46,422 nt of DNA from a virus. The stretch spans positions 1 to 46,422 of the IMG/VR virus record IMGVR_UViG_3300010354_000147; one strand, 5' to 3'. Below, piece after piece: positions 1-46,422 of the stretch (positions are counted from its first letter, which is position 1; every line of letters starts with the position of its first letter). The translations under genes were made by a program, and so were the position numbers. The notes below the pieces were generated by a model, which worked only from the letters and a program-made list of their open reading frames with translations, was not told the origin of the DNA and did not search any database.

Positions 1-2
1 AA

Positions 3-74
3 GATGAGTTTACACCCTCCCCAAGAGCTAAAGAATATTTAAAACAATCAATAAATTTAATAAAAGGTATTTAA
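3..74 (+). CDS. C-terminal end of a gene cut by the window edge
   Basis: An open frame enters from the left edge and ends in TAA one base before the next start codon. The visible end is DEFTPSPRAKEYLKQSINLI plus three residues. Tight spacing suggests it is co-transcribed with the two small genes that follow. No function can be given from 23 residues. Confidence 0.5.
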   Translation, partial: DEFTPSPRAKEYLKQSINLIKGI

Positions 75-75
75 A

Positions 76-207
76 ATGGCAAAAAAGATCGGTTCTTCTT
101 CTACATCTACAAAAACAACTTTCGGAAAAAAGACTGTTGGTAAATTAAAAAAGAAATTTGGTCCCAAAGAAGAAAAACCTAAAAAATATAAAGGTCAAGG
201 TAGATAA
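76..207 (+). CDS. 43-aa very basic small protein
   Basis: ATG start one base after the upstream stop. The product is dominated by Lys, Ser, Thr and Gly (begins MAKKIGSSSTSTKTTFGKK and ends KYKGQGR), with no hydrophobic segment. Its stop lies one base before the start of the holin-like gene, so the three genes look translationally coupled. The composition would suit nucleic-acid or capsid binding, but that is a guess. No family recognised. Confidence 0.55.
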   Translation: MAKKIGSSSTSTKTTFGKKTVGKLKKKFGPKEEKPKKYKGQGR

Positions 208-208
208 T

Positions 209-460
209 ATGAAGAAGAAAGTTAACAAATGGGTATGTGATTATTGGAAACCTACTCCTAAAAAATGGAGAAAGTGGGGAGATTCTTTATTAGCAGTGTC
301 TTCTGTTCTTGCAATTGGGGGTTTATGGCAGTTTGACAACCTTAAAGAAATATTTACACCCGCAGAAATAAAGGTTATGATAGTATCATCAATAATTTTT
401 GGTGTTATCGGTAAGTTTTTGACTAACTTTTTTAAAGAAAATACTTCTGAAAACGACTAA
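209..460 (+). CDS. Holin-like small membrane protein
   Basis: 83 aa from the ATG at 209. The frame is open further upstream through a TTG at 158, but 209 fits the spacing after the preceding stop. A positively charged amphipathic N-terminus (about 1-23, rich in Lys and Trp) is followed by two hydrophobic helices, about 24-42 and 54-73, and a short charged tail ending KENTSEND. Size and topology are those of two-helix phage holins, which open the inner membrane so that endolysin reaches the wall. No holin-specific motif was checked. Any small two-helix membrane protein would look alike. A strong terminator follows. Confidence 0.55.
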   Translation: MKKKVNKWVCDYWKPTPKKWRKWGDSLLAVSSVLAIGGLWQFDNLKEIFTPAEIKVMIVSSIIFGVIGKFLTNFFKENTSEND

Positions 461-493
461 TTTACCCCATATTTACCCCATATTTACCCCATA
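461..493 (+). repeat. Triple 11-bp direct repeat after the holin-like gene
   Basis: Three exact tandem copies of TTTACCCCATA start at the base after the holin-like stop codon, followed by TTT. They sit between the stop and the terminator hairpin. A replication-slippage origin or a protein-binding iteron is possible; nothing decides between them. Confidence 0.8.
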
Positions 494-502
494 TTTTAAC
501 GT

Positions 503-529
503 AAAAACCCCCAAAATAGGGGGTTTTTT
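503..529 (+). terminator. Intrinsic terminator between converging genes
   Basis: Perfect hairpin with five C-G pairs, loop AAAATA, flanked by an A run on the left and TTTTTT on the right, so it can work in both directions. It separates the rightward holin-like gene from the leftward operon ending at 583. Confidence 0.85.
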
Positions 530-582
530 GTGTATATAAAGACAAAAAATAACCTAAAAAAGGTTTTTTTTGGATGTTTTTC

Positions 583-876
583 CTATTTATTTGTTATTTT
601 TTTAGTAAAATTACTCATTTTTTGGTTCAAATTAATCATTTTATTACCAAAATTACCCATTTGACCGCCAAAATTACCTATATTTCTATAAAAATCCTCT
701 AAATTATTCAAATTTTTCATGTTTTCTATGAAATTTTGTGGATTTTGTATGTTTTTTAACTCTTTAAGTATCAAAAATAACGATTTTCCGTATTTTTTCC
801 ACCAAATTACTAATAAAATTGTTAAAAACAGTATAGATATACTAAAAACGAGTAAAGAAATAGATAAAAGTGTCAT
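583..876 (-). CDS. 97-aa membrane-anchored Asn-rich protein
   Basis: One N-terminal transmembrane helix (about 4-26, ending in WWKK) is followed by a polar helical part with the repeats NIGNFGGQMGNFGNKM and NLNQKMSNF, likely coiled or amphipathic. It starts 45 bases after the stop of the 217-aa gene and has no TATTTAT motif of its own, so it is probably the second gene of that unit. Function unknown. Confidence 0.6.
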   Translation of the reverse strand: MTLLSISLLVFSISILFLTILLVIWWKKYGKSLFLILKELKNIQNPQNFIENMKNLNNLEDFYRNIGNFGGQMGNFGNKMINLNQKMSNFTKKITNK

Positions 877-921
877 AATTTATGTGATTTTAGATAAAAA
901 TCGGTGTTTTTTTTGTATAAA

Positions 922-1575
922 TCAAGAATATGACTTCATAAACCATCTTAAAAGTTCACCTGCAAGTCTATTAAACCTATTTGTTGCGGATGTAACTGTA
1001 ATTTCTCGATTTTTTTGTTCTAAATCGGTAATTGCAGCTGAAATCATGATATTTCGGACATTTTCCGACATATTTTTAATTTTTTCTATTAATTCTTCAT
1101 CTTCATCGCCTAAATCCCGTTTCATACGGTATAAATCAAAGTATTTTGTCAAATATTCTTTAGTTTGACCTAAAAATTGACCCGCTTCAAACATATTTAC
1201 AACACCAAGCTGTCTAATTACCTCTAAAAACTCTAAAACATACTTCAGATCTGATTTTTTAAACAATTTTGACCATTCATGATGTTTAATTATGTCATCT
1301 AATTCTGTAAAACGTGATTCTTGTAGGTTTTGCGAGAATCCTGGGTCTAAAATCCAAGAATCTGTGTCAGGAATGAGAGATAATGTGCTAATTACGTTAT
1401 CATCATCGTCATACCACTCCATATTATACATATAATCAGCTCCACCCCCGAATGGAGGTGCCTGACCAATAGATTTAACTTTACCTTTTGTTCCTGTATC
1501 TATATTTTCATCGGGCATATATACTAATATTATTCTATCACCCGCCTTTAACTTAGGATTTTTTTTACTTTTCAT
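922..1575 (-). CDS. 217-aa protein with an N-terminal SH3-like barrel
   Basis: Residues about 8-70 read as a small beta barrel: LKAGDRIILVY, then a TGTKGKVKSIG turn and a YNMEWYDDDDNVISTLSLI strand pair, like KOW/SH3-type domains. The remainder is mainly helical and charged (KYFDLYRMKRDLGDEDEELI). No N-terminal leader. A TATTTAT motif lies 5 bases upstream of the ATG. Function unknown. Confidence 0.7.
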   Translation of the reverse strand: MKSKKNPKLKAGDRIILVYMPDENIDTGTKGKVKSIGQAPPFGGGADYMYNMEWYDDDDNVISTLSLIPDTDSWILDPGFSQNLQESRFTELDDIIKHHEWSKLFKKSDLKYVLEFLEVIRQLGVVNMFEAGQFLGQTKEYLTKYFDLYRMKRDLGDEDEELIEKIKNMSENVRNIMISAAITDLEQKNREITVTSATNRFNRLAGELLRWFMKSYS

Positions 1576-1579
1576 ACAA

Positions 1580-1586
1580 ATAAATA
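1580..1586 (-). promoter_or_regulatory. TATTTAT upstream motif (candidate late promoter)
   Basis: Read on the minus strand the context is GATATTTATTTGT followed by the ATG of the 217-aa gene. Confidence 0.5.
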
Positions 1587-1590
1587 TCTT

Positions 1591-3822
1591 TTATTTGATT
1601 AGTGTCAGAAATCCGTGGTATTCTTTTCTATTGTCGTTTTGTGGAACTTTAAATGTTAATTTCCACGTATAAATTCCATCTTGACACATAAAACCGTTAA
1701 AGGTGCCATCCCAACCAAAATATGGATTATTAGATTCCCATATTATCTGACCCCAACGGTTGTAAACTAACAAATTATAGTTATAAAAATCTACTCCTGA
1801 GGTTATAATTGGTTTAAAAGTGTTGTTTTTTTCGTCACCATTTGGTGTAAATGCGTTTGGTATGTAAAATATCTCACTTGGACACAATCCTATACTAACA
1901 GTAAATGTTTGGGGATCTGATACGCATCCATTATCCCATGTGACTGCTTGAAAATTGAATATTCCGTCCGTATCCCAAGTTAAGTTTAATGTTTGACTTG
2001 TAATAGTATCTCCAAAAACATACCATTCATTAGACCCATTACCTAATGAGTTTAAACCAAACACATCGCTAACACTATCCCCTTCACATATTTCATGATA
2101 TTGATCGTATTCTCCTACAATATCGTTTATAATCGGTGTAATTACGGGTCTTGAATAAACTTGGACTGAAATAGAACTTTCGAACACACAATTAGACTGC
2201 GTATAAGTATATGTCACTTGATCTGAACCTATAAAACCAGAATTAGGACAGTATTGTGTATTAAAAACATTGGATCCAAAAAAACTTCCTCCAATCGGTG
2301 ATGCATTTAAGGTAACACAATCATCATATTCACAAAATGGTCCAATCTGATTAATGATAGGGATTATATCCAAATCAAATATTGTAAAAGTTTGCGGTTG
2401 TGATTCACAACCTAATGAATTTACACCAATAACTGATAATGTGTTGTTGTAAAGACCACCATTTACACCTGTAACATCTAAATTTATTTGACTTGTTCCT
2501 TGTCCTGAGGATATATTTCCAATCGTTGATGTCCATAAATAACTAAGATTAGAACTTGGATTGGGAACTTCATATAAATTATCGGTAGAGTTGTAACATA
2601 CGGTGTCTGAACCCAATATTTGATTTATTGTAATGATAGGCGGATCCACTAACGTTGCATTTCCAGTGACTGAGCATCCTAAAGCGTCAACAATAGTGAA
2701 AAAATAATTACCTGAACATAAAGTATTAACATTGAAACTATTTGGTAAACCCCCATTCCATGATATTGTTTGTATTCCGTTACCTCCAACAGGCACAACA
2801 TCTATACTTCCATCACAATATTGATTACAAGTTGGATTTGTTATTGTGACAATTGGTTGTGGTAAACTTGGGGGTCCAGGTTGGACAAACACTGTGTCGG
2901 GCCCTAAGTTACCTACTCCACCCATACAACTTGACCATCCCGCATTACAGGTTGGGTAAACAAATTGACATGTATAGTTTGCACCAGCTTGAGGTGGGGT
3001 GACAGTAATACTTGGTCCTGTACCAATTGGGTTCGGGTTACCTACTTGATACCAAGTTAAAGTTGGACTAACAATCGGACCTGATGGTGTATACCTTTGA
3101 GCGTCATTTGTCACAGTCCAAACCGTTGAGTTTCTACCTGGTACTGTGACTGCGGTTGTTCCTGCTAGATTATGTATACCCTGTACGGCGGTTCCACCTG
3201 CCCATTGAGTACAATTAGGTTTACTTTGTATATAATTTTCTATGTAATTAGTGGATTCATAAATTACTATATGGAAAGTCCCAAAATTAGACGTGCAAGA
3301 AAACATGGGAACGTTGATCCAACTTACAACTAATTTTCTACAGGGGGCGGTTCCCTGTACTTGATATCTAATTTGTCCCCCTAACCCTGGATGCCAATCT
3401 TGCCATGGACTCATTATACAATTTTTAGGAATGTTAACATTTGCACTAGGAATTGGTGTCGAGGTGAAGGTTGTTGGTTGTCCAGCGGTGAAGGAAATCC
3501 ATCCATTAGACCCTATGTAAAATTGATTGTAAGTGTTTCCAAAAAAACAAAAAGTAAAACCAATATTAAAAGGACCTGCCTGAGAATCATCAGTGAGATT
3601 TACAAGAGTTCCTGTATTATTTTGCGGAATATAAGGTATAGAAGTTACGTTATATGATGTAGTTTGATTTGGGTTTACTCCATTTGTGTTGCATTGACTC
3701 AAGTCCGCGGTTAAAGTTGTTGAGTTTACTCCACAAGGTAAATATTGATCCGGTCCTAATGATGGACAATATTGTGAATACACAAATAACGGAAATAATA
3801 ATAAAAATAATAATTGTCTCAT
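1591..3822 (-). CDS. Secreted T9SS substrate with gliding-motility-type C-terminal domain
   Basis: 743 aa. An N-terminal signal peptide (MRQLLFLLLFPLFVYSQ) is followed by a Cys-rich beta region resembling extracellular domains (FCFFGNTYNQFYIGSNGW). A SprB-type repeat lies near residues 330-395 (ITNPTCNQYCDGSIDV, CSGNYFFTIVDALGC), followed by Ig/PKD-like segments. The last ~90 residues fit the CHU_C/gliding-motility-associated sorting domain: IPNAFTPNGDEKNNTFKP, YNLLVYNRWGQIIWES and YTWKLTFKV. That domain directs outer-membrane export and surface attachment by T9SS. No leader; a TATTTAT motif is present. It is unusual in a phage. It may coat the infected cell, act in superinfection exclusion, or be acquired host DNA. 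Confidence 0.88.
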   Translation of the reverse strand: MRQLLFLLLFPLFVYSQYCPSLGPDQYLPCGVNSTTLTADLSQCNTNGVNPNQTTSYNVTSIPYIPQNNTGTLVNLTDDSQAGPFNIGFTFCFFGNTYNQFYIGSNGWISFTAGQPTTFTSTPIPSANVNIPKNCIMSPWQDWHPGLGGQIRYQVQGTAPCRKLVVSWINVPMFSCTSNFGTFHIVIYESTNYIENYIQSKPNCTQWAGGTAVQGIHNLAGTTAVTVPGRNSTVWTVTNDAQRYTPSGPIVSPTLTWYQVGNPNPIGTGPSITVTPPQAGANYTCQFVYPTCNAGWSSCMGGVGNLGPDTVFVQPGPPSLPQPIVTITNPTCNQYCDGSIDVVPVGGNGIQTISWNGGLPNSFNVNTLCSGNYFFTIVDALGCSVTGNATLVDPPIITINQILGSDTVCYNSTDNLYEVPNPSSNLSYLWTSTIGNISSGQGTSQINLDVTGVNGGLYNNTLSVIGVNSLGCESQPQTFTIFDLDIIPIINQIGPFCEYDDCVTLNASPIGGSFFGSNVFNTQYCPNSGFIGSDQVTYTYTQSNCVFESSISVQVYSRPVITPIINDIVGEYDQYHEICEGDSVSDVFGLNSLGNGSNEWYVFGDTITSQTLNLTWDTDGIFNFQAVTWDNGCVSDPQTFTVSIGLCPSEIFYIPNAFTPNGDEKNNTFKPIITSGVDFYNYNLLVYNRWGQIIWESNNPYFGWDGTFNGFMCQDGIYTWKLTFKVPQNDNRKEYHGFLTLIK

Positions 3823-3825
3823 ACT

Positions 3826-3832
3826 ATAAATA
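3826..3832 (-). promoter_or_regulatory. TATTTAT upstream motif
   Basis: The minus strand reads CGTATTTATAGT immediately before the ATG of the T9SS-type protein gene. Confidence 0.5.
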
Positions 3833-3885
3833 CGATTTTGAACGTGTTAAGTTGTTAAAGAATGAAAAGTTATTTAGTGTGTTTG

Positions 3886-4080
3886 CTAATCTTTAGACTT
3901 AGAATCTTTCCATTCGATGTAAATAGTATGTAAAACCATTAGATTAATCAACACACAACTCATCAATTCTAAAATCCAATGCCAATTTACTTGAGTAACA
4001 CCCATGTGAACCCCAAACCACATAAAAGAACCATATTTATTCATTAAAGTTAAATAAAGATGTTTTAAAAAATCCTTCAT
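3886..4080 (-). CDS. 64-aa small membrane protein
   Basis: One or two hydrophobic stretches (about 16-30 and 34-54, ILELMSCVLINLMVLHTIYI) sit between a Lys-rich start (MKDFLKHLYLTLMNKYG) and a charged tail. It stands alone between the T9SS-type gene and the divergent prolyl-isomerase gene, with its own TATTTAT motif. No family recognised. Confidence 0.6.
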   Translation of the reverse strand: MKDFLKHLYLTLMNKYGSFMWFGVHMGVTQVNWHWILELMSCVLINLMVLHTIYIEWKDSKSKD

Positions 4081-4085
4081 ATTAT

Positions 4086-4092
4086 ATAAATA
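4086..4092 (-). promoter_or_regulatory. TATTTAT upstream motif
   Basis: The minus strand reads GATATTTATATAAT and then the ATG of the 64-aa membrane protein. Confidence 0.5.
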
Positions 4093-4147
4093 TCATTTTA
4101 CATAGTCGAGTTTAAGCGTTATCCTTTTTGGAAAATATTTAATTAGT

Positions 4148-4573
4148 ATGAAAAAAGTAGATGTAAACAGCACCGTGACTGTAAATTACACGGGTAAATT
4201 AGAAGATGGTTCTGTTTTTGATTCGTCTTTATCTGAAGGGAGAGATCCTTTAACCGCAACTTTGGGTCAAGGTAGTTTGATACCTGGTTTTGAAAAGGGT
4301 TTATTGGAAATGAGTGAAGGAGATAAAAAAACAATAAACATTCCATATACCGAAGCATATGGTGATCGTAAAGAGGAGTTAATTGCTGAGGTTCCAAAAG
4401 ATAGAGTACCTGAAAACATTGAGGAGGGTCAGATGTTGCAAACAATGACACCTCAAGGCCCAATGAATGTAATAGTAAAGGAGGTTAAAGAAAGTAATGT
4501 TGTTATTGACGCCAATCACCCATTAGCAGGTAAAAATTTAATATTTGATTTAGAAGTAGTATCAATACAATAA
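4148..4573 (+). CDS. FKBP-type peptidyl-prolyl isomerase, SlyD-like
   Basis: 141 aa. It has the full SlyD layout: a split FKBP domain (VTVNYTGKLEDGSVFDSS, then LIPGFEKGLLEMSEGDKK) with an inserted chaperone flap at about 70-120 (AYGDRKEELIAEVPKDRVP) and the closing strand NLIFDLEVVSIQ. It lacks the His-rich metal-binding tail of Escherichia coli SlyD. The family catalyses cis-trans isomerisation of prolyl bonds and assists folding. It is soluble and has no signal peptide. In this phage it could help fold virion proteins, including the Pro-rich TP-repeat proteins, which is inference. It is a single rightward gene among leftward ones. Confidence 0.93.
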   Translation: MKKVDVNSTVTVNYTGKLEDGSVFDSSLSEGRDPLTATLGQGSLIPGFEKGLLEMSEGDKKTINIPYTEAYGDRKEELIAEVPKDRVPENIEEGQMLQTMTPQGPMNVIVKEVKESNVVIDANHPLAGKNLIFDLEVVSIQ

Positions 4574-4635
4574 TTATTTTATAATGACATTATTGACCGA
4601 TTCTATATTACAAATATTATGTCAAAAATTAAAGA

Positions 4636-4665
4636 GGAGGTAAATTTATAAAAAGATTTACCTCC
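4636..4665 (-). terminator. Hairpin closing the leftward 5244-4692 unit
   Basis: Perfect 10-bp inverted repeat GGAGGTAAAT / ATTTACCTCC with a 10-base loop. On the minus strand it is followed by a moderately T-rich stretch (TCTTTAATTTTT), so it probably terminates leftward transcription. Confidence 0.6.
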
Positions 4666-4691
4666 AAAAAAAAAACAAAAAAACCGATAAT

Positions 4692-5135
4692 CTATGATTT
4701 TTTACAATTACTTGTTTTTGGAACCATTCCAACAACGGTAATTGTAATTAATGTTTCTCCTAAACGTTTAATTTGATCGTTGTTAATACTTAAGTTACCT
4801 AACTCGATACTGTTAACCCCGTTTTGATTTTCTGAAAAAGTAGTTTTTATTTGATTGAACACTTTTCTCAAGTTGTTTTTATTACCAATACTGTTAGCCC
4901 AGTCCCAAAATTGTGAAACTACTTGATTATCTTCATTACTAAGTTTTTTTGGTGCAATACAAATTGGTTCAGTGTCGTCTAAAACTTGTTCGGCGTTTAT
5001 TTCAAGACCTTCTAGTTTTAATAAGTTTTGAACTTTACTTAGATCTGAAGATTGAGAGGAAACTTCAGTATCCTCTTTTAAAAGTCCCATAATCTTTTTT
5101 ATATCCATTACCTCACTTAGTAGACTTATTTTCAT
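4692..5135 (-). CDS. 147-aa leader-bearing protein
   Basis: The N-terminus MKISLLSEVMDIKKIMGLLK followed by ED is related to the other leaders in this window and contains LKE, a candidate (L/I)xE cleavage site. The rest is an acidic domain with no recognised family; two Cys-Pro/Cys-Lys features (EPICIAPKK, SNCKKS) stand out. Its start overlaps the end of the upstream 43-aa gene by 23 bases in another frame. Confidence 0.65.
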   Translation of the reverse strand: MKISLLSEVMDIKKIMGLLKEDTEVSSQSSDLSKVQNLLKLEGLEINAEQVLDDTEPICIAPKKLSNEDNQVVSQFWDWANSIGNKNNLRKVFNQIKTTFSENQNGVNSIELGNLSINNDQIKRLGETLITITVVGMVPKTSNCKKS

Positions 5136-5244
5136 TGTTTTTGTATTGTTCTAAAATTCTATTATTGTTTTCCATCATTTTGAGTTTTTTCAAAATACTC
5201 TTACGACTTTTTTTCTTTTTCCCTTCTTTTTTTGCCTTTGCCAT
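5113..5244 (-). CDS. 43-aa Lys-rich small protein
   Basis: Too short for a routine ORF cut-off, but it has an ATG 12 bases downstream of a TATTTAT motif and overlaps the next gene. The product starts MAKAKKEGKKKKSRKSILKK and has a charged helical C-terminal half. Over a third of residues are Lys or Arg, so it may bind nucleic acid. It is similar in style to the 43-aa basic protein at 76-207. Confidence 0.55.
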   Translation of the reverse strand: MAKAKKEGKKKKSRKSILKKLKMMENNNRILEQYKNNENKSTK

Positions 5245-5255
5245 TTTTTTTATTT

Positions 5256-5262
5256 ATAAATA
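5256..5262 (-). promoter_or_regulatory. TATTTAT upstream motif
   Basis: The minus strand reads CTATTTATAAATAAAAAAAATG, which places the motif before the 43-aa gene and supports that gene being real. Confidence 0.5.
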
Positions 5263-5263
5263 G

Positions 5264-5605
5264 TTATTTCTTGACAAAACAAAATGGTTTACCGTTTTTC
5301 ATAATGGTAAGACCTAATTCGTCAGAGGGTGAGTTAGGGTCAAAAATTATATCCACATCATTGATTCTTTTTTTTGTCTCATCTTTCAAAGTGTTTTTAT
5401 CAAATGAAACCATATTAATATCAGACTCTAATAATGCCTTGAAGCAATCCGGTAAAATATTTGGATCGGGAATTGGTCGTCTGTAGTCCATTTTATCTGG
5501 CTGCACCCCAGGTAAATTAGAAAATACCGATTGTTCCGAAATTACTTTACCTTTTTGATAACCGAAAAGGTATTTAATTTGTTGTAATTCTTCTCTAACA
5601 CTCAT
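5264..5605 (-). CDS. 113-aa leader-bearing protein
   Basis: The ATG at 5605 is preferred over a GTG at 5620 because it directly follows a double TATTTAT motif. The N-terminus MSVREELQQIKYLFGYQKGK continues to VISEQ, giving an (I)SE site like other leaders. The body is short, with KNGKPFCFVKK at the end. No family recognised. Downstream lies the 43-aa basic gene. Confidence 0.65.
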   Translation of the reverse strand: MSVREELQQIKYLFGYQKGKVISEQSVFSNLPGVQPDKMDYRRPIPDPNILPDCFKALLESDINMVSFDKNTLKDETKKRINDVDIIFDPNSPSDELGLTIMKNGKPFCFVKK

Positions 5606-5609
5606 ATAA

Positions 5610-5616
5610 ATAAATA
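5610..5616 (-). promoter_or_regulatory. Double TATTTAT upstream motif
   Basis: The minus strand reads GATATTTATTTATATG, two overlapping copies ending at the start codon. A transcript from here would be nearly leaderless. Confidence 0.5.
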
Positions 5617-5931
5617 TCACACAAGTAGTTCTTCTAAAAAATCTACGTAATCGACTCCTTTGAAAACCATTTCATCGGAATATCTTGATCTTATCCATTC
5701 GGAAAATTGTTTAATAAATTCGTCTCTATTAAGTGGTATAAACTCTGAAAACTCAATTTCTAAAGATCTTAAAGTTTTAACTTCTCTGGTTGATGGGTAA
5801 TATAAAATTTGCGATTTTAATTCATCATCTATTGTATAAAAAATAAAACACATTTTACCAAAAATTTTGGACTCTACGGGGACTAGTTCCCCATAAACTA
5901 AATCAAATAAATTGCAGCTTGCCCTTTTCAC
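5617..5931 (-). CDS. 104-aa protein of unknown function, GTG start
   Basis: Starts with GTG (MKRASCNLFDLVYGELVPVE); no ATG is available before residue 27. It has a compact alpha/beta look (KMCFIFYTIDDEL, QILYYPSTREVKTL) and an acidic C-terminus (YVDFLEELLV). No N-terminal leader. It lies 20 bases downstream of the 157-aa gene, so probably shares its transcript. Confidence 0.6.
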   Translation of the reverse strand: MKRASCNLFDLVYGELVPVESKIFGKMCFIFYTIDDELKSQILYYPSTREVKTLRSLEIEFSEFIPLNRDEFIKQFSEWIRSRYSDEMVFKGVDYVDFLEELLV

Positions 5932-5951
5932 AATATAAAAATAGGAATCTT

Positions 5952-6425
5952 TTAGATTTCTTCAATATCATCTACCCAATCATCACTCCAATTTGAATCA
6001 ATAGTTTCTTCATCAATTAATTCACCTTCTATTGGGTCGTAGTAACCCAACCTGTATAATCCATTTAAAATGTTTCTTGTGAATGGTAAATAACTGTCAT
6101 ATTCATTCAAAAAGGTTTCTCGTACTGTGTTAACTTTTTCAAATGAGTGAGTTATTTTATAAGTTTTCAAGGTAGGTCTTTTAATAGGTTCTGTCATAAA
6201 ATTTTTGTTCATTAGTAAAACCGCAATAAAAAACGTTGTATCCTCATTGTCAGGAGTTCCAATATAACTTTCGATCTCACCATCGACCGCTTCAACAACT
6301 TCCTCAAAGTTAGTATCAACATAACTTGGGTTAAAAATATCTATATCATTTTGCTCACAGACATCTACAATGTCCTGTAAAATTGGTCTAAGGGCTTTAT
6401 CGTTATATTTTTCGTATTGTTTCAT
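5952..6425 (-). CDS. 157-aa acidic protein of unknown function
   Basis: No leader. It is acidic throughout, with a strongly acidic tail (DEETIDSNWSDDWVDDIEEI). There is a central hydrophobic stretch TTFFIAVLLMNKNFM. It sits between a leader-bearing gene (6771) and an untagged gene (5931). No recognised domain. Confidence 0.6.
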   Translation of the reverse strand: MKQYEKYNDKALRPILQDIVDVCEQNDIDIFNPSYVDTNFEEVVEAVDGEIESYIGTPDNEDTTFFIAVLLMNKNFMTEPIKRPTLKTYKITHSFEKVNTVRETFLNEYDSYLPFTRNILNGLYRLGYYDPIEGELIDEETIDSNWSDDWVDDIEEI

Positions 6426-6432
6426 AATACAC

Positions 6433-6771
6433 TTATCTTAGTCTTTGTATTTTTCTAGTAATACCCTCTAATTTCTGTCTTGAGAATTCCATGGTTTGAT
6501 ACATATCAAACATTAATCTTAGAAGTTCTTGTTTATCTCGTCTATCGATTTTAGAATTTCTTATGTCATTGTATAAAGTTCTAATTCTTGAACTTAGATT
6601 TTTATCATAATACGTGGTAGAAACCATACTGTCAATTATAGATTCTAATTCTTTTGAGTAGTTTTCATAACTATCACTTGACCCAAATAACCAATTCCAA
6701 GTAGAACCTTCATTTACTCGGTTCTTTACCTCTAAATTAATTTGTTTTTTTGATATTTCTTTGATCTTCAT
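6433..6771 (-). CDS. 112-aa leader-bearing helical protein
   Basis: The N-terminus MKIKEISKKQINLEVKNRVN followed by EG is a variant of the MKIIITESQ leader with VNE as a candidate cut site. The rest is predicted helical and charged (LSSRIRTLYNDIRNSKIDRR), ending TRKIQRLR. It has its own TATTTAT motif. Function unknown. Confidence 0.6.
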   Translation of the reverse strand: MKIKEISKKQINLEVKNRVNEGSTWNWLFGSSDSYENYSKELESIIDSMVSTTYYDKNLSSRIRTLYNDIRNSKIDRRDKQELLRLMFDMYQTMEFSRQKLEGITRKIQRLR

Positions 6772-6776
6772 AATAT

Positions 6777-6783
6777 ATAAATA
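6777..6783 (-). promoter_or_regulatory. TATTTAT upstream motif
   Basis: The minus strand reads TAATATTTATATATT, then the ATG of the 112-aa gene. Confidence 0.5.
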
Positions 6784-6788
6784 TTACT

Positions 6789-7193
6789 TTACAATTTAAT
6801 CTCATCTATTTCTTTTTGGTATTCATCACTAATTCTAAGACTATTTTCTGTGAAATGAATTCTAACGTAATCAGAACCAAAAAAATATTGTAGTTCATCA
6901 CTTATGTCTCTTTGTAACTTATTTATAAATCGATACTCTTTGAATAAATTACCATTTATTGAGTTAAAAACTGCAAAAATCGTAGTTGCCATTCTACCAC
7001 CCCCAATAATCTCAACAGACACAATTAAATAATCATAATATTCACCAACCGATATCATTTTTTTTTGACCTGTTATTACGAATTGATATTGTAAATCTAT
7101 CATCATAGTTTCGGATAAAATTGGCCCATGATAATCAAATACCATATCTTTAATTACCTTATTAACTCTCTCTATGTGTTTTTCTGAAATCAT
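6789..7193 (-). CDS. 134-aa protein of unknown function
   Basis: Begins one base after the stop of the 192-aa gene, so it is the second gene of that unit. No clear leader (MISEKHIERVNKVIKDMVFD, though ISE is present). Alternating strands YYDYLIVSVEIIGGGRMATT and TIFAVFNSI suggest an alpha/beta fold. The C-terminus is acidic. No family recognised. Confidence 0.6.
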   Translation of the reverse strand: MISEKHIERVNKVIKDMVFDYHGPILSETMMIDLQYQFVITGQKKMISVGEYYDYLIVSVEIIGGGRMATTIFAVFNSINGNLFKEYRFINKLQRDISDELQYFFGSDYVRIHFTENSLRISDEYQKEIDEIKL

Positions 7194-7194
7194 G

Positions 7195-7773
7195 TTATTT
7201 ACCTCTATAATATTTAATCAATTTCTGAATTGGATTTATTACCAATTTAGGATACTCATTATTCAAAAAATCAATAAGTTCTTGGATAGAGTTAAATCTA
7301 TTGGGTGTATACTCAGTCTTTATACCTTGGTTATCGTAGTATTCATCATAGTTGCCAGTTTCCATATCTTCAAATTCACTACCATCCACAGGTGTTACAC
7401 AATTTCCATCCCAATATGGTGTTGAAAATCCCCTCAACTTATAATGATTGTCACTATAACTAAAATTGACAATACCACCAAAACCATCCCATAAGAACTC
7501 CAAATCTGCAGACATGTTCTCAAAACTATGTTTTTTATCAACTAAATCTGACCTGAAAAGCATTCCAACTAATTTATAAGCTAAACCACAATCAATTTTT
7601 ATTTTTTTGTCTTTTAGTAAAAAAAGAATTTGTTCTAATTCTAAACCCGTTAAATCTGAAATTTCGTAAAAATCCATACCTTCATTCCACATCTTGTAAA
7701 CAAGGTTTGAATTCTTTTTATATTTTGATTCGAAAATATTATTATATTGTGACTCAGAAATTATTATTTTCAT
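7195..7773 (-). CDS. 192-aa leader-bearing protein with HTH-like segment
   Basis: The leader is MKIIISESQYNNIFESK, of the MKIIITESQ class. Residues about 27-58 (LVYKMWNEGMDFYEISDLTG, then LELEQILFLLKDKKI) resemble a helix-turn-helix, possibly DNA binding. The C-terminal half has aromatic and Gly-rich strands (FLWDGFGGIVNFSYSDNHY). Own TATTTAT motif. If packaged in the head it would be a DNA-associated cargo protein, which is inference. Confidence 0.65.
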   Translation of the reverse strand: MKIIISESQYNNIFESKYKKNSNLVYKMWNEGMDFYEISDLTGLELEQILFLLKDKKIKIDCGLAYKLVGMLFRSDLVDKKHSFENMSADLEFLWDGFGGIVNFSYSDNHYKLRGFSTPYWDGNCVTPVDGSEFEDMETGNYDEYYDNQGIKTEYTPNRFNSIQELIDFLNNEYPKLVINPIQKLIKYYRGK

Positions 7774-7778
7774 ATAAG

Positions 7779-7785
7779 ATAAATA
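7779..7785 (-). promoter_or_regulatory. TATTTAT upstream motif
   Basis: The minus strand reads ACTATTTATCTTATATG. It lies between the terminator of the upstream gene and the start codon. Confidence 0.5.
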
Positions 7786-7796
7786 GTTTATAAAAC

Positions 7797-7821
7797 AAAA
7801 ACCACCGTTTAGGTGGTTTTT
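7797..7821 (-). terminator. Intrinsic terminator of the 171-aa gene
   Basis: Hairpin AACCACC / GGTGGTT with a short loop, T-run on the minus-strand side (and an A-run that makes it potentially bidirectional). Confidence 0.8.
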
Positions 7822-7848
7822 TATATAATAAAAGTTAGTTTACAATAA

Positions 7849-8364
7849 TCAAAAAAGTGAACTTAGTGATTTTGTTTGAGTTTGATCTTGTGTTTGAGTT
7901 TGATCTTGTGTTTGAGTTTGATCTTGTGTTTGAGTTTGATCTTGTGTTTGAGTTTGATCTTGTGTTTGAGTTTGTTTTTTCGCGTTTGAAATTGCGGTCA
8001 TTAATTTTTGTATGGTTGTAACAACAGCATCCTTCCATTGTTTTTGTTGTGGGGTCATACTAGTATTTGAATAATTCTGTAGATATCTAAGAGTTGCCGT
8101 TAGGTCGGATTTTTTATTGTATGCATTTCTTGTAAAGTTACCAAAGGCAGTTTTAACTTTACCGAAATCAGCACTTAAACTTGCTCTGTTTGGGTCCTCG
8201 GCTTTATATAAAGACCAATCTAGGGCCAACAAGTCTTCATCGGTTGCACCAATAGTTCTTGCCATATCTTTTACAAACTGTGACTGCTCTTGAAGTAAAA
8301 GTCTACTTTCTAAAATTAAATTAGATTTTTGTATATGTCTAATTTTACTGTAACTTCTATTCAT
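7849..8364 (-). CDS. 171-aa leader-bearing protein with Gln-rich repeat tail
   Basis: The N-terminus MNRSYSKIRHIQKSNLILES continues RLLLQEQ. It is the same leader as the gene at 16311-16970 and similar to 9548-9919, with LQE as a candidate cut site. The central part is helical (FVKDMARTIGATDEDLLALD). The C-terminus holds tandem TQTQDQ hexapeptides encoded by an 18-bp repeat, then SLSSLF. No TATTTAT motif. Probably an unstructured tether. Function unknown. Confidence 0.65.
   Translation of the reverse strand: MNRSYSKIRHIQKSNLILESRLLLQEQSQFVKDMARTIGATDEDLLALDWSLYKAEDPNRASLSADFGKVKTAFGNFTRNAYNKKSDLTATLRYLQNYSNTSMTPQQKQWKDAVVTTIQKLMTAISNAKKQTQTQDQTQTQDQTQTQDQTQTQDQTQTQDQTQTKSLSSLF
7884..7973 (-). 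repeat. 18-bp tandem repeat coding TQTQDQ
   Basis: Five exact copies of GATCTTGTGTTTGAGTTT on the plus strand, in frame inside the 171-aa gene. The unit is a multiple of three, so copy number can change without breaking the protein. Confidence 0.9.
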
Positions 8365-8379
8365 AATAGTTAGGGTATT

Positions 8380-9474
8380 TTATCCTGTTGTTTGACTTCC
8401 TCCTTGAAACCCTGCTTTAGCTCCCGCAACTGCCCCTGAAACACCTTGACCTAATCTTCCAAGAAGAGTGTCTGCTTTCATACCTAATGCGGTTCTAATT
8501 TCTTTTTTCAGAGCTCTTGTTTCTGGGTTCACACCTTTTTTCTTTTCGAGTAAATCTAATCCACCTTCTCTTTGATTTGCCGGTAAACCTAAAATATATT
8601 TACCATCAGGAGTTTCCGACCATTTTTTCACTCTGTCTTGCATGTCCGCAGGAAGCTTACTTAATCCTACTAAATCCGTTGTTGTTGTAGCCGTGGTAGC
8701 ACTTGTACTTGCGGTGGCAGCACTTGCTGCAGATACGAGAACCTGATCTGTACATTCTAAATCTCTTAGTTTTGATTTACTTGCAACGTCAGCCAAAGCT
8801 GGTTTTTTCGTGACATCATCAAAATATGCGTATTGGTTGTTTGGAAGATCAAATACTATCCATCCGTCAGCGGTAACTCTTTTAGTCCCAACGGAAGTAA
8901 CACATGTCCACGCCGACCAATTGAGTTCATCTGAGGCAGTTCTATCCGTTTTAACATTAACCAATGATCTATCATTACAATCTACAAATCTTTCAAATTT
9001 AGCAGCGGCAGGTAAACCTGAAAATAATGCCGGTTTTTTGTTGTCTTTATCCCAAACCACTGCAGAACCAGGTGCCAATTTATAAATAACATATCCACTT
9101 TTTGTTACCACTTCAGTTCCTTGTTCACCAAAACATGGATAGTCTAACCATCCTTGTCTGTCAGTTGCGGTATTTTGATAAACTTGACCTGGTGAAACAC
9201 CACCATAAGCGTCAGTATATTCCTGTCCATATTGTGCCCATGCCTTTGTTGTTTGAGGCCCGAATACACCATATCCTCGACCTTTATTTAATTGACCACC
9301 TGTTGAGGTCCATGGAACTTTTTTTCTATCTAACCAATCTTGGAAACCCTTAACGTCTGCAGGTTTAGCTGGTGCGGTTGCCTCTGAAAGGTAATTTCTT
9401 TTAGTTGCAGTTTTGTGCATACCTAATATTCTTTCTCTTTCACTTTCAGATATAACAAAAAGATTCTTTTTCAT
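8380..9474 (-). CDS. 364-aa leader-bearing protein with peptidoglycan-binding-like segment
   Basis: The leader region is MKKNLFVISESERERILGMH followed by KTATKRNYLSEA, with ISE and LSE sites. Residues about 42-85 (FQDWLDRKKVPW, GYGVFGPQTTKAWAQYG) resemble the PG_binding_1 fold. Two diverged repeats follow, each with a WxxxPCFG/WTCVTSVGT-VxxDGWIVF pattern and a paired Cys (FVDCND, LECTDQ). An Ala/Thr linker and a tail ending GAVAGAKAGFQGGSQTTG close it. It could contact cell wall during entry or lysis. Own TATTTAT motif. Confidence 0.65.
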   Translation of the reverse strand: MKKNLFVISESERERILGMHKTATKRNYLSEATAPAKPADVKGFQDWLDRKKVPWTSTGGQLNKGRGYGVFGPQTTKAWAQYGQEYTDAYGGVSPGQVYQNTATDRQGWLDYPCFGEQGTEVVTKSGYVIYKLAPGSAVVWDKDNKKPALFSGLPAAAKFERFVDCNDRSLVNVKTDRTASDELNWSAWTCVTSVGTKRVTADGWIVFDLPNNQYAYFDDVTKKPALADVASKSKLRDLECTDQVLVSAASAATASTSATTATTTTDLVGLSKLPADMQDRVKKWSETPDGKYILGLPANQREGGLDLLEKKKGVNPETRALKKEIRTALGMKADTLLGRLGQGVSGAVAGAKAGFQGGSQTTG

Positions 9475-9491
9475 AAAATAAGTTTTTTATA

Positions 9492-9498
9492 ATAAATA
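9492..9498 (-). promoter_or_regulatory. TATTTAT upstream motif
   Basis: The minus strand reads AAGTATTTATTATAA, 17 bases before the ATG of the 364-aa gene. Confidence 0.5.
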
Positions 9499-9547
9499 CT
9501 TAGATATTTTTGTTTTTAAAGGTTTTTTGAGTAAAAAGTGATTTTAT

Positions 9548-9919
9548 TTATTTTGATTGTTCCGCAACGCACTTCCATTCAGACTTTTCGTAATCTTCAA
9601 CCGTCTTGTGACCGCATTTATTTGCAACACTTAATTTTTGTTGATCATTTTGTTTTTTCCAATCAATAACATTTCCATTTTTCTCTTTAATAGATTTTGG
9701 ACCTGAAGTTTTAACCATTGGTTTTATTACCGTTCTATTTGATGGAGTTGATCCTGTTGAAGTTGTGCCTCCTCCTGTCGATGGTGATGGAGGTGCTCCA
9801 GGTGCTGGAGGTGCTCCAGGTGCTGGAGGAGCAGGCGCTTGTTCTGTTAAATATCTTTTCTCAAGTCTAATGTTAGATTCTTGGATGTTTTTAAGTTTTC
9901 TTGTATTTGTGTATTTCAT
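9548..9919 (-). CDS. 123-aa leader-bearing protein with Pro-rich linker
   Basis: The leader MKYTNTRKLKNIQESNIRLE continues KRYLTEQ, related to the MNRSYSKIRHIQ class, with LTE as candidate cut site. A Pro/Ala/Gly linker (APAPPAPGAPPAPGAPPSPS) and a Gly/Thr/Ser stretch follow, then a small charged domain with two Cys (ANKCGHKTVEDYEKSEWKC). No TATTTAT motif; perhaps co-transcribed with the 219-aa gene 24 bases upstream. Confidence 0.6.
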   Translation of the reverse strand: MKYTNTRKLKNIQESNIRLEKRYLTEQAPAPPAPGAPPAPGAPPSPSTGGGTTSTGSTPSNRTVIKPMVKTSGPKSIKEKNGNVIDWKKQNDQQKLSVANKCGHKTVEDYEKSEWKCVAEQSK

Positions 9920-9943
9920 CCTTATAAGATTTTTTTAAAAATG

Positions 9944-10603
9944 TCACTCTTTACCAAAATAAATATCCACTAAATCAGAAATAGTAAATCCTAAAATATC
10001 GATTCCAAGTTTTTCAGCAAACTCATTATCATAATATTCACTATCATCTGAACCAAAAATAACCTCACCATACTCACCACCTCTATCTTGGTATAAATAA
10101 TCTATCCCATCATATCGAATCAAATACATAGGACCAAAAAAATTCAAGTATCTTTTAATTGCTTGTGGTCCAATAACATCATCAAATTCCATTGGAACGT
10201 CGTATACACTTGTAACAATTTTAATTTTATCCGTAAGATCAAGTCCAAATTTATCTTTAAGAAATTTTTTCTTTTTGTCTTCGGATTCATTTATATTATT
10301 ATTTAAACGCGACAAAAAATAAGATTTCATATCAGGATAATAATTACTTTCTATAAATCTTTGGATCTGATTTCTTAGTGTAATTTTTTCATCCCCTTGA
10401 AACCCGCTTTCATTTGCGAGTTCATTGGAAATTTTTATTTTAACCGTATGTAAAAAAAGGTCAAAATCTTTAATTCTTAAAGGATATGGTTGTAAACTTT
10501 TTAGGTATTCATATGCCAGATCCATAGTAGGTTTTATTAACCTATCAATTTCATTAAATCTCCTGAGAAGTCCAAGTTGGGTTTCTGAAAGTATAAATTT
10601 CAT
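9944..10603 (-). CDS. 219-aa leader-bearing protein of unknown function
   Basis: The leader is MKFILSETQLGLLRRFNE, of the MKIIITESQ class. Residues 16-100 are helical. An internal NESEDKKKKFLKDKFGLDL hinge leads into a second domain with tyrosine-rich loops (YLIRYDGIDYLYQDRGGEYG). Own TATTTAT motif. No family recognised. Confidence 0.65.
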   Translation of the reverse strand: MKFILSETQLGLLRRFNEIDRLIKPTMDLAYEYLKSLQPYPLRIKDFDLFLHTVKIKISNELANESGFQGDEKITLRNQIQRFIESNYYPDMKSYFLSRLNNNINESEDKKKKFLKDKFGLDLTDKIKIVTSVYDVPMEFDDVIGPQAIKRYLNFFGPMYLIRYDGIDYLYQDRGGEYGEVIFGSDDSEYYDNEFAEKLGIDILGFTISDLVDIYFGKE

Positions 10604-10609
10604 ATACTT

Positions 10610-10616
10610 ATAAATA
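10610..10616 (-). promoter_or_regulatory. TATTTAT upstream motif
   Basis: The minus strand reads AAGGTATTTATAAGTATATG. Confidence 0.5.
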
Positions 10617-10650
10617 CCTTAATAAATGTTTAGTGAAATCTAAACTCGTT

Positions 10651-11190
10651 TTATCGGATTTGAGATGATTTGATTATTTGTCTTTTATAATACTCACTCC
10701 AACATTCAAATGAGGGTATATCCAACATATTATACATCATTTGAGATACTGGTAGATCTCTTGCAGGAAAAAAAGAAATTAAAAGGTGTTTGTTAATCTC
10801 AGGAATAAAAGAATCTATCGTTTCATAAAAATCATATGATGAAATTAGTTCACTATAATCTTTAGTTTTGTAACTAGGGTCAAAACTAGATTGGTTATAC
10901 ATTGGTAAAGAAATAACATCATAAATTACCAATTCCATATATGTATAACCAAACCAATCAATTTTTTTTTCTGTGAAACTTCGGTGTTTAATATGAATGT
11001 TAAACTTTAAACCAGGATACATATTTTCAATAAACTCACCCAAAACCTTCAAATACTTTTCTCTAATGATAGATATCAACTTCGATTCTTCGATTCTTGT
11101 TTTATACTCCAAATATGAATTGTATGTTTCACCCATCTTTTGGTTCAAAAAATCATTACTAAACTTTCTTTGACTTATAAAATCTGACAT
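10651..11190 (-). CDS. 179-aa protein of unknown function
   Basis: No strong leader (MSDFISQRKFSNDFLNQKMG), though a related helical pattern with IREKYLKVLGEFIE occurs at residues 42-55. A beta segment FGYTYMELVIYDVISLPMY lies in the middle. It begins 6 bases after the 84-aa gene and looks co-transcribed. Function unknown. Confidence 0.55.
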   Translation of the reverse strand: MSDFISQRKFSNDFLNQKMGETYNSYLEYKTRIEESKLISIIREKYLKVLGEFIENMYPGLKFNIHIKHRSFTEKKIDWFGYTYMELVIYDVISLPMYNQSSFDPSYKTKDYSELISSYDFYETIDSFIPEINKHLLISFFPARDLPVSQMMYNMLDIPSFECWSEYYKRQIIKSSQIR

Positions 11191-11196
11191 ACAATA

Positions 11197-11451
11197 TTAT
11201 TTAAAAGATTTAGCATCAGAAAAAGAATCAGGATTAATAAATTCAGATTCTAAGTAGTCAATAACATCTCTTAACGCAGTTGCTTGATTTTTGGGTGTTT
11301 CTTCGGCTCTAATTGATAATGCAAGTCCTCCGGCCAACACAGATCTAATCATTTCGGTCGTTAAAGTCTCAGCCGCCAAAATATTAAATATAAAATTATC
11401 GTCTCCCTTAACGGTAACTTCAACAGTAACTTTTAATTTAGTTTCTTCCAT
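11197..11451 (-). CDS. 84-aa acidic small protein
   Basis: The ATG at 11451 is chosen because the upstream part of the frame (to 11487) is occupied by a terminator hairpin. The product starts MEETKLKVTVEVTVKGDDNF, a beta hairpin, then helices (TTEMIRSVLAGGLALSIRAE, VIDYLESEFIN). No leader. Unknown function. Confidence 0.55.
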   Translation of the reverse strand: MEETKLKVTVEVTVKGDDNFIFNILAAETLTTEMIRSVLAGGLALSIRAEETPKNQATALRDVIDYLESEFINPDSFSDAKSFK

Positions 11452-11466
11452 AATCAAAAAACTATC

Positions 11467-11495
11467 AAAAAAAACCCCACCAATCAAGTGGTGGG
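11467..11495 (-). terminator. Intrinsic terminator after the 149-aa gene
   Basis: On the minus strand CCCACCA / TGGTGGG with a 6-base loop, followed by GTTTTTTTTG. It lies just upstream of the 84-aa gene, which must be expressed by read-through or an unseen promoter. Confidence 0.85.
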
Positions 11496-11526
11496 ATTCT
11501 AATAATAGTAAATTTAATATCTTTTC

Positions 11527-11976
11527 TTATAATTGGAAACTGTCAAGTTTTCTATAAAGTCCTGAATCCTCATAAACATCAATCTCATCTGTATTCAGTT
11601 CAGGAAAAAGAGAAACTAATACTCTAATAAAATCTCTTCTATACTCACGGTATAAATCTATAATGTTATCATCAAAACGAGATTCAATATAAGAGTTATA
11701 TGCCCTTGAACTTAAACCCCAAGATGACGTTTCAATAAGTGGATATCCTTTGTCCATCAATATTAATTTTCCTCCTCTTTTTTCTAAAGTTAGTTTATCA
11801 AAATAACTCATTAATAATTCAATTACATTTTCTTTTGAGTTTCCGAGTATTTTGAGTAGGTTTTTTGGTCCACCTACAAGTTCGGCGGTTTCCCTCCAAC
11901 CATCGTTTTGTATCTGATCAAGTAAAGAATTTACAAGTGTTTCTTCTTTTAAAACTTTTCTGATAAGATTTTTCAT
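11527..11976 (-). CDS. 149-aa leader-bearing protein, VGG-NL type
   Basis: The leader is MKNLIRKVLKEETLV, with LKE as cut site. It is followed by WRETAELVGGPKNLLKILG, which matches the AAEMVGGVGNLKEIFKG segment of the 388-aa protein at 32583-33749 in the same position relative to the leader. The C-terminal half is acidic (LNTDEIDVYEDSGLY). It starts 6 bases after the 265-aa gene, so it uses that gene's promoter. Unknown function. Confidence 0.65.
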   Translation of the reverse strand: MKNLIRKVLKEETLVNSLLDQIQNDGWRETAELVGGPKNLLKILGNSKENVIELLMSYFDKLTLEKRGGKLILMDKGYPLIETSSWGLSSRAYNSYIESRFDDNIIDLYREYRRDFIRVLVSLFPELNTDEIDVYEDSGLYRKLDSFQL

Positions 11977-11981
11977 TCTAA

Positions 11982-12779
11982 TTAATCTTCAATTTCATTG
12001 CCCTCACTGTCGAAGGTTTTTAAAACACCATCAACATATTTTTTAGTTTTAAGTTTTACATCTGAACTACCTTTGGGTCCCATGCCAGGTAATTCTGTTT
12101 TACCTGTTCTTGGGTTTTTAACTAACATAAGGTCACCTTTGATTCCCCCATGTCCTTTTATTTCATCATCAAATGATATGTCACTAATTTTTTCTTCTTT
12201 TGATCCCCCTTTTTTTCCAAGTTCCTCATCTGAACCCATGGAAATAGATCTATCTGCAATATACGGACCAAACCTTTTTTCGTAATCATCACTCATTCTC
12301 ATTTCATCTGAATCAAAATGAGACATATGACCAGGATTTTTCTCATAATAATTTAAAATATCTTCAATCCTTTTTGGATCTTTAGCGTCAAACAACAAAA
12401 CATTTCTGTCTTGAAACCCTTCGTCTCTTGTTTTATCGGTAACGTCTATTCCCCAAAAAAGTTCACCTGTATTTTTATCTTCATATTGTTTCATAACATA
12501 TTTCCCAGAAGAAGATCTTTTAACCTCACCAGTTTCAACCATTTTGTTTTTAAGTGATCTATTACTTAAATAATCATAAGCCCTTTTCATCACACCCGCA
12601 CCAAGAGCAATACCACCTAAAGTCAACAATAAACTTTCATTGACCAAAGGTTTAACATCACCTTGTTTAGATTCTAAAAGTCTTTTAAATTTTGAGGTGT
12701 CAACGGACATTCCTCCTCTATGTTGTTCAAGGATTCTATTTCTTTCATCGGATGATAAATCATTTAATAAATGTTTCAT
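11982..12779 (-). CDS. 265-aa leader-bearing protein with one membrane-like segment
   Basis: The N-terminus combines two leader types: MKHLLNDLSSDERNRILEQH, then VDTSKFKRLLESKQGDVKPL followed by VNE. A hydrophobic stretch ESLLLTLGGIALGAGVMKRA at about 48-67 could cross or anchor to a membrane. The remainder is charged, with FWGIDVTDKTRDEGF and a Lys/Gly-rich tail. Own TATTTAT motif. Function unknown. Confidence 0.65.
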   Translation of the reverse strand: MKHLLNDLSSDERNRILEQHRGGMSVDTSKFKRLLESKQGDVKPLVNESLLLTLGGIALGAGVMKRAYDYLSNRSLKNKMVETGEVKRSSSGKYVMKQYEDKNTGELFWGIDVTDKTRDEGFQDRNVLLFDAKDPKRIEDILNYYEKNPGHMSHFDSDEMRMSDDYEKRFGPYIADRSISMGSDEELGKKGGSKEEKISDISFDDEIKGHGGIKGDLMLVKNPRTGKTELPGMGPKGSSDVKLKTKKYVDGVLKTFDSEGNEIED

Positions 12780-12794
12780 AATTAATATTTTATT

Positions 12795-12801
12795 ATAAAT
12801 A
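12795..12801 (-). promoter_or_regulatory. TATTTAT upstream motif
   Basis: The minus strand reads GATAATATTTATAATA, 15 bases before the ATG of the 265-aa gene. Confidence 0.5.
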
Positions 12802-12839
12802 TTATCCGTATAGAAAAAAACTTCTAAATTAAAACTGAA

Positions 12840-13214
12840 TTACATTTTCTCATCATATCCGTAGAAAAGAGCGTGAATAGAAAATGGGAATTCTGAAAAA
12901 TATTCATCATAAACAAGATTTCTTAAATGGTCAATATACCAAAGATTATCATTATAATTATCTTCAACCCAATTATAGTAGTAGTCATCCCCATCCTTTT
13001 CAATGTCATCAATTATGATTTTTATGGTGGCAACTGTTCCCGAACCTTTACCTAAAACGTCTCCAACAAACATTCTAAATTTAAAAGAATACTCTTCATA
13101 CTCAACGTCATCATGATCCCCATTCCAATTGTAGACCTCATCTTCAAAGGACAAATCAAAATCCCTGTTTTCGAAGAGTTTCTTTAACAATCTTTTTATT
13201 TTAAGGTTTTCCAT
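12840..13214 (-). CDS. 124-aa acidic protein with leader-like start
   Basis: MENLKIKRLLKKLFENRDFD resembles the RFKQLLES leaders, with LFE as candidate cut site. The body is very acidic and Tyr/Asp-rich (IDDIEKDGDDYYYNWVEDNY). Own TATTTAT motif, directly after a terminator. Unknown function. Confidence 0.6.
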   Translation of the reverse strand: MENLKIKRLLKKLFENRDFDLSFEDEVYNWNGDHDDVEYEEYSFKFRMFVGDVLGKGSGTVATIKIIIDDIEKDGDDYYYNWVEDNYNDNLWYIDHLRNLVYDEYFSEFPFSIHALFYGYDEKM

Positions 13215-13219
13215 ATTTT

Positions 13220-13226
13220 ATAAATA
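13220..13226 (-). promoter_or_regulatory. TATTTAT upstream motif
   Basis: The minus strand reads TTATATTTATAAAATATG; it sits between the upstream terminator and the start codon. Confidence 0.5.
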
Positions 13227-13230
13227 TAAT

Positions 13231-13258
13231 AAAAAACCCCCAATCAAATGAAAGGGGG
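13231..13258 (-). terminator. Intrinsic terminator of the 142-aa gene
   Basis: The minus strand reads CCCCC ... GGGGG with a loop containing CATTTGATT, then TTTTTTATT. Confidence 0.8.
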
Positions 13259-13283
13259 ATATTGTAACATCTAAAATAAATTT

Positions 13284-13712
13284 TTATCCAAGGGAAGTAA
13301 TTAATGATTTAACTTTTGTAATTACACCTGTTGGGTTTGAATAATCCATGTCTTCAAAGTAGGTGTAACTACCACTAGTGTTATTATAGTATGTTTCAAC
13401 CCCCATCGTTGATTCGAAAACAGATGCTTGATCTTCTTCTTTTGTTTGAAAGGAAACGCTTCCGTCACTACTCAAACTGAATCCCCAATTCTTATTTTTT
13501 CCTGCCTCGCTATGTGTTCCCCAATTCAGTGAGGTATATGGTTTTCCATCATAGTTGAAATTTATAACCTTTGGGTTGCTATATGTTTTTAGTCCTGCAA
13601 GAATTTTTGACCAGTTACTATCACCTGCCATCATTTCTTTGTCTTCTGAAATCAATGGTTTTACATTTCCCATCGATGATTCTAATAATTGTTTAAATCT
13701 ATTTAATTCCAT
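13284..13712 (-). CDS. 142-aa leader-bearing protein
   Basis: The leader MELNRFKQLLESSMGNVKPL continues ISED. It is almost the same as that of the neighbour at 13740-14108 and of residues 26-49 of the 265-aa protein. The body is polar and aromatic (INFNYDGKPYTSLNWGTHSE, ETYYNNTSGSYTYFED), probably beta-rich. It has its own promoter motif and terminator, a self-contained unit. Confidence 0.65.
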   Translation of the reverse strand: MELNRFKQLLESSMGNVKPLISEDKEMMAGDSNWSKILAGLKTYSNPKVINFNYDGKPYTSLNWGTHSEAGKNKNWGFSLSSDGSVSFQTKEEDQASVFESTMGVETYYNNTSGSYTYFEDMDYSNPTGVITKVKSLITSLG

Positions 13713-13724
13713 TTTTTTTATTTT

Positions 13725-13731
13725 ATAAATA
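13725..13731 (-). promoter_or_regulatory. TATTTAT upstream motif
   Basis: The minus strand reads AATATTTATAAAATA, 12 bases before the ATG of the 142-aa gene. Confidence 0.5.
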
Positions 13732-13739
13732 TTATGTTT

Positions 13740-14108
13740 TTATTTAATTCCTAATTTTGTTTTAAGTGCTTGAAAAGTTTTTGGTCCAAACTTTCCATCT
13801 TGATCTGTTTGAGGCATTCCAAGTAGAGCTTGGGCTTGTTGGACATAATTTCCCACCTTTCCTTGTGTTTTAAACTCGGGATCATTACAGGTATAATTAA
13901 CATTTCCAGAGGGAGATGATTTTCTTCCGTTGTTGTAATAAGTTTCTCCATTTATTACATAACCAATGGTTCCGTCGGCAAGTTTTGTTTGCTGAGCTCC
14001 AGCAAAACTTGTAACACAAGGGAACTTTGACCAATCTTGTTCGGTCAATAATGGTTTTACATTTCCCATCGATGATTCTAATAATTGTCGAAATCTACTT
14101 GTGTCCAT
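13740..14108 (-). CDS. 122-aa leader-bearing peptidoglycan-binding protein
   Basis: The leader is MDTSRFRQLLESSMGNVKPL then LTEQ. The C-terminal ~40 residues (VQQAQALLGMPQTDQDGKFG, PKTFQALKTKLGIK) match the PG_binding_1 three-helix domain with its D-G-x-F-G-P-x-T loop. A Cys pair (FPCVTS, YTCND) lies between. A packaged wall-binding protein would fit a role at entry or lysis. Own TATTTAT motif. Confidence 0.75.
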   Translation of the reverse strand: MDTSRFRQLLESSMGNVKPLLTEQDWSKFPCVTSFAGAQQTKLADGTIGYVINGETYYNNGRKSSPSGNVNYTCNDPEFKTQGKVGNYVQQAQALLGMPQTDQDGKFGPKTFQALKTKLGIK

Positions 14109-14113
14109 ATAAA

Positions 14114-14120
14114 ATAAATA
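14114..14120 (-). promoter_or_regulatory. TATTTAT upstream motif
   Basis: The minus strand reads GATATTTATTTTATATG before the 122-aa gene. Confidence 0.5.
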
Positions 14121-14504
14121 TCATACCTTTACAATATTATATAAGGGTCTTTTATTAAATTTGAAATCGTATAACGGATCCATAAATTTTTCGTCTCTAA
14201 TTCCCATCATTCTAAATAAATCCATTAATTCTTGTCCTATTTCATACCAATTTCCACTCATGGTATCATATACACCATCTTCACTATTAACATCAATATA
14301 TAAAACCATAGCCTTCAAACCACCACCTCTTTTTATTTCATATCCATACAACTTAAATTCCAAAGGAATATACTCACCAAAAGAAGATGACAATTTAGTC
14401 ATAATTTTTATGGCTTTTTTAATTTTAGATAAATTATAACCATCAACCATTTCGTCGGATTCTTTAAGTAATCTAAGTTGGGATTCTGTAATTATTATTT
14501 TCAT
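14121..14504 (-). CDS. 127-aa leader-bearing protein (MKIIITESQ class)
   Basis: The ATG at 14504 overlaps the stop of the upstream gene; the frame extends further but the leader MKIIITESQLRLLKESDE fixes the start. The fold looks alpha/beta (FKLYGYEIKRGGGLKAMVLY). Last of four consecutive genes in one unit that all start MKIIITESQ. Unknown function. Confidence 0.65.
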   Translation of the reverse strand: MKIIITESQLRLLKESDEMVDGYNLSKIKKAIKIMTKLSSSFGEYIPLEFKLYGYEIKRGGGLKAMVLYIDVNSEDGVYDTMSGNWYEIGQELMDLFRMMGIRDEKFMDPLYDFKFNKRPLYNIVKV

Positions 14505-14845
14505 GGTGATACATATCTTAATACCCAAACGGCTGAATATCTATTATTTTTTCCACGGGGAAATAAAGACGTAAACATTTCATCAATGTCATCAGTCATA
14601 CTAGCATTATCTGAATCAGAATCAAATCGTGACTGAGCAAGATCATTTGTTATTACATAAAAAGAATAAAGAGGAACGTCATACATTTCTTCATCATGCG
14701 AATCATAGTGAAGATAGTTATCAACTGTAACCTTATTTATTCCTTCATACCAATCATAATCGGATAATACCTCATCGATATATTTTTCCATGACCTTTAC
14801 TTTCCTTATCGTATCGGCTTGAGATTCCGTAATTATTATTTTCAT
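14501..14845 (-). CDS. 114-aa leader-bearing protein (MKIIITESQ class)
   Basis: The leader is MKIIITESQADTIRKVKVME. The acidic middle (SDYDWYEGINKVTVDNYLHY; DSDSDNASMTDDIDEMF) suggests a small alpha/beta domain. Start and stop overlap both neighbours by 4 bases (translational coupling). Unknown function. Confidence 0.65.
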   Translation of the reverse strand: MKIIITESQADTIRKVKVMEKYIDEVLSDYDWYEGINKVTVDNYLHYDSHDEEMYDVPLYSFYVITNDLAQSRFDSDSDNASMTDDIDEMFTSLFPRGKNNRYSAVWVLRYVSP

Positions 14846-15081
14846 ATTTTTTTTATGTATTCACCAAATGCATATTGAAATGAATGCTTCTTTAACATAT
14901 TTTTTATTTTGGTTGCATCGTTACGATCAAAACCACATTCTTCAAAATAACTTGGGCTTTCCACATTTACACCAATATATTTAGAAGTTTTTCTAATAGA
15001 AACACATCCTGAATCAATATATTTATCTAAATAATTGTTTATTAGTTCTTCTTGTTGACTTTCTGTAATTATTATTTTCAT
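14842..15081 (-). CDS. 79-aa leader-bearing protein (MKIIITESQ class)
   Basis: The leader is MKIIITESQQEELINNYLDK. The short body has two Cys (SGCVSIRKTSKYIGVNVES, YFEECGF). The ATG at 15081 overlaps the previous stop; six bases of extra frame upstream are ignored. Unknown function. Confidence 0.62.
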   Translation of the reverse strand: MKIIITESQQEELINNYLDKYIDSGCVSIRKTSKYIGVNVESPSYFEECGFDRNDATKIKNMLKKHSFQYAFGEYIKKI

Positions 15082-15467
15082 TACCAATTGAAGTCTTTTC
15101 TTTTATTAATTATTTTTTCTACTTCCAAAGTAACAAATTTAGTTCCGATTATATTTCGAACCTCTTCTTGTAGTTCATAAATAAAAGTATCCAAATCGTT
15201 ATATTCCCATCTTGAGTCAATATAACAATTAACTTTTATGTTTATAATATCCATTTTATTTTCTCCAAAATTATCTGTAGACGTTGATTTTGAAACGTCA
15301 ACCACCTTTATTTCTTCAATCATTTCCAAAGGGTCACAAATGGCAATTAGATATGATCTAACATAATAACCTTTTCCACAGTTTTCGTCCACATCCTCAA
15401 GGGCCATATCAATGGCATTCTGAAATACCGTAGTTTTAAGTTGTGATTCTGTTATAATGATTTTCAT
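15081..15467 (-). CDS. 128-aa leader-bearing protein (MKIIITESQ class)
   Basis: The leader is MKIIITESQLKTTVFQNAID. The frame is open for 168 bases upstream, but that part covers the promoter motif and a GC-rich structured stretch, so the ATG at 15467 is taken. The body is alpha/beta (NKMDIINIKVNCYIDSRWEY). First gene of the four-gene MKIIITESQ unit. Confidence 0.65.
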   Translation of the reverse strand: MKIIITESQLKTTVFQNAIDMALEDVDENCGKGYYVRSYLIAICDPLEMIEEIKVVDVSKSTSTDNFGENKMDIINIKVNCYIDSRWEYNDLDTFIYELQEEVRNIIGTKFVTLEVEKIINKRKDFNW

Positions 15468-15473
15468 ATAAAG

Positions 15474-15480
15474 ATAAATA
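15474..15480 (-). promoter_or_regulatory. TATTTAT upstream motif
   Basis: The minus strand reads GTATATTTATCTTTATATG. It is the only such motif in the four-gene unit and stands before its first gene. Confidence 0.55.
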
Positions 15481-15620
15481 TACGAACCGACCTCTTTTTC
15501 TGAATGACCAATTAAGTAAGTTATAATATAAATCAAAAAATACCCGAAGGGTTCGGTCGGTCGATTTTTTCCGACGAAGTCGGGGTCCGAGGTATATGGC
15601 CCCCATTTAAAAGGAAGAAA
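15481..15620. other. GC-rich structured intergenic stretch
   Basis: Much richer in G+C than its surroundings. It contains short complementary arms such as CCGAC / GTCGG around a GAA turn and CGAACCGACC facing GGTCGGTCG. It lies between the terminator of the 109-aa gene and the TATTTAT motif of the next unit. It shares GAAGTCGGG(G/T)T(C)CGA with 19276-19290. No gene assigned. Confidence 0.4.
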
Positions 15621-15624
15621 AATA

Positions 15625-15650
15625 AAAAACCCCACTGATGAGGTGGGGTT
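15625..15650 (-). terminator. Intrinsic terminator of the 109-aa gene
   Basis: The minus strand reads CCCCAC CTCATCA GTGGGG then TTTTTTATT. The same hairpin recurs at 16032-16056. Confidence 0.85.
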
Positions 15651-15670
15651 ACTATAATTTAATATGTTTA

Positions 15671-16000
15671 TTAAATCGAATCTGTTATTTTTTTGTATAT
15701 TTCATCTCCATTATCGGCAGTTGCTACCATTTCTTTCGCAACCAAAGATTTACCATTCTTATCTTTACCCCATTTAAATTTGTTTGAGCTAGAATAAAAC
15801 TGTATCCAAGAACCATTCATATCGTCCCCTTTTGACAATTCCATATAACCTGGAAAATCTTGTTTTTTAAATCCCTTTGGTTCATAATAGTTTTGTAACT
15901 TTTTAAATGTGGAATGAACATCAACATCTTCCATTTCATTAATCACTCGTTTAACAATTCTTGTTAAATCTGATTCTGTTAATCTTATGACTCTTTTCAT
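15671..16000 (-). CDS. 109-aa leader-bearing protein (LTExDL class)
   Basis: The leader MKRVIRLTESDLTRIVKRVI continues NEME, of the class shared with 17646, 18110 and 25088. The body is polar with WIQFYSSSNKFKWGKDKNGK. It has its own promoter motif and terminator. Unknown function. Confidence 0.65.
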   Translation of the reverse strand: MKRVIRLTESDLTRIVKRVINEMEDVDVHSTFKKLQNYYEPKGFKKQDFPGYMELSKGDDMNGSWIQFYSSSNKFKWGKDKNGKSLVAKEMVATADNGDEIYKKITDSI

Positions 16001-16012
16001 ATTTTTTTATTT

Positions 16013-16019
16013 ATAAATA
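16013..16019 (-). promoter_or_regulatory. TATTTAT upstream motif
   Basis: The minus strand reads TATATTTATAAATAA, 12 bases before the ATG of the 109-aa gene. Confidence 0.5.
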
Positions 16020-16031
16020 TACCATTAAAAT

Positions 16032-16056
16032 AAAAAACCCCACTGATGAGGTGGGG
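16032..16056 (-). terminator. Intrinsic terminator of the 59-aa gene
   Basis: Hairpin sequence identical to that at 15625-15650 (CCCCAC / GTGGGG with loop CTCATCA), followed by a T run on the minus strand. Confidence 0.85.
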
Positions 16057-16062
16057 AATATC

Positions 16063-16242
16063 TTACAATCTTGATGCTGAGTCCATAAGGATTCTTAATC
16101 TATGTTCAAGTTCTTTAATTTCATTAAGTTGTTTTTGATTTAGATTTAAGTCCTCCCCCTTTATTGATGAAATTCTATTTTGTATTTTTGTATACTCAAA
16201 CATTAGTCGATTATACGTTTCAGCTTTTTGTTCGTTGTTCAT
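16063..16242 (-). CDS. 59-aa small helical protein
   Basis: Short gene with a clean ATG, a terminator 6 bases after its stop, and a product that reads as one long charged helix (begins MNNEQKAETYNRLMFEYTKI; then LNEIKELEHRLRILMDSA). No leader and no TATTTAT motif upstream. Probably a coiled-coil peptide. Unknown function. Confidence 0.6.
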   Translation of the reverse strand: MNNEQKAETYNRLMFEYTKIQNRISSIKGEDLNLNQKQLNEIKELEHRLRILMDSASRL

Positions 16243-16277
16243 AATTGATATATAGTTAATTAATTTAAAAAGGAAAT

Positions 16278-16305
16278 AAAAAACCCCTCTTTAAGGGAGG
16301 GGGTT
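16278..16305 (-). terminator. Intrinsic terminator of the 219-aa GSSG-repeat gene
   Basis: The minus strand reads CCCCCTCCC TTAAA GAGGGG then TTTTTTATTT. Confidence 0.8.
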
Positions 16306-16310
16306 AGAGA

Positions 16311-16970
16311 TTATTTTCGTTCTTCCATAATACGTTTTATAATACTTTTCATATAATACTCATTTACTACGGTTTGTCCTGAGGTTTGTAAATGAGGTGG
16401 TAACTGAACAACATACTCATTTTTTTCGTTATGGCTATCCTTAACCGCTTGTCCTTCAGGTGTGGTTGTCCTCCACGTTTTATAATCATTAAGTGTTTTT
16501 TGTAAACGGTTATAACTATCCATGGTCCAAGTCGATGGGTTACCAATCTCCCTTTGCACTCTATCGATTTCGTCCAACCAACATCCAAGTTCAATTAATT
16601 GTCCACTAACACATGCTGGTCTATTGGCATTTTTCTTTACCCCACCTCCTGCTTGTTGTGTTGATCCTGCAGAACCACTTGTTCCACTAGTTCCTGATGA
16701 ACCTGAACTACCACTAGTTCCCGCAGAACCACTTGACCCAGACGTACCACTTGACCCAGACGTACCTGAAGATCCTGAACGACTGCTAGATCCTGAAGTA
16801 CCACTTACTCCACTTGACCCAGACGTACCTGAACGACCGCTAGATCCTGATTGTGGAATGGTTGATCCTGTGACAAGTTGTTCCGAAAGGTATTTACTAA
16901 TAATACGTCTTCTTTCTAATTCTAAATTAGCCTCTTGTATATGTCTAATTTTACTGTAACTTCTATTCAT
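16311..16970 (-). CDS. 219-aa leader-bearing protein with Gly-Ser-Thr repeat linker
   Basis: The leader MNRSYSKIRHIQEANLELER continues RRIISKYLSEQ, matching the 171-aa protein at 7849 over its first 12 residues, with LSE as cut site. Residues about 40-105 are a GSSGTSG tripeptide-like repeat, a flexible linker. The C-terminal domain is helical with a Cys pair (RPACVSGQLIELGCWLDEI). Its final helix YYMKSIIKRIMEERK looks like a leader motif placed at the C-terminus. Own promoter motif. Confidence 0.7.
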   Translation of the reverse strand: MNRSYSKIRHIQEANLELERRRIISKYLSEQLVTGSTIPQSGSSGRSGTSGSSGVSGTSGSSSRSGSSGTSGSSGTSGSSGSAGTSGSSGSSGTSGTSGSAGSTQQAGGGVKKNANRPACVSGQLIELGCWLDEIDRVQREIGNPSTWTMDSYNRLQKTLNDYKTWRTTTPEGQAVKDSHNEKNEYVVQLPPHLQTSGQTVVNEYYMKSIIKRIMEERK

Positions 16971-16984
16971 AACTTATTTTAATA

Positions 16985-16991
16985 ATAAATA
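16985..16991 (-). promoter_or_regulatory. TATTTAT upstream motif
   Basis: The minus strand reads GTGATATTTATTATTAAA, 14 bases before the ATG of the GSSG-repeat gene. Confidence 0.5.
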
Positions 16992-17002
16992 TCACATAAA
17001 AC

Positions 17003-17031
17003 AAAAAAACCCCTCTTTGTGGGGAGGGGTT
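17003..17031 (-). terminator. Intrinsic terminator of the 195-aa gene
   Basis: The minus strand reads ACCCCTCCCC ACAAA GAGGGGT then TTTTTTG. Confidence 0.8.
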
Positions 17032-17038
17032 TCAAAAA

Positions 17039-17626
17039 TTAATATCCTTCGGTAAAACTTCTCCAATCAATTCTAAATTTGTTTGGTATTTTTATCCCGT
17101 TTTCAGTTAAGTAATTAATTAAGTTCATTGCACTTTTTCTGTTCGAAGCTTTAATTGGTGTATTACCTCCGTCTGTAAATAAACTAAGTTTCACGTCATT
17201 TCCCGATCTTGGGTAAACAACAATACCCTCAATAGTTTTAGATTTCATTCCTTCATCATGTTGTGTGATTTTTATCATAAAATCATCGGTTACCTCGGTA
17301 TCATAGTTTTTCCAGTTATGATGAAATTTTGGTTCATGATCAAATTCACCTGACATTTCATTACCTCTTTCCGTTACAAAATCAAAAATAAACTCGTCTC
17401 CACCAATTCCAAAATCTCTACCGTGTTTTTCAATACGGGAAGAAAATTCATCGTAACCTCTATCTTTAACATTCTTGGCAATGTTTCTCCATGTAGATTT
17501 ATTCAATTCTCTTATTTCTTTTTGTTCTTCTAAAACTCGTCCAACAAGATGTCTAATGTCAGATTCGTTAATAACACGGTTAACAATTCTTGAAAAATCC
17601 CTTTCGGTTAATTTATTTCTTCTCAT
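17039..17626 (-). CDS. 195-aa leader-bearing protein (LTExDL class)
   Basis: The leader MRRNKLTERDFSRIVNRVIN continues ESDIRHLVGRVLEEQ, a double leader with VLEE. The body is basic and aromatic (GRDFGIGGDEFIFDFVTERG; PKFHHNWKNYDTEVTDDFMI). The C-terminal FRIDWRSFTEGY ends it. Starts 20 bases after the 102-aa gene, so co-transcribed. Unknown function. Confidence 0.65.
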   Translation of the reverse strand: MRRNKLTERDFSRIVNRVINESDIRHLVGRVLEEQKEIRELNKSTWRNIAKNVKDRGYDEFSSRIEKHGRDFGIGGDEFIFDFVTERGNEMSGEFDHEPKFHHNWKNYDTEVTDDFMIKITQHDEGMKSKTIEGIVVYPRSGNDVKLSLFTDGGNTPIKASNRKSAMNLINYLTENGIKIPNKFRIDWRSFTEGY

Positions 17627-17645
17627 AATATTATTTTAATTTAAA

Positions 17646-17954
17646 TTAATTTCCCCAAGCAGGATTTGCAATAATTAATTTTCCTCTCTCAACTCTTGGG
17701 ATTCTTCCCATGTCGTTGTAGTCAGCAACTTCGAAATCACCTTCATAGAATTTTTCACCATCGAACATAATAAAAAATTCTCCTTCATCATCTTTTCCTC
17801 TGTGACTATAACCTTTTGACTTATAGGATGAATGTGCGGCATCTCCCATTTTATCAAACCCACTTGCAGTATAGTCATCTTCATATGTTTCTTTAACCAA
17901 ACGTTTAATGAGTCTTGTTAGATCCCTTTCAGTTAATTTTACAATTGTTTTCAT
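17646..17954 (-). CDS. 102-aa leader-bearing protein (LTExDL class)
   Basis: The leader MKTIVKLTERDLTRLIKRLV continues KETYE. A small polar domain follows (DEGEFFIMFDGEKFYEGDFE). First gene of a two-gene unit with the 195-aa gene. Unknown function. Confidence 0.65.
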   Translation of the reverse strand: MKTIVKLTERDLTRLIKRLVKETYEDDYTASGFDKMGDAAHSSYKSKGYSHRGKDDEGEFFIMFDGEKFYEGDFEVADYNDMGRIPRVERGKLIIANPAWGN

Positions 17955-17971
17955 GTTATTTTGATTTATAT

Positions 17972-17978
17972 ATAAATA
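17972..17978 (-). promoter_or_regulatory. TATTTAT upstream motif
   Basis: The minus strand reads AAGTATTTATATATAAAT, 17 bases before the ATG of the 102-aa gene. Confidence 0.5.
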
Positions 17979-18066
17979 CTTTGAATTTTTTAAATTTTTC
18001 CCAAAAATTTTTTTTGGAATTTGAGATCTTTAGAAATGGGGGGTCGTGTTTATGTAGAACAAAAAA

Positions 18067-18088
18067 ACCCACCTATTATAGATGGGGT
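18067..18088 (-). terminator. Intrinsic terminator of the 133-aa gene
   Basis: The minus strand reads ACCCCATC TATAAT AGGTGGGT then TTTTTTG, a G.U-containing hairpin with a clear T run. Confidence 0.75.
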
Positions 18089-18109
18089 TTTAATATTTGA
18101 TTTTATTTA

Positions 18110-18511
18110 TTATCCTAAACTAAGTGCATATTTAACTGCTTGTTTTGCACCTTCTTGACCCGTAGGGAATTTTTTCATATCTTGGTCACCTTCACGATAA
18201 ACTACAATTTCCCAATCACCAATACTTCCTTCACCACAATCTAAAAATACATTAGTACCACCATTATGAGTTCCTTTATACATATACGTACAACATTTAT
18301 AGTAACATGGACGATTTGGTTGTGGTGGGTCAACAACTGTTTTAAATCCTGCGGCTTTTAATTTAGGTGTAAGGTCTAATGTCCACCAATCTCTATCAGC
18401 ACCACCTTCGTCTTTTACAACAGGGTCCTTACCTCCCTTATCTTGTTCTTTTATAACACGTTTAACAATCTTAACCAGTTCATCTTCAGTCAATCTTATA
18501 ATTCTTTTCAT
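18110..18511 (-). CDS. 133-aa leader-bearing protein (LTExDL class), Cys-containing
   Basis: The leader MKRIIRLTEDELVKIVKRVI continues KEQ. The body contains PNRPCYYKCCTYMYKGTHNG and a later Cys (VFLDCGEGSIGDWEIVVY), suggesting disulfide or metal binding. Own promoter motif and terminator. Unknown function. Confidence 0.65.
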   Translation of the reverse strand: MKRIIRLTEDELVKIVKRVIKEQDKGGKDPVVKDEGGADRDWWTLDLTPKLKAAGFKTVVDPPQPNRPCYYKCCTYMYKGTHNGGTNVFLDCGEGSIGDWEIVVYREGDQDMKKFPTGQEGAKQAVKYALSLG

Positions 18512-18526
18512 AATACTAATTTAATT

Positions 18527-18533
18527 ATAAATA
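18527..18533 (-). promoter_or_regulatory. TATTTAT upstream motif
   Basis: The minus strand reads ATATATTTATAATTAAAT, 15 bases before the ATG of the 133-aa gene. Confidence 0.5.
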
Positions 18534-18629
18534 TATCAATATAATAAAAACCCAACCTGTTATAGATGTGAATATTTTACTGGCAATTTGACTAGTAAAA
18601 TATTTTTTTGCATTATTGAAATAAAAATT

Positions 18630-19013
18630 ATGAAAAAACTTGAAATCCTACAAAACCAATTCCCAAATGAAATCAATGAAATCATTAACAAATTATACAA
18701 AGAAAAGTTCCCCCACAAAAAAGGAGATAAGACTGTATACAAATTTAAAACAATGGGGATAAACTATGAAAGTAATATCTTCACCAAAAACTATGTAAAC
18801 TTTCTAAAGGATGTTTCCAAACTACATCCTTATCAAATGTTTGAATCTACAACTCTGAAAAATTATATTTCCGAATCAAATGTCAATATAAAACAATCCC
18901 ACAAAATAACAGATGGTTTTTATGTTAGTGGTTATTCCTCAACTGATCGAAAAATCAAACACATTAAGGAACTTTGTAATATATTGGGTTTAAAACTAAC
19001 AGAGATAAACTGA
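18630..19013 (+). CDS. 127-aa rightward protein of unknown function
   Basis: The ATG at 18630 (MKKLEILQNQFPNEINEIIN) is preferred over an upstream start at 18588. Basic, mostly helical protein (LYKEKFPHKKGDKTVYKFKT; DRKIKHIKELCNILGLKL). No leader, no TATTTAT motif and no clear host-type promoter. First gene of the short rightward block. Possibly DNA binding by composition only. Confidence 0.6.
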   Translation: MKKLEILQNQFPNEINEIINKLYKEKFPHKKGDKTVYKFKTMGINYESNIFTKNYVNFLKDVSKLHPYQMFESTTLKNYISESNVNIKQSHKITDGFYVSGYSSTDRKIKHIKELCNILGLKLTEIN

Positions 19014-19102
19014 TTTTTTCCCAAAAATTTTTCCAGAATTTTTTTGTGAATATGTTATATAAGGGATTGACCCCCCTTCTGACCTGTCAAATTGTCATAT
19101 AT

Positions 19103-19139
19103 GGGGGGGATACGGAGGGGGGGAGGGGGTATATAGGGG
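19103..19139 (+). other. Four-tract G-run cluster (G-quadruplex-capable)
   Basis: Plus-strand G tracts of 7, 7, 5 and 4 bases with loops of 7, 1 and 6 bases meet the usual G4 rule, in a strongly AT-rich genome. It lies in the 250-base gap between the 127-aa gene and the host-type promoters. Confidence 0.6.
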
Positions 19140-19224
19140 TTTATCCCACCTGAGGACCCCATGCCATACTCCCCAAAGGAAGGGAGGTGTTAATAACTAT
19201 TTTTTAAAAATAAATGATCAATTA

Positions 19225-19256
19225 TTTGGTGGTGTCAAAAATAATCACGACCTTTG
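19225..19256 (+). promoter_or_regulatory. Host-type (Bacteroidota sigma) promoter P1
   Basis: TTTG at 19225-19228 and GACCTTTG at 19249-19256, about the spacing of the Bacteroidota consensus TTTG-N19-TAnnTTTG. The -7 element departs from TA. It shares TGTCAAAA-TAAT-AC with P2, 148 bases downstream. Confidence 0.45.
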
Positions 19257-19267
19257 TATTGACAGTG

Positions 19268-19417
19268 ATGATATCGAAGTCGGGTTCGACCAACAGAGTG
19301 GGGGTCGCAGAGGGTAGACTCCATCCTGCTTTTATATATAATAAAAGATCCCCCATCTTTTGTGAGAGATCAGTTGGTCATGTCAAAAGTTATTACTATC
19401 TTTGTATAAACCTTTAA
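19268..19417 (+). CDS. Possible 49-aa leaderless ORF or small RNA
   Basis: ATG about 12 bases after the P1 -7 box, open to 19417 (starts MISKSGSTNRVGVAEGRLHP). The frame runs through the leftward terminator and the P2 promoter, so it may be non-coding. The same DNA also folds locally (TCGAA GTCGGG TTCGA; CTTTTAT / ATAAAAG). A small RNA from P1 is equally likely. Confidence 0.25.
   Translation: MISKSGSTNRVGVAEGRLHPAFIYNKRSPIFCERSVGHVKSYYYLCINL
19341..19371 (-). terminator. Leftward terminator of the 105-aa gene
   Basis: On the minus strand GATCTCTC pairs with GGGGGATC (two G.U pairs), followed by TTTTATTATA. A close relative occurs at 20965-20998. Confidence 0.55.
19374..19404 (+). promoter_or_regulatory. 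Host-type (Bacteroidota sigma) promoter P2
   Basis: TTGG at 19374, 19-base spacer, TATCTTTG at 19397-19404: a good match to TTG-N19-TAnnTTTG. It would start RNA near 19411, 18 bases before the ATG of the 58-aa gene. Confidence 0.65.
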
Positions 19418-19428
19418 ACATTTTAGTT

Positions 19429-19605
19429 ATGTGTCTATCCCCAATCTTCTACTACAGTTCTATTATTCTTCTTACCATGATGGTTTTCTTTTTGGTTACC
19501 TTTACCATGTCAATGTTGGTTGTTAAGAAATTCCCCATGTGTAAACTAAGTATGTGGTTACGTCGTAATGTAATTACAGATGAGGACCTTGAAACTAAGG
19601 AGTAA
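19429..19605 (+). CDS. 58-aa single-span membrane protein
   Basis: Start MCLSPIFYYSSIILLTMMVF; one long hydrophobic helix (about 5-33) and a basic-then-acidic tail (MWLRRNVITDEDLETKE). It sits right behind promoter P2, so is probably an early gene. Its last 11 bases overlap the end of the converging 105-aa gene. Unknown function. Confidence 0.6.
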   Translation: MCLSPIFYYSSIILLTMMVFFLVTFTMSMLVVKKFPMCKLSMWLRRNVITDEDLETKE

Positions 19606-19912
19606 TCTGTTGTATCCTTGAGACGATCATTAGTGAGTGGTCTCTGATTAACTTATCTATACCTGTCATGTCTTCACTTGAAAGGGGGGAATTAGAATGT
19701 ATGTATTCTATAATGTCCCCCATATCTGTGTTGATAAGTATCCATGCCTTTTGTTTGAATCTTTTAACAGTCCCGACCATTGGGGAGGCGTTATTTACCT
19801 CTACTATCCTATACTCACAGTAACCTGTTAATATGTCATGTCTATAATTGACCATTATGGAACCATTAATTTCACTTATGGTTGTCTCGAACTTATTGAT
19901 TAAATCTATCAT
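19595..19912 (-). CDS. 105-aa protein of unknown function
   Basis: Starts MIDLINKFETTISEINGSIM; no leader. An alpha/beta pattern (MVNYRHDILTGYCEYRIVEV, KAWILINTDMGDIIEYI) is visible. It has a TATTTAT motif 17 bases upstream of its ATG and a hairpin terminator about 225 bases downstream. Unknown function. Confidence 0.6.
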   Translation of the reverse strand: MIDLINKFETTISEINGSIMVNYRHDILTGYCEYRIVEVNNASPMVGTVKRFKQKAWILINTDMGDIIEYIHSNSPLSSEDMTGIDKLIRDHSLMIVSRIQQITP

Positions 19913-19929
19913 GGTGGGGAATTTTGTTA

Positions 19930-19936
19930 ATAAATA
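19930..19936 (-). promoter_or_regulatory. TATTTAT upstream motif
   Basis: The minus strand reads CATATATTTATTAACAAAA before the 105-aa gene. Confidence 0.45.
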
Positions 19937-20155
19937 TATGTTAAAAAACTTGATTTTGTCAAAATGTCAGTCGAGCGTTAAACACAACACAATCCCTTTC
20001 ACCACTATTTCCCACTTTTACCCCATAGTATTCTACCCACTTTCTCCCACCACAATTGGTCCTGTTGCTATGACCAGTGATAAAAAATCCCCTCTCTTGA
20101 TACCAAGAAGACCACTTTTTTCACTACTTATGTTTTCCAGCAAAAAACATATCAT

Positions 20156-20866
20156 TATGGTATAAAAGCCGTGGACAGTCCTTTAGGACGTTAGAGTAGT
20201 ATATTATAGATAACTTCAACGACCCATAAGTGTGTCACTTATGTCCAACTTAACATCTGACCCCCTAATAATAGACACCTAAATAAACTATGTAAACAAT
20301 CTTCTTTACTGTTCATTATATCTATGTGTTCGGTTTACCTGAACATTCTTTTGTAGTGAACAACCATATATAGATTACCATATTGATCAACCATAATAAA
20401 CCTGTGTCATCGACCGACACGATAGTGGAGTGGTAGAATGTGGGAACCACATAACTGAAAGGTTTAATAAACTGATCACTAAAACGTTTACTAATATGTC
20501 TACCTCATAAATGGGGGTCCCCATCATTATTGGGGGGATTTTGTTTACAGTAGATAGTTTACTGTAAACTAAATAATTGTGTTATGTTAAATTATAAGAA
20601 GATAATCGGATTGATTCCGATTTACTATGAAGTTTATTACAATACTATAACTGAAAATAGTTTTTACAAACTAAAGTATAATTGTAAAAAGTATTTTGTG
20701 TTATGAACTTTCGAACCCATTATTATCTATAATCAATATTATATTTTGATGTTGTATCATTATTATATTTTAGTGTTATTATTTATACATGAGAACTGTA
20801 TCAAGTATAGTATCTTTACATGATTACGGTATAAAGAATCAATTTTACCGTATGGTAATAATTTGA
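20156..20866. other. Non-coding, hairpin-rich 0.7-kb region
   Basis: No convincing gene. Several perfect hairpins follow one another: GTCC TTTA GGAC (20178-20189), CATAAGTG TGT CACTTATG (20225-20243), GTTTACAGTA / TACTGTAAAC (20543-20569) and AATCGGA TTGAT TCCGATT (20604-20622). GTGTC / GACAC arms around ATCGACC lie near 20404-20420. Most arms are not followed by T runs, so they are not simple terminators. Candidates are a structured RNA, a replication or recombination locus, or decayed genes. Confidence 0.5.
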
Positions 20867-20871
20867 CAGTA

Positions 20872-20961
20872 AAGAGTATAGGATAAATTTATGAGGTGAA
20901 TTCCGAACGGAGTGAAACGTAGTGTAGGACTATGAACCGAATGAATTGATCGTATACTCTT
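20872..20961. repeat. Structured repeat element, copy 1
   Basis: The conserved core TATGAGGTGAATTCCGAA ... AGTGTAGGACTATGAACCGA is enclosed by inverted arms AAGAGTATA (20872-20880) and TATACTCTT (20953-20961). The second copy at 21565-21633 keeps the core but has a different, equally complementary arm pair. Confidence 0.75.
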
Positions 20962-20964
20962 ATA

Positions 20965-20998
20965 ATAAAAAATCCCCCATCTTTAAATGACAGAGGAT
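20965..20998 (-). terminator. Leftward terminator of the 164-aa secreted-protein gene
   Basis: The minus strand reads ATCCTCT ... GGGGGAT with two G.U pairs, then TTTTTTATTATA. Related to 19341-19371. Confidence 0.6.
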
Positions 20999-21020
20999 CA
21001 ATTACTTTGTAATTTAATTA

Positions 21021-21515
21021 TTACTCGTTAATATACCTTATCTCTTTTGATCCATCACTATACACATAGATCAATGGTTGTTTAGATACAATACTTGTTT
21101 CTCTTCCCATAAGATCTACTACTTTCACAACTTGTTTCTTCACAGGTGTAATTTCATTTATATCTAATATTGAACAGTCAGCAACAAGTGTTAGTGCTAC
21201 TCCTGAATTTAATACTTGTGTAATACACTGTGGGGTTTGTGGAGGAAATGGTGCTTGTGTTGCTCCTACATATAAACATACCGTTAGAGTAATAGGATAA
21301 ACTGTATCATTAATAACATAATGATGAACATTTTGAAATCCCATGCTATCAATATAGTTAAGTGTCATGTTTCCTGCGCCTGCTGGTGAAACATAAGTGT
21401 CCGTTAATGCGTAAGGACATCCCCCTTGATTAAGAACAAAGACATTAACTGGAGTTTGTGAGAATGTCATAAAAGACAAAAGACCGAAGATAAATGATAA
21501 TAATAGATTTTTCAT
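21021..21515 (-). CDS. 164-aa secreted flavobacterial-type protein with T9SS-like tail
   Basis: Signal peptide MKNLLLSFIFGLLSFMTFSQ; a beta-rich mature part with two Cys-containing strands (NQGGCPYALTDTY, TLTVCLYVG, PQCITQV, VADCSILDI). The C-terminal segment VKVVDLMGRETSIVSKQPLI and YVYSDGSKEIRYINE resembles the D-x-x-G-R-E / Y-x-D-G pattern of flavobacterial secreted-protein tails (type A sorting relatives). No leader and no TATTTAT motif. The gene is flanked on both sides by the structured repeat, suggesting cassette-like acquisition from a host. Confidence 0.75.
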   Translation of the reverse strand: MKNLLLSFIFGLLSFMTFSQTPVNVFVLNQGGCPYALTDTYVSPAGAGNMTLNYIDSMGFQNVHHYVINDTVYPITLTVCLYVGATQAPFPPQTPQCITQVLNSGVALTLVADCSILDINEITPVKKQVVKVVDLMGRETSIVSKQPLIYVYSDGSKEIRYINE

Positions 21516-21564
21516 AGTTTTTTTATTTAAAGATAATCATTTTTTGTGTTTAATCAATAAGAGG

Positions 21565-21633
21565 ATAAGATTAAATTATGAGGTGAATTCCGAAACGAAG
21601 TGTAGGACTATGAGCCGAATGAATTAATCTTAT
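21565..21633. repeat. Structured repeat element, copy 2
   Basis: Same orientation and core as copy 1, lacking about 9 central bases. The arms here are ATAAGATTAA (21565-21574) and TTAATCTTAT (21624-21633). The arm sequences differ from copy 1 but stay complementary. Confidence 0.75.
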
Positions 21634-21670
21634 ACTGAACCATCATTACTATTTGTCCTTGTAGGTTCAT
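21608..21670 (-). pseudogene. Truncated leader-only ORF (MNLQ class)
   Basis: The ATG overlaps the stop of the preceding gene (ATGA). The first codons repeat the leader start at DNA level (MNLQGQIVMMVQYKINSFGS), but the frame stops after 20 residues inside the structured repeat. It reads as a leader whose cargo gene was lost or replaced. Confidence 0.5.
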
Positions 21671-21999
21671 ATTAATATTTCTCTATATCTTGATTCTATT
21701 CTATCTACGTAGTGTGTATATAAAATAGACCAACTTAAATCCTCTGGTAAGTAGTCATTAAGTTTTAACCCAGTTATTAGGGATTTTAATATAACTATTT
21801 TAAAATTAGATAGTGTTAATTTTTTTGGGTTTGTTCCATACTTAAATCCATCCTGAAATGATCTTGATGTGTGGTTTAATATTGATATAAACTCATCGTC
21901 AATTCTTTTTGATATTTTTGGTGGTACTCTACGAAGAATTATATTCATACTGTTTGTTTCTTCCTTGATTACTCTTCTTATGTGTTCTTGTAGGTTCAT
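21667..21999 (-). CDS. 110-aa leader-bearing protein (MNLQEHIRR class)
   Basis: ATG at 21999, just after the previous stop. The leader is MNLQEHIRRVIKEETNSM. The body is basic and helical (IILRRVPPKISKRIDDEF; FKIVILKSLITGLKLNDYLP). Its ending YTHYVDRIESRYREILI parallels MVEYINDKYGDKIKEYY in the next gene, so the two may be distant paralogs. Unknown function. Confidence 0.65.
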   Translation of the reverse strand: MNLQEHIRRVIKEETNSMNIILRRVPPKISKRIDDEFISILNHTSRSFQDGFKYGTNPKKLTLSNFKIVILKSLITGLKLNDYLPEDLSWSILYTHYVDRIESRYREILI

Positions 22000-22000
22000 A

Positions 22001-22333
22001 TTAATTCCCACAGTTTATATGATAGTATTCTTTTATTTTATCACCATACTTATCGTTTATATATTCCACCATTGTTCTATACATCATTCCCCATTCTTTT
22101 GAAGAATCGTCAACATCACTAAAATACGTATAATACATTGAATCGGCAACAGCATCTGACATAACTTCTAATAATTCTTCACCACTCTCAAATCTACATA
22201 TGTTGTTTGGTGTGTAAACTCGCCCCATTCTGAAATCAACCTCATCATCAAGATGTTTAAATCTTCTTCTTAATCTAATTGGAATTTTGGTTTCTTCCTT
22301 GATTACTCTTCTTATGTGTTCTTGTAGGTTCAT
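22001..22333 (-). CDS. 110-aa leader-bearing protein (MNLQEHIRR class)
   Basis: The leader is MNLQEHIRRVIKEETKIPIR. The body has an acidic middle (LLEVMSDAVADSMYYTYFSD) and a WGMMYRTMVEYINDKYGDKI tail similar in pattern to the 110-aa neighbour. Overlaps the upstream stop by 4 bases. Unknown function. Confidence 0.65.
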   Translation of the reverse strand: MNLQEHIRRVIKEETKIPIRLRRRFKHLDDEVDFRMGRVYTPNNICRFESGEELLEVMSDAVADSMYYTYFSDVDDSSKEWGMMYRTMVEYINDKYGDKIKEYYHINCGN

Positions 22334-22851
22334 TTTTTATAATAATTATCTATCATTTCTTGCACTTCAGGATTGTCTCCTGTGTAAATTATACCAATAA
22401 GATATTTGTGTAGCGGGTATATTTCATCGGTTAGCACTCTTTCCTCAAATTCACCACCTTTACTTGTTCCCATATCATTAGGATCTAAACCATAATAATT
22501 AAATGGTTCTACTTCATATTTTGTTTGTAGTTTTGCTTTATCAACAACAAATATAATATCACTATTTGAAATGGCTTTACCTGATCCCTTTCCTATTGAT
22601 TGGTCTGGTTTCCAATTTTTATCTCTTGTAAATGATATTGCACTTTGTTTGTCTGTGTTGGCTAAACTTTTATCAATTTTAAGATATTCATCTGAAGGTT
22701 TGGTTCCGATAAGAGAATCTGAATCTATTATTTTAATTCCTGTTTCAGTTGATGTCTTATGATATAATGGTGTTCCTTGTATATCTTCTAACTTTTCAGA
22801 TATAACCCCCATCATTGATTGTATTCTTCTTATGTGTTCTTGTAGATTCAT
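22330..22851 (-). CDS. 173-aa leader-bearing protein, ADP-ribosyltransferase-like
   Basis: The leader MNLQEHIRRIQSMMGVISEK has ISE at the cut position. The body has the order of marks seen in ADP-ribosyltransferase-fold proteins: LYHKTS at 29-34 (H-Y-type NAD site), AISFTRD at 71-77 (S-x-T strand) and EFEERV at 134-139 (ExE-like), then PLHKYLIGIIYTG. T4 packages the ADP-ribosyltransferase Alt in its head by the same kind of leader, so the match in both parts is suggestive. Not proven: the family is judged by motif order only. Confidence 0.55.
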   Translation of the reverse strand: MNLQEHIRRIQSMMGVISEKLEDIQGTPLYHKTSTETGIKIIDSDSLIGTKPSDEYLKIDKSLANTDKQSAISFTRDKNWKPDQSIGKGSGKAISNSDIIFVVDKAKLQTKYEVEPFNYYGLDPNDMGTSKGGEFEERVLTDEIYPLHKYLIGIIYTGDNPEVQEMIDNYYKK

Positions 22852-23540
22852 ATATCGTAATTTGATTTAATATACTTTATTATGTAGTCTCTGTATTCTT
22901 CCCACTCTTCATCAGGTAATTCACTATAAACAAAATAATCTCCGTGTAAATCTCTTAAAGTATATTCTATTAATGTATTAAAATATTTTTCTTTACTTGA
23001 GAACTTATCTGAAGATAAATGTTTTAAATTGTTCTTAAACGCTTTATCAATTAGGTAACCCCTTCTTTTTAATTGAGTTACAGATGTGAAATCAATTTCC
23101 TCCCTTAATACTCTTCTTATGTGTTCTTGTAGGTTCTTTAATTTAAGTTGGAATAATGTGGTGTCTTCTTCCTTATAATATTTTACACTCTTTCCTATAT
23201 TTGGGGGTAGATTATTTAATATGTATATCCATGCTTTATGAGCCTCAGGACTTCTAAATAGCGAATTGATAATAATGTTTGGTCTTTCTTTAAATAAGTT
23301 TATAATCGTTTTTGGATATATTCTATTTCCTTTGTATTCATCATCAATTGTTGCATCCACAATTGTATAAACATTTGGTATGGATTCCTTAGCGAAAGAT
23401 ATTTCCCCAATCTTTTTATCTTTATCCATAATAAACACATCGAACCCATCCTCATTATCTTTAATGACTGTGTTCAAAGATTCCAATGGAATAAAATCTT
23501 CTTCCTTTAATATTTTTCTTATGTGTTCTTGTAGGTTCAT
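22848..23540 (-). CDS. 230-aa two-leader protein, GNAT-like first domain
   Basis: The ATG at 23540 gives the leader MNLQEHIRKILKEEDFIPLE. Residues ~25-132 have an acetyltransferase-like order (KKIGEISFA, TIVDATIDDEYKGNRIYPKT, FRSPEAHKAWIYI). At 135-149 a second complete leader occurs internally (KNLQEHIRRVLREEID), followed by a helical ~80-aa domain ending KYIKSNYDI. It looks like two tagged genes fused after loss of a stop and start, and would be cut in two by a leader protease. The GNAT call is tentative. Confidence 0.6.
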   Translation of the reverse strand: MNLQEHIRKILKEEDFIPLESLNTVIKDNEDGFDVFIMDKDKKIGEISFAKESIPNVYTIVDATIDDEYKGNRIYPKTIINLFKERPNIIINSLFRSPEAHKAWIYILNNLPPNIGKSVKYYKEEDTTLFQLKLKNLQEHIRRVLREEIDFTSVTQLKRRGYLIDKAFKNNLKHLSSDKFSSKEKYFNTLIEYTLRDLHGDYFVYSELPDEEWEEYRDYIIKYIKSNYDI

Positions 23541-23541
23541 G

Positions 23542-23850
23542 TTAACAATCTTCGGATGCATTTATGTAATGCCGTCTAATTTCTTCTGATAAATATTCAT
23601 CAATAAAATCTTTAATTTCACCTGACGACATACCTTCCATCTCATATCCAATTAAAAATGTATCAATATCGTATAAAATCCCCTCCTTAAAATGATTTTC
23701 GTCATCAAAATCACATGGGTGTGAATTATCTAATGTCACATCCAATAACTGTTTAATTGTTTTTAATCTTCGTATGACATTAATAGGGACATTTTCATCA
23801 ATAACCCCCATCATTGATTTCATTCTTGATATTTGTTCTTGTAGGTTCAT
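23542..23850 (-). CDS. 102-aa leader-bearing protein (MNLQ class)
   Basis: The leader MNLQEQISRMKSMMGVIDEN is close to that of the ART-like protein (MMGVISE). The body is acidic (NSHPCDFDDENHFKEGILYD; IKDFIDEYLSEEIRRHYINA). Overlaps the upstream gene's stop. Unknown function. Confidence 0.65.
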   Translation of the reverse strand: MNLQEQISRMKSMMGVIDENVPINVIRRLKTIKQLLDVTLDNSHPCDFDDENHFKEGILYDIDTFLIGYEMEGMSSGEIKDFIDEYLSEEIRRHYINASEDC

Positions 23851-24281
23851 ATTCTGTGTTTTTTTATATCGTATGCTATATCCATTATAACCTCATCTGA
23901 AAGGTTTTTTGATGTTGTTGTATAAACATCTTTAGGTTCATCCATATCATCTTCATATTCACTAATTTCGACATACAAAGTCTTCCCATCTGAAGATATT
24001 AAATCAACACTTTTGTTTGGTTCAAAAAAATCGGCAACTATCATTCTCTTTCTATCATCCCAACTTACAGTATATCCTCTATCATAAACAAAATCTATAA
24101 TGTATTGTTCTATCACATTTCTTGGTAAAACCCCCACTCGTTGAATCACGTCCTTTAATGATAAGTTTGAGTCTTCTGTGAACTCATATAAACCGTTTTG
24201 TTTTATAAGTTTTAAAAGGGACTGTTTTTTTTTATTATATTCCTCACTCAATATTCTCCGTATATGTTTTTGTAGGTTCAT
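23847..24281 (-). CDS. 144-aa leader-bearing protein (MNLQ class)
   Basis: The leader is MNLQKHIRRILSEEYNKKKQ. It contains a helical segment with VIQRVGVLPRNVIEQYIIDF, then a beta part (RGYTVSWDDRKRMIVADFFE, GKTLYVEISEYEDDMDEP). ATG at 24281, just before the upstream stop. Unknown function. Confidence 0.65.
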   Translation of the reverse strand: MNLQKHIRRILSEEYNKKKQSLLKLIKQNGLYEFTEDSNLSLKDVIQRVGVLPRNVIEQYIIDFVYDRGYTVSWDDRKRMIVADFFEPNKSVDLISSDGKTLYVEISEYEDDMDEPKDVYTTTSKNLSDEVIMDIAYDIKKHRI

Positions 24282-24282
24282 A

Positions 24283-24879
24283 TTATAAATCACTTTTCAC
24301 CATATTATAAAAATACTCACTAACTTTTTCAGGTGAGTTTATATTCATACTTTTCATTTGATTTTTATTCCTTTGAACCATCATAGATATTTGTTCTATT
24401 GGCATACTTTTATACATTTGCGGTGGTTTAAACCCCTTATTTAATAAATCTTTTTTTTGTAGTTGTCTAATTTTTCTTGCGGCAAATTCATCGGCGACTT
24501 CTTCTGTTTGTTTCATAAAGTTGGCGGCTTCATCATTGGTTATTTCTCCAATATAACAATCATACATTACATCTTCGCCATATTTTTTAAATTGGTATTG
24601 ATGAGCCACTTCGTGGAAAATAACAAACAATACATATTCTAAATTCCTATTCAATACTAGTTTATTTATCAAAACAATATTATGTAATGCCAAACCTAAA
24701 ACTCCAAACTTAAAATTTGAGAATTCTATTTTTTTGCAGTTAGACTCTTCTATAAATTTTTTAACTTCATCTTTAAGTTCGTTTGAAAGATTAAAAACAT
24801 CTGATAGTTCATTTATAAAATCTGAGATCCCCTCCGTTTCTTCCTTTAATATTCTTCTTATGTTTTCTTGTAGGTCCAT
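24283..24879 (-). CDS. 198-aa leader-bearing zinc-metallopeptidase-like protein
   Basis: The leader is MDLQENIRRILKEETEGISD. The catalytic helix HEVAH lies at 89-93 (VLFVIFHEVAHQYQFKKYG), preceded by a buried segment (GLALHNIVLINKLVL). About 33 residues on, EEVADEFAARK supplies a candidate third ligand and a D-x-F-A pattern, as in gluzincin peptidases. It is cytosolic-type, with no signal peptide. First gene of the MNLQ operon, with its own promoter motif. As a packaged protein it could act in the head or be injected. Confidence 0.75.
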   Translation of the reverse strand: MDLQENIRRILKEETEGISDFINELSDVFNLSNELKDEVKKFIEESNCKKIEFSNFKFGVLGLALHNIVLINKLVLNRNLEYVLFVIFHEVAHQYQFKKYGEDVMYDCYIGEITNDEAANFMKQTEEVADEFAARKIRQLQKKDLLNKGFKPPQMYKSMPIEQISMMVQRNKNQMKSMNINSPEKVSEYFYNMVKSDL

Positions 24880-24885
24880 ATGAAA

Positions 24886-24892
24886 ATAAATA
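24886..24892 (-). promoter_or_regulatory. TATTTAT upstream motif of the MNLQ operon
   Basis: The minus strand reads CATGATATTTATTTTCATATG. It is the clear motif at the head of the seven-gene MNLQ operon; only a weak partial match (GATTTATAAT) recurs, before the 144-aa gene. Confidence 0.55.
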
Positions 24893-25047
24893 TCATGAAA
24901 ACTTAAGTTAATGTTTATTTGGATAAGTCAATTTACCTTTTACCTGTCTTGAGTTGATTTTTGGTATTTTTTATTTAATACTAAAACTTTAAAAATAAAA
25001 ATTTTGTTTATATCTGTCTATAAAGTGAAAATTTGCAAATATCGCAG

Positions 25048-25054
25048 TATTTAT
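25048..25054 (+). promoter_or_regulatory. TATTTAT upstream motif, plus strand
   Basis: GCAGTATTTATAATTAAA lies 33 bases before the ATG of the 157-aa gene. It shows that the motif keeps its orientation relative to the gene when the gene lies on the other strand. Confidence 0.55.
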
Positions 25055-25087
25055 AATTAAAATAAAAAGAAATTAAAGAAATTTAAT

Positions 25088-25561
25088 ATGAAAAAAGTTA
25101 TAAGATTAACAGAAGCCGATTTAGTTCGTATCGTCAAAAGAGTAATCGTTGAGAACGAGTATAACCAAGAAATGGAAGAAGGTTGGCTTGGTGATACTTT
25201 TAGAGGTATAAAAAGATTTGCCCGAGGATATGGTGATGAAGCGGAATATATGGAAAACAAGAAAAGAGTTGAGGATCAACTTGATAAGATTACTCAAGAG
25301 GTTATGAGAAATCCTGAGGAGTTTAAAAAGGGCGAAAATTGGGATGAATGGAGTGAGGAATTGTTAAGTCAAGCTGAAGAAAATAATTATTTGGGTAACA
25401 TAAGAAAAAGAACATCTCCTAACTCTGATAAATACTTTGTTGTTTATTTCCCAGGTTCAACAGATCTTGAGGGTATAGCATCAGCAGCTGGCGGTTCTGT
25501 TAGAAGTGGTATGAGTAAAACAAGTATGACGGAATCAAGACGTAGATACAGAAGATATTAA
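25088..25561 (+). CDS. 157-aa leader-bearing protein, rightward (LTExDL class)
   Basis: The leader MKKVIRLTEADLVRIVKRVI continues VENE. A basic/acidic helical middle (DTFRGIKRFARGYGDEAEYM) leads to a beta segment KYFVVYFPGSTDLEGIASAA and a basic tail ending ESRRRYRRY. It is the only leader-bearing gene on the plus strand here and keeps the promoter motif. Unknown function. Confidence 0.7.
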   Translation: MKKVIRLTEADLVRIVKRVIVENEYNQEMEEGWLGDTFRGIKRFARGYGDEAEYMENKKRVEDQLDKITQEVMRNPEEFKKGENWDEWSEELLSQAEENNYLGNIRKRTSPNSDKYFVVYFPGSTDLEGIASAAGGSVRSGMSKTSMTESRRRYRRY

Positions 25562-25580
25562 TAATAATAAAAAATAAAAT

Positions 25581-25612
25581 AAAAAAACCTTAGAGAAATC
25601 TAAGGTTTTTTT
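25581..25612. terminator. Bidirectional terminator between converging genes
   Basis: AAAAAAACCTTAG / CTAAGGTTTTTTT with a 6-base loop, A-run and T-run on the two sides. Confidence 0.88.
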
Positions 25613-26015
25613 ATTTACGTAAGACTTTGTAATCTATTTCGTTAAGTGATTTTATTCCCAAGTCTGAAATCTTGTCCAATACTGTATCTGTATTCAAATT
25701 TCGAGAAAGATATTCATTTAATATTTCTTCATATTCTTTCTGCTTGAAGACAGGATCAATGTCTATTTGATATAGATAGTTTCTTGTTAGATCTTTATGA
25801 CTAATTAAAAGTTCATTTTCAATAAATAATTCTTTAAGTAAATTTTGTTTTGTTTGGTCGGTAAATACATACATTATATCATTACCATTTTTATCATCAC
25901 AAAATGCAATTTTTTTAAGATTACCTTCAATAATATTAAGAACTCTTCTCATAACTTTTCGTTTAACCATATTACTAGATGGTTCACCAATAACGAACAA
26001 ACCCACTTCTTCCAT
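25611..26015 (-). CDS. 134-aa protein of unknown function with host-type promoter
   Basis: Starts MEEVGLFVIGEPSSNMVKRK; no leader. Basic N-terminal part, then KIAFCDDKNGNDIMYVFTDQ and helical, acidic segments. A TTTG-N20-TATATTTG promoter lies 70-100 bases upstream, so it is probably expressed with host RNA polymerase early. A start at the second Met (residue 16) is possible. Confidence 0.6.
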   Translation of the reverse strand: MEEVGLFVIGEPSSNMVKRKVMRRVLNIIEGNLKKIAFCDDKNGNDIMYVFTDQTKQNLLKELFIENELLISHKDLTRNYLYQIDIDPVFKQKEYEEILNEYLSRNLNTDTVLDKISDLGIKSLNEIDYKVLRK

Positions 26016-26083
26016 GACTTTTTTTTTAACTACTTGAATTTGTAGTTTCCTACTTTTTACTATTTTCGAGGGTAACTATAAAA

Positions 26084-26115
26084 CAAATATAATAAAAAAT
26101 TTATATTGTTACAAA
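26084..26115 (-). promoter_or_regulatory. Host-type (Bacteroidota sigma) promoter
   Basis: On the minus strand TTTG (26115-26112), 20-base spacer, TATATTTG (26091-26084), leading to the untagged 134-aa gene. Confidence 0.6.
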
Positions 26116-26122
26116 TTAAAAA

Positions 26123-26809
26123 CTATTTTTTTAAAAAAACTTTCAGTTTTGTAAGATCCATTGTTACATTTTTGGGGACATGGGATGGTGCAAGACTTTT
26201 TTTGACATTTTGATTTGTTTGTTTGGCCAAATCATATATTGTTTTTTCTTCTGTTCCTACATTATATAGACCTTTCGCATCTTTTTTAACAAGTTCTATA
26301 ACGAGTGAGGAAATAACGTCTGTATAGTCAGCATTTGTTTTTACATTGGTCCACGCAGAATCATATGGGAACGGTTTTGGTTTATGGGATAATCTACAAA
26401 TTAAGTAATTTTCTGAAAATAATTTTATGTGTTCATCTGCCAAAAGTTTTGATAGACTATACCAACTTCCGTCAATCATAGGAATTGTTTTTTCATTTGC
26501 CAATTCTTCAGAGTTTGCATAAACATAATCGGTTGAGATATGAGTTAACTTTATTTCATTTTCGTTACAATATTGAGTTAAATGAGTAACAAATTTGTAG
26601 TTGGAGTTTATAATTGATTCATAATCATTTGAATAGGTTTCTGTGTTAGCAATACAATTTATGACTATGTCATAACCGTTTAGTTTCCAACTCCAATCAT
26701 TAAAGTTGTTGAGGTCAATATTATCTTTTTTTCTTGATAAACAATCCCAACCTGTTTGATAAACTATTTCTTTTCCTAATTTGCCGTATCCTAAAACTAA
26801 AACCTCCAT
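26123..26809 (-). CDS. RmlD-like NAD(P)-dependent sugar reductase/epimerase
   Basis: 228 aa. It has a Rossmann start MEVLVLGYGKLGKEIVYQTG (GxxGxxG type), the catalytic triad region ISTDYVYANSEE and YSLSKLLADEH (YxxxK), and a C-terminal part typical of short RmlD/dTDP-4-dehydrorhamnose reductase relatives (LYNVGTEEKTIYDLAKQT). It is shorter than usual (about 280-300). The family reduces or epimerises nucleotide sugars for surface glycans. In a phage it may modify cell or virion glycans together with the glycosyltransferase at 41672. No leader, no TATTTAT. Confidence 0.85.
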   Translation of the reverse strand: MEVLVLGYGKLGKEIVYQTGWDCLSRKKDNIDLNNFNDWSWKLNGYDIVINCIANTETYSNDYESIINSNYKFVTHLTQYCNENEIKLTHISTDYVYANSEELANEKTIPMIDGSWYSLSKLLADEHIKLFSENYLICRLSHKPKPFPYDSAWTNVKTNADYTDVISSLVIELVKKDAKGLYNVGTEEKTIYDLAKQTNQNVKKSLAPSHVPKNVTMDLTKLKVFLKK

Positions 26810-26820
26810 AACGTGAATGA

Positions 26821-26851
26821 TAAAAAAAATATTTCATTTTTACAAATGAAA
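26821..26851 (-). terminator. Leftward terminator of the 26918-30715 operon
   Basis: TTTCATTT / AAATGAAA with a 4-base loop, followed on the minus strand by TATTTTTTTTA. Confidence 0.75.
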
Positions 26852-26917
26852 AATTTTCAGTTTATTTTAGTTTGGTTTGTTACTTCAGAACCTCCTTTAT
26901 ACATTATCATAGGATCA

Positions 26918-27550
26918 TTACTTTCCTCTTAATCTTTTAATTTCAACATCCCGAAGTTTGTCTAAATATAGTTTTTCAATCTCTTCGTCACTTTTCTTTT
27001 CTAAATCCTTTCTATTATATAAAGTGGTTTTCAAAATAAGGTCAATCATTTCTTCTTCTGTAACATCTTCACCCCTTGTCATCGGTGGTACACATACTTT
27101 TGTTTTTTCAGGGTGTTCTTCAAACTCATCAATTGAAATATCGTTTCTTCTCATCTTGGTTTGAATTTTTTCTAATAATGTGTCTTCAAACCATTCTTCA
27201 ATAATGTATCTCAAATATGTTCTTCTTACGGGGATATCAGCGGCTAAGTCACTTACGACATCTTTAGGAATCCATAATGACCCTTCTTTAAAACGTCTTT
27301 TTTCTGTTTTTATTTTATCACCCCCAACATTACTATCGTTGTCAAAATATAAAATAACATGTATTATTTCTTTTCCACCATTACACCATTCAAAATCGTG
27401 TCTATCTTCATAAATTTTGTTGTGATACATTTCAGCACCTGATGTTAAGGTATTCAACCAACCATAAATGAGCTTTTCAACTTTCTCAGTTGGTTTAGAA
27501 TATTTTTTTTTAACTTCTTCTTTTAATATGTTTTTAATTAAATTTCTCAT
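26918..27550 (-). CDS. 210-aa leader-bearing protein (MKxLIRxILKEE class)
   Basis: The leader is MRNLIKNILKEEVKKKYSKP. The charged body has EWCNGGKEIIHVILYFDNDS and a long charged C-terminal helix (KKSDEEIEKLYLDKLRDVEI). Last gene of the operon; its start overlaps the previous stop. Unknown function. Confidence 0.65.
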   Translation of the reverse strand: MRNLIKNILKEEVKKKYSKPTEKVEKLIYGWLNTLTSGAEMYHNKIYEDRHDFEWCNGGKEIIHVILYFDNDSNVGGDKIKTEKRRFKEGSLWIPKDVVSDLAADIPVRRTYLRYIIEEWFEDTLLEKIQTKMRRNDISIDEFEEHPEKTKVCVPPMTRGEDVTEEEMIDLILKTTLYNRKDLEKKSDEEIEKLYLDKLRDVEIKRLRGK

Positions 27551-27993
27551 ACAAAAACAAATTTATCCAAATCAAGTTCCTTTGGTTGATTAAATCTAGT
27601 CATAGTAAAAAATTTTTCGGGTAACATTTCATAAATGTCCTGAAGTTCTTTTCTAATTTCACTAAATATTTTAAATTTTTGATCAGAGTCTAAATTTTCC
27701 GCAATCTGAAGTATCGAGAAAGGGTATGCAAATTCATCTTCTTTAATTTTTTCTAAATTTCTTTTGTAATAACTTTTTATATCACTTTCAAAGAATTTTT
27801 CTGTTTTTTCTATGTCACAAATCAAATCAAGTACATGATAGAAGGCATTAGTTTCACTTTGTTTATTGTATTTCCACCCAACTACAAATGGGTATGTTTT
27901 TTTCAATATTTTGATTGCAAGATCTATACCCTCTTTTTCCAAATTGGGGTTTTCAAATTCTTCTTTTAATATGTTTCTAATTAGCTCTTTCAT
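27547..27993 (-). CDS. 148-aa leader-bearing protein (MKxLIRxILKEE class)
   Basis: The ATG at 27993 gives the leader MKELIRNILKEEFENPNLEK. Mostly helical (IDLAIKILKKTYPFVVGWKY; HVLDLICDIEKTEKFFESDI). Start and stop overlap both neighbours. Unknown function. Confidence 0.65.
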   Translation of the reverse strand: MKELIRNILKEEFENPNLEKEGIDLAIKILKKTYPFVVGWKYNKQSETNAFYHVLDLICDIEKTEKFFESDIKSYYKRNLEKIKEDEFAYPFSILQIAENLDSDQKFKIFSEIRKELQDIYEMLPEKFFTMTRFNQPKELDLDKFVFV

Positions 27994-28427
27994 CACGCGT
28001 CGTATTCGTCTTGGAAAATTAAAAAATCTAAAGTTAACATAAATGGATCATTTGAATTAGTGTTCCATTTCACGCTTATTGGCATACAACTCAAAAACCA
28101 ATCATTATTAGATCCTTTTTTTATCAAACCACCATTTTCGGTAAAAGTATATTTTTTTATAATTTTGAAAATTTCAGTTTCAATTTGGTCCATTAAACCT
28201 CCTATAGCACTAAAATCATGTTCTTCGTAGTAAGATTTAACAATAAGTTTTCCTTCTATGTAATTGTGTTTCGGGAGATATTGTATATCAATCATTTCTA
28301 CAGAATCAATATGACTAGTTTTTTGACTTTCTATAATATATTGTAATTTCATAATAGAGTTTTTGAATCTTTTTTCAAGATCCGTCACTTCCTCTTCTTT
28401 CAATATGTTTCTAATTAACTCTTTCAT
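27993..28427 (-). CDS. 144-aa leader-bearing protein (MKxLIRxILKEE class)
   Basis: The leader is MKELIRNILKEEEVTDLEKR, almost identical to that of the next gene. The body alternates strands (NYIEGKLIVKSYYEEHDF; FMLTLDFLIFQDEYDA). Single-base contact with both neighbours. Unknown function. Confidence 0.65.
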   Translation of the reverse strand: MKELIRNILKEEEVTDLEKRFKNSIMKLQYIIESQKTSHIDSVEMIDIQYLPKHNYIEGKLIVKSYYEEHDFSAIGGLMDQIETEIFKIIKKYTFTENGGLIKKGSNNDWFLSCMPISVKWNTNSNDPFMLTLDFLIFQDEYDA

Positions 28428-29260
28428 TACATTACGTCATTCAAAAACTTTCTAATTGTTTTAATTATTTTTTGTCTGTAAGGATCATTTTGGTTTGAGA
28501 AATTATTAACAGGTTCGATAACATTATTTTCTTCTAACATATTTAATATTTTTTGTATTTGTCTTTTTTTACTATCCCATTCTGATAAACGATAATATTC
28601 ATCTTCTATTTTGAAATATATTTCTTTAAACTTGATTTTTTCATCGATATTAATTTCATTAGTTTCATACCTTCTCAGTAAAAAATTCATGACTTTTCTG
28701 TCATAATCTTCGGTTTCTTCCTTGATTATTTTTATTATGCTAGTTTTCAAGATATTTTCATTAACTTTTTTTTTAACACAGTTTGGGTATCTTTTTCCAA
28801 ACATAGTTTTCATTCCTTTTTGAGTGTATCCTTTCCAACATTTTTCTTGAATCTCCATCTTTGAATTTGGAGGTTTGTCATATATAACATCCCCAATTAT
28901 GTCTAATGTTTTAATATTAGTAGCGTTTTGATCAACTTTGGGAGCGACACCTGCATCATATGCCTCTTTCCATCTTTCAGCACATACACACCATTTATCT
29001 CCAGGATTTAATCCTTCAAAGTTTTTTGATGATTTTGTTAGATTATTACCTTTTGATTTTGTGAATTTAAGAAACTCTTTTGACATGGTGGCACAAACCG
29101 TGTGTTTACCTTTATCTTGGTCACCTGTTTTACAAAGTCCATCTCTGTAATATCCTGTCATCGGATTAGTTGAACACAATCTCAATCTTTTACCCAAAAG
29201 ATTTTTATCAGTAGTTGTTTCTTCTTTTACTACGCTCTTTATGTGTTCATATAAATTCAT
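28427..29260 (-). CDS. 277-aa DUF2237 protein with two leaders
   Basis: Leader 1 is MNLYEHIKSVVKEETTTDKN. Residues ~26-130 match DUF2237: LCSTNPMTGYYRDGLCKTGD, KHTVCATMSKEFLKFTKSKG and GLNPGDKWCVCAERWKEAYD with its conserved Cys. Next comes a CWKGYTQKGMK ... YPNCVKKK Cys motif (141-163), which I recall from other phage proteins, then an internal leader NENILKTSIIKIIKEETE (168-184) and a ~90-aa helical tail. DUF2237 has no established function known to me. The layout implies two or three packaged units in one chain. A decayed copy of its 5' end lies at 30738-30918. Confidence 0.8.
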   Translation of the reverse strand: MNLYEHIKSVVKEETTTDKNLLGKRLRLCSTNPMTGYYRDGLCKTGDQDKGKHTVCATMSKEFLKFTKSKGNNLTKSSKNFEGLNPGDKWCVCAERWKEAYDAGVAPKVDQNATNIKTLDIIGDVIYDKPPNSKMEIQEKCWKGYTQKGMKTMFGKRYPNCVKKKVNENILKTSIIKIIKEETEDYDRKVMNFLLRRYETNEINIDEKIKFKEIYFKIEDEYYRLSEWDSKKRQIQKILNMLEENNVIEPVNNFSNQNDPYRQKIIKTIRKFLNDVM

Positions 29261-29263
29261 ATA

Positions 29264-30715
29264 TTATCCTGCAGCTTGTGCAATAGCTTTCATTGCAACA
29301 CATTCTTTTTTACCTATTTGACACATTGTAACTTGTGCAGCTTTTATTGGAACATGGTAACCTTTATCTTTTAAGTAATCCTGTACTTTTGCAAGAGCAA
29401 ATTGATCGGTTCCTTCAATTGCCTTTTTTCCTAATTGTGATTCTAAGTATTTTAAGCCTTGTGTTTCAACTTTTTTCAAAACCCCAGCCAAGGCGATACC
29501 TACTTTTGTATTTAGAATTTTTGTTGATCCCCCTGTAAGTGAAGATGCTATTTTTCCTCCCACCTTTTTAGCGGCACCTTTGATTGAGTCAAGAATGTTT
29601 GTTATAATTCCTCCTAATTTACCTAATCCTCGTTCTATAGGTGCCAACATTGGTTTTAAAAATGGTAAATATTTTGTCATCCATGCCACTCCGCTTTTGA
29701 AAACATTAACTACGGATTGTCCAATTCTACCAATTGTATTTCCAACTCCTTTGAACATTTTATAAGTTTCTGGAAAGTTTTTTGCCATTTTTTGAAAAAA
29801 TCCACTTGCGGTAGTTTCTGCTGCTAAAACCGATTGAGCAGGTTTCAATGCACTTCTTAAACCAAAACCTGCTAAAGTTGTTCCCAAAAGATCCATAATT
29901 AAATTAAACCAACTAAATTTTTTACTACCAGTTGACAATTGGTATACGTCCCAAGCAAGTAAGACACCATTAATCGCTAAAATAATACCCGAACCAATTG
30001 GCCCTGTAAAACCTATGATAATTTGTGCAATAGTCCCCAATGTTCCTCCAACAATACTTCTGAAACCCTCCATTATTTCTTCTAAAGTCAAGGACCTTAA
30101 ATAATCAATACCCTTATCAACACCTCTGATTACCATACCGACTGGTGTATAACTAATAATTTTATAAAGGATATTTTTGTTTTGTCCTGAGTATCCTAAA
30201 CTTTCAAGTTTTGACCAAATATCACCATATTCCGAATCTATATCACTCATTTCGTCATTAACCCAGGATCTTAATGAACCATAGGAACCTTCTTTAGCAA
30301 CAAGTTGATTCACAAGGTTTAGAGTTTCTTTACTACTTATCTTTCTGATAGCCGATAGGGCTTTACTCTCGTTCGTTCCATCCCAATCTTTCAAATTACC
30401 ATCACCATCCATGTCGAAGGCACTTTTTAATTCTTTATAGATTTCGTTAGCCTCTTTTTGGGCTATTGAGGCGATTTTTTGTTTTGCCGCCGCTAACTGT
30501 TGAGGGGTTGGTGATTTTGTAACTACTTTTTGTGTTGGGGTCGCACCAGGTGTTTGTACAGGTTGAACCTTTGGTTTAGGTGCAACAGCTTTGGTTTGTT
30601 CGAATATTTTTCTTTTACCTAAATACCCATCTCTTGGAGAACTCATCATTTCTTCAGAAATTCTTCTCACCACATGAATTAATTCTCCTTCAGTTAGTTG
30701 TATTAGAGTTTGCAT
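29264..30715 (-). CDS. 483-aa leader-bearing protein, paralog B
   Basis: The ATG at 30715 gives MQTLIQLTEGELIHVVRRIS then EEM, aligning with its paralog. A Pro/Thr/Gln linker precedes an Ala-rich helix and an EF-hand-like loop FDMDGDGNLKDWDGT. The Gly-rich hydrophobic centre (GTLGTIAQIIIGFTGPIGSG; GVLLAWDVYQLSTGSKKFSW) could insert in membranes. The C-terminal half has KAIEGTDQFALAKVQDYL and a short Cys pair (MCQIGKKECVAMKAIAQAAG). A packaged protein with a bilayer-inserting segment might act at DNA entry; this is inference. Confidence 0.7.
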   Translation of the reverse strand: MQTLIQLTEGELIHVVRRISEEMMSSPRDGYLGKRKIFEQTKAVAPKPKVQPVQTPGATPTQKVVTKSPTPQQLAAAKQKIASIAQKEANEIYKELKSAFDMDGDGNLKDWDGTNESKALSAIRKISSKETLNLVNQLVAKEGSYGSLRSWVNDEMSDIDSEYGDIWSKLESLGYSGQNKNILYKIISYTPVGMVIRGVDKGIDYLRSLTLEEIMEGFRSIVGGTLGTIAQIIIGFTGPIGSGIILAINGVLLAWDVYQLSTGSKKFSWFNLIMDLLGTTLAGFGLRSALKPAQSVLAAETTASGFFQKMAKNFPETYKMFKGVGNTIGRIGQSVVNVFKSGVAWMTKYLPFLKPMLAPIERGLGKLGGIITNILDSIKGAAKKVGGKIASSLTGGSTKILNTKVGIALAGVLKKVETQGLKYLESQLGKKAIEGTDQFALAKVQDYLKDKGYHVPIKAAQVTMCQIGKKECVAMKAIAQAAG

Positions 30716-30737
30716 ACTATTGTTCAAAAAAGATTAT

Positions 30738-30918
30738 TTACTTAATAAATATTACAATACTTTGTTTAGTAACAACTAGTTCCTTTTGAATTTGTAATTT
30801 TAATGAACTATTTTGATGATAGGAAATCCCGTGTATTTTTCTTAATCTTTTAATTAAAAGATTTTTGTCTGTGTTTGTATCTTCTTTAACTAATTTTTTA
30901 TATGTAATAAAAATTCAT
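30738..30918 (-). pseudogene. Decayed 5' copy of the DUF2237 gene
   Basis: The ATG is 3 bases after the paralog A stop, the same spacing as the intact gene after paralog B. DNA aligns with the intact start but has a frameshift after four codons. Downstream, EDTNTDKNLLIKRLRK in another frame matches EETTTDKNLLGKRLRL. The frame then diverges and stops at 30738. Confidence 0.7.
30745..30751 (-). promoter_or_regulatory. TATTTAT upstream motif
   Basis: The minus strand reads GTAATATTTATTAAGTAAA, 29 bases before the ATG of paralog B. The same block stands before paralog A. Confidence 0.55.
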
Positions 30919-30921
30919 GAA

Positions 30922-32379
30922 TTACCCAGCGGCTTGACCAATAGCTTTCATTGCAATACATTGTTTTGCACCCATTTTACAAACCGTATATTGTGCGGTT
31001 TTAACCGTAGCGGTAGAACCATTATTTTTGAGAAAATCTTGAACTTGACTCAAAGCAAATTGGTCGGTACCTTCTAAGGCCTTTTGACCTACTAAAGGAT
31101 GTTTTTGTAAGTATGCCAATCCTTTTGTTTGTAAATTTTTAAGAACTCCACCTAATGCGACACTTACTTTTGTATTTAAAATTCTTGTTGATGCCCCTGT
31201 AAGTGTGGGTGACACTTTTCCTACCACATTTTTAGCACCACCTTTGATTGAGTTAAGTATGTCTGTTATAATTGATCCTAATTTAGTTAATCCTGAACCA
31301 ATAGGTGCTAACATTGGTTTCAAAAAAGGCATAACTTTTGTCATCCATGCTACTCCACTTCTAAAAACATTAACAATCGTTTGTCCAATTTTACCTATTG
31401 TATTTCCAATTGTTTGGAACGACCTGTAAGTTTCTGGATAATTTTTTGCCATTTTTTGAAAAAACTGTGGTAATGTGGCGGCTGTTTCTAAAGCTCCTCT
31501 TGCAGGTTGCAATGCCGCTTTCAATCCAAACCCAGCGAAAGTTGTTCCCAAAATGTCCGCAATAAGATTAAACCATTTGAAATTTTTACTACCTGTTGAC
31601 AATTGGTAGATGTCCCACGCCACTAAAACTCCATTAATTGCTAAAACAATTCCTGAACCAACTGGACCTGTTAAACTTATGATAACTTGTGCAATAGTTC
31701 CCAATGTTCCTCCAACAATTCCTCTAAATCCCTCCATTATTTGTTCTAATGTAAGAGATCTTAAGTAATCAATAGCTTTGTCAGCTCCTTTGACGGCCAA
31801 ACCAATTGGTGAATAACCTGCAATTTTGTAAAGAATATTTTTGTTTTGTCCTGAGTATCCTAAACTTTCAAGTTTTTTCCAAATATCACCATATTCAGAG
31901 TCAAAATCACTCATTTCTGTGTTTACCCATGCTTTTAATGAACCAAATTGTTTTCCTCTTACAATCATCTGATTTAGTAAATTCAAAGTTTCTTTACTTT
32001 TGATTTTTCTGATTGCAGCCAAAGCACCACCTTCATTTGTTCCATCCCAATCCTTCAAATCACCATCTTTATCCATATCGAAGGCATTTTTCAACTCAGT
32101 GTAAATTGTGGTTGCTTCTTTTTGGGCTATTGAGGCAATTTTTTGTTTTGCCGCCGCTAACTGTTGTGGAGTTGGTGTTTTTGCCCCTACGTTTTGTGTT
32201 GGGGTCGCACCAGGTGTTTGTGTAGGTTGAGCCTTTGGTTGAGGGGTCACTGTTTTGGTCTGCTCAAATATTTTTCTTTTACCCAAATATCTACCGTTGG
32301 TAGAACTTTTCATTTCTTCAGAAATTCTTCTTATCACATGAACTAATTCACTTTCGGTTAATTGGATTGTTGTTTGCAT
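30922..32379 (-). CDS. 485-aa leader-bearing protein, paralog A
   Basis: The leader is MQTTIQLTESELVHVIRRIS then EEM. Collinear with paralog B throughout: linker with TPTQNVGAKTPTPQQLAAAK, EF-hand-like FDMDKDGDLKDWDGT, hydrophobic centre GTLGTIAQVIISLTGPVGSG, and C-terminal KALEGTDQFALSQVQDFL plus Cys pair (VCKMGAKQCIAMKAIGQAAG). Clearly a tandem duplicate, diverged along the whole length, so both copies are probably functional. Confidence 0.7.
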   Translation of the reverse strand: MQTTIQLTESELVHVIRRISEEMKSSTNGRYLGKRKIFEQTKTVTPQPKAQPTQTPGATPTQNVGAKTPTPQQLAAAKQKIASIAQKEATTIYTELKNAFDMDKDGDLKDWDGTNEGGALAAIRKIKSKETLNLLNQMIVRGKQFGSLKAWVNTEMSDFDSEYGDIWKKLESLGYSGQNKNILYKIAGYSPIGLAVKGADKAIDYLRSLTLEQIMEGFRGIVGGTLGTIAQVIISLTGPVGSGIVLAINGVLVAWDIYQLSTGSKNFKWFNLIADILGTTFAGFGLKAALQPARGALETAATLPQFFQKMAKNYPETYRSFQTIGNTIGKIGQTIVNVFRSGVAWMTKVMPFLKPMLAPIGSGLTKLGSIITDILNSIKGGAKNVVGKVSPTLTGASTRILNTKVSVALGGVLKNLQTKGLAYLQKHPLVGQKALEGTDQFALSQVQDFLKNNGSTATVKTAQYTVCKMGAKQCIAMKAIGQAAG

Positions 32380-32409
32380 AGTATCGCCTAAAAAAGGATT
32401 ATTTTCTTA

Positions 32410-32416
32410 ATAAATA
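32410..32416 (-). promoter_or_regulatory. TATTTAT upstream motif
   Basis: The minus strand reads GTAATATTTATTAAGAAAA, 30 bases before the ATG of paralog A. Confidence 0.55.
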
Positions 32417-32582
32417 TTACGATAGTTTGTTTAGTGATAATAATTTTATTTTTTACTTGTTTTAACTATGTTACACCTAAAACAGATTCAAATATATTCA
32501 GAAATTCTCTTCTGCCGATAATTTTATTATTAGTTATTAAAATTCTACTTTTTAATAAAAAAACTGTATATAATTAATTTTT

Positions 32583-33749
32583 TTAGTTGATAACATTTCC
32601 CATATTATCATATTCTATTTTTTCTACATCAATATAAAAGGTAGCATTCTTTTTGTAAGTGTCCCAAGAGGGTGCCCAATAAGGACTTAAAATAATAGTT
32701 CCGCCAGTCATTTCCTCAATCTCATTTTGTATTTTTCTTCCTAACCAATTATCATAGTTTGCCGCGGTATCTTCCACATCATGATATATTTTAATAAGTG
32801 GTTTTCCTTCATAATTCGTATAAACTTCAATAAATTCAACCTCATCAAAAAGGTCATAAATCATCATTTTAGTTAAATCAAGTTTTTTGTTTTCAGATTT
32901 ACTTTCATTCATAAACTCAACCTCATCCTTACAATTATCTACATACCATGGTGTATAAATATAAACTCTGATTCCCATAGATCTTAATGAATCTTCCAAA
33001 GAATTAAGTTCGTCTTCGATTTCAGAAATCGAGGCCACTAAATCATCTGTTGAGGCGGTTTTTGATCGTATTTCATATTCCTTATCATGAGAATTATATA
33101 CTGCCCATATATCACAAAGTCCATCCCAACTAACTAAAGATAACAATACATTTATTGCTTTTAGATTTTTGTCAGTTTCACTATTAATACTCTCATTTAC
33201 ACTTTCATTTCCACCGTAAAGTTTGTCATTAATTTCCTTAACATTATCTCCAGTAAAATAAATTTCATCAGCGTCATGTAGATTAACATCTTTTCCATTT
33301 ATTTGTGCAACATAAAAATAATTGGAGTCTTTGAAATTAATCATTTTTGTTTTTATTTTTCCATTAGTGCCGTCGTTTTGGATTGCAGCAATTATGGATT
33401 TAAAAGTTTCATTTTCATCTGAACTTAATTTATCTTCGTCATAGATAAGATTTATTTCTGGCCAAGAATTAGTATCCCATATGTTTTTTTTTATTCCTAT
33501 TATTTCATATTGTAAAGGAAATGAAATTGGGTTTGGGTCTCTTAGTTTTTTGTAATAAGTAAAATCTACCGTTCCTGTTAAATCATTAAATATTGAAGTA
33601 ATTTCAGGGTCACCTTTAAATATTTCTTTAAGATTACCTACTCCCCCAACCATTTCTGCGGCGTCAAAAATATTACTATTTTCAATAACTTGTTTTAACT
33701 CTTGTTGAAGTCTGCTTTCTTTCAAAATATGTCTGATAAGATTTTTCAT
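32583..33749 (-). CDS. 388-aa leader-bearing protein, VGG-NL type
   Basis: The leader is MKNLIRHILKESRLQQELKQ. It shares AAEMVGGVGNLKEIFKG with the 149-aa protein at 11527. It appears to have several domains: an N-terminal part, a middle with VLLSLVSWDGLCDIWAVYN, then MGIRVYIYTPWYVDNC and MTGGTIILSPYWAPSWDTYK. Starts 10 bases after the DHH-lysozyme gene, so probably co-transcribed. Function unknown. Confidence 0.65.
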   Translation of the reverse strand: MKNLIRHILKESRLQQELKQVIENSNIFDAAEMVGGVGNLKEIFKGDPEITSIFNDLTGTVDFTYYKKLRDPNPISFPLQYEIIGIKKNIWDTNSWPEINLIYDEDKLSSDENETFKSIIAAIQNDGTNGKIKTKMINFKDSNYFYVAQINGKDVNLHDADEIYFTGDNVKEINDKLYGGNESVNESINSETDKNLKAINVLLSLVSWDGLCDIWAVYNSHDKEYEIRSKTASTDDLVASISEIEDELNSLEDSLRSMGIRVYIYTPWYVDNCKDEVEFMNESKSENKKLDLTKMMIYDLFDEVEFIEVYTNYEGKPLIKIYHDVEDTAANYDNWLGRKIQNEIEEMTGGTIILSPYWAPSWDTYKKNATFYIDVEKIEYDNMGNVIN

Positions 33750-33761
33750 TGGATATCTGCT

Positions 33762-36629
33762 CTAAGCGGTCTTCATCCCATCAGGATTTTTGATTGCAGC
33801 CTCTACTTTACCTTTATTCAAAAGTCTTGTTCCTGCTCTTGATGATATGGCAACATCTAATAATTCCTTGTCAGATTTACCAGATTTTACCGCATCTTCT
33901 AAGTTTTTTGCAAACTTTTTGAAAAACCCTGGTCCGTTCCAAGTGGCATAAGACATGTGAACTAATAATCCCTTATTTTTCATAATCTTTTCTTTTACTG
34001 AAGGATCTTTGACAAATGAAGACATATTTCTATCAAAAGCCCTTTTCATGATTTGGACTGCTAAATCTTTGAGGACTTCTTCTTTATCTCCACCTCTAGA
34101 ATTCCACTTCCATTTTTGACAAAAAGCATCCATATTTGTCCACTTCATGCTTCTTCCCGAACCTGATGATTTTGCACCCAAAGCATATTTTTCATCATCA
34201 ATTATTTTAAAGAACTTTTTACCTTCATCTGAACTCTCTATATTACCGGCATATCTGTCTAAACCAAACATAGTTTCAGTAGAAACTCCCATTCCAGCTT
34301 TAGGGTGTGCAGGACAAAAAGGATTCCAATAACCTCCTTCAAAATTTGCAATAACTTTTTTTGTTATATTAGCAAAATCAGTATCTGAACCAGATGTCAT
34401 TGACAAATTTACATCTGAGTCGGTTGAACTTGTTGAGGAGTCTGCATTAGTTGTTGAAGGTGGTGTAGTTTCCCCTTCACTTTCTCCACCTATACCTAAA
34501 TTTTGTTTTGCAATAGCACCAAAATTAGAAAAAAGAGATGTGAAGTTCATAAAATTGTTTTTAGTTTCTTGAGATGTAGTTGTTGATTTACCACCATCTA
34601 CGATATTAGAGGCTGAAGTAATAACAGGATCTGAAACCCTAATGTATTTATCTTTTCCTGAACCATGTGGGGGATATTTGTTAGGTAGTGTGTATTTAAA
34701 AAAGTATTGCCTTATATAAACTCCCTTACTGTTTTTAAAATCTAAAACTTGAGTAATGTCTTGAGCACCTCCCTTTTCTAATTTCCTTTTCAATGGTTCA
34801 ACTTGACTTAAAGCCCTTTGATCTGCAGTACCACCGGCCGAACCTCTTGTGGATACTCCCATATATGCTTTCCCATCTTTACTTTCATCAATTGTTGCTT
34901 GCCAATCGACTTTGTAATTTTTTGAGTCTACTGTGATTTGTATATCCACAACATCAGGATTAATACCTGCATCATAAACTTCCTTTAGTTTTTCATCAAT
35001 TTTAGTTGTCATTCTTCCACCAAACTTGTCTGATTTTCTTCTTTCGAAAGAGTGTAAAGCGTCAGCATCCCCTTTGGGTGCGGTGTAACTATCCTTTAAT
35101 ATTATAGGAAGACTAATTTTTTGTTCTTTAAGTAAAAAAGATTTTATTGGTTTGGTTAAGATTTCTTTTTTTTTTATATACAAAAAATTTTCGTTCAACT
35201 CAGTTTCACTATTTTTACTTATTTTTTCTTTCAAAGTTTTTACAAATTGACTCTGTATGTCTTTTAACAATTCAACATATGAATTTCTTAATCTTTTTTC
35301 AGGATCTTCAAATTTAGCATTAGAATAGAGATAATTTATTCCTGAAATATTTGTTATACATTTGTGTCCACCTGAATTAGCCATTATCACATCATATCCA
35401 TTTACCGAAGCTTTGTTGAAAACTTTCCTATCTTCAAAAGGTATTGTTTTATATAAGTCTTTTGATTTGTAGTCAAGGTATCTTTGTAGTTTTTCTGTTC
35501 CATTAATCTTTAATGATGGTGAATTTCCGTATATAGCCATAAAGTCTCTGAAAGTAAATCCAACTGATTGTTGTTCTGCATCCATTTCTGAAATTCTTTT
35601 CAGAGTTGCAAAACTTATTCTTTGTTTTTCTAACTCAGGTCTGAACTTTTCTAAAACCTCATCTTTTATTTCTCCTAAATCAACACCTTTAAGTGCTCTA
35701 TCTTTTTTATATGGATTACAGGAGGCTTGAACCATACCCATGGGTAAACCTGTAACTAAAAATTCCGCTTCGGGATGGTTTAAAAATGGTGTATACCTGT
35801 CGTATCCTCCAGATTTCATTGTAGGCCCTAAACCATATTGAGAAATTATCCCGTCTTCGAAATTTACCCCTTTTTCTTTTCTTGATTGTATGTATTTTTC
35901 TTGATTTTGTATGAGTGTTTCAACAGGAGCATAACCTTCCTTGGTCATTTGATCTTTTATATTTAAAAGAATACTTTGTAATGATGGTTTAGCATTCATA
36001 ACTATATTCCTTAAAAAGTTTGGTTTATTTTTAAAGGCCAACAACAATTTATTAGCAACTAAACCCATCATTTTTTTGTTTTCTTTAATCCCCTTTGTTC
36101 GATCTATTCTGAATAGATATTGGACAACTTGTTCAGGTGTTATATTATGTTTTGCAAAATCAGCTGAGTCGACCATAGAAATTGTTTCAATATCGTCTTG
36201 AGTAAAAATGTCACTTGGTGATATCGTTTGAGAAATGGTTTCAACATTCGATCTTGATGGTTTAAAACTAGTTGATGTACCCTTTTCAACACCTGCCTGT
36301 GTGTCGTGATGATCAGTATGAATTACAAACATTGGTTTTCCATGTGCAAAATCAACAAGAACAGGCATTATTTCACCTTCCCCTTCGACTTTCTTAATTG
36401 CAAATTCTTTAGATCCATACTGTATTATTTCAGCATCAACAACTTTGATTCCGTTTTGTTCTAAATAATTTTTCATAGCTAACGCGGTTGTCACACCATC
36501 CAGGTCTTGGTGAAAGTATATTTTAGCCATCGGATATCTCTTTGCTATGTTTTTAATATCTCTAATTCCACTTTCACTTAACAATCTTTTAGATTCTTCA
36601 GTGATAATTTTGATAATATAATCTCTCAT
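33762..36629 (-). CDS. 955-aa fusion: leader, DHH/DHHA1 phosphoesterase, lysozyme-like domain
   Basis: The ATG at 36629 (MRDYIIKIITEESKRLLSES) follows a TATTTAT motif. Residues ~33-430 hold a full DHH set: FHQDLDG (39-45), LVDFAHG (91-97), HTDHHDT (104-110), VDSADF (153-158) and the DHHA1 motif SGGHK (419-423), as in RecJ/NrnA-type exonucleases or nanoRNases using Mn ions. Near 493-503 an internal leader-like KPIKSFLLKEQ occurs. A beta domain (504-670), a Ser/Thr linker (~680-750) and a C-terminal domain (752-955: NFEGGYWNPFCPAHPKAGMG, TMFGLDRYAG, SYATWNGPGFFKKFAKNL) of muramidase-like look follow. The combination is unusual. Confidence 0.75.
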   Translation of the reverse strand: MRDYIIKIITEESKRLLSESGIRDIKNIAKRYPMAKIYFHQDLDGVTTALAMKNYLEQNGIKVVDAEIIQYGSKEFAIKKVEGEGEIMPVLVDFAHGKPMFVIHTDHHDTQAGVEKGTSTSFKPSRSNVETISQTISPSDIFTQDDIETISMVDSADFAKHNITPEQVVQYLFRIDRTKGIKENKKMMGLVANKLLLAFKNKPNFLRNIVMNAKPSLQSILLNIKDQMTKEGYAPVETLIQNQEKYIQSRKEKGVNFEDGIISQYGLGPTMKSGGYDRYTPFLNHPEAEFLVTGLPMGMVQASCNPYKKDRALKGVDLGEIKDEVLEKFRPELEKQRISFATLKRISEMDAEQQSVGFTFRDFMAIYGNSPSLKINGTEKLQRYLDYKSKDLYKTIPFEDRKVFNKASVNGYDVIMANSGGHKCITNISGINYLYSNAKFEDPEKRLRNSYVELLKDIQSQFVKTLKEKISKNSETELNENFLYIKKKEILTKPIKSFLLKEQKISLPIILKDSYTAPKGDADALHSFERRKSDKFGGRMTTKIDEKLKEVYDAGINPDVVDIQITVDSKNYKVDWQATIDESKDGKAYMGVSTRGSAGGTADQRALSQVEPLKRKLEKGGAQDITQVLDFKNSKGVYIRQYFFKYTLPNKYPPHGSGKDKYIRVSDPVITSASNIVDGGKSTTTSQETKNNFMNFTSLFSNFGAIAKQNLGIGGESEGETTPPSTTNADSSTSSTDSDVNLSMTSGSDTDFANITKKVIANFEGGYWNPFCPAHPKAGMGVSTETMFGLDRYAGNIESSDEGKKFFKIIDDEKYALGAKSSGSGRSMKWTNMDAFCQKWKWNSRGGDKEEVLKDLAVQIMKRAFDRNMSSFVKDPSVKEKIMKNKGLLVHMSYATWNGPGFFKKFAKNLEDAVKSGKSDKELLDVAISSRAGTRLLNKGKVEAAIKNPDGMKTA

Positions 36630-36634
36630 AATCA

Positions 36635-36641
36635 ATAAATA
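36635..36641 (-). promoter_or_regulatory. TATTTAT upstream motif
   Basis: The minus strand reads AAAGTATTTATTGATTATG before the 955-aa gene. Confidence 0.55.
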
Positions 36642-36689
36642 CTTTGAAAAATAATTTAAACCTATGATAGTTTGTAAAGAAAAAATTTG

Positions 36690-36697
36690 TATCTTTG
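36690..36697 (+). promoter_or_regulatory. Host-type -7 element before the 67-aa gene
   Basis: TATCTTTG, 4 bases before the ATG, so the RNA would be almost leaderless. The nearest TTTG is only 15 bases upstream, shorter than the usual spacing, so this is a weaker match than those at 19374 and 38386. Confidence 0.4.
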
Positions 36698-36701
36698 TTT
36701 T

Positions 36702-36905
36702 ATGGAAATGAGAAAAATAAACGAACGTATTTATGAGTTTTTTGATTTGAAATATGAAGATCAAATTGAAGAAGTTGAAGTTTTAGAGGAAGAAGTTATT
36801 GAAGAAGTTGAACTATCTATTACAGCGGGAGAGTTTTTTGGACTTATGTCTTCTATTTTGGAAGACCTCACGGTTGAAGATGCAGAATCAATTGGTTTAT
36901 TTTGA
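36702..36905 (+). CDS. 67-aa acidic protein
   Basis: Starts MEMRKINERIYEFFDLKYED, then a strongly acidic stretch (EVEVLEEEVIEEVELSITAG) and a hydrophobic helix EFFGLMSSILEDL. No leader. It lies behind a host-type -7 element on the opposite strand to the leader genes. Very negative charge could mimic DNA, as in anti-restriction or anti-nuclease proteins, but there is no direct support. Confidence 0.55.
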   Translation: MEMRKINERIYEFFDLKYEDQIEEVEVLEEEVIEEVELSITAGEFFGLMSSILEDLTVEDAESIGLF

Positions 36906-36910
36906 TTATT

Positions 36911-37195
36911 ATGATGAAGTTATTTAGATTCTACATAATTTACAGGTTTGCTCAAGATGCAATTACCGCGGCTAAAATTTATAATATGTTGTATAACAAT
37001 GAAAACTTAAAAGATTCTTTTGAGATCAAGAATACAACTAAACCTGCGGTAAAGTCCAACATGAACACAACTAAACAAAAAAGTAAAAAGGATGAGATAA
37101 TTGATTCTTTAAACTACTTGAAATCCAAAAAGAGTCCAACTAAACAGGATAAAGATTCTATTTATACTTTACAAATGATTCTTAAAAACATGTAA
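36911..37195 (+). CDS. 94-aa basic protein
   Basis: The ATG at 36911 (MMKLFRFYIIYRFAQDAITA) lies 5 bases after the stop of the 67-aa gene. A hydrophobic N-terminal helix is followed by a Lys-rich tail (NTTKQKSKKDEIIDSLNYLK). Co-transcribed with the acidic 67-aa gene; the two opposite charges might pair, which is speculation. Confidence 0.55.
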   Translation: MMKLFRFYIIYRFAQDAITAAKIYNMLYNNENLKDSFEIKNTTKPAVKSNMNTTKQKSKKDEIIDSLNYLKSKKSPTKQDKDSIYTLQMILKNM

Positions 37196-37201
37196 CCAAA
37201 A

Positions 37202-38131
37202 TTATGTTGGGAGTTTTTTACCTTTCAAATGAGTTTTTTCGGATTCAACTCTGATTTTTATCTTTGATTTGTAATTTTTGGGTAGTTTGGTTTTTATTCC
37301 AACCAGTTCTCCCATTTCGTTATCCATACGGACAGTAACTTCTTTTTTGTCAAGATTCAACATTATTTGTCCTGTTGTTTGCATGTTATAAATATTTTTT
37401 GTTCTATACGGATTGAGAAATGGATCTTCATCATATTTTTGTTTCAATCTATCTATAACCTCATTGTCTGTTTTAACACTTTGTAAATGTTTTTTTGCAA
37501 GTTCTAACCTCATATGTGAAGATTTCTTTTTTTCTCCTTTTGTGTAACCTACTGATTTGTGGTAAATACCATGATTAGTTCTTACTAAAACTTTTTTTTC
37601 TTTTTTCAGTTTTTTAATAATCGGGGAATGTTTTGATGTCATCTCAACAACGTATATGTTACTTGAGTCTGAAACAAAAGTTTCTCCTTTCAAACCAACA
37701 TTTTTTTTATCATCAGCACTGTAACCAATGATCGATTTTATAACTTGAGGTAATGTTTTCTTAGATAATGCGTTTCTTATTTTTTTACCATCATACGATT
37801 TTATTTTTCTCCCTTTAGCGTCATTTGTTTTACGTTTTTTTTCAACTTCTTTACCTTCTTTTTCGTCTTGGTTTACAAGTAAGCTTGAGTTAACAATTCC
37901 AATACCATATTCGTTCATACCTTCGCACCAATCTGTATCAATATCTCTCCAATAAACAACTTCCACATCGTCAATAAGTTCATGTATAATTTCAACTTTT
38001 GCTTTATAACCTCTATCCCTGTTTTTTGCTAATACAACCCCATCATTCAATCTCACTGCTGCAATTGTACATTCTCCAATAATTTTTGGTTGAGTTTCTT
38101 CGCAAAGTATTGTTTTTATTAGATTTCTCAT
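37202..38131 (-). CDS. 309-aa leader-bearing Ntn-hydrolase-like protein
   Basis: The ATG at 38131 gives the leader MRNLIKTILCEETQPKIIGE. The segment ECTIAAVRLNDGVVLAKNRD (about 20-39) matches the nucleophile region of the choloylglycine hydrolase / acyl-CoA:6-APA acyltransferase clan, in which a Cys exposed by cleavage is the nucleophile. CEGMNEYGIGIVNSSLL (about 73-89) fits its conserved G-M-N-E-x-G pattern. The family cleaves non-peptide C-N amide bonds. Normally self-processing exposes the Cys; here leader removal could trim to CEE or near the second Cys, linking activation to packaging (inference). Confidence 0.75.
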   Translation of the reverse strand: MRNLIKTILCEETQPKIIGECTIAAVRLNDGVVLAKNRDRGYKAKVEIIHELIDDVEVVYWRDIDTDWCEGMNEYGIGIVNSSLLVNQDEKEGKEVEKKRKTNDAKGRKIKSYDGKKIRNALSKKTLPQVIKSIIGYSADDKKNVGLKGETFVSDSSNIYVVEMTSKHSPIIKKLKKEKKVLVRTNHGIYHKSVGYTKGEKKKSSHMRLELAKKHLQSVKTDNEVIDRLKQKYDEDPFLNPYRTKNIYNMQTTGQIMLNLDKKEVTVRMDNEMGELVGIKTKLPKNYKSKIKIRVESEKTHLKGKKLPT

Positions 38132-38136
38132 TAACA

Positions 38137-38143
38137 ATAAATA
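38137..38143 (-). promoter_or_regulatory. TATTTAT upstream motif
   Basis: The minus strand reads AAAGTATTTATTGTTAATG before the Ntn-hydrolase-like gene. Confidence 0.55.
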
Positions 38144-38192
38144 CTTTTACTAATTAAAAACTTGTGGTATTTAATCCAAAGATATTTTTAAA

Positions 38193-38303
38193 CTAATTTA
38201 ATGTTGAATTGCGTTTGGTTTTACGTTGATGTTCAAAATATTCTTTTCTGTCTCTTAATATTGTTATCACTAAGGGTAACAATAAAATTATAAAAGTTAT
38301 CAT
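38193..38303 (-). CDS. Possible 36-aa membrane peptide
   Basis: Starts MITFIILLLPLVITILRDRK; one hydrophobic helix and a basic tail ending KRNSTLN. It lies in the gap between the Ntn-hydrolase-like and UvrC-like genes, on the minus strand. Composition is convincing for a small membrane peptide, but there is no promoter or homology evidence. Confidence 0.4.
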   Translation of the reverse strand: MITFIILLLPLVITILRDRKEYFEHQRKTKRNSTLN

Positions 38304-38385
38304 AATTTTTTTTTAATAGATAGTATATAATGAATCAAAAATTACGTTTCAAAATAAACTTTAGCATAATCGTAACTATCTTAAC

Positions 38386-38416
38386 TTTGCCCTAACAAAA
38401 TAATTTTTTATATTTG
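38386..38416 (+). promoter_or_regulatory. Host-type (Bacteroidota sigma) promoter of the UvrC-like gene
   Basis: TTTG (38386-38389), exactly 19-base spacer, TATATTTG (38409-38416); the GTG start follows 4 bases later, so the mRNA is expected to be leaderless or nearly so. Confidence 0.7.
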
Positions 38417-38420
38417 TGAT

Positions 38421-39695
38421 GTGATAACAGAAAAACTTTCAAATATACCTCAATCTAGCGGTTGTTACCTTTTCAAAAACAAAAAGGGTCAAATCATCTA
38501 TGTTGGTAAATCAAAGTATCTTCCAAAACGAGTGAAGTCTTACTTTCAAAAAAATCACAAGGATCAGAAAACCTTGTCTTTGGTGAATGAGATCACTGAT
38601 GTTGAGTTCATGACCACAAATGACGAAAGTCAGGCTTTGTTATTGGAGGATGAACTTATCAAATCACACAAACCAAAATATAACATCAAAGCGAAAGATG
38701 ATCGTTCCCGACGTTGGTTTATCACTTTGAGTAGTGATGAGTTTCCAAGACTTTTAGTTTGTAATCCTTCTAATTTGACAGGTCAAGTCCTATTGGAATC
38801 TACAAGTTCCAACTCTTGTTATGAGATCTACGAGATGGTTCACGACATATTCAATCTTAGATCTTGTTCTTATAACTTGACTGAAGAGAATATTCAAAAT
38901 GGAAAGTTCAAAAGTTGTTTGGAGTTTCATCTTGGTCGTTGTAATGCTCCTTGCGTTTCTTCTATTTTGAAGTTTTCTTATTTGAAAATTGTGAGTGAAA
39001 TGAAGGAAGTATTTTCTTTTCAGTTTGACAAACTCCGAAATCGTTTGAAAAGGTGTATGAAATACCACTCTGATCAAATGGAGTTTGAGATTGCCCAGTC
39101 TTTTAAAAATAAAATGGATTCTGTTGATTTGTTACAGAAACGTCTTGAACCTTTTCGTGTTAGAAAATATAATGAGATTTCAAGATTATTCAAAGAACAA
39201 TTTGGTTTATTAAATGTTCCAACTCTTATTGAGGCTTTTGACAACTCTCATACCGCAGGGGACTGTCAAGTTTCTGCCCTTGTTCGTTACAAAAATGGTA
39301 AAACTGACAAGTCAAACTATCGTAAGTTCAACATCAAATCTGTTGAGGGTCCTGACGACTATGCGTCTTTTGATGAGGTATTAAATCGTCGATTCAAACG
39401 ACTTTTGAATGAAAAACAAGAGTTACCTTCACTTGTTATTATTGATGGTGGTAAAGGTCAGTTAGGTGTTGCTAAGAAAGTATTTGAGGATCTTGGTTTG
39501 TTGAATCGAATTGATTTGATTTCAATTTCAAAAGACGACAAACACAGATCGTCTACGATCCACAAAATTGATGGATCAAGTTTTGATATTCCAAGAAGTG
39601 AGTTTGGATTTTTATTAGCCGAGATTCAGAATGAAGTTCACCGATTTGTAATTACTTTTCATCGTAAAAAACGAAGTAAATCTATTATCGGATAA
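38421..39695 (+). CDS. UvrC-like excinuclease subunit, shortened
   Basis: 424 aa from a GTG. The N-terminal GIY-YIG-type domain (SSGCYLFKNKKGQIIYVGKS, LPKRVKSYF) is followed by the Cys-rich linker (CLEFHLGRCNAPCVS) and the RNase-H-like nuclease domain with the three expected acidic/His positions: AFDNSHTAGDCQVSALV, VIIDGGKGQLGV and EVHRFVITFHRKKRSK. The usual C-terminal helix-hairpin-helix DNA-binding pair is absent (UvrC is about 600 aa). UvrC makes the two incisions in nucleotide-excision repair. A phage copy might repair or cut DNA with host UvrAB. Untagged, host-type promoter. Confidence 0.92.
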   Translation: MITEKLSNIPQSSGCYLFKNKKGQIIYVGKSKYLPKRVKSYFQKNHKDQKTLSLVNEITDVEFMTTNDESQALLLEDELIKSHKPKYNIKAKDDRSRRWFITLSSDEFPRLLVCNPSNLTGQVLLESTSSNSCYEIYEMVHDIFNLRSCSYNLTEENIQNGKFKSCLEFHLGRCNAPCVSSILKFSYLKIVSEMKEVFSFQFDKLRNRLKRCMKYHSDQMEFEIAQSFKNKMDSVDLLQKRLEPFRVRKYNEISRLFKEQFGLLNVPTLIEAFDNSHTAGDCQVSALVRYKNGKTDKSNYRKFNIKSVEGPDDYASFDEVLNRRFKRLLNEKQELPSLVIIDGGKGQLGVAKKVFEDLGLLNRIDLISISKDDKHRSSTIHKIDGSSFDIPRSEFGFLLAEIQNEVHRFVITFHRKKRSKSIIG

Positions 39696-40347
39696 ACTTA
39701 GTGTCGTAGTAAGTTGCAATATAATCAGCACTAAGAAGTGGATATTGATTAATAACTTGATCAACACCTCCATAGTATTCTTCACTTTCGTAATATGTTT
39801 CGACATGTGGTAAGAATTCATCAATATATGTATTTATTGCATCATTAACGTCAATATTTTCATCATTTTTTGTTGCAGATACTGGGACAACGGTATTATC
39901 AATATAATATGCGTCATCATCAAAACCATTGATTTTCAATCCAAAGGATTTTATTTGAATGGTCCATCTTTTATACCCTACAAATGGAGTTCCTGTAGTG
40001 AATTTAATTTCTCTTACAGAGTCAAAAACTTTTTGAATTTGATCCCTTATTTTGTCGTTAAGATAAAATTTTGGTTGTTCGTCCAATAATATTTTAGCGG
40101 TCAATTTAAGATTAACATATTCTTCAAACTCCAATACAATATCTAAAAGATCGTCTTCCACAATTGAATAGAAATAAGAAACGTCATTTGGATTTTCTAT
40201 TTTGAACTCGATTGGATAATAAGGTTTGGTATGTCTTCTTGATACGCTTTCTTTCCCAACTCTAAAAGGAATACATTTCAATCCGTTAAGATTAATTTCA
40301 TCCCCCGCAAACTTTTTAAATAATTTTAATATTTTGTTATTATCCAT
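39685..40347 (-). CDS. 220-aa protein of unknown function
   Basis: Starts MDNNKILKLFKKFAGDEINL, leader-like only in that it is a basic helix with GDE. The body is acidic with strands (FVGYKRWTIQIKSFGLKING) and an aromatic, acidic tail (HVETYYESEEYYGGVDQVIN). Its start touches the end of the lysozyme gene (shared base 40347), so they form one unit. Converges with the UvrC-like gene by 11 bases. Confidence 0.6.
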   Translation of the reverse strand: MDNNKILKLFKKFAGDEINLNGLKCIPFRVGKESVSRRHTKPYYPIEFKIENPNDVSYFYSIVEDDLLDIVLEFEEYVNLKLTAKILLDEQPKFYLNDKIRDQIQKVFDSVREIKFTTGTPFVGYKRWTIQIKSFGLKINGFDDDAYYIDNTVVPVSATKNDENIDVNDAINTYIDEFLPHVETYYESEEYYGGVDQVINQYPLLSADYIATYYDTKFIR

Positions 40348-41264
40348 TATACAAACATATTATGTTCGTTTTCTCTTCGTTTTTTTAAACCAGGATAATC
40401 ATCGAACATTCTTTCACTTGTAGACAAAATAAGTTTTTTTGCCATCTGTAAATCACCGTCTTTAATCGCTTTTATAAATTCTGTTTTTTTTATACCTGGC
40501 CCCATGTTAAATGCCATGGAAACCATTGCGTCGTACATACCCTGAGTAATTTTAGGTTTTATACCTTCATCTTCCCATTTATCCAAGATTTGATTGATAG
40601 TTTTTTCCGCTTCTTTTATATCATCATTTAATAATTGTTCCGCCTCCTTTTCTGTTATTTTTGTTTTATGGGCAACTATTTTGTTATATCTTGGTAAAAA
40701 ATCATAGTTTTCTTTTTCTTTTGGAAAAATTGCATGTCCATATCCTATAGTGAAAGCTCCGTCTCCGATATTGTATGCAGTGAGAGATAAATTCTCTTCT
40801 TTTTTTAAGTGGTTTTTTAAATTCAAAGAAGAGTTTCTTATTTTGAAGTCTTTTTCTTTGTTTGATTGACTTTGTGATAATACTTTTTTTAATACTTCTT
40901 TTTCAGTTTCGACTGCCTTAACTATTGGTTTTTCAAAATACTTCTGCATCTGATTGATACTGACTAAACCAATAAAAGAAATAATAATATATTTTACTAT
41001 TCTTTTTTTAACTTCAGAAGATAAATTTTTTATTTTTTCTTTGAGGGTTGTGATGTATTCTATGAGATCTTCTTTTGTTTTAACCCATTTAGATGACTTA
41101 TCAATGTCTTTTTTCACATCCGTGAAATCCCATTCCATGTCAGGTTCTGTCTTACCATCTTCGGTAATTAAATTAATTTTAAATACCATTTCATCCAAGA
41201 CTTTTTCATAAACTAACTTGGATTGGATTCTTTCGACTTGTTCTTCGGTAAGAGATATTTTCAT
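40347..41264 (-). CDS. GH24 lysozyme with leader and membrane anchor
   Basis: 305 aa. The leader is MKISLTEEQVERIQSKLVYE. A long charged stalk leads to one transmembrane helix at about 88-104 (RIVKYIIISFIGLVSI). The C-terminal GH24 lysozyme domain (~145-305) has the catalytic Glu near 157 (KKEENLSLTAY), GDGAFTIGYGH (167-177) and YDAMVSMAFNMGPG. Compared with T4 lysozyme, the Asp20 position is Ile, with Asp two residues later. The family cleaves peptidoglycan glycan strands. Leader plus anchor argues for a virion-associated or signal-arrest type rather than a simple endolysin. Own TATTTAT motif. Confidence 0.85.
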   Translation of the reverse strand: MKISLTEEQVERIQSKLVYEKVLDEMVFKINLITEDGKTEPDMEWDFTDVKKDIDKSSKWVKTKEDLIEYITTLKEKIKNLSSEVKKRIVKYIIISFIGLVSINQMQKYFEKPIVKAVETEKEVLKKVLSQSQSNKEKDFKIRNSSLNLKNHLKKEENLSLTAYNIGDGAFTIGYGHAIFPKEKENYDFLPRYNKIVAHKTKITEKEAEQLLNDDIKEAEKTINQILDKWEDEGIKPKITQGMYDAMVSMAFNMGPGIKKTEFIKAIKDGDLQMAKKLILSTSERMFDDYPGLKKRRENEHNMFV

Positions 41265-41268
41265 ATCT

Positions 41269-41275
41269 ATAAATA
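41269..41275 (-). promoter_or_regulatory. TATTTAT upstream motif
   Basis: The minus strand reads ACTATATTTATAGATATG before the lysozyme gene. Confidence 0.55.
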
Positions 41276-41285
41276 TAGTAAAACT

Positions 41286-41645
41286 CTATTCGTAGGAAAT
41301 CTTTGAGACACAAACATTGTCAATTCCAAAAAATACCAATTCGTCTAATAAAACATTTTCGGTTTGACCATTCCTTATTCTTCTGTTCAACTTTCTTTTT
41401 TCACCCATAAAATATTTGTTGATGTATGTATTATTATATTTATATTTTATATCAACTTCATAACAATAAGTTTTTTTTGAGAAAGACCATCTTACTTTAT
41501 ATTTTCTAATATTTGTAACCTCGAACTCCATATCTTTTCCCCATATATTAGATTGGAAAATAACTTTTTTTTTGTTTAAAAGTTTTTTTACTCTTTTAAT
41601 ATGATCGTCTTTGACTATGTTACCTGTTTTATCTCTGTGATTCAT
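41286..41645 (-). CDS. 119-aa basic protein of unknown function
   Basis: Starts MNHRDKTGNIVKDDHIKRVK; basic beta-rich body (KYKVRWSFSKKTYCYEVDIK; NKYFMGEKRKLNRRIRNGQT). No leader. Upstream, TATATTTGTGATATG repeats almost exactly the sequence before the UvrC-like gene (TATATTTGTGATGTG), so it is probably host-promoter driven although no clear -33 element is present. Confidence 0.6.
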   Translation of the reverse strand: MNHRDKTGNIVKDDHIKRVKKLLNKKKVIFQSNIWGKDMEFEVTNIRKYKVRWSFSKKTYCYEVDIKYKYNNTYINKYFMGEKRKLNRRIRNGQTENVLLDELVFFGIDNVCVSKISYE

Positions 41646-41671
41646 ATCACAAATATAAGAAAAAAATGTTC

Positions 41672-42631
41672 TTATCGACGCGATCCCCTTCTAATTTCTT
41701 CAAGTTTTGCTTTTTTGAGGGCGGTTCCTAATTTGGAGGATATAGTGTGATTCATATTTTTATTTATTAAGTCATAATTGATGACTTTGTTTTGTCTTGA
41801 AGGATTGTTTTTTGGTCCCTTTGAAAATATTTCAGATACTTTTTCATGTTTTAACTTTTTTTCTTCGTAGTCCGTTAATTCTTGTTCTTTTTGTAACTCT
41901 TCAAAAGATTTTAATAGTTCTTTGTTAGTCACGTTTACAACTTTATATTCAGAAGTTTCATAAGTATCTAACTTTATTTCTTCTTTTTTTTTATTTTTAC
42001 TTTTTGTAAAAAATAAAGATCTCATTCGGGATGATAGTCCTGTTTCAGGATGAACCGTCAAGGAATTAGGGTGAATTCTTCTATGAAATAAAACGTGACT
42101 GGTGTGTAAGATTTTGATTTTCATTTTATATAACCTTGACATTAAATCAGAGTCTGCTGCGACTCTCCATCCTTCAAAACCATTAATCGATAAGAATAAA
42201 TCTTTTTTTATTCCAAAAACTCCTTCACCAAAAGTATTTTTTTTATCACTAAATTTTCTCTCGTTATCGACATCTTTGAAGTCTATATATTTGGGTTTTA
42301 CTAAATCGAAAAAATTCAGTTTATCATTTATTTCTGTAAATAAATCAGGTAATACTATGTCATCAGAGTCAAAAAACAACAATTTATCAAATTTTGATAA
42401 ATTACACAAAGTGTTTCTTATGATGTAGGGTCCAATGTTTTCTTCAAAATAAAAAAAATTAAAATTACTTGTAAAATCGTGTTCGTAAACATATTTTAAT
42501 GTGCTCTTACAAGAATCGATTCCAATTAAAATTTCATATTCATCATTAAATTTGACTTTTTCTATTGAATCGAATAATTCTTTAAGATACTCAACGTTGT
42601 TATAAGTTGGTATTACAACACTTAAACCCAC
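41672..42631 (-). CDS. Family 2 (GT-A) glycosyltransferase
   Basis: 319 aa, GTG start. The classical GT2 beginning SVVIPTYNNVEYLKELFDSI, the acidic metal-site segment LLFFDSDDIVLPDLF and the acceptor-side WRVAADSDLMSRLYKMKI are all present. The last ~110 residues are charged and helical, without a family match. It would transfer sugar from a nucleotide sugar onto a glycan or protein. It sits beside the TP-repeat proteins, whose many Thr residues are plausible O-glycosylation targets (inference). Confidence 0.9.
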   Translation of the reverse strand: MGLSVVIPTYNNVEYLKELFDSIEKVKFNDEYEILIGIDSCKSTLKYVYEHDFTSNFNFFYFEENIGPYIIRNTLCNLSKFDKLLFFDSDDIVLPDLFTEINDKLNFFDLVKPKYIDFKDVDNERKFSDKKNTFGEGVFGIKKDLFLSINGFEGWRVAADSDLMSRLYKMKIKILHTSHVLFHRRIHPNSLTVHPETGLSSRMRSLFFTKSKNKKKEEIKLDTYETSEYKVVNVTNKELLKSFEELQKEQELTDYEEKKLKHEKVSEIFSKGPKNNPSRQNKVINYDLINKNMNHTISSKLGTALKKAKLEEIRRGSRR

Positions 42632-42705
42632 CTTCTACTTTTTTTCATAATTTAGTTTACTAAAAAAATTACTATTGCTCACATTATAGTAAACACAGTT
42701 ATGAA

Positions 42706-44634
42706 TTAAAATCCAGGTATTGCCTTTATTGGACAACAATTAGCTGGTGAAGGCGTAACTGTTGGTAGTGGCGTCAAGGTTGGTGTGTTTGTTGGTGTAG
42801 GTGACGGATTTATACTTATAATTACGTTCGGCACTACAGTTCCTGCATAGTTTGTAATTACAATATTTGAAATATTTGTAAGATTAGAAACTTGTGATGC
42901 GGTTCCCGGTAATGTTGTTGTTGCTGTACCTGTTAGTGATCCCGCTGTCACATTGACAAACATTGGAACTGTGATTACTACCCCAGTATTAAGAACGACA
43001 TTCAAATTGAAGTTGACAACAGTGTCTATTGGTATAGAGAGGTTATAAGTTATTGTCACCACTATGTCAATGGAACCATCGTTAATCTGTGCGTCAATGG
43101 TAGCATTAATAGAAGCAGGTGCTGGTGAATTACTCGGGGTTACCGTTGCGGTTGGGGTTGAGTTTGGTGTGCTTGTATTAGTTACCGTTGGTGTAACAGT
43201 AGATGTTTGAGTCGATGTAATGGTTGGAGTTGGTGAAGAAGTTATTGTTGGTGTTACAGTTGGTGTAACAGTATTAGTTGGTGTTACAGTTGGCGTGACA
43301 GTAGGTGTATTGGTGGGTGTTTCTGTAACAGTTGGTGTAACAGTAACAGTGGCTGTTGGTGTCTCTGTAATTGTTGGGGTTGGTGTAGGTGAAGTTGCAG
43401 CACTAGGTGACACGCTTATTGTTGGTGTATTTGTTGGAGTTTCAGTTGGGGTTGCGGTTAATGTTGGTGTCACGGAAACAGCAGGTGTCTCGGTTGGTGT
43501 TGCGGTTGGCGTTTCTGTCACTGTAGATGTTAAAGTAGGTGTTTGTGTTGGAGTAAGTGTTGGGGTTTCTGTTACCGTAGGAGTGGCAGTTGGTGTTGGT
43601 GTTTTAGTTACAGTTGGGGTATTGGTAGGAGTTACAGTTGGTGTTTTAGTATTTGATGGAGTTAGAGTTGGTGTAAGAGTTTGAGTTGGTGTGTTAGTTG
43701 GGGTTGGTGTTACACCATAAATACTTGCGGTTAGTTTAGCATAGTTTCCGGGTCCAACATAATCATATGTACCAGGGGTAATACCTAAACTTTGTAGTGT
43801 TGCTCCAGTAAACGAAAGTGTTGCATACAAATCATTACTAACATTATTATCACCAAAATAAAATCCATTCTGATCAATTGCAAAATAATTTGGGTATGCC
43901 ATATTTAAAGTTCCACTACCGTTCGCTAATGACCACGAATTTGGTGCTGAACTTAATGTATATTTAGAAAACATTTCAGTGGATGGACCCCAAACTATTC
44001 TTTTTTGACTACCAACGAAAGAGTTTCCTGGAGTAAATGTGACCTGCTGATATGCATAAAACTCAAAGTTAAAGACTCCTGTAACTTCCATATAAACATT
44101 ATTGTATAATTCTAAAACTTGTATAATAATGTTTGGTTGTGGTTTTACTATATCCAAGGTTAAGGATTCGACAATACCAGTATTTCCTGTCCAAGAAAAA
44201 GTTTTAGTTGTAGGTATAATACCTAAAGTATTGTAAGTCTCTCCGGGAATTAAAAAAGACCAATCTATTTGGCCTCCCGTATATGATTGAGGGACACCTA
44301 TTGCATTATTAACATTACTGATCAGAGTACCCGCTATTGCAAAAGTATTTACCGAATTCCATGTTCCTGTTAAATTTATTACGGAGCTTAAAGTATAATC
44401 TAAACCAGCAATAACCGCAATATTAGGAATACCAACAACCGTATTGTTGTAAAATCTCATTGGATTGTTGGCGTAAGGTGCCCCTAAAAACCTCGTGGTA
44501 GCAACATATACAAAAGGGTCTGTAGAGGACGTTATTAAACTTGTTTTTCCTGCGAATGAAGCGGTATTTAAAAAACCTGAACCTGAAAATAAAATTCCAT
44601 TAGGTTGTTGTGATATTTTTAATGTAACTGGCAT
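42706..44634 (-). CDS. 642-aa TP-repeat fibre-like protein 1
   Basis: A beta-rich N-terminal part (~1-310; [20 protein letters not shown]) holds two similar subdomains ([40 protein letters not shown]). A Thr-Pro-x-x stalk of about 200 residues follows ([20 protein letters not shown] type). A C-terminal Ig-like domain ([20 protein letters not shown]) ends with a second short TP run and [14 protein letters not shown]. No signal peptide. Collinear with the next protein upstream. Likely an extended tail or head fibre. Own TATTTAT motif. Confidence 0.75.
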
Positions 44635-44651
44635 GTCTTTACTTTTAATAT

Positions 44652-44658
44652 ATAAATA
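44652..44658 (-). promoter_or_regulatory. TATTTAT upstream motif
   Basis: The minus strand reads ATAATATTTATATATTAAAA, 17 bases before the ATG of TP-repeat protein 1, directly after the hairpin of the upstream gene. Confidence 0.5.
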
Positions 44659-44660
44659 TT

Positions 44661-44689
44661 ATGACCCAACAGAATATCCATTGGGTCAT
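44661..44689 (-). terminator. Hairpin between the two TP-repeat genes
   Basis: Perfect 9-bp arms ATGACCCAA / TTGGGTCAT with an 11-base loop, followed on the minus strand by AATATTTATATATT rather than a pure T run. Terminator of the upstream gene, adjoining the next promoter motif. Confidence 0.6.
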
Positions 44690-44711
44690 AAATTTTTAAA
44701 CTTATATTTTA

Positions 44712-46422
44712 TTAAATGTCACAACAATTTGCCGGTGAAGGAGTAACTGTCGGTAGTGGCGTTGCAGTTAATGTTGGTGTAGGTGTTGGTGTTGGGTTGA
44801 CAATTAACGATACATTTGGTATTACAGTACCAGAATAATTTGTTATAACAATATTTGTTATATATGACAATCCTTGGGAAACTTGTGCCGCATTTCCTGG
44901 TAAAGTAAATGAATCAAATCCTGACAGGGTTCCTGCCGGCATATTAATTGAGAAAGGAACTGTATACGTCGATCCATTAGTATAAACTAACACAACATCG
45001 AAGTTTGCAATAGTGTTCACAGGAATAGTGAGACTATAATTTACAGTAACCAATACTTCGATCGATCCCTCCACAATTAAACTGTTAATTGTTGCGGTAA
45101 TTGACGATGGTGGTCCTGATTTAGTAGGTGTTGGTGTCAATGTTGGTGTAACAGACATGGTAGGTGTTACACTTGCTGTATTAGTTGGTGTGTTGGTTGG
45201 CGTTAAACTTGGTGTCGATGTGAATGTAGGTGTAACGGTAGGTGTCTGAGTAACCGTTGGTGTTGATGTAGGTTGTGCAGTTAGAGTTGGTGTTGATGTA
45301 TAAGTTACAGTAGGGGTTACAGTTGGTGTAGGTGATGACGTTATTGTTGGTGTTACAGTTGGTGTAACAGTATTAGTCGCCGTATTAGTTGGTGTTACTG
45401 TAGGAGTACTTGTAGGTGTTTCTGTAACAGTTGGGGTCACTGTTGGTGTTGCTGTTGGGGTTTCTGTTGGTGTTGGGGTTGGGGTTGATGAAGCGGCGTT
45501 GCTTGGTGTTATACTTATTGTTGGAGTATTTGTTGGAGTTTCAGTTGGGGTCGTAGTTAATGTTGGTGTAGTTGTTACCGTTGGTGTCATTGTTGGTGTA
45601 ACTGTTGGTGTAACTGTTGGTGTAACTGTTACCGTTGGCGTTACAGATTGTGTTACTGTTGGTGTAACTGCTGGTGTACCTGTATTTGTAACTGTTGGTG
45701 TGACAGTAAGCGTAGGAGTCGTGGTTGGCGTTGGGCTGTTTGTAGGTGTAAGTGTTGGTGTAACAGTTGGTGTTTTCGTTTGAGTTGGTGTATTTGTAAC
45801 TGTAGGTGAAACCGTAGGGGTTATAGTAACAGTCGGTGTTACTGTCTTTGTAGGTGTTGGTGTTTTTGTAATTGTCGGTGTGACTGTAGGGGTTGGTGTT
45901 GGTGATGGTGGAGGTATTATGTTTAATTGTATAACATTATCAGGTGCTGTCCAAGTATAAGATCCTGGTATTAGACCTAAGGATTGTAAAGTAGCACCAG
46001 AATATGTCATTGATGTGTTAAATGTATTTGATGTTCTATTAGCATCCAATAAAAGGTATCCTCCTGTCAATCCAAACCATGGTTGTTGTGTTGGTGGAGC
46101 ACTTGCAAATAAAACACTAGTGTTTCCAAAATTTTGAGACGGTTGCGTAGAGAACATGAACGCATCCATGTTTGATGAATTAGGGAATATGAATATAGTT
46201 TTAGCACCGCTTCCAACCATATAATATCCTGGATTGTAAGTAAATGTTCCGACATATTGTAAAGGATTTTGGTTAATTGTACCTTGAGCACTAACATTTA
46301 CAGTATTAAGAACTTGTTGAATGTTTATCGTTAAGTTTGGTGGTTGGACTGCTTCTACCGTTAAACTATCTGAAATACCATTATTTGGGTTTGTCCAAGA
46401 ATATGTGTAGGTTCCTGGACTT
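44712..46422 (-). CDS. TP-repeat fibre-like protein 2, 5' end outside the window
   Basis: Open through the right edge; 569 codons are visible. The Met at 46220 is internal: the upstream frame continues with [20 protein letters not shown], which matches the [14 protein letters not shown] segment of protein 1. Then come the same stalk ([20 protein letters not shown] style), an Ig-like domain ([20 protein letters not shown]) and the ending SPANCCDI. It is a tandem paralog of protein 1. Confidence 0.78.

What the first reader, a model, noticed from the sequence alone, without database searches (positions are those of the whole stretch)
4692..41264. About 39 unrelated proteins share a small set of N-terminal leaders with (L/I/V)xE ends: a candidate mass capsid-cargo or injected-effector system
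Seen: six main leader types (MKxLIRxILKEE, MNLQEHIRRVIKEE, MKIIITESQ, MKRxIRLTExDLxRIVKRVI.E, RFKQLLESSMGNVKPLI.E, MNRSYSKIRHIQ) start proteins whose remaining sequences do not match. Known: T4 internal proteins and Alt carry a 10-20-residue N-terminal capsid-targeting sequence cut by the prohead protease gp21 at (L/I)xE. Inference: the leaders here target proteins into the prohead and are removed there. The number and variety of cargo (protease-like, ART-like, Ntn-hydrolase-like, DUF2237, DHH, wall binders) would make this a large injected or packaged arsenal.
Basis: partly seen in the sequence, partly recalled or inferred. Interest (0 to 1): 0.95.

Follow-up and report, generated by a model that had tools for sequence, protein, structure and literature searches.

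The report
Phage head-cargo tags on many proteins
This fragment of a T4-like virus of Bacteroidota bacteria encodes about 40 otherwise unrelated proteins that share a few short start tags ending in a protease cut site, which most likely load them into the virus head for injection into the next host; related viruses carry up to about 60 such tags, far more than the three internal proteins of phage T4.

Summary
35 of 56 window proteins share an N-terminus with a protein whose remainder is unrelated, against 4 of 56 at residues 31-60 and 2.1 after shuffling. Profiles of eight leader types find 258 leader proteins in the window and eight genomes, up to 62 per genome, almost none internally. Leaders end in (L/I)xE: P3 is L or I in 96%, P1 is E, nothing is conserved after it. 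Relatives are T4-like: they encode gp21 (S77) and gp23, and both carry the same (I/L)xE at conserved maturation positions. Homologous cargo often carries a different leader, with the junction at the cut; leaderless paralogs start there. Cargo turns over fast. The same test on T4 recovers its capsid-targeting sequence; in cyanophages it finds a leader on a protein family whose S-SM1 member, starting MKKFSAFLNE|A, is in virions (PMC3037559). Best explanation: a greatly expanded T4-type capsid-targeting system with new leader families. Packaging, cleavage and injection in this clade are inferred; most named effector activities are unsupported.

The parts
37202..38131 (-). Leader MRNLIKTILCE|E on AAT/Ntn-hydrolase-like protein (309 aa)
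   Evidence: leader HMM; PF03417 8e-5, just under cut-off
40347..41264 (-). Leader MKISLTE|E on phage lysozyme-like protein (305 aa)
   Evidence: by eye, KIIITESQ type; PF00959 1e-20
33762..36629 (-). Leader MRDYIIKIITE|E on 955-aa DHH-like protein, conserved in relatives
   Evidence: by eye; PF01368 0.0018, below cut-off; 25 relatives
32583..33749 (-). Leader MKNLIRHILKE|S on orphan cargo with VGG-NL domain
   Evidence: leader HMM; cargo family
30922..32379 (-). Leader MQTTIQLTESELVHVIRRISE|E, orphan cargo 485 aa
   Evidence: leader HMM
29264..30715 (-). Leader MQTLIQLTEGELIHVVRRISE|E, paralog of the neighbouring gene
   Evidence: leader HMM
28427..29260 (-). Leader MNLYEHIKSVVKE|E on DUF2237 protein
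   Evidence: leader HMM; PF09996 1e-44
27993..28427 (-). Leader MKELIRNILKE|E, orphan cargo
   Evidence: leader HMM
27547..27993 (-). Leader MKELIRNILKE|E, orphan cargo
   Evidence: leader HMM
26918..27550 (-). Leader MRNLIKNILKE|E, orphan cargo
   Evidence: leader HMM
25088..25561 (+). Leader MKKVIRLTEADLVRIVKRVIVE|N, orphan cargo on the other strand
   Evidence: leader HMM
24283..24879 (-). Leader MDLQENIRRILKE|E on HExxH (SprT-like?) protein
   Evidence: leader HMM; PF10263 only 0.015
21667..24281 (-). Cluster of six leader genes (21667-21999, 22001-22333, 22330-22851, 22848-23561, 23542-23850, 23847-24281) of NLQEHIRRVIKE|E and NLQEQISRIQSMMGVISE types; 22848-23561 also holds an internal second leader
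   Evidence: leader HMM; sequence
17039..18511 (-). Three RLTExDL-type leader genes (17039-17626, 17646-17954, 18110-18511)
   Evidence: leader HMM
16311..16970 (-). Leader MNRSYSKIRHIQEANLELERRRIISKYLSE|Q; leader-like MKSIIKRIMEERK at the C-terminus
   Evidence: leader HMM; sequence
15671..16000 (-). Leader MKRVIRLTESDLTRIVKRVINE|M, orphan cargo
   Evidence: leader HMM
14121..15467 (-). Four tandem KIIITESQ leader genes (14121-14504, 14501-14845, 14842-15081, 15081-15467)
   Evidence: leader HMM
13284..14108 (-). Two genes with RF(K/R)QLLESSMGNVKPL(I/L)(S/T)E leaders (13284-13712, 13740-14108), the second with a PG-binding-like domain
   Evidence: leader HMM; PF09374 3e-4, below cut-off
12840..13214 (-). 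Leader MENLKIKRLLKKLFE|N, orphan cargo
   Evidence: by eye; not in the HMM set
11982..12779 (-). LISExER-type leader followed by FKRLLESKQGDVKPLVNE|S: two leader types in series
   Evidence: leader HMM
11527..11976 (-). Leader MKNLIRKVLKE|E on the most widespread cargo domain (AELVGGPKNLLKIL)
   Evidence: leader HMM; 28 family members
9944..10603 (-). Leader MKFILSETQ (KIIITESQ type)
   Evidence: leader HMM
7195..9919 (-). Four leader genes: 7195-7773 (KIIITESQ type), 7849-8364 and 9548-9919 (KIRHIQESNLILE type), 8380-9474 (LISExERxRILxMHK type, LSE|A)
   Evidence: leader HMM
4692..6771 (-). Leader-like genes found by eye: 4692-5135 (LLKE|D), 5264-5605 (GYQKGKVISE|Q), 6433-6771 (RVNE|G)
   Evidence: by eye; the GYKxGKVISE type recurs in G005 and G024

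Best explanation
The leaders are capsid-targeting propeptides. Late in infection each leader protein binds the prohead core through its short N-terminal (probably helical) leader, is enclosed when the gp23 shell assembles, and is freed when the gp21-type serine protease cuts after (L/I)xE. About 40 kinds of mature cargo from this contig (up to about 62 per genome in relatives) then stay in the head with the DNA and enter the next host at injection, where they most likely disarm defences and help take-over, as T4 IPI-III and Alt do. Shown here: the shared leaders, the (L/I)xE end, gp21 and gp23 with the same motif in relatives, leader exchange at the cut site, fast cargo turnover, a shared promoter-like element. 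Inferred: binding to the core, cleavage, presence in virions, injection, counter-defence.
For: N-terminal sharing 35/56 vs 4/56 internal and 2.1 shuffled; 258 leader proteins, almost none internal. End of leader: P1 E in 97 of 100, P3 L/I 96%; L/I vs V/M 455/510 in leaders vs 555/833 in bodies, p=5e-22, matching the published gp21 motif L/I-X-E (PMC9026906). Hydrophobic residues at P7 and P4, where the T4 leader has its targeting residues 4 and 7 (PMC9026906). gp21 in 22/30 leader contigs of at least 60 kb vs 3/16 control contigs, p=6e-4; gp23. MCP propeptide ends LINE|A/S in 19/19; gp21 has (I/L)xE(S/N) before its core in 18/18. Leader exchange in 15 of 38 cargo families, junction at the E; leaderless paralogs begin at the cut. 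Cargo conserved 11/34 vs 22/26 for other genes, p=7e-5. TATTTAT element before 72-94% of leader genes that start a unit, before gp21 in 5 of 7 genomes, before 4/40 replication genes. Positive control: T4 internal proteins and cyanophage T4-GC190, whose S-SM1 member was found in virions and starts MKKFSAFLNE|A (PMC3037559).
Against: No virion proteomics for this clade. The window is a fragment without gp21 or gp23. The leader clade is one lineage, so the gp21 association is not many independent events. The promoter-like element does not separate virion genes from replication genes significantly (11/41 vs 4/40, p=0.08). The scaffold gp22 is not enriched in (L/I)xE. 54 of 258 leaders have no [ILVM]xE within four residues of the HMM end. 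Three T4-like controls with gp21 (RM378, Mel-JY01, HTVC008M) show no clear leader family. No detectable sequence similarity between these leaders and the T4 leader.
Confidence: 0.85

Rival explanations
1. The leaders target proteins to the prohead and are cut, but most cargo serves head assembly or DNA condensation and is not an injected effector set.
For: T4 IPIII also affects head assembly (PMC9026906). Two leader proteins are conserved next to gp23 in most relatives and look like core or virion proteins.
Against: Most cargo turns over quickly between close relatives (11/34 kept), unlike head genes; some cargo has enzyme or wall-binding domains; cargo is acidic on average, unlike the basic T4 internal proteins (PMC9026906).
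Confidence: 0.25
2. The leaders are sorting or docking signals for another place (host membrane, replication site) or recruit a shared phage partner, and the (L/I)xE end is part of an amphipathic helix, not a cut site.
For: Leaders are short, positively charged on average (+1.4 in the first 22 residues) and amphipathic; a low-confidence model makes residues 2-25 of one leader protein a helix.
Against: V is common at P4 and P7 but nearly absent at P3, and P1 is E with almost no D or Q, which fits protease specificity rather than amphipathicity; the same motif sits at the gp23 and gp21 maturation positions; leaders are exchanged exactly at the E.
Confidence: 0.08
3. The repeats are a DNA or mRNA level element (recombination hot spot, translation or antisense control at gene starts) rather than a protein signal.
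For: The NLQEHIRR type has above-chance codon identity (0.785 vs 0.561), so some copies are recent; a promoter-like element lies upstream.
Against: Upstream DNA of same-type genes is only 28-44% identical; codon identity in the other types is near the codon-usage expectation; eight different leader sequences share only the protein-level (L/I)xE end.
Confidence: 0.03

Closest known systems
T4 capsid-targeting sequence (CTS) of internal proteins IPI-III and Alt, cut by gp21
   Same: Short N-terminal leader shared by otherwise unrelated proteins; ends in L/I-x-E; gp21 (S77) and gp23 in the genome; hydrophobic residues at P7 and P4; hypervariable cargo (PMC9026906, PMC3012670, PMC12373910).
   Different: Eight or more leader families instead of one; up to about 62 tagged genes per genome instead of three IPs plus Alt; no detectable sequence similarity to MKTYQEFIAE; a lineage of Bacteroidota phages; P1' often E/N/Q/S rather than A.
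Ejection / inner-body proteins of phiKZ and SPN3US
   Same: Many head proteins with N-terminal propeptides removed by a gp21 homologue; SPN3US gp53 and gp54 share an identical 15-residue N-terminus (PMC5694885).
   Different: Propeptides there are mostly over 100 residues and phiKZ cuts at S/A-x-E; here 7-33 residues and L/I-x-E; a different phage lineage.
Flavobacterium phage vB_FspM_immuto (NC_055915)
   Same: Cultured T4-like phage with gp21; it has its own leader families (FDLKKFLVEN..., KKSxLxxIIKE, ILSEQFxRMQxLAGIITE), many near terminase and head genes.
   Different: About nine to fourteen tagged genes; MCP 42% identical to that of G051; leaders mostly of other types.
Phage P1 Dar proteins (DarA, Hdf)
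   Same: Head-associated anti-restriction proteins of a myovirus (PMC12810830, abstract only).
   Different: A few proteins; no family of shared short leaders that I know of (from memory).

Membership tests
T4-type CTS / internal protein system | Short N-terminal leader shared by otherwise unrelated proteins | tested here: met
   35/56 vs 4/56 internal; 258 proteins, almost no internal hits
T4-type CTS / internal protein system | Leader ends in a gp21 site L/I-x-E | tested here: met
   P3 L/I 96%, P1 E; L/I over V/M p=5e-22
T4-type CTS / internal protein system | Same phage encodes gp21 (S77) and gp23 with the same motif at the maturation site | tested here: met
   In relatives, not in the window fragment; processing itself is inferred from conserved sites
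T4-type CTS / internal protein system | Targeting residues: hydrophobic at P7 and P4 | tested here: met
   P7 I/V 67%, P4 I/V/L 79%, compared with T4 residues 4 and 7 (PMC9026906)
T4-type CTS / internal protein system | Tagged proteins made late, with head genes | tested here: inconclusive
   Shared TATTTAT element with gp21 and terL, rare at replication genes, but virion vs replication p=0.08
T4-type CTS / internal protein system | Proteins found in the virion with leader removed | not testable with these tools
   Only an outside precedent for presence: cyanophage T4-GC190 in S-SM1 virions (PMC3037559)
T4-type CTS / internal protein system | Proteins injected into the host | not testable with these tools
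   No experimental data for this clade found
T4-type CTS / internal protein system | Sequence homology of the leader to T4 MKTYQEFIxE | tested here: not met
   tblastn of the RLTExDL leader finds nothing in 50,697 phage records at E 10; same design, common descent unproven
phiKZ/SPN3US ejection proteins | Long propeptides, cut at S/A-x-E in phiKZ | tested here: not met
   Leaders of 7-33 residues ending L/I-x-E
Sec signal peptides / lipoproteins | Uninterrupted hydrophobic core | tested here: not met
   Signal-peptide-like genes form separate families in the same test; leaders are charged and end in E

The most novel reading that the evidence does not exclude
T4-like phages of Bacteroidota (freshwater, marine, rumen) carry the largest injected protein arsenal described so far: up to more than 60 interchangeable, fast-evolving cargo genes per genome, addressed to the head by a small code of leader families that all end in the gp21 site, so that tag searches reveal the injected set of such a phage from sequence alone.
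Probability: 0.6. Interest if true: 0.9.

Novelty: new variant of a known kind. Interest (0 to 1): 0.8.

Why it matters
T4 internal proteins are now known to block restriction systems, but only a few exist per coliphage and few are known elsewhere. If these leaders are capsid-targeting tags, dozens of orphan genes per phage become candidates for first-minute counter-defence or take-over proteins, in phages of Bacteroidota, a major phylum of gut and water. It also turns the question of which proteins a phage injects into a sequence search that can be checked at once in a cultured relative.

Tried and rejected
ART fold for 22330-22851: single-sequence model pLDDT 39.5 and no PDB match, so not supported. 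Structure of the commonest cargo family (19 sequences): pLDDT 56.5, too poor for a fold search. Enrichment of (L/I)xE in the scaffold gp22: not significant. Leader pattern in bacterial genomes: no match. tblastn of the RLTExDL leader in annotated phages: no match. A 16-mer control sampled only 8 contigs; a 14-mer was used instead. No virion proteomics of immuto found. PHROGs and Pfam on 142 leader proteins: mostly nothing; a few endolysin-like, PG-binding, chitinase-class and protease hits. Literature searches found no description of such leaders in Bacteroidota phages; the library holds only open-licence papers.
Full report
What is there. The window is a 46,422-base linear IMG/VR virus contig with about 62 genes, mostly on the minus strand. 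Comparing the first 30 residues of all proteins, and demanding that the remainders do not match, 35 of 56 proteins share their start with another; at residues 31-60 or the C-terminus it is 4 of 56, and shuffled N-termini give 2.1. Eight leader profiles, seeded from the window and its relative G051 and iterated over relatives, give 34 leader genes in the window and 258 in the nine sequences, 62 of 379 genes in the 304-kb G034, with 0-2 hits per profile at residues 61-120. About six more in the window are evident by eye.

The end of the leader. Aligned on the last [ILVM]xE, P3 is L 50%, I 46%, V 4%; P1 is E; P4, P7 and P8 are hydrophobic, P5 and P6 basic; beyond P1 little is conserved. V is common at P4 and P7 but nearly absent at P3. 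At the final position of three leader families E is found 97 times against one D, one Q, one L. Among all [ILVM]xE in the first 30 residues L/I makes 455 of 510, in the rest of the same proteins 555 of 833 (p=5e-22). This is the published specificity of T4 gp21, L/I-X-E; in the T4 leader residues 4 and 7 (P7 and P4) serve targeting and 8 and 10 (P3 and P1) processing (PMC9026906). The two designs coincide position by position.

The phage. Leader-bearing contigs are T4-like: gp21 (PF03420) in 29 of 50 and gp23 (PF07068) in 26 of 50; for contigs of at least 60 kb gp21 is in 22 of 30 against 3 of 16 random contigs (p=6e-4). The window's own contig is a fragment, but a 140-kb relative, G051, shares its gene order and holds gp23, gp22 and gp21. 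All 19 distinct MCP starts carry ...AS(F/H)LINE|(A/S) at the place of T4's FLTE|A (the T4 site is from general knowledge), and all 18 distinct gp21 proteins carry (I/L)xE(S/N) a few residues before the conserved core. So the protease, its main substrate and the leaders share one motif.

Leaders as modules. Of 206 homologous cargo pairs, 70 carry different leader types; 15 of 38 cargo families use more than one. The homology starts at the cut: MKKIIRLTESDLTRIVNRVINE|NQEEVDRILDKI against MKYLITESQYEILIE|NQKYVDSLLDKI, both in G034. Leaderless paralogs exist whose homology starts where the leader would have been removed (MKNNLKEKLKDLIKKVGF against MKIIITENQYKLIKE|NISLKEKLKDLIKKVGF). Upstream DNA is not shared and synonymous codons are close to random in most types, so selection is on the peptide.

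Cargo. Bodies are small (median 160 aa with leader), mostly orphan (at most 6 of 142 with Pfam matches) and short-lived: 11 of 34 have a homolog in G051 against 22 of 26 other genes (p=7e-5). This resembles the T4 internal proteins, which share only the leader and each block a different GmrSD restriction enzyme (PMC12373910). Recognisable domains include DUF2237 and lysozyme, and, below family cut-offs, peptidoglycan binding, an Ntn-hydrolase relative and DHH. A caveat for the lysozyme: it may be a lysis enzyme; its leader was assigned by eye.

Expression. A strict TATTTAT element lies within 35 bases upstream of leader genes that start a transcription unit in 72-94% of cases (other genes 26-46%), upstream of 4 of 40 replication genes and of gp21 in five of seven genomes. 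It suggests co-expression with head genes, but other virion genes do not differ significantly from replication genes (p=0.08), so late expression stays unproven.

Controls and reach. The same N-terminal test applied to T4 returns MKTYQEFIAEA of its internal proteins; to P-SSM2 it returns MKSFxQFLxE. One of the P-SSM2 proteins is PSSM2_194, T4-GC190; its S-SM1 counterpart SSM1_190 starts MKKFSAFLNE|A, and that protein was detected in purified S-SM1 virions (PMC3037559). This is outside experimental support that such a leader marks packaged proteins. crAss001, without gp21, shows no such family; neither, clearly, do three T4-likes (RM378, Mel-JY01, HTVC008M). The cultured Flavobacterium phage immuto has its own leaders near the terminase, and a 286-kb contig in a rumen Bacteroidales MAG has about ten IVAESVKKVLKE-type leaders, so the design spans Bacteroidota phages of water and gut.

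Verdict. A T4-type capsid-targeting system by design, much enlarged and with new leader families. Membership in the T4 CTS family by descent is not shown: no sequence similarity of the leaders was found. Packaging, cleavage and injection remain predictions, testable at once in immuto.

Noticed in passing
window and relatives, 35 bases upstream of genes: Promoter-like TATTTAT-N6-A with two spacing modes, 11-13 and 20-25 bases before the ATG; in the short mode the inferred start of transcription would fall at or near the ATG, i.e. leaderless mRNA.
   Followed up: partly
22848-23561, 17039-17626, 16311-16970: A second internal NLQEHIRRVLREE leader (apparent fusion of two cargos), two leaders in series, and a leader-like MKSIIKRIMEERK at a C-terminus; T4 Alt is also cut at its C-terminus (PMC5694885).
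   Followed up: no
11527-11976 and G011 loci (L178-L191): A recurrent cargo domain (VGG-NL-KIL, 28 members) with more than ten paralogs in one genome, some of them leaderless.
   Followed up: partly
L258:10779-11237 and L258:11740-12732 with counterparts in other relatives: Two leader proteins (RYMFFSNLEQ and GSRGSYIPP families) conserved beside gp23, probably core or virion proteins.
   Followed up: no
T4 AF158101 18966-19130: T4 gp61.1 (54 aa, hypothetical) starts MKTFKEFIKED, a CTS-like leader.
   Followed up: no
L472-L486 (rumen Bacteroidales MAG contig, 286,648 bases): A jumbo T4-like phage contig binned with a Bacteroidales MAG, with its own leader family IVAESVKKVLKE.
   Followed up: partly
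1591-3822: Large secreted-looking protein whose C-terminus resembles a type 9 secretion sorting domain (from memory, not tested), suggesting a Bacteroidota host.
   Followed up: no
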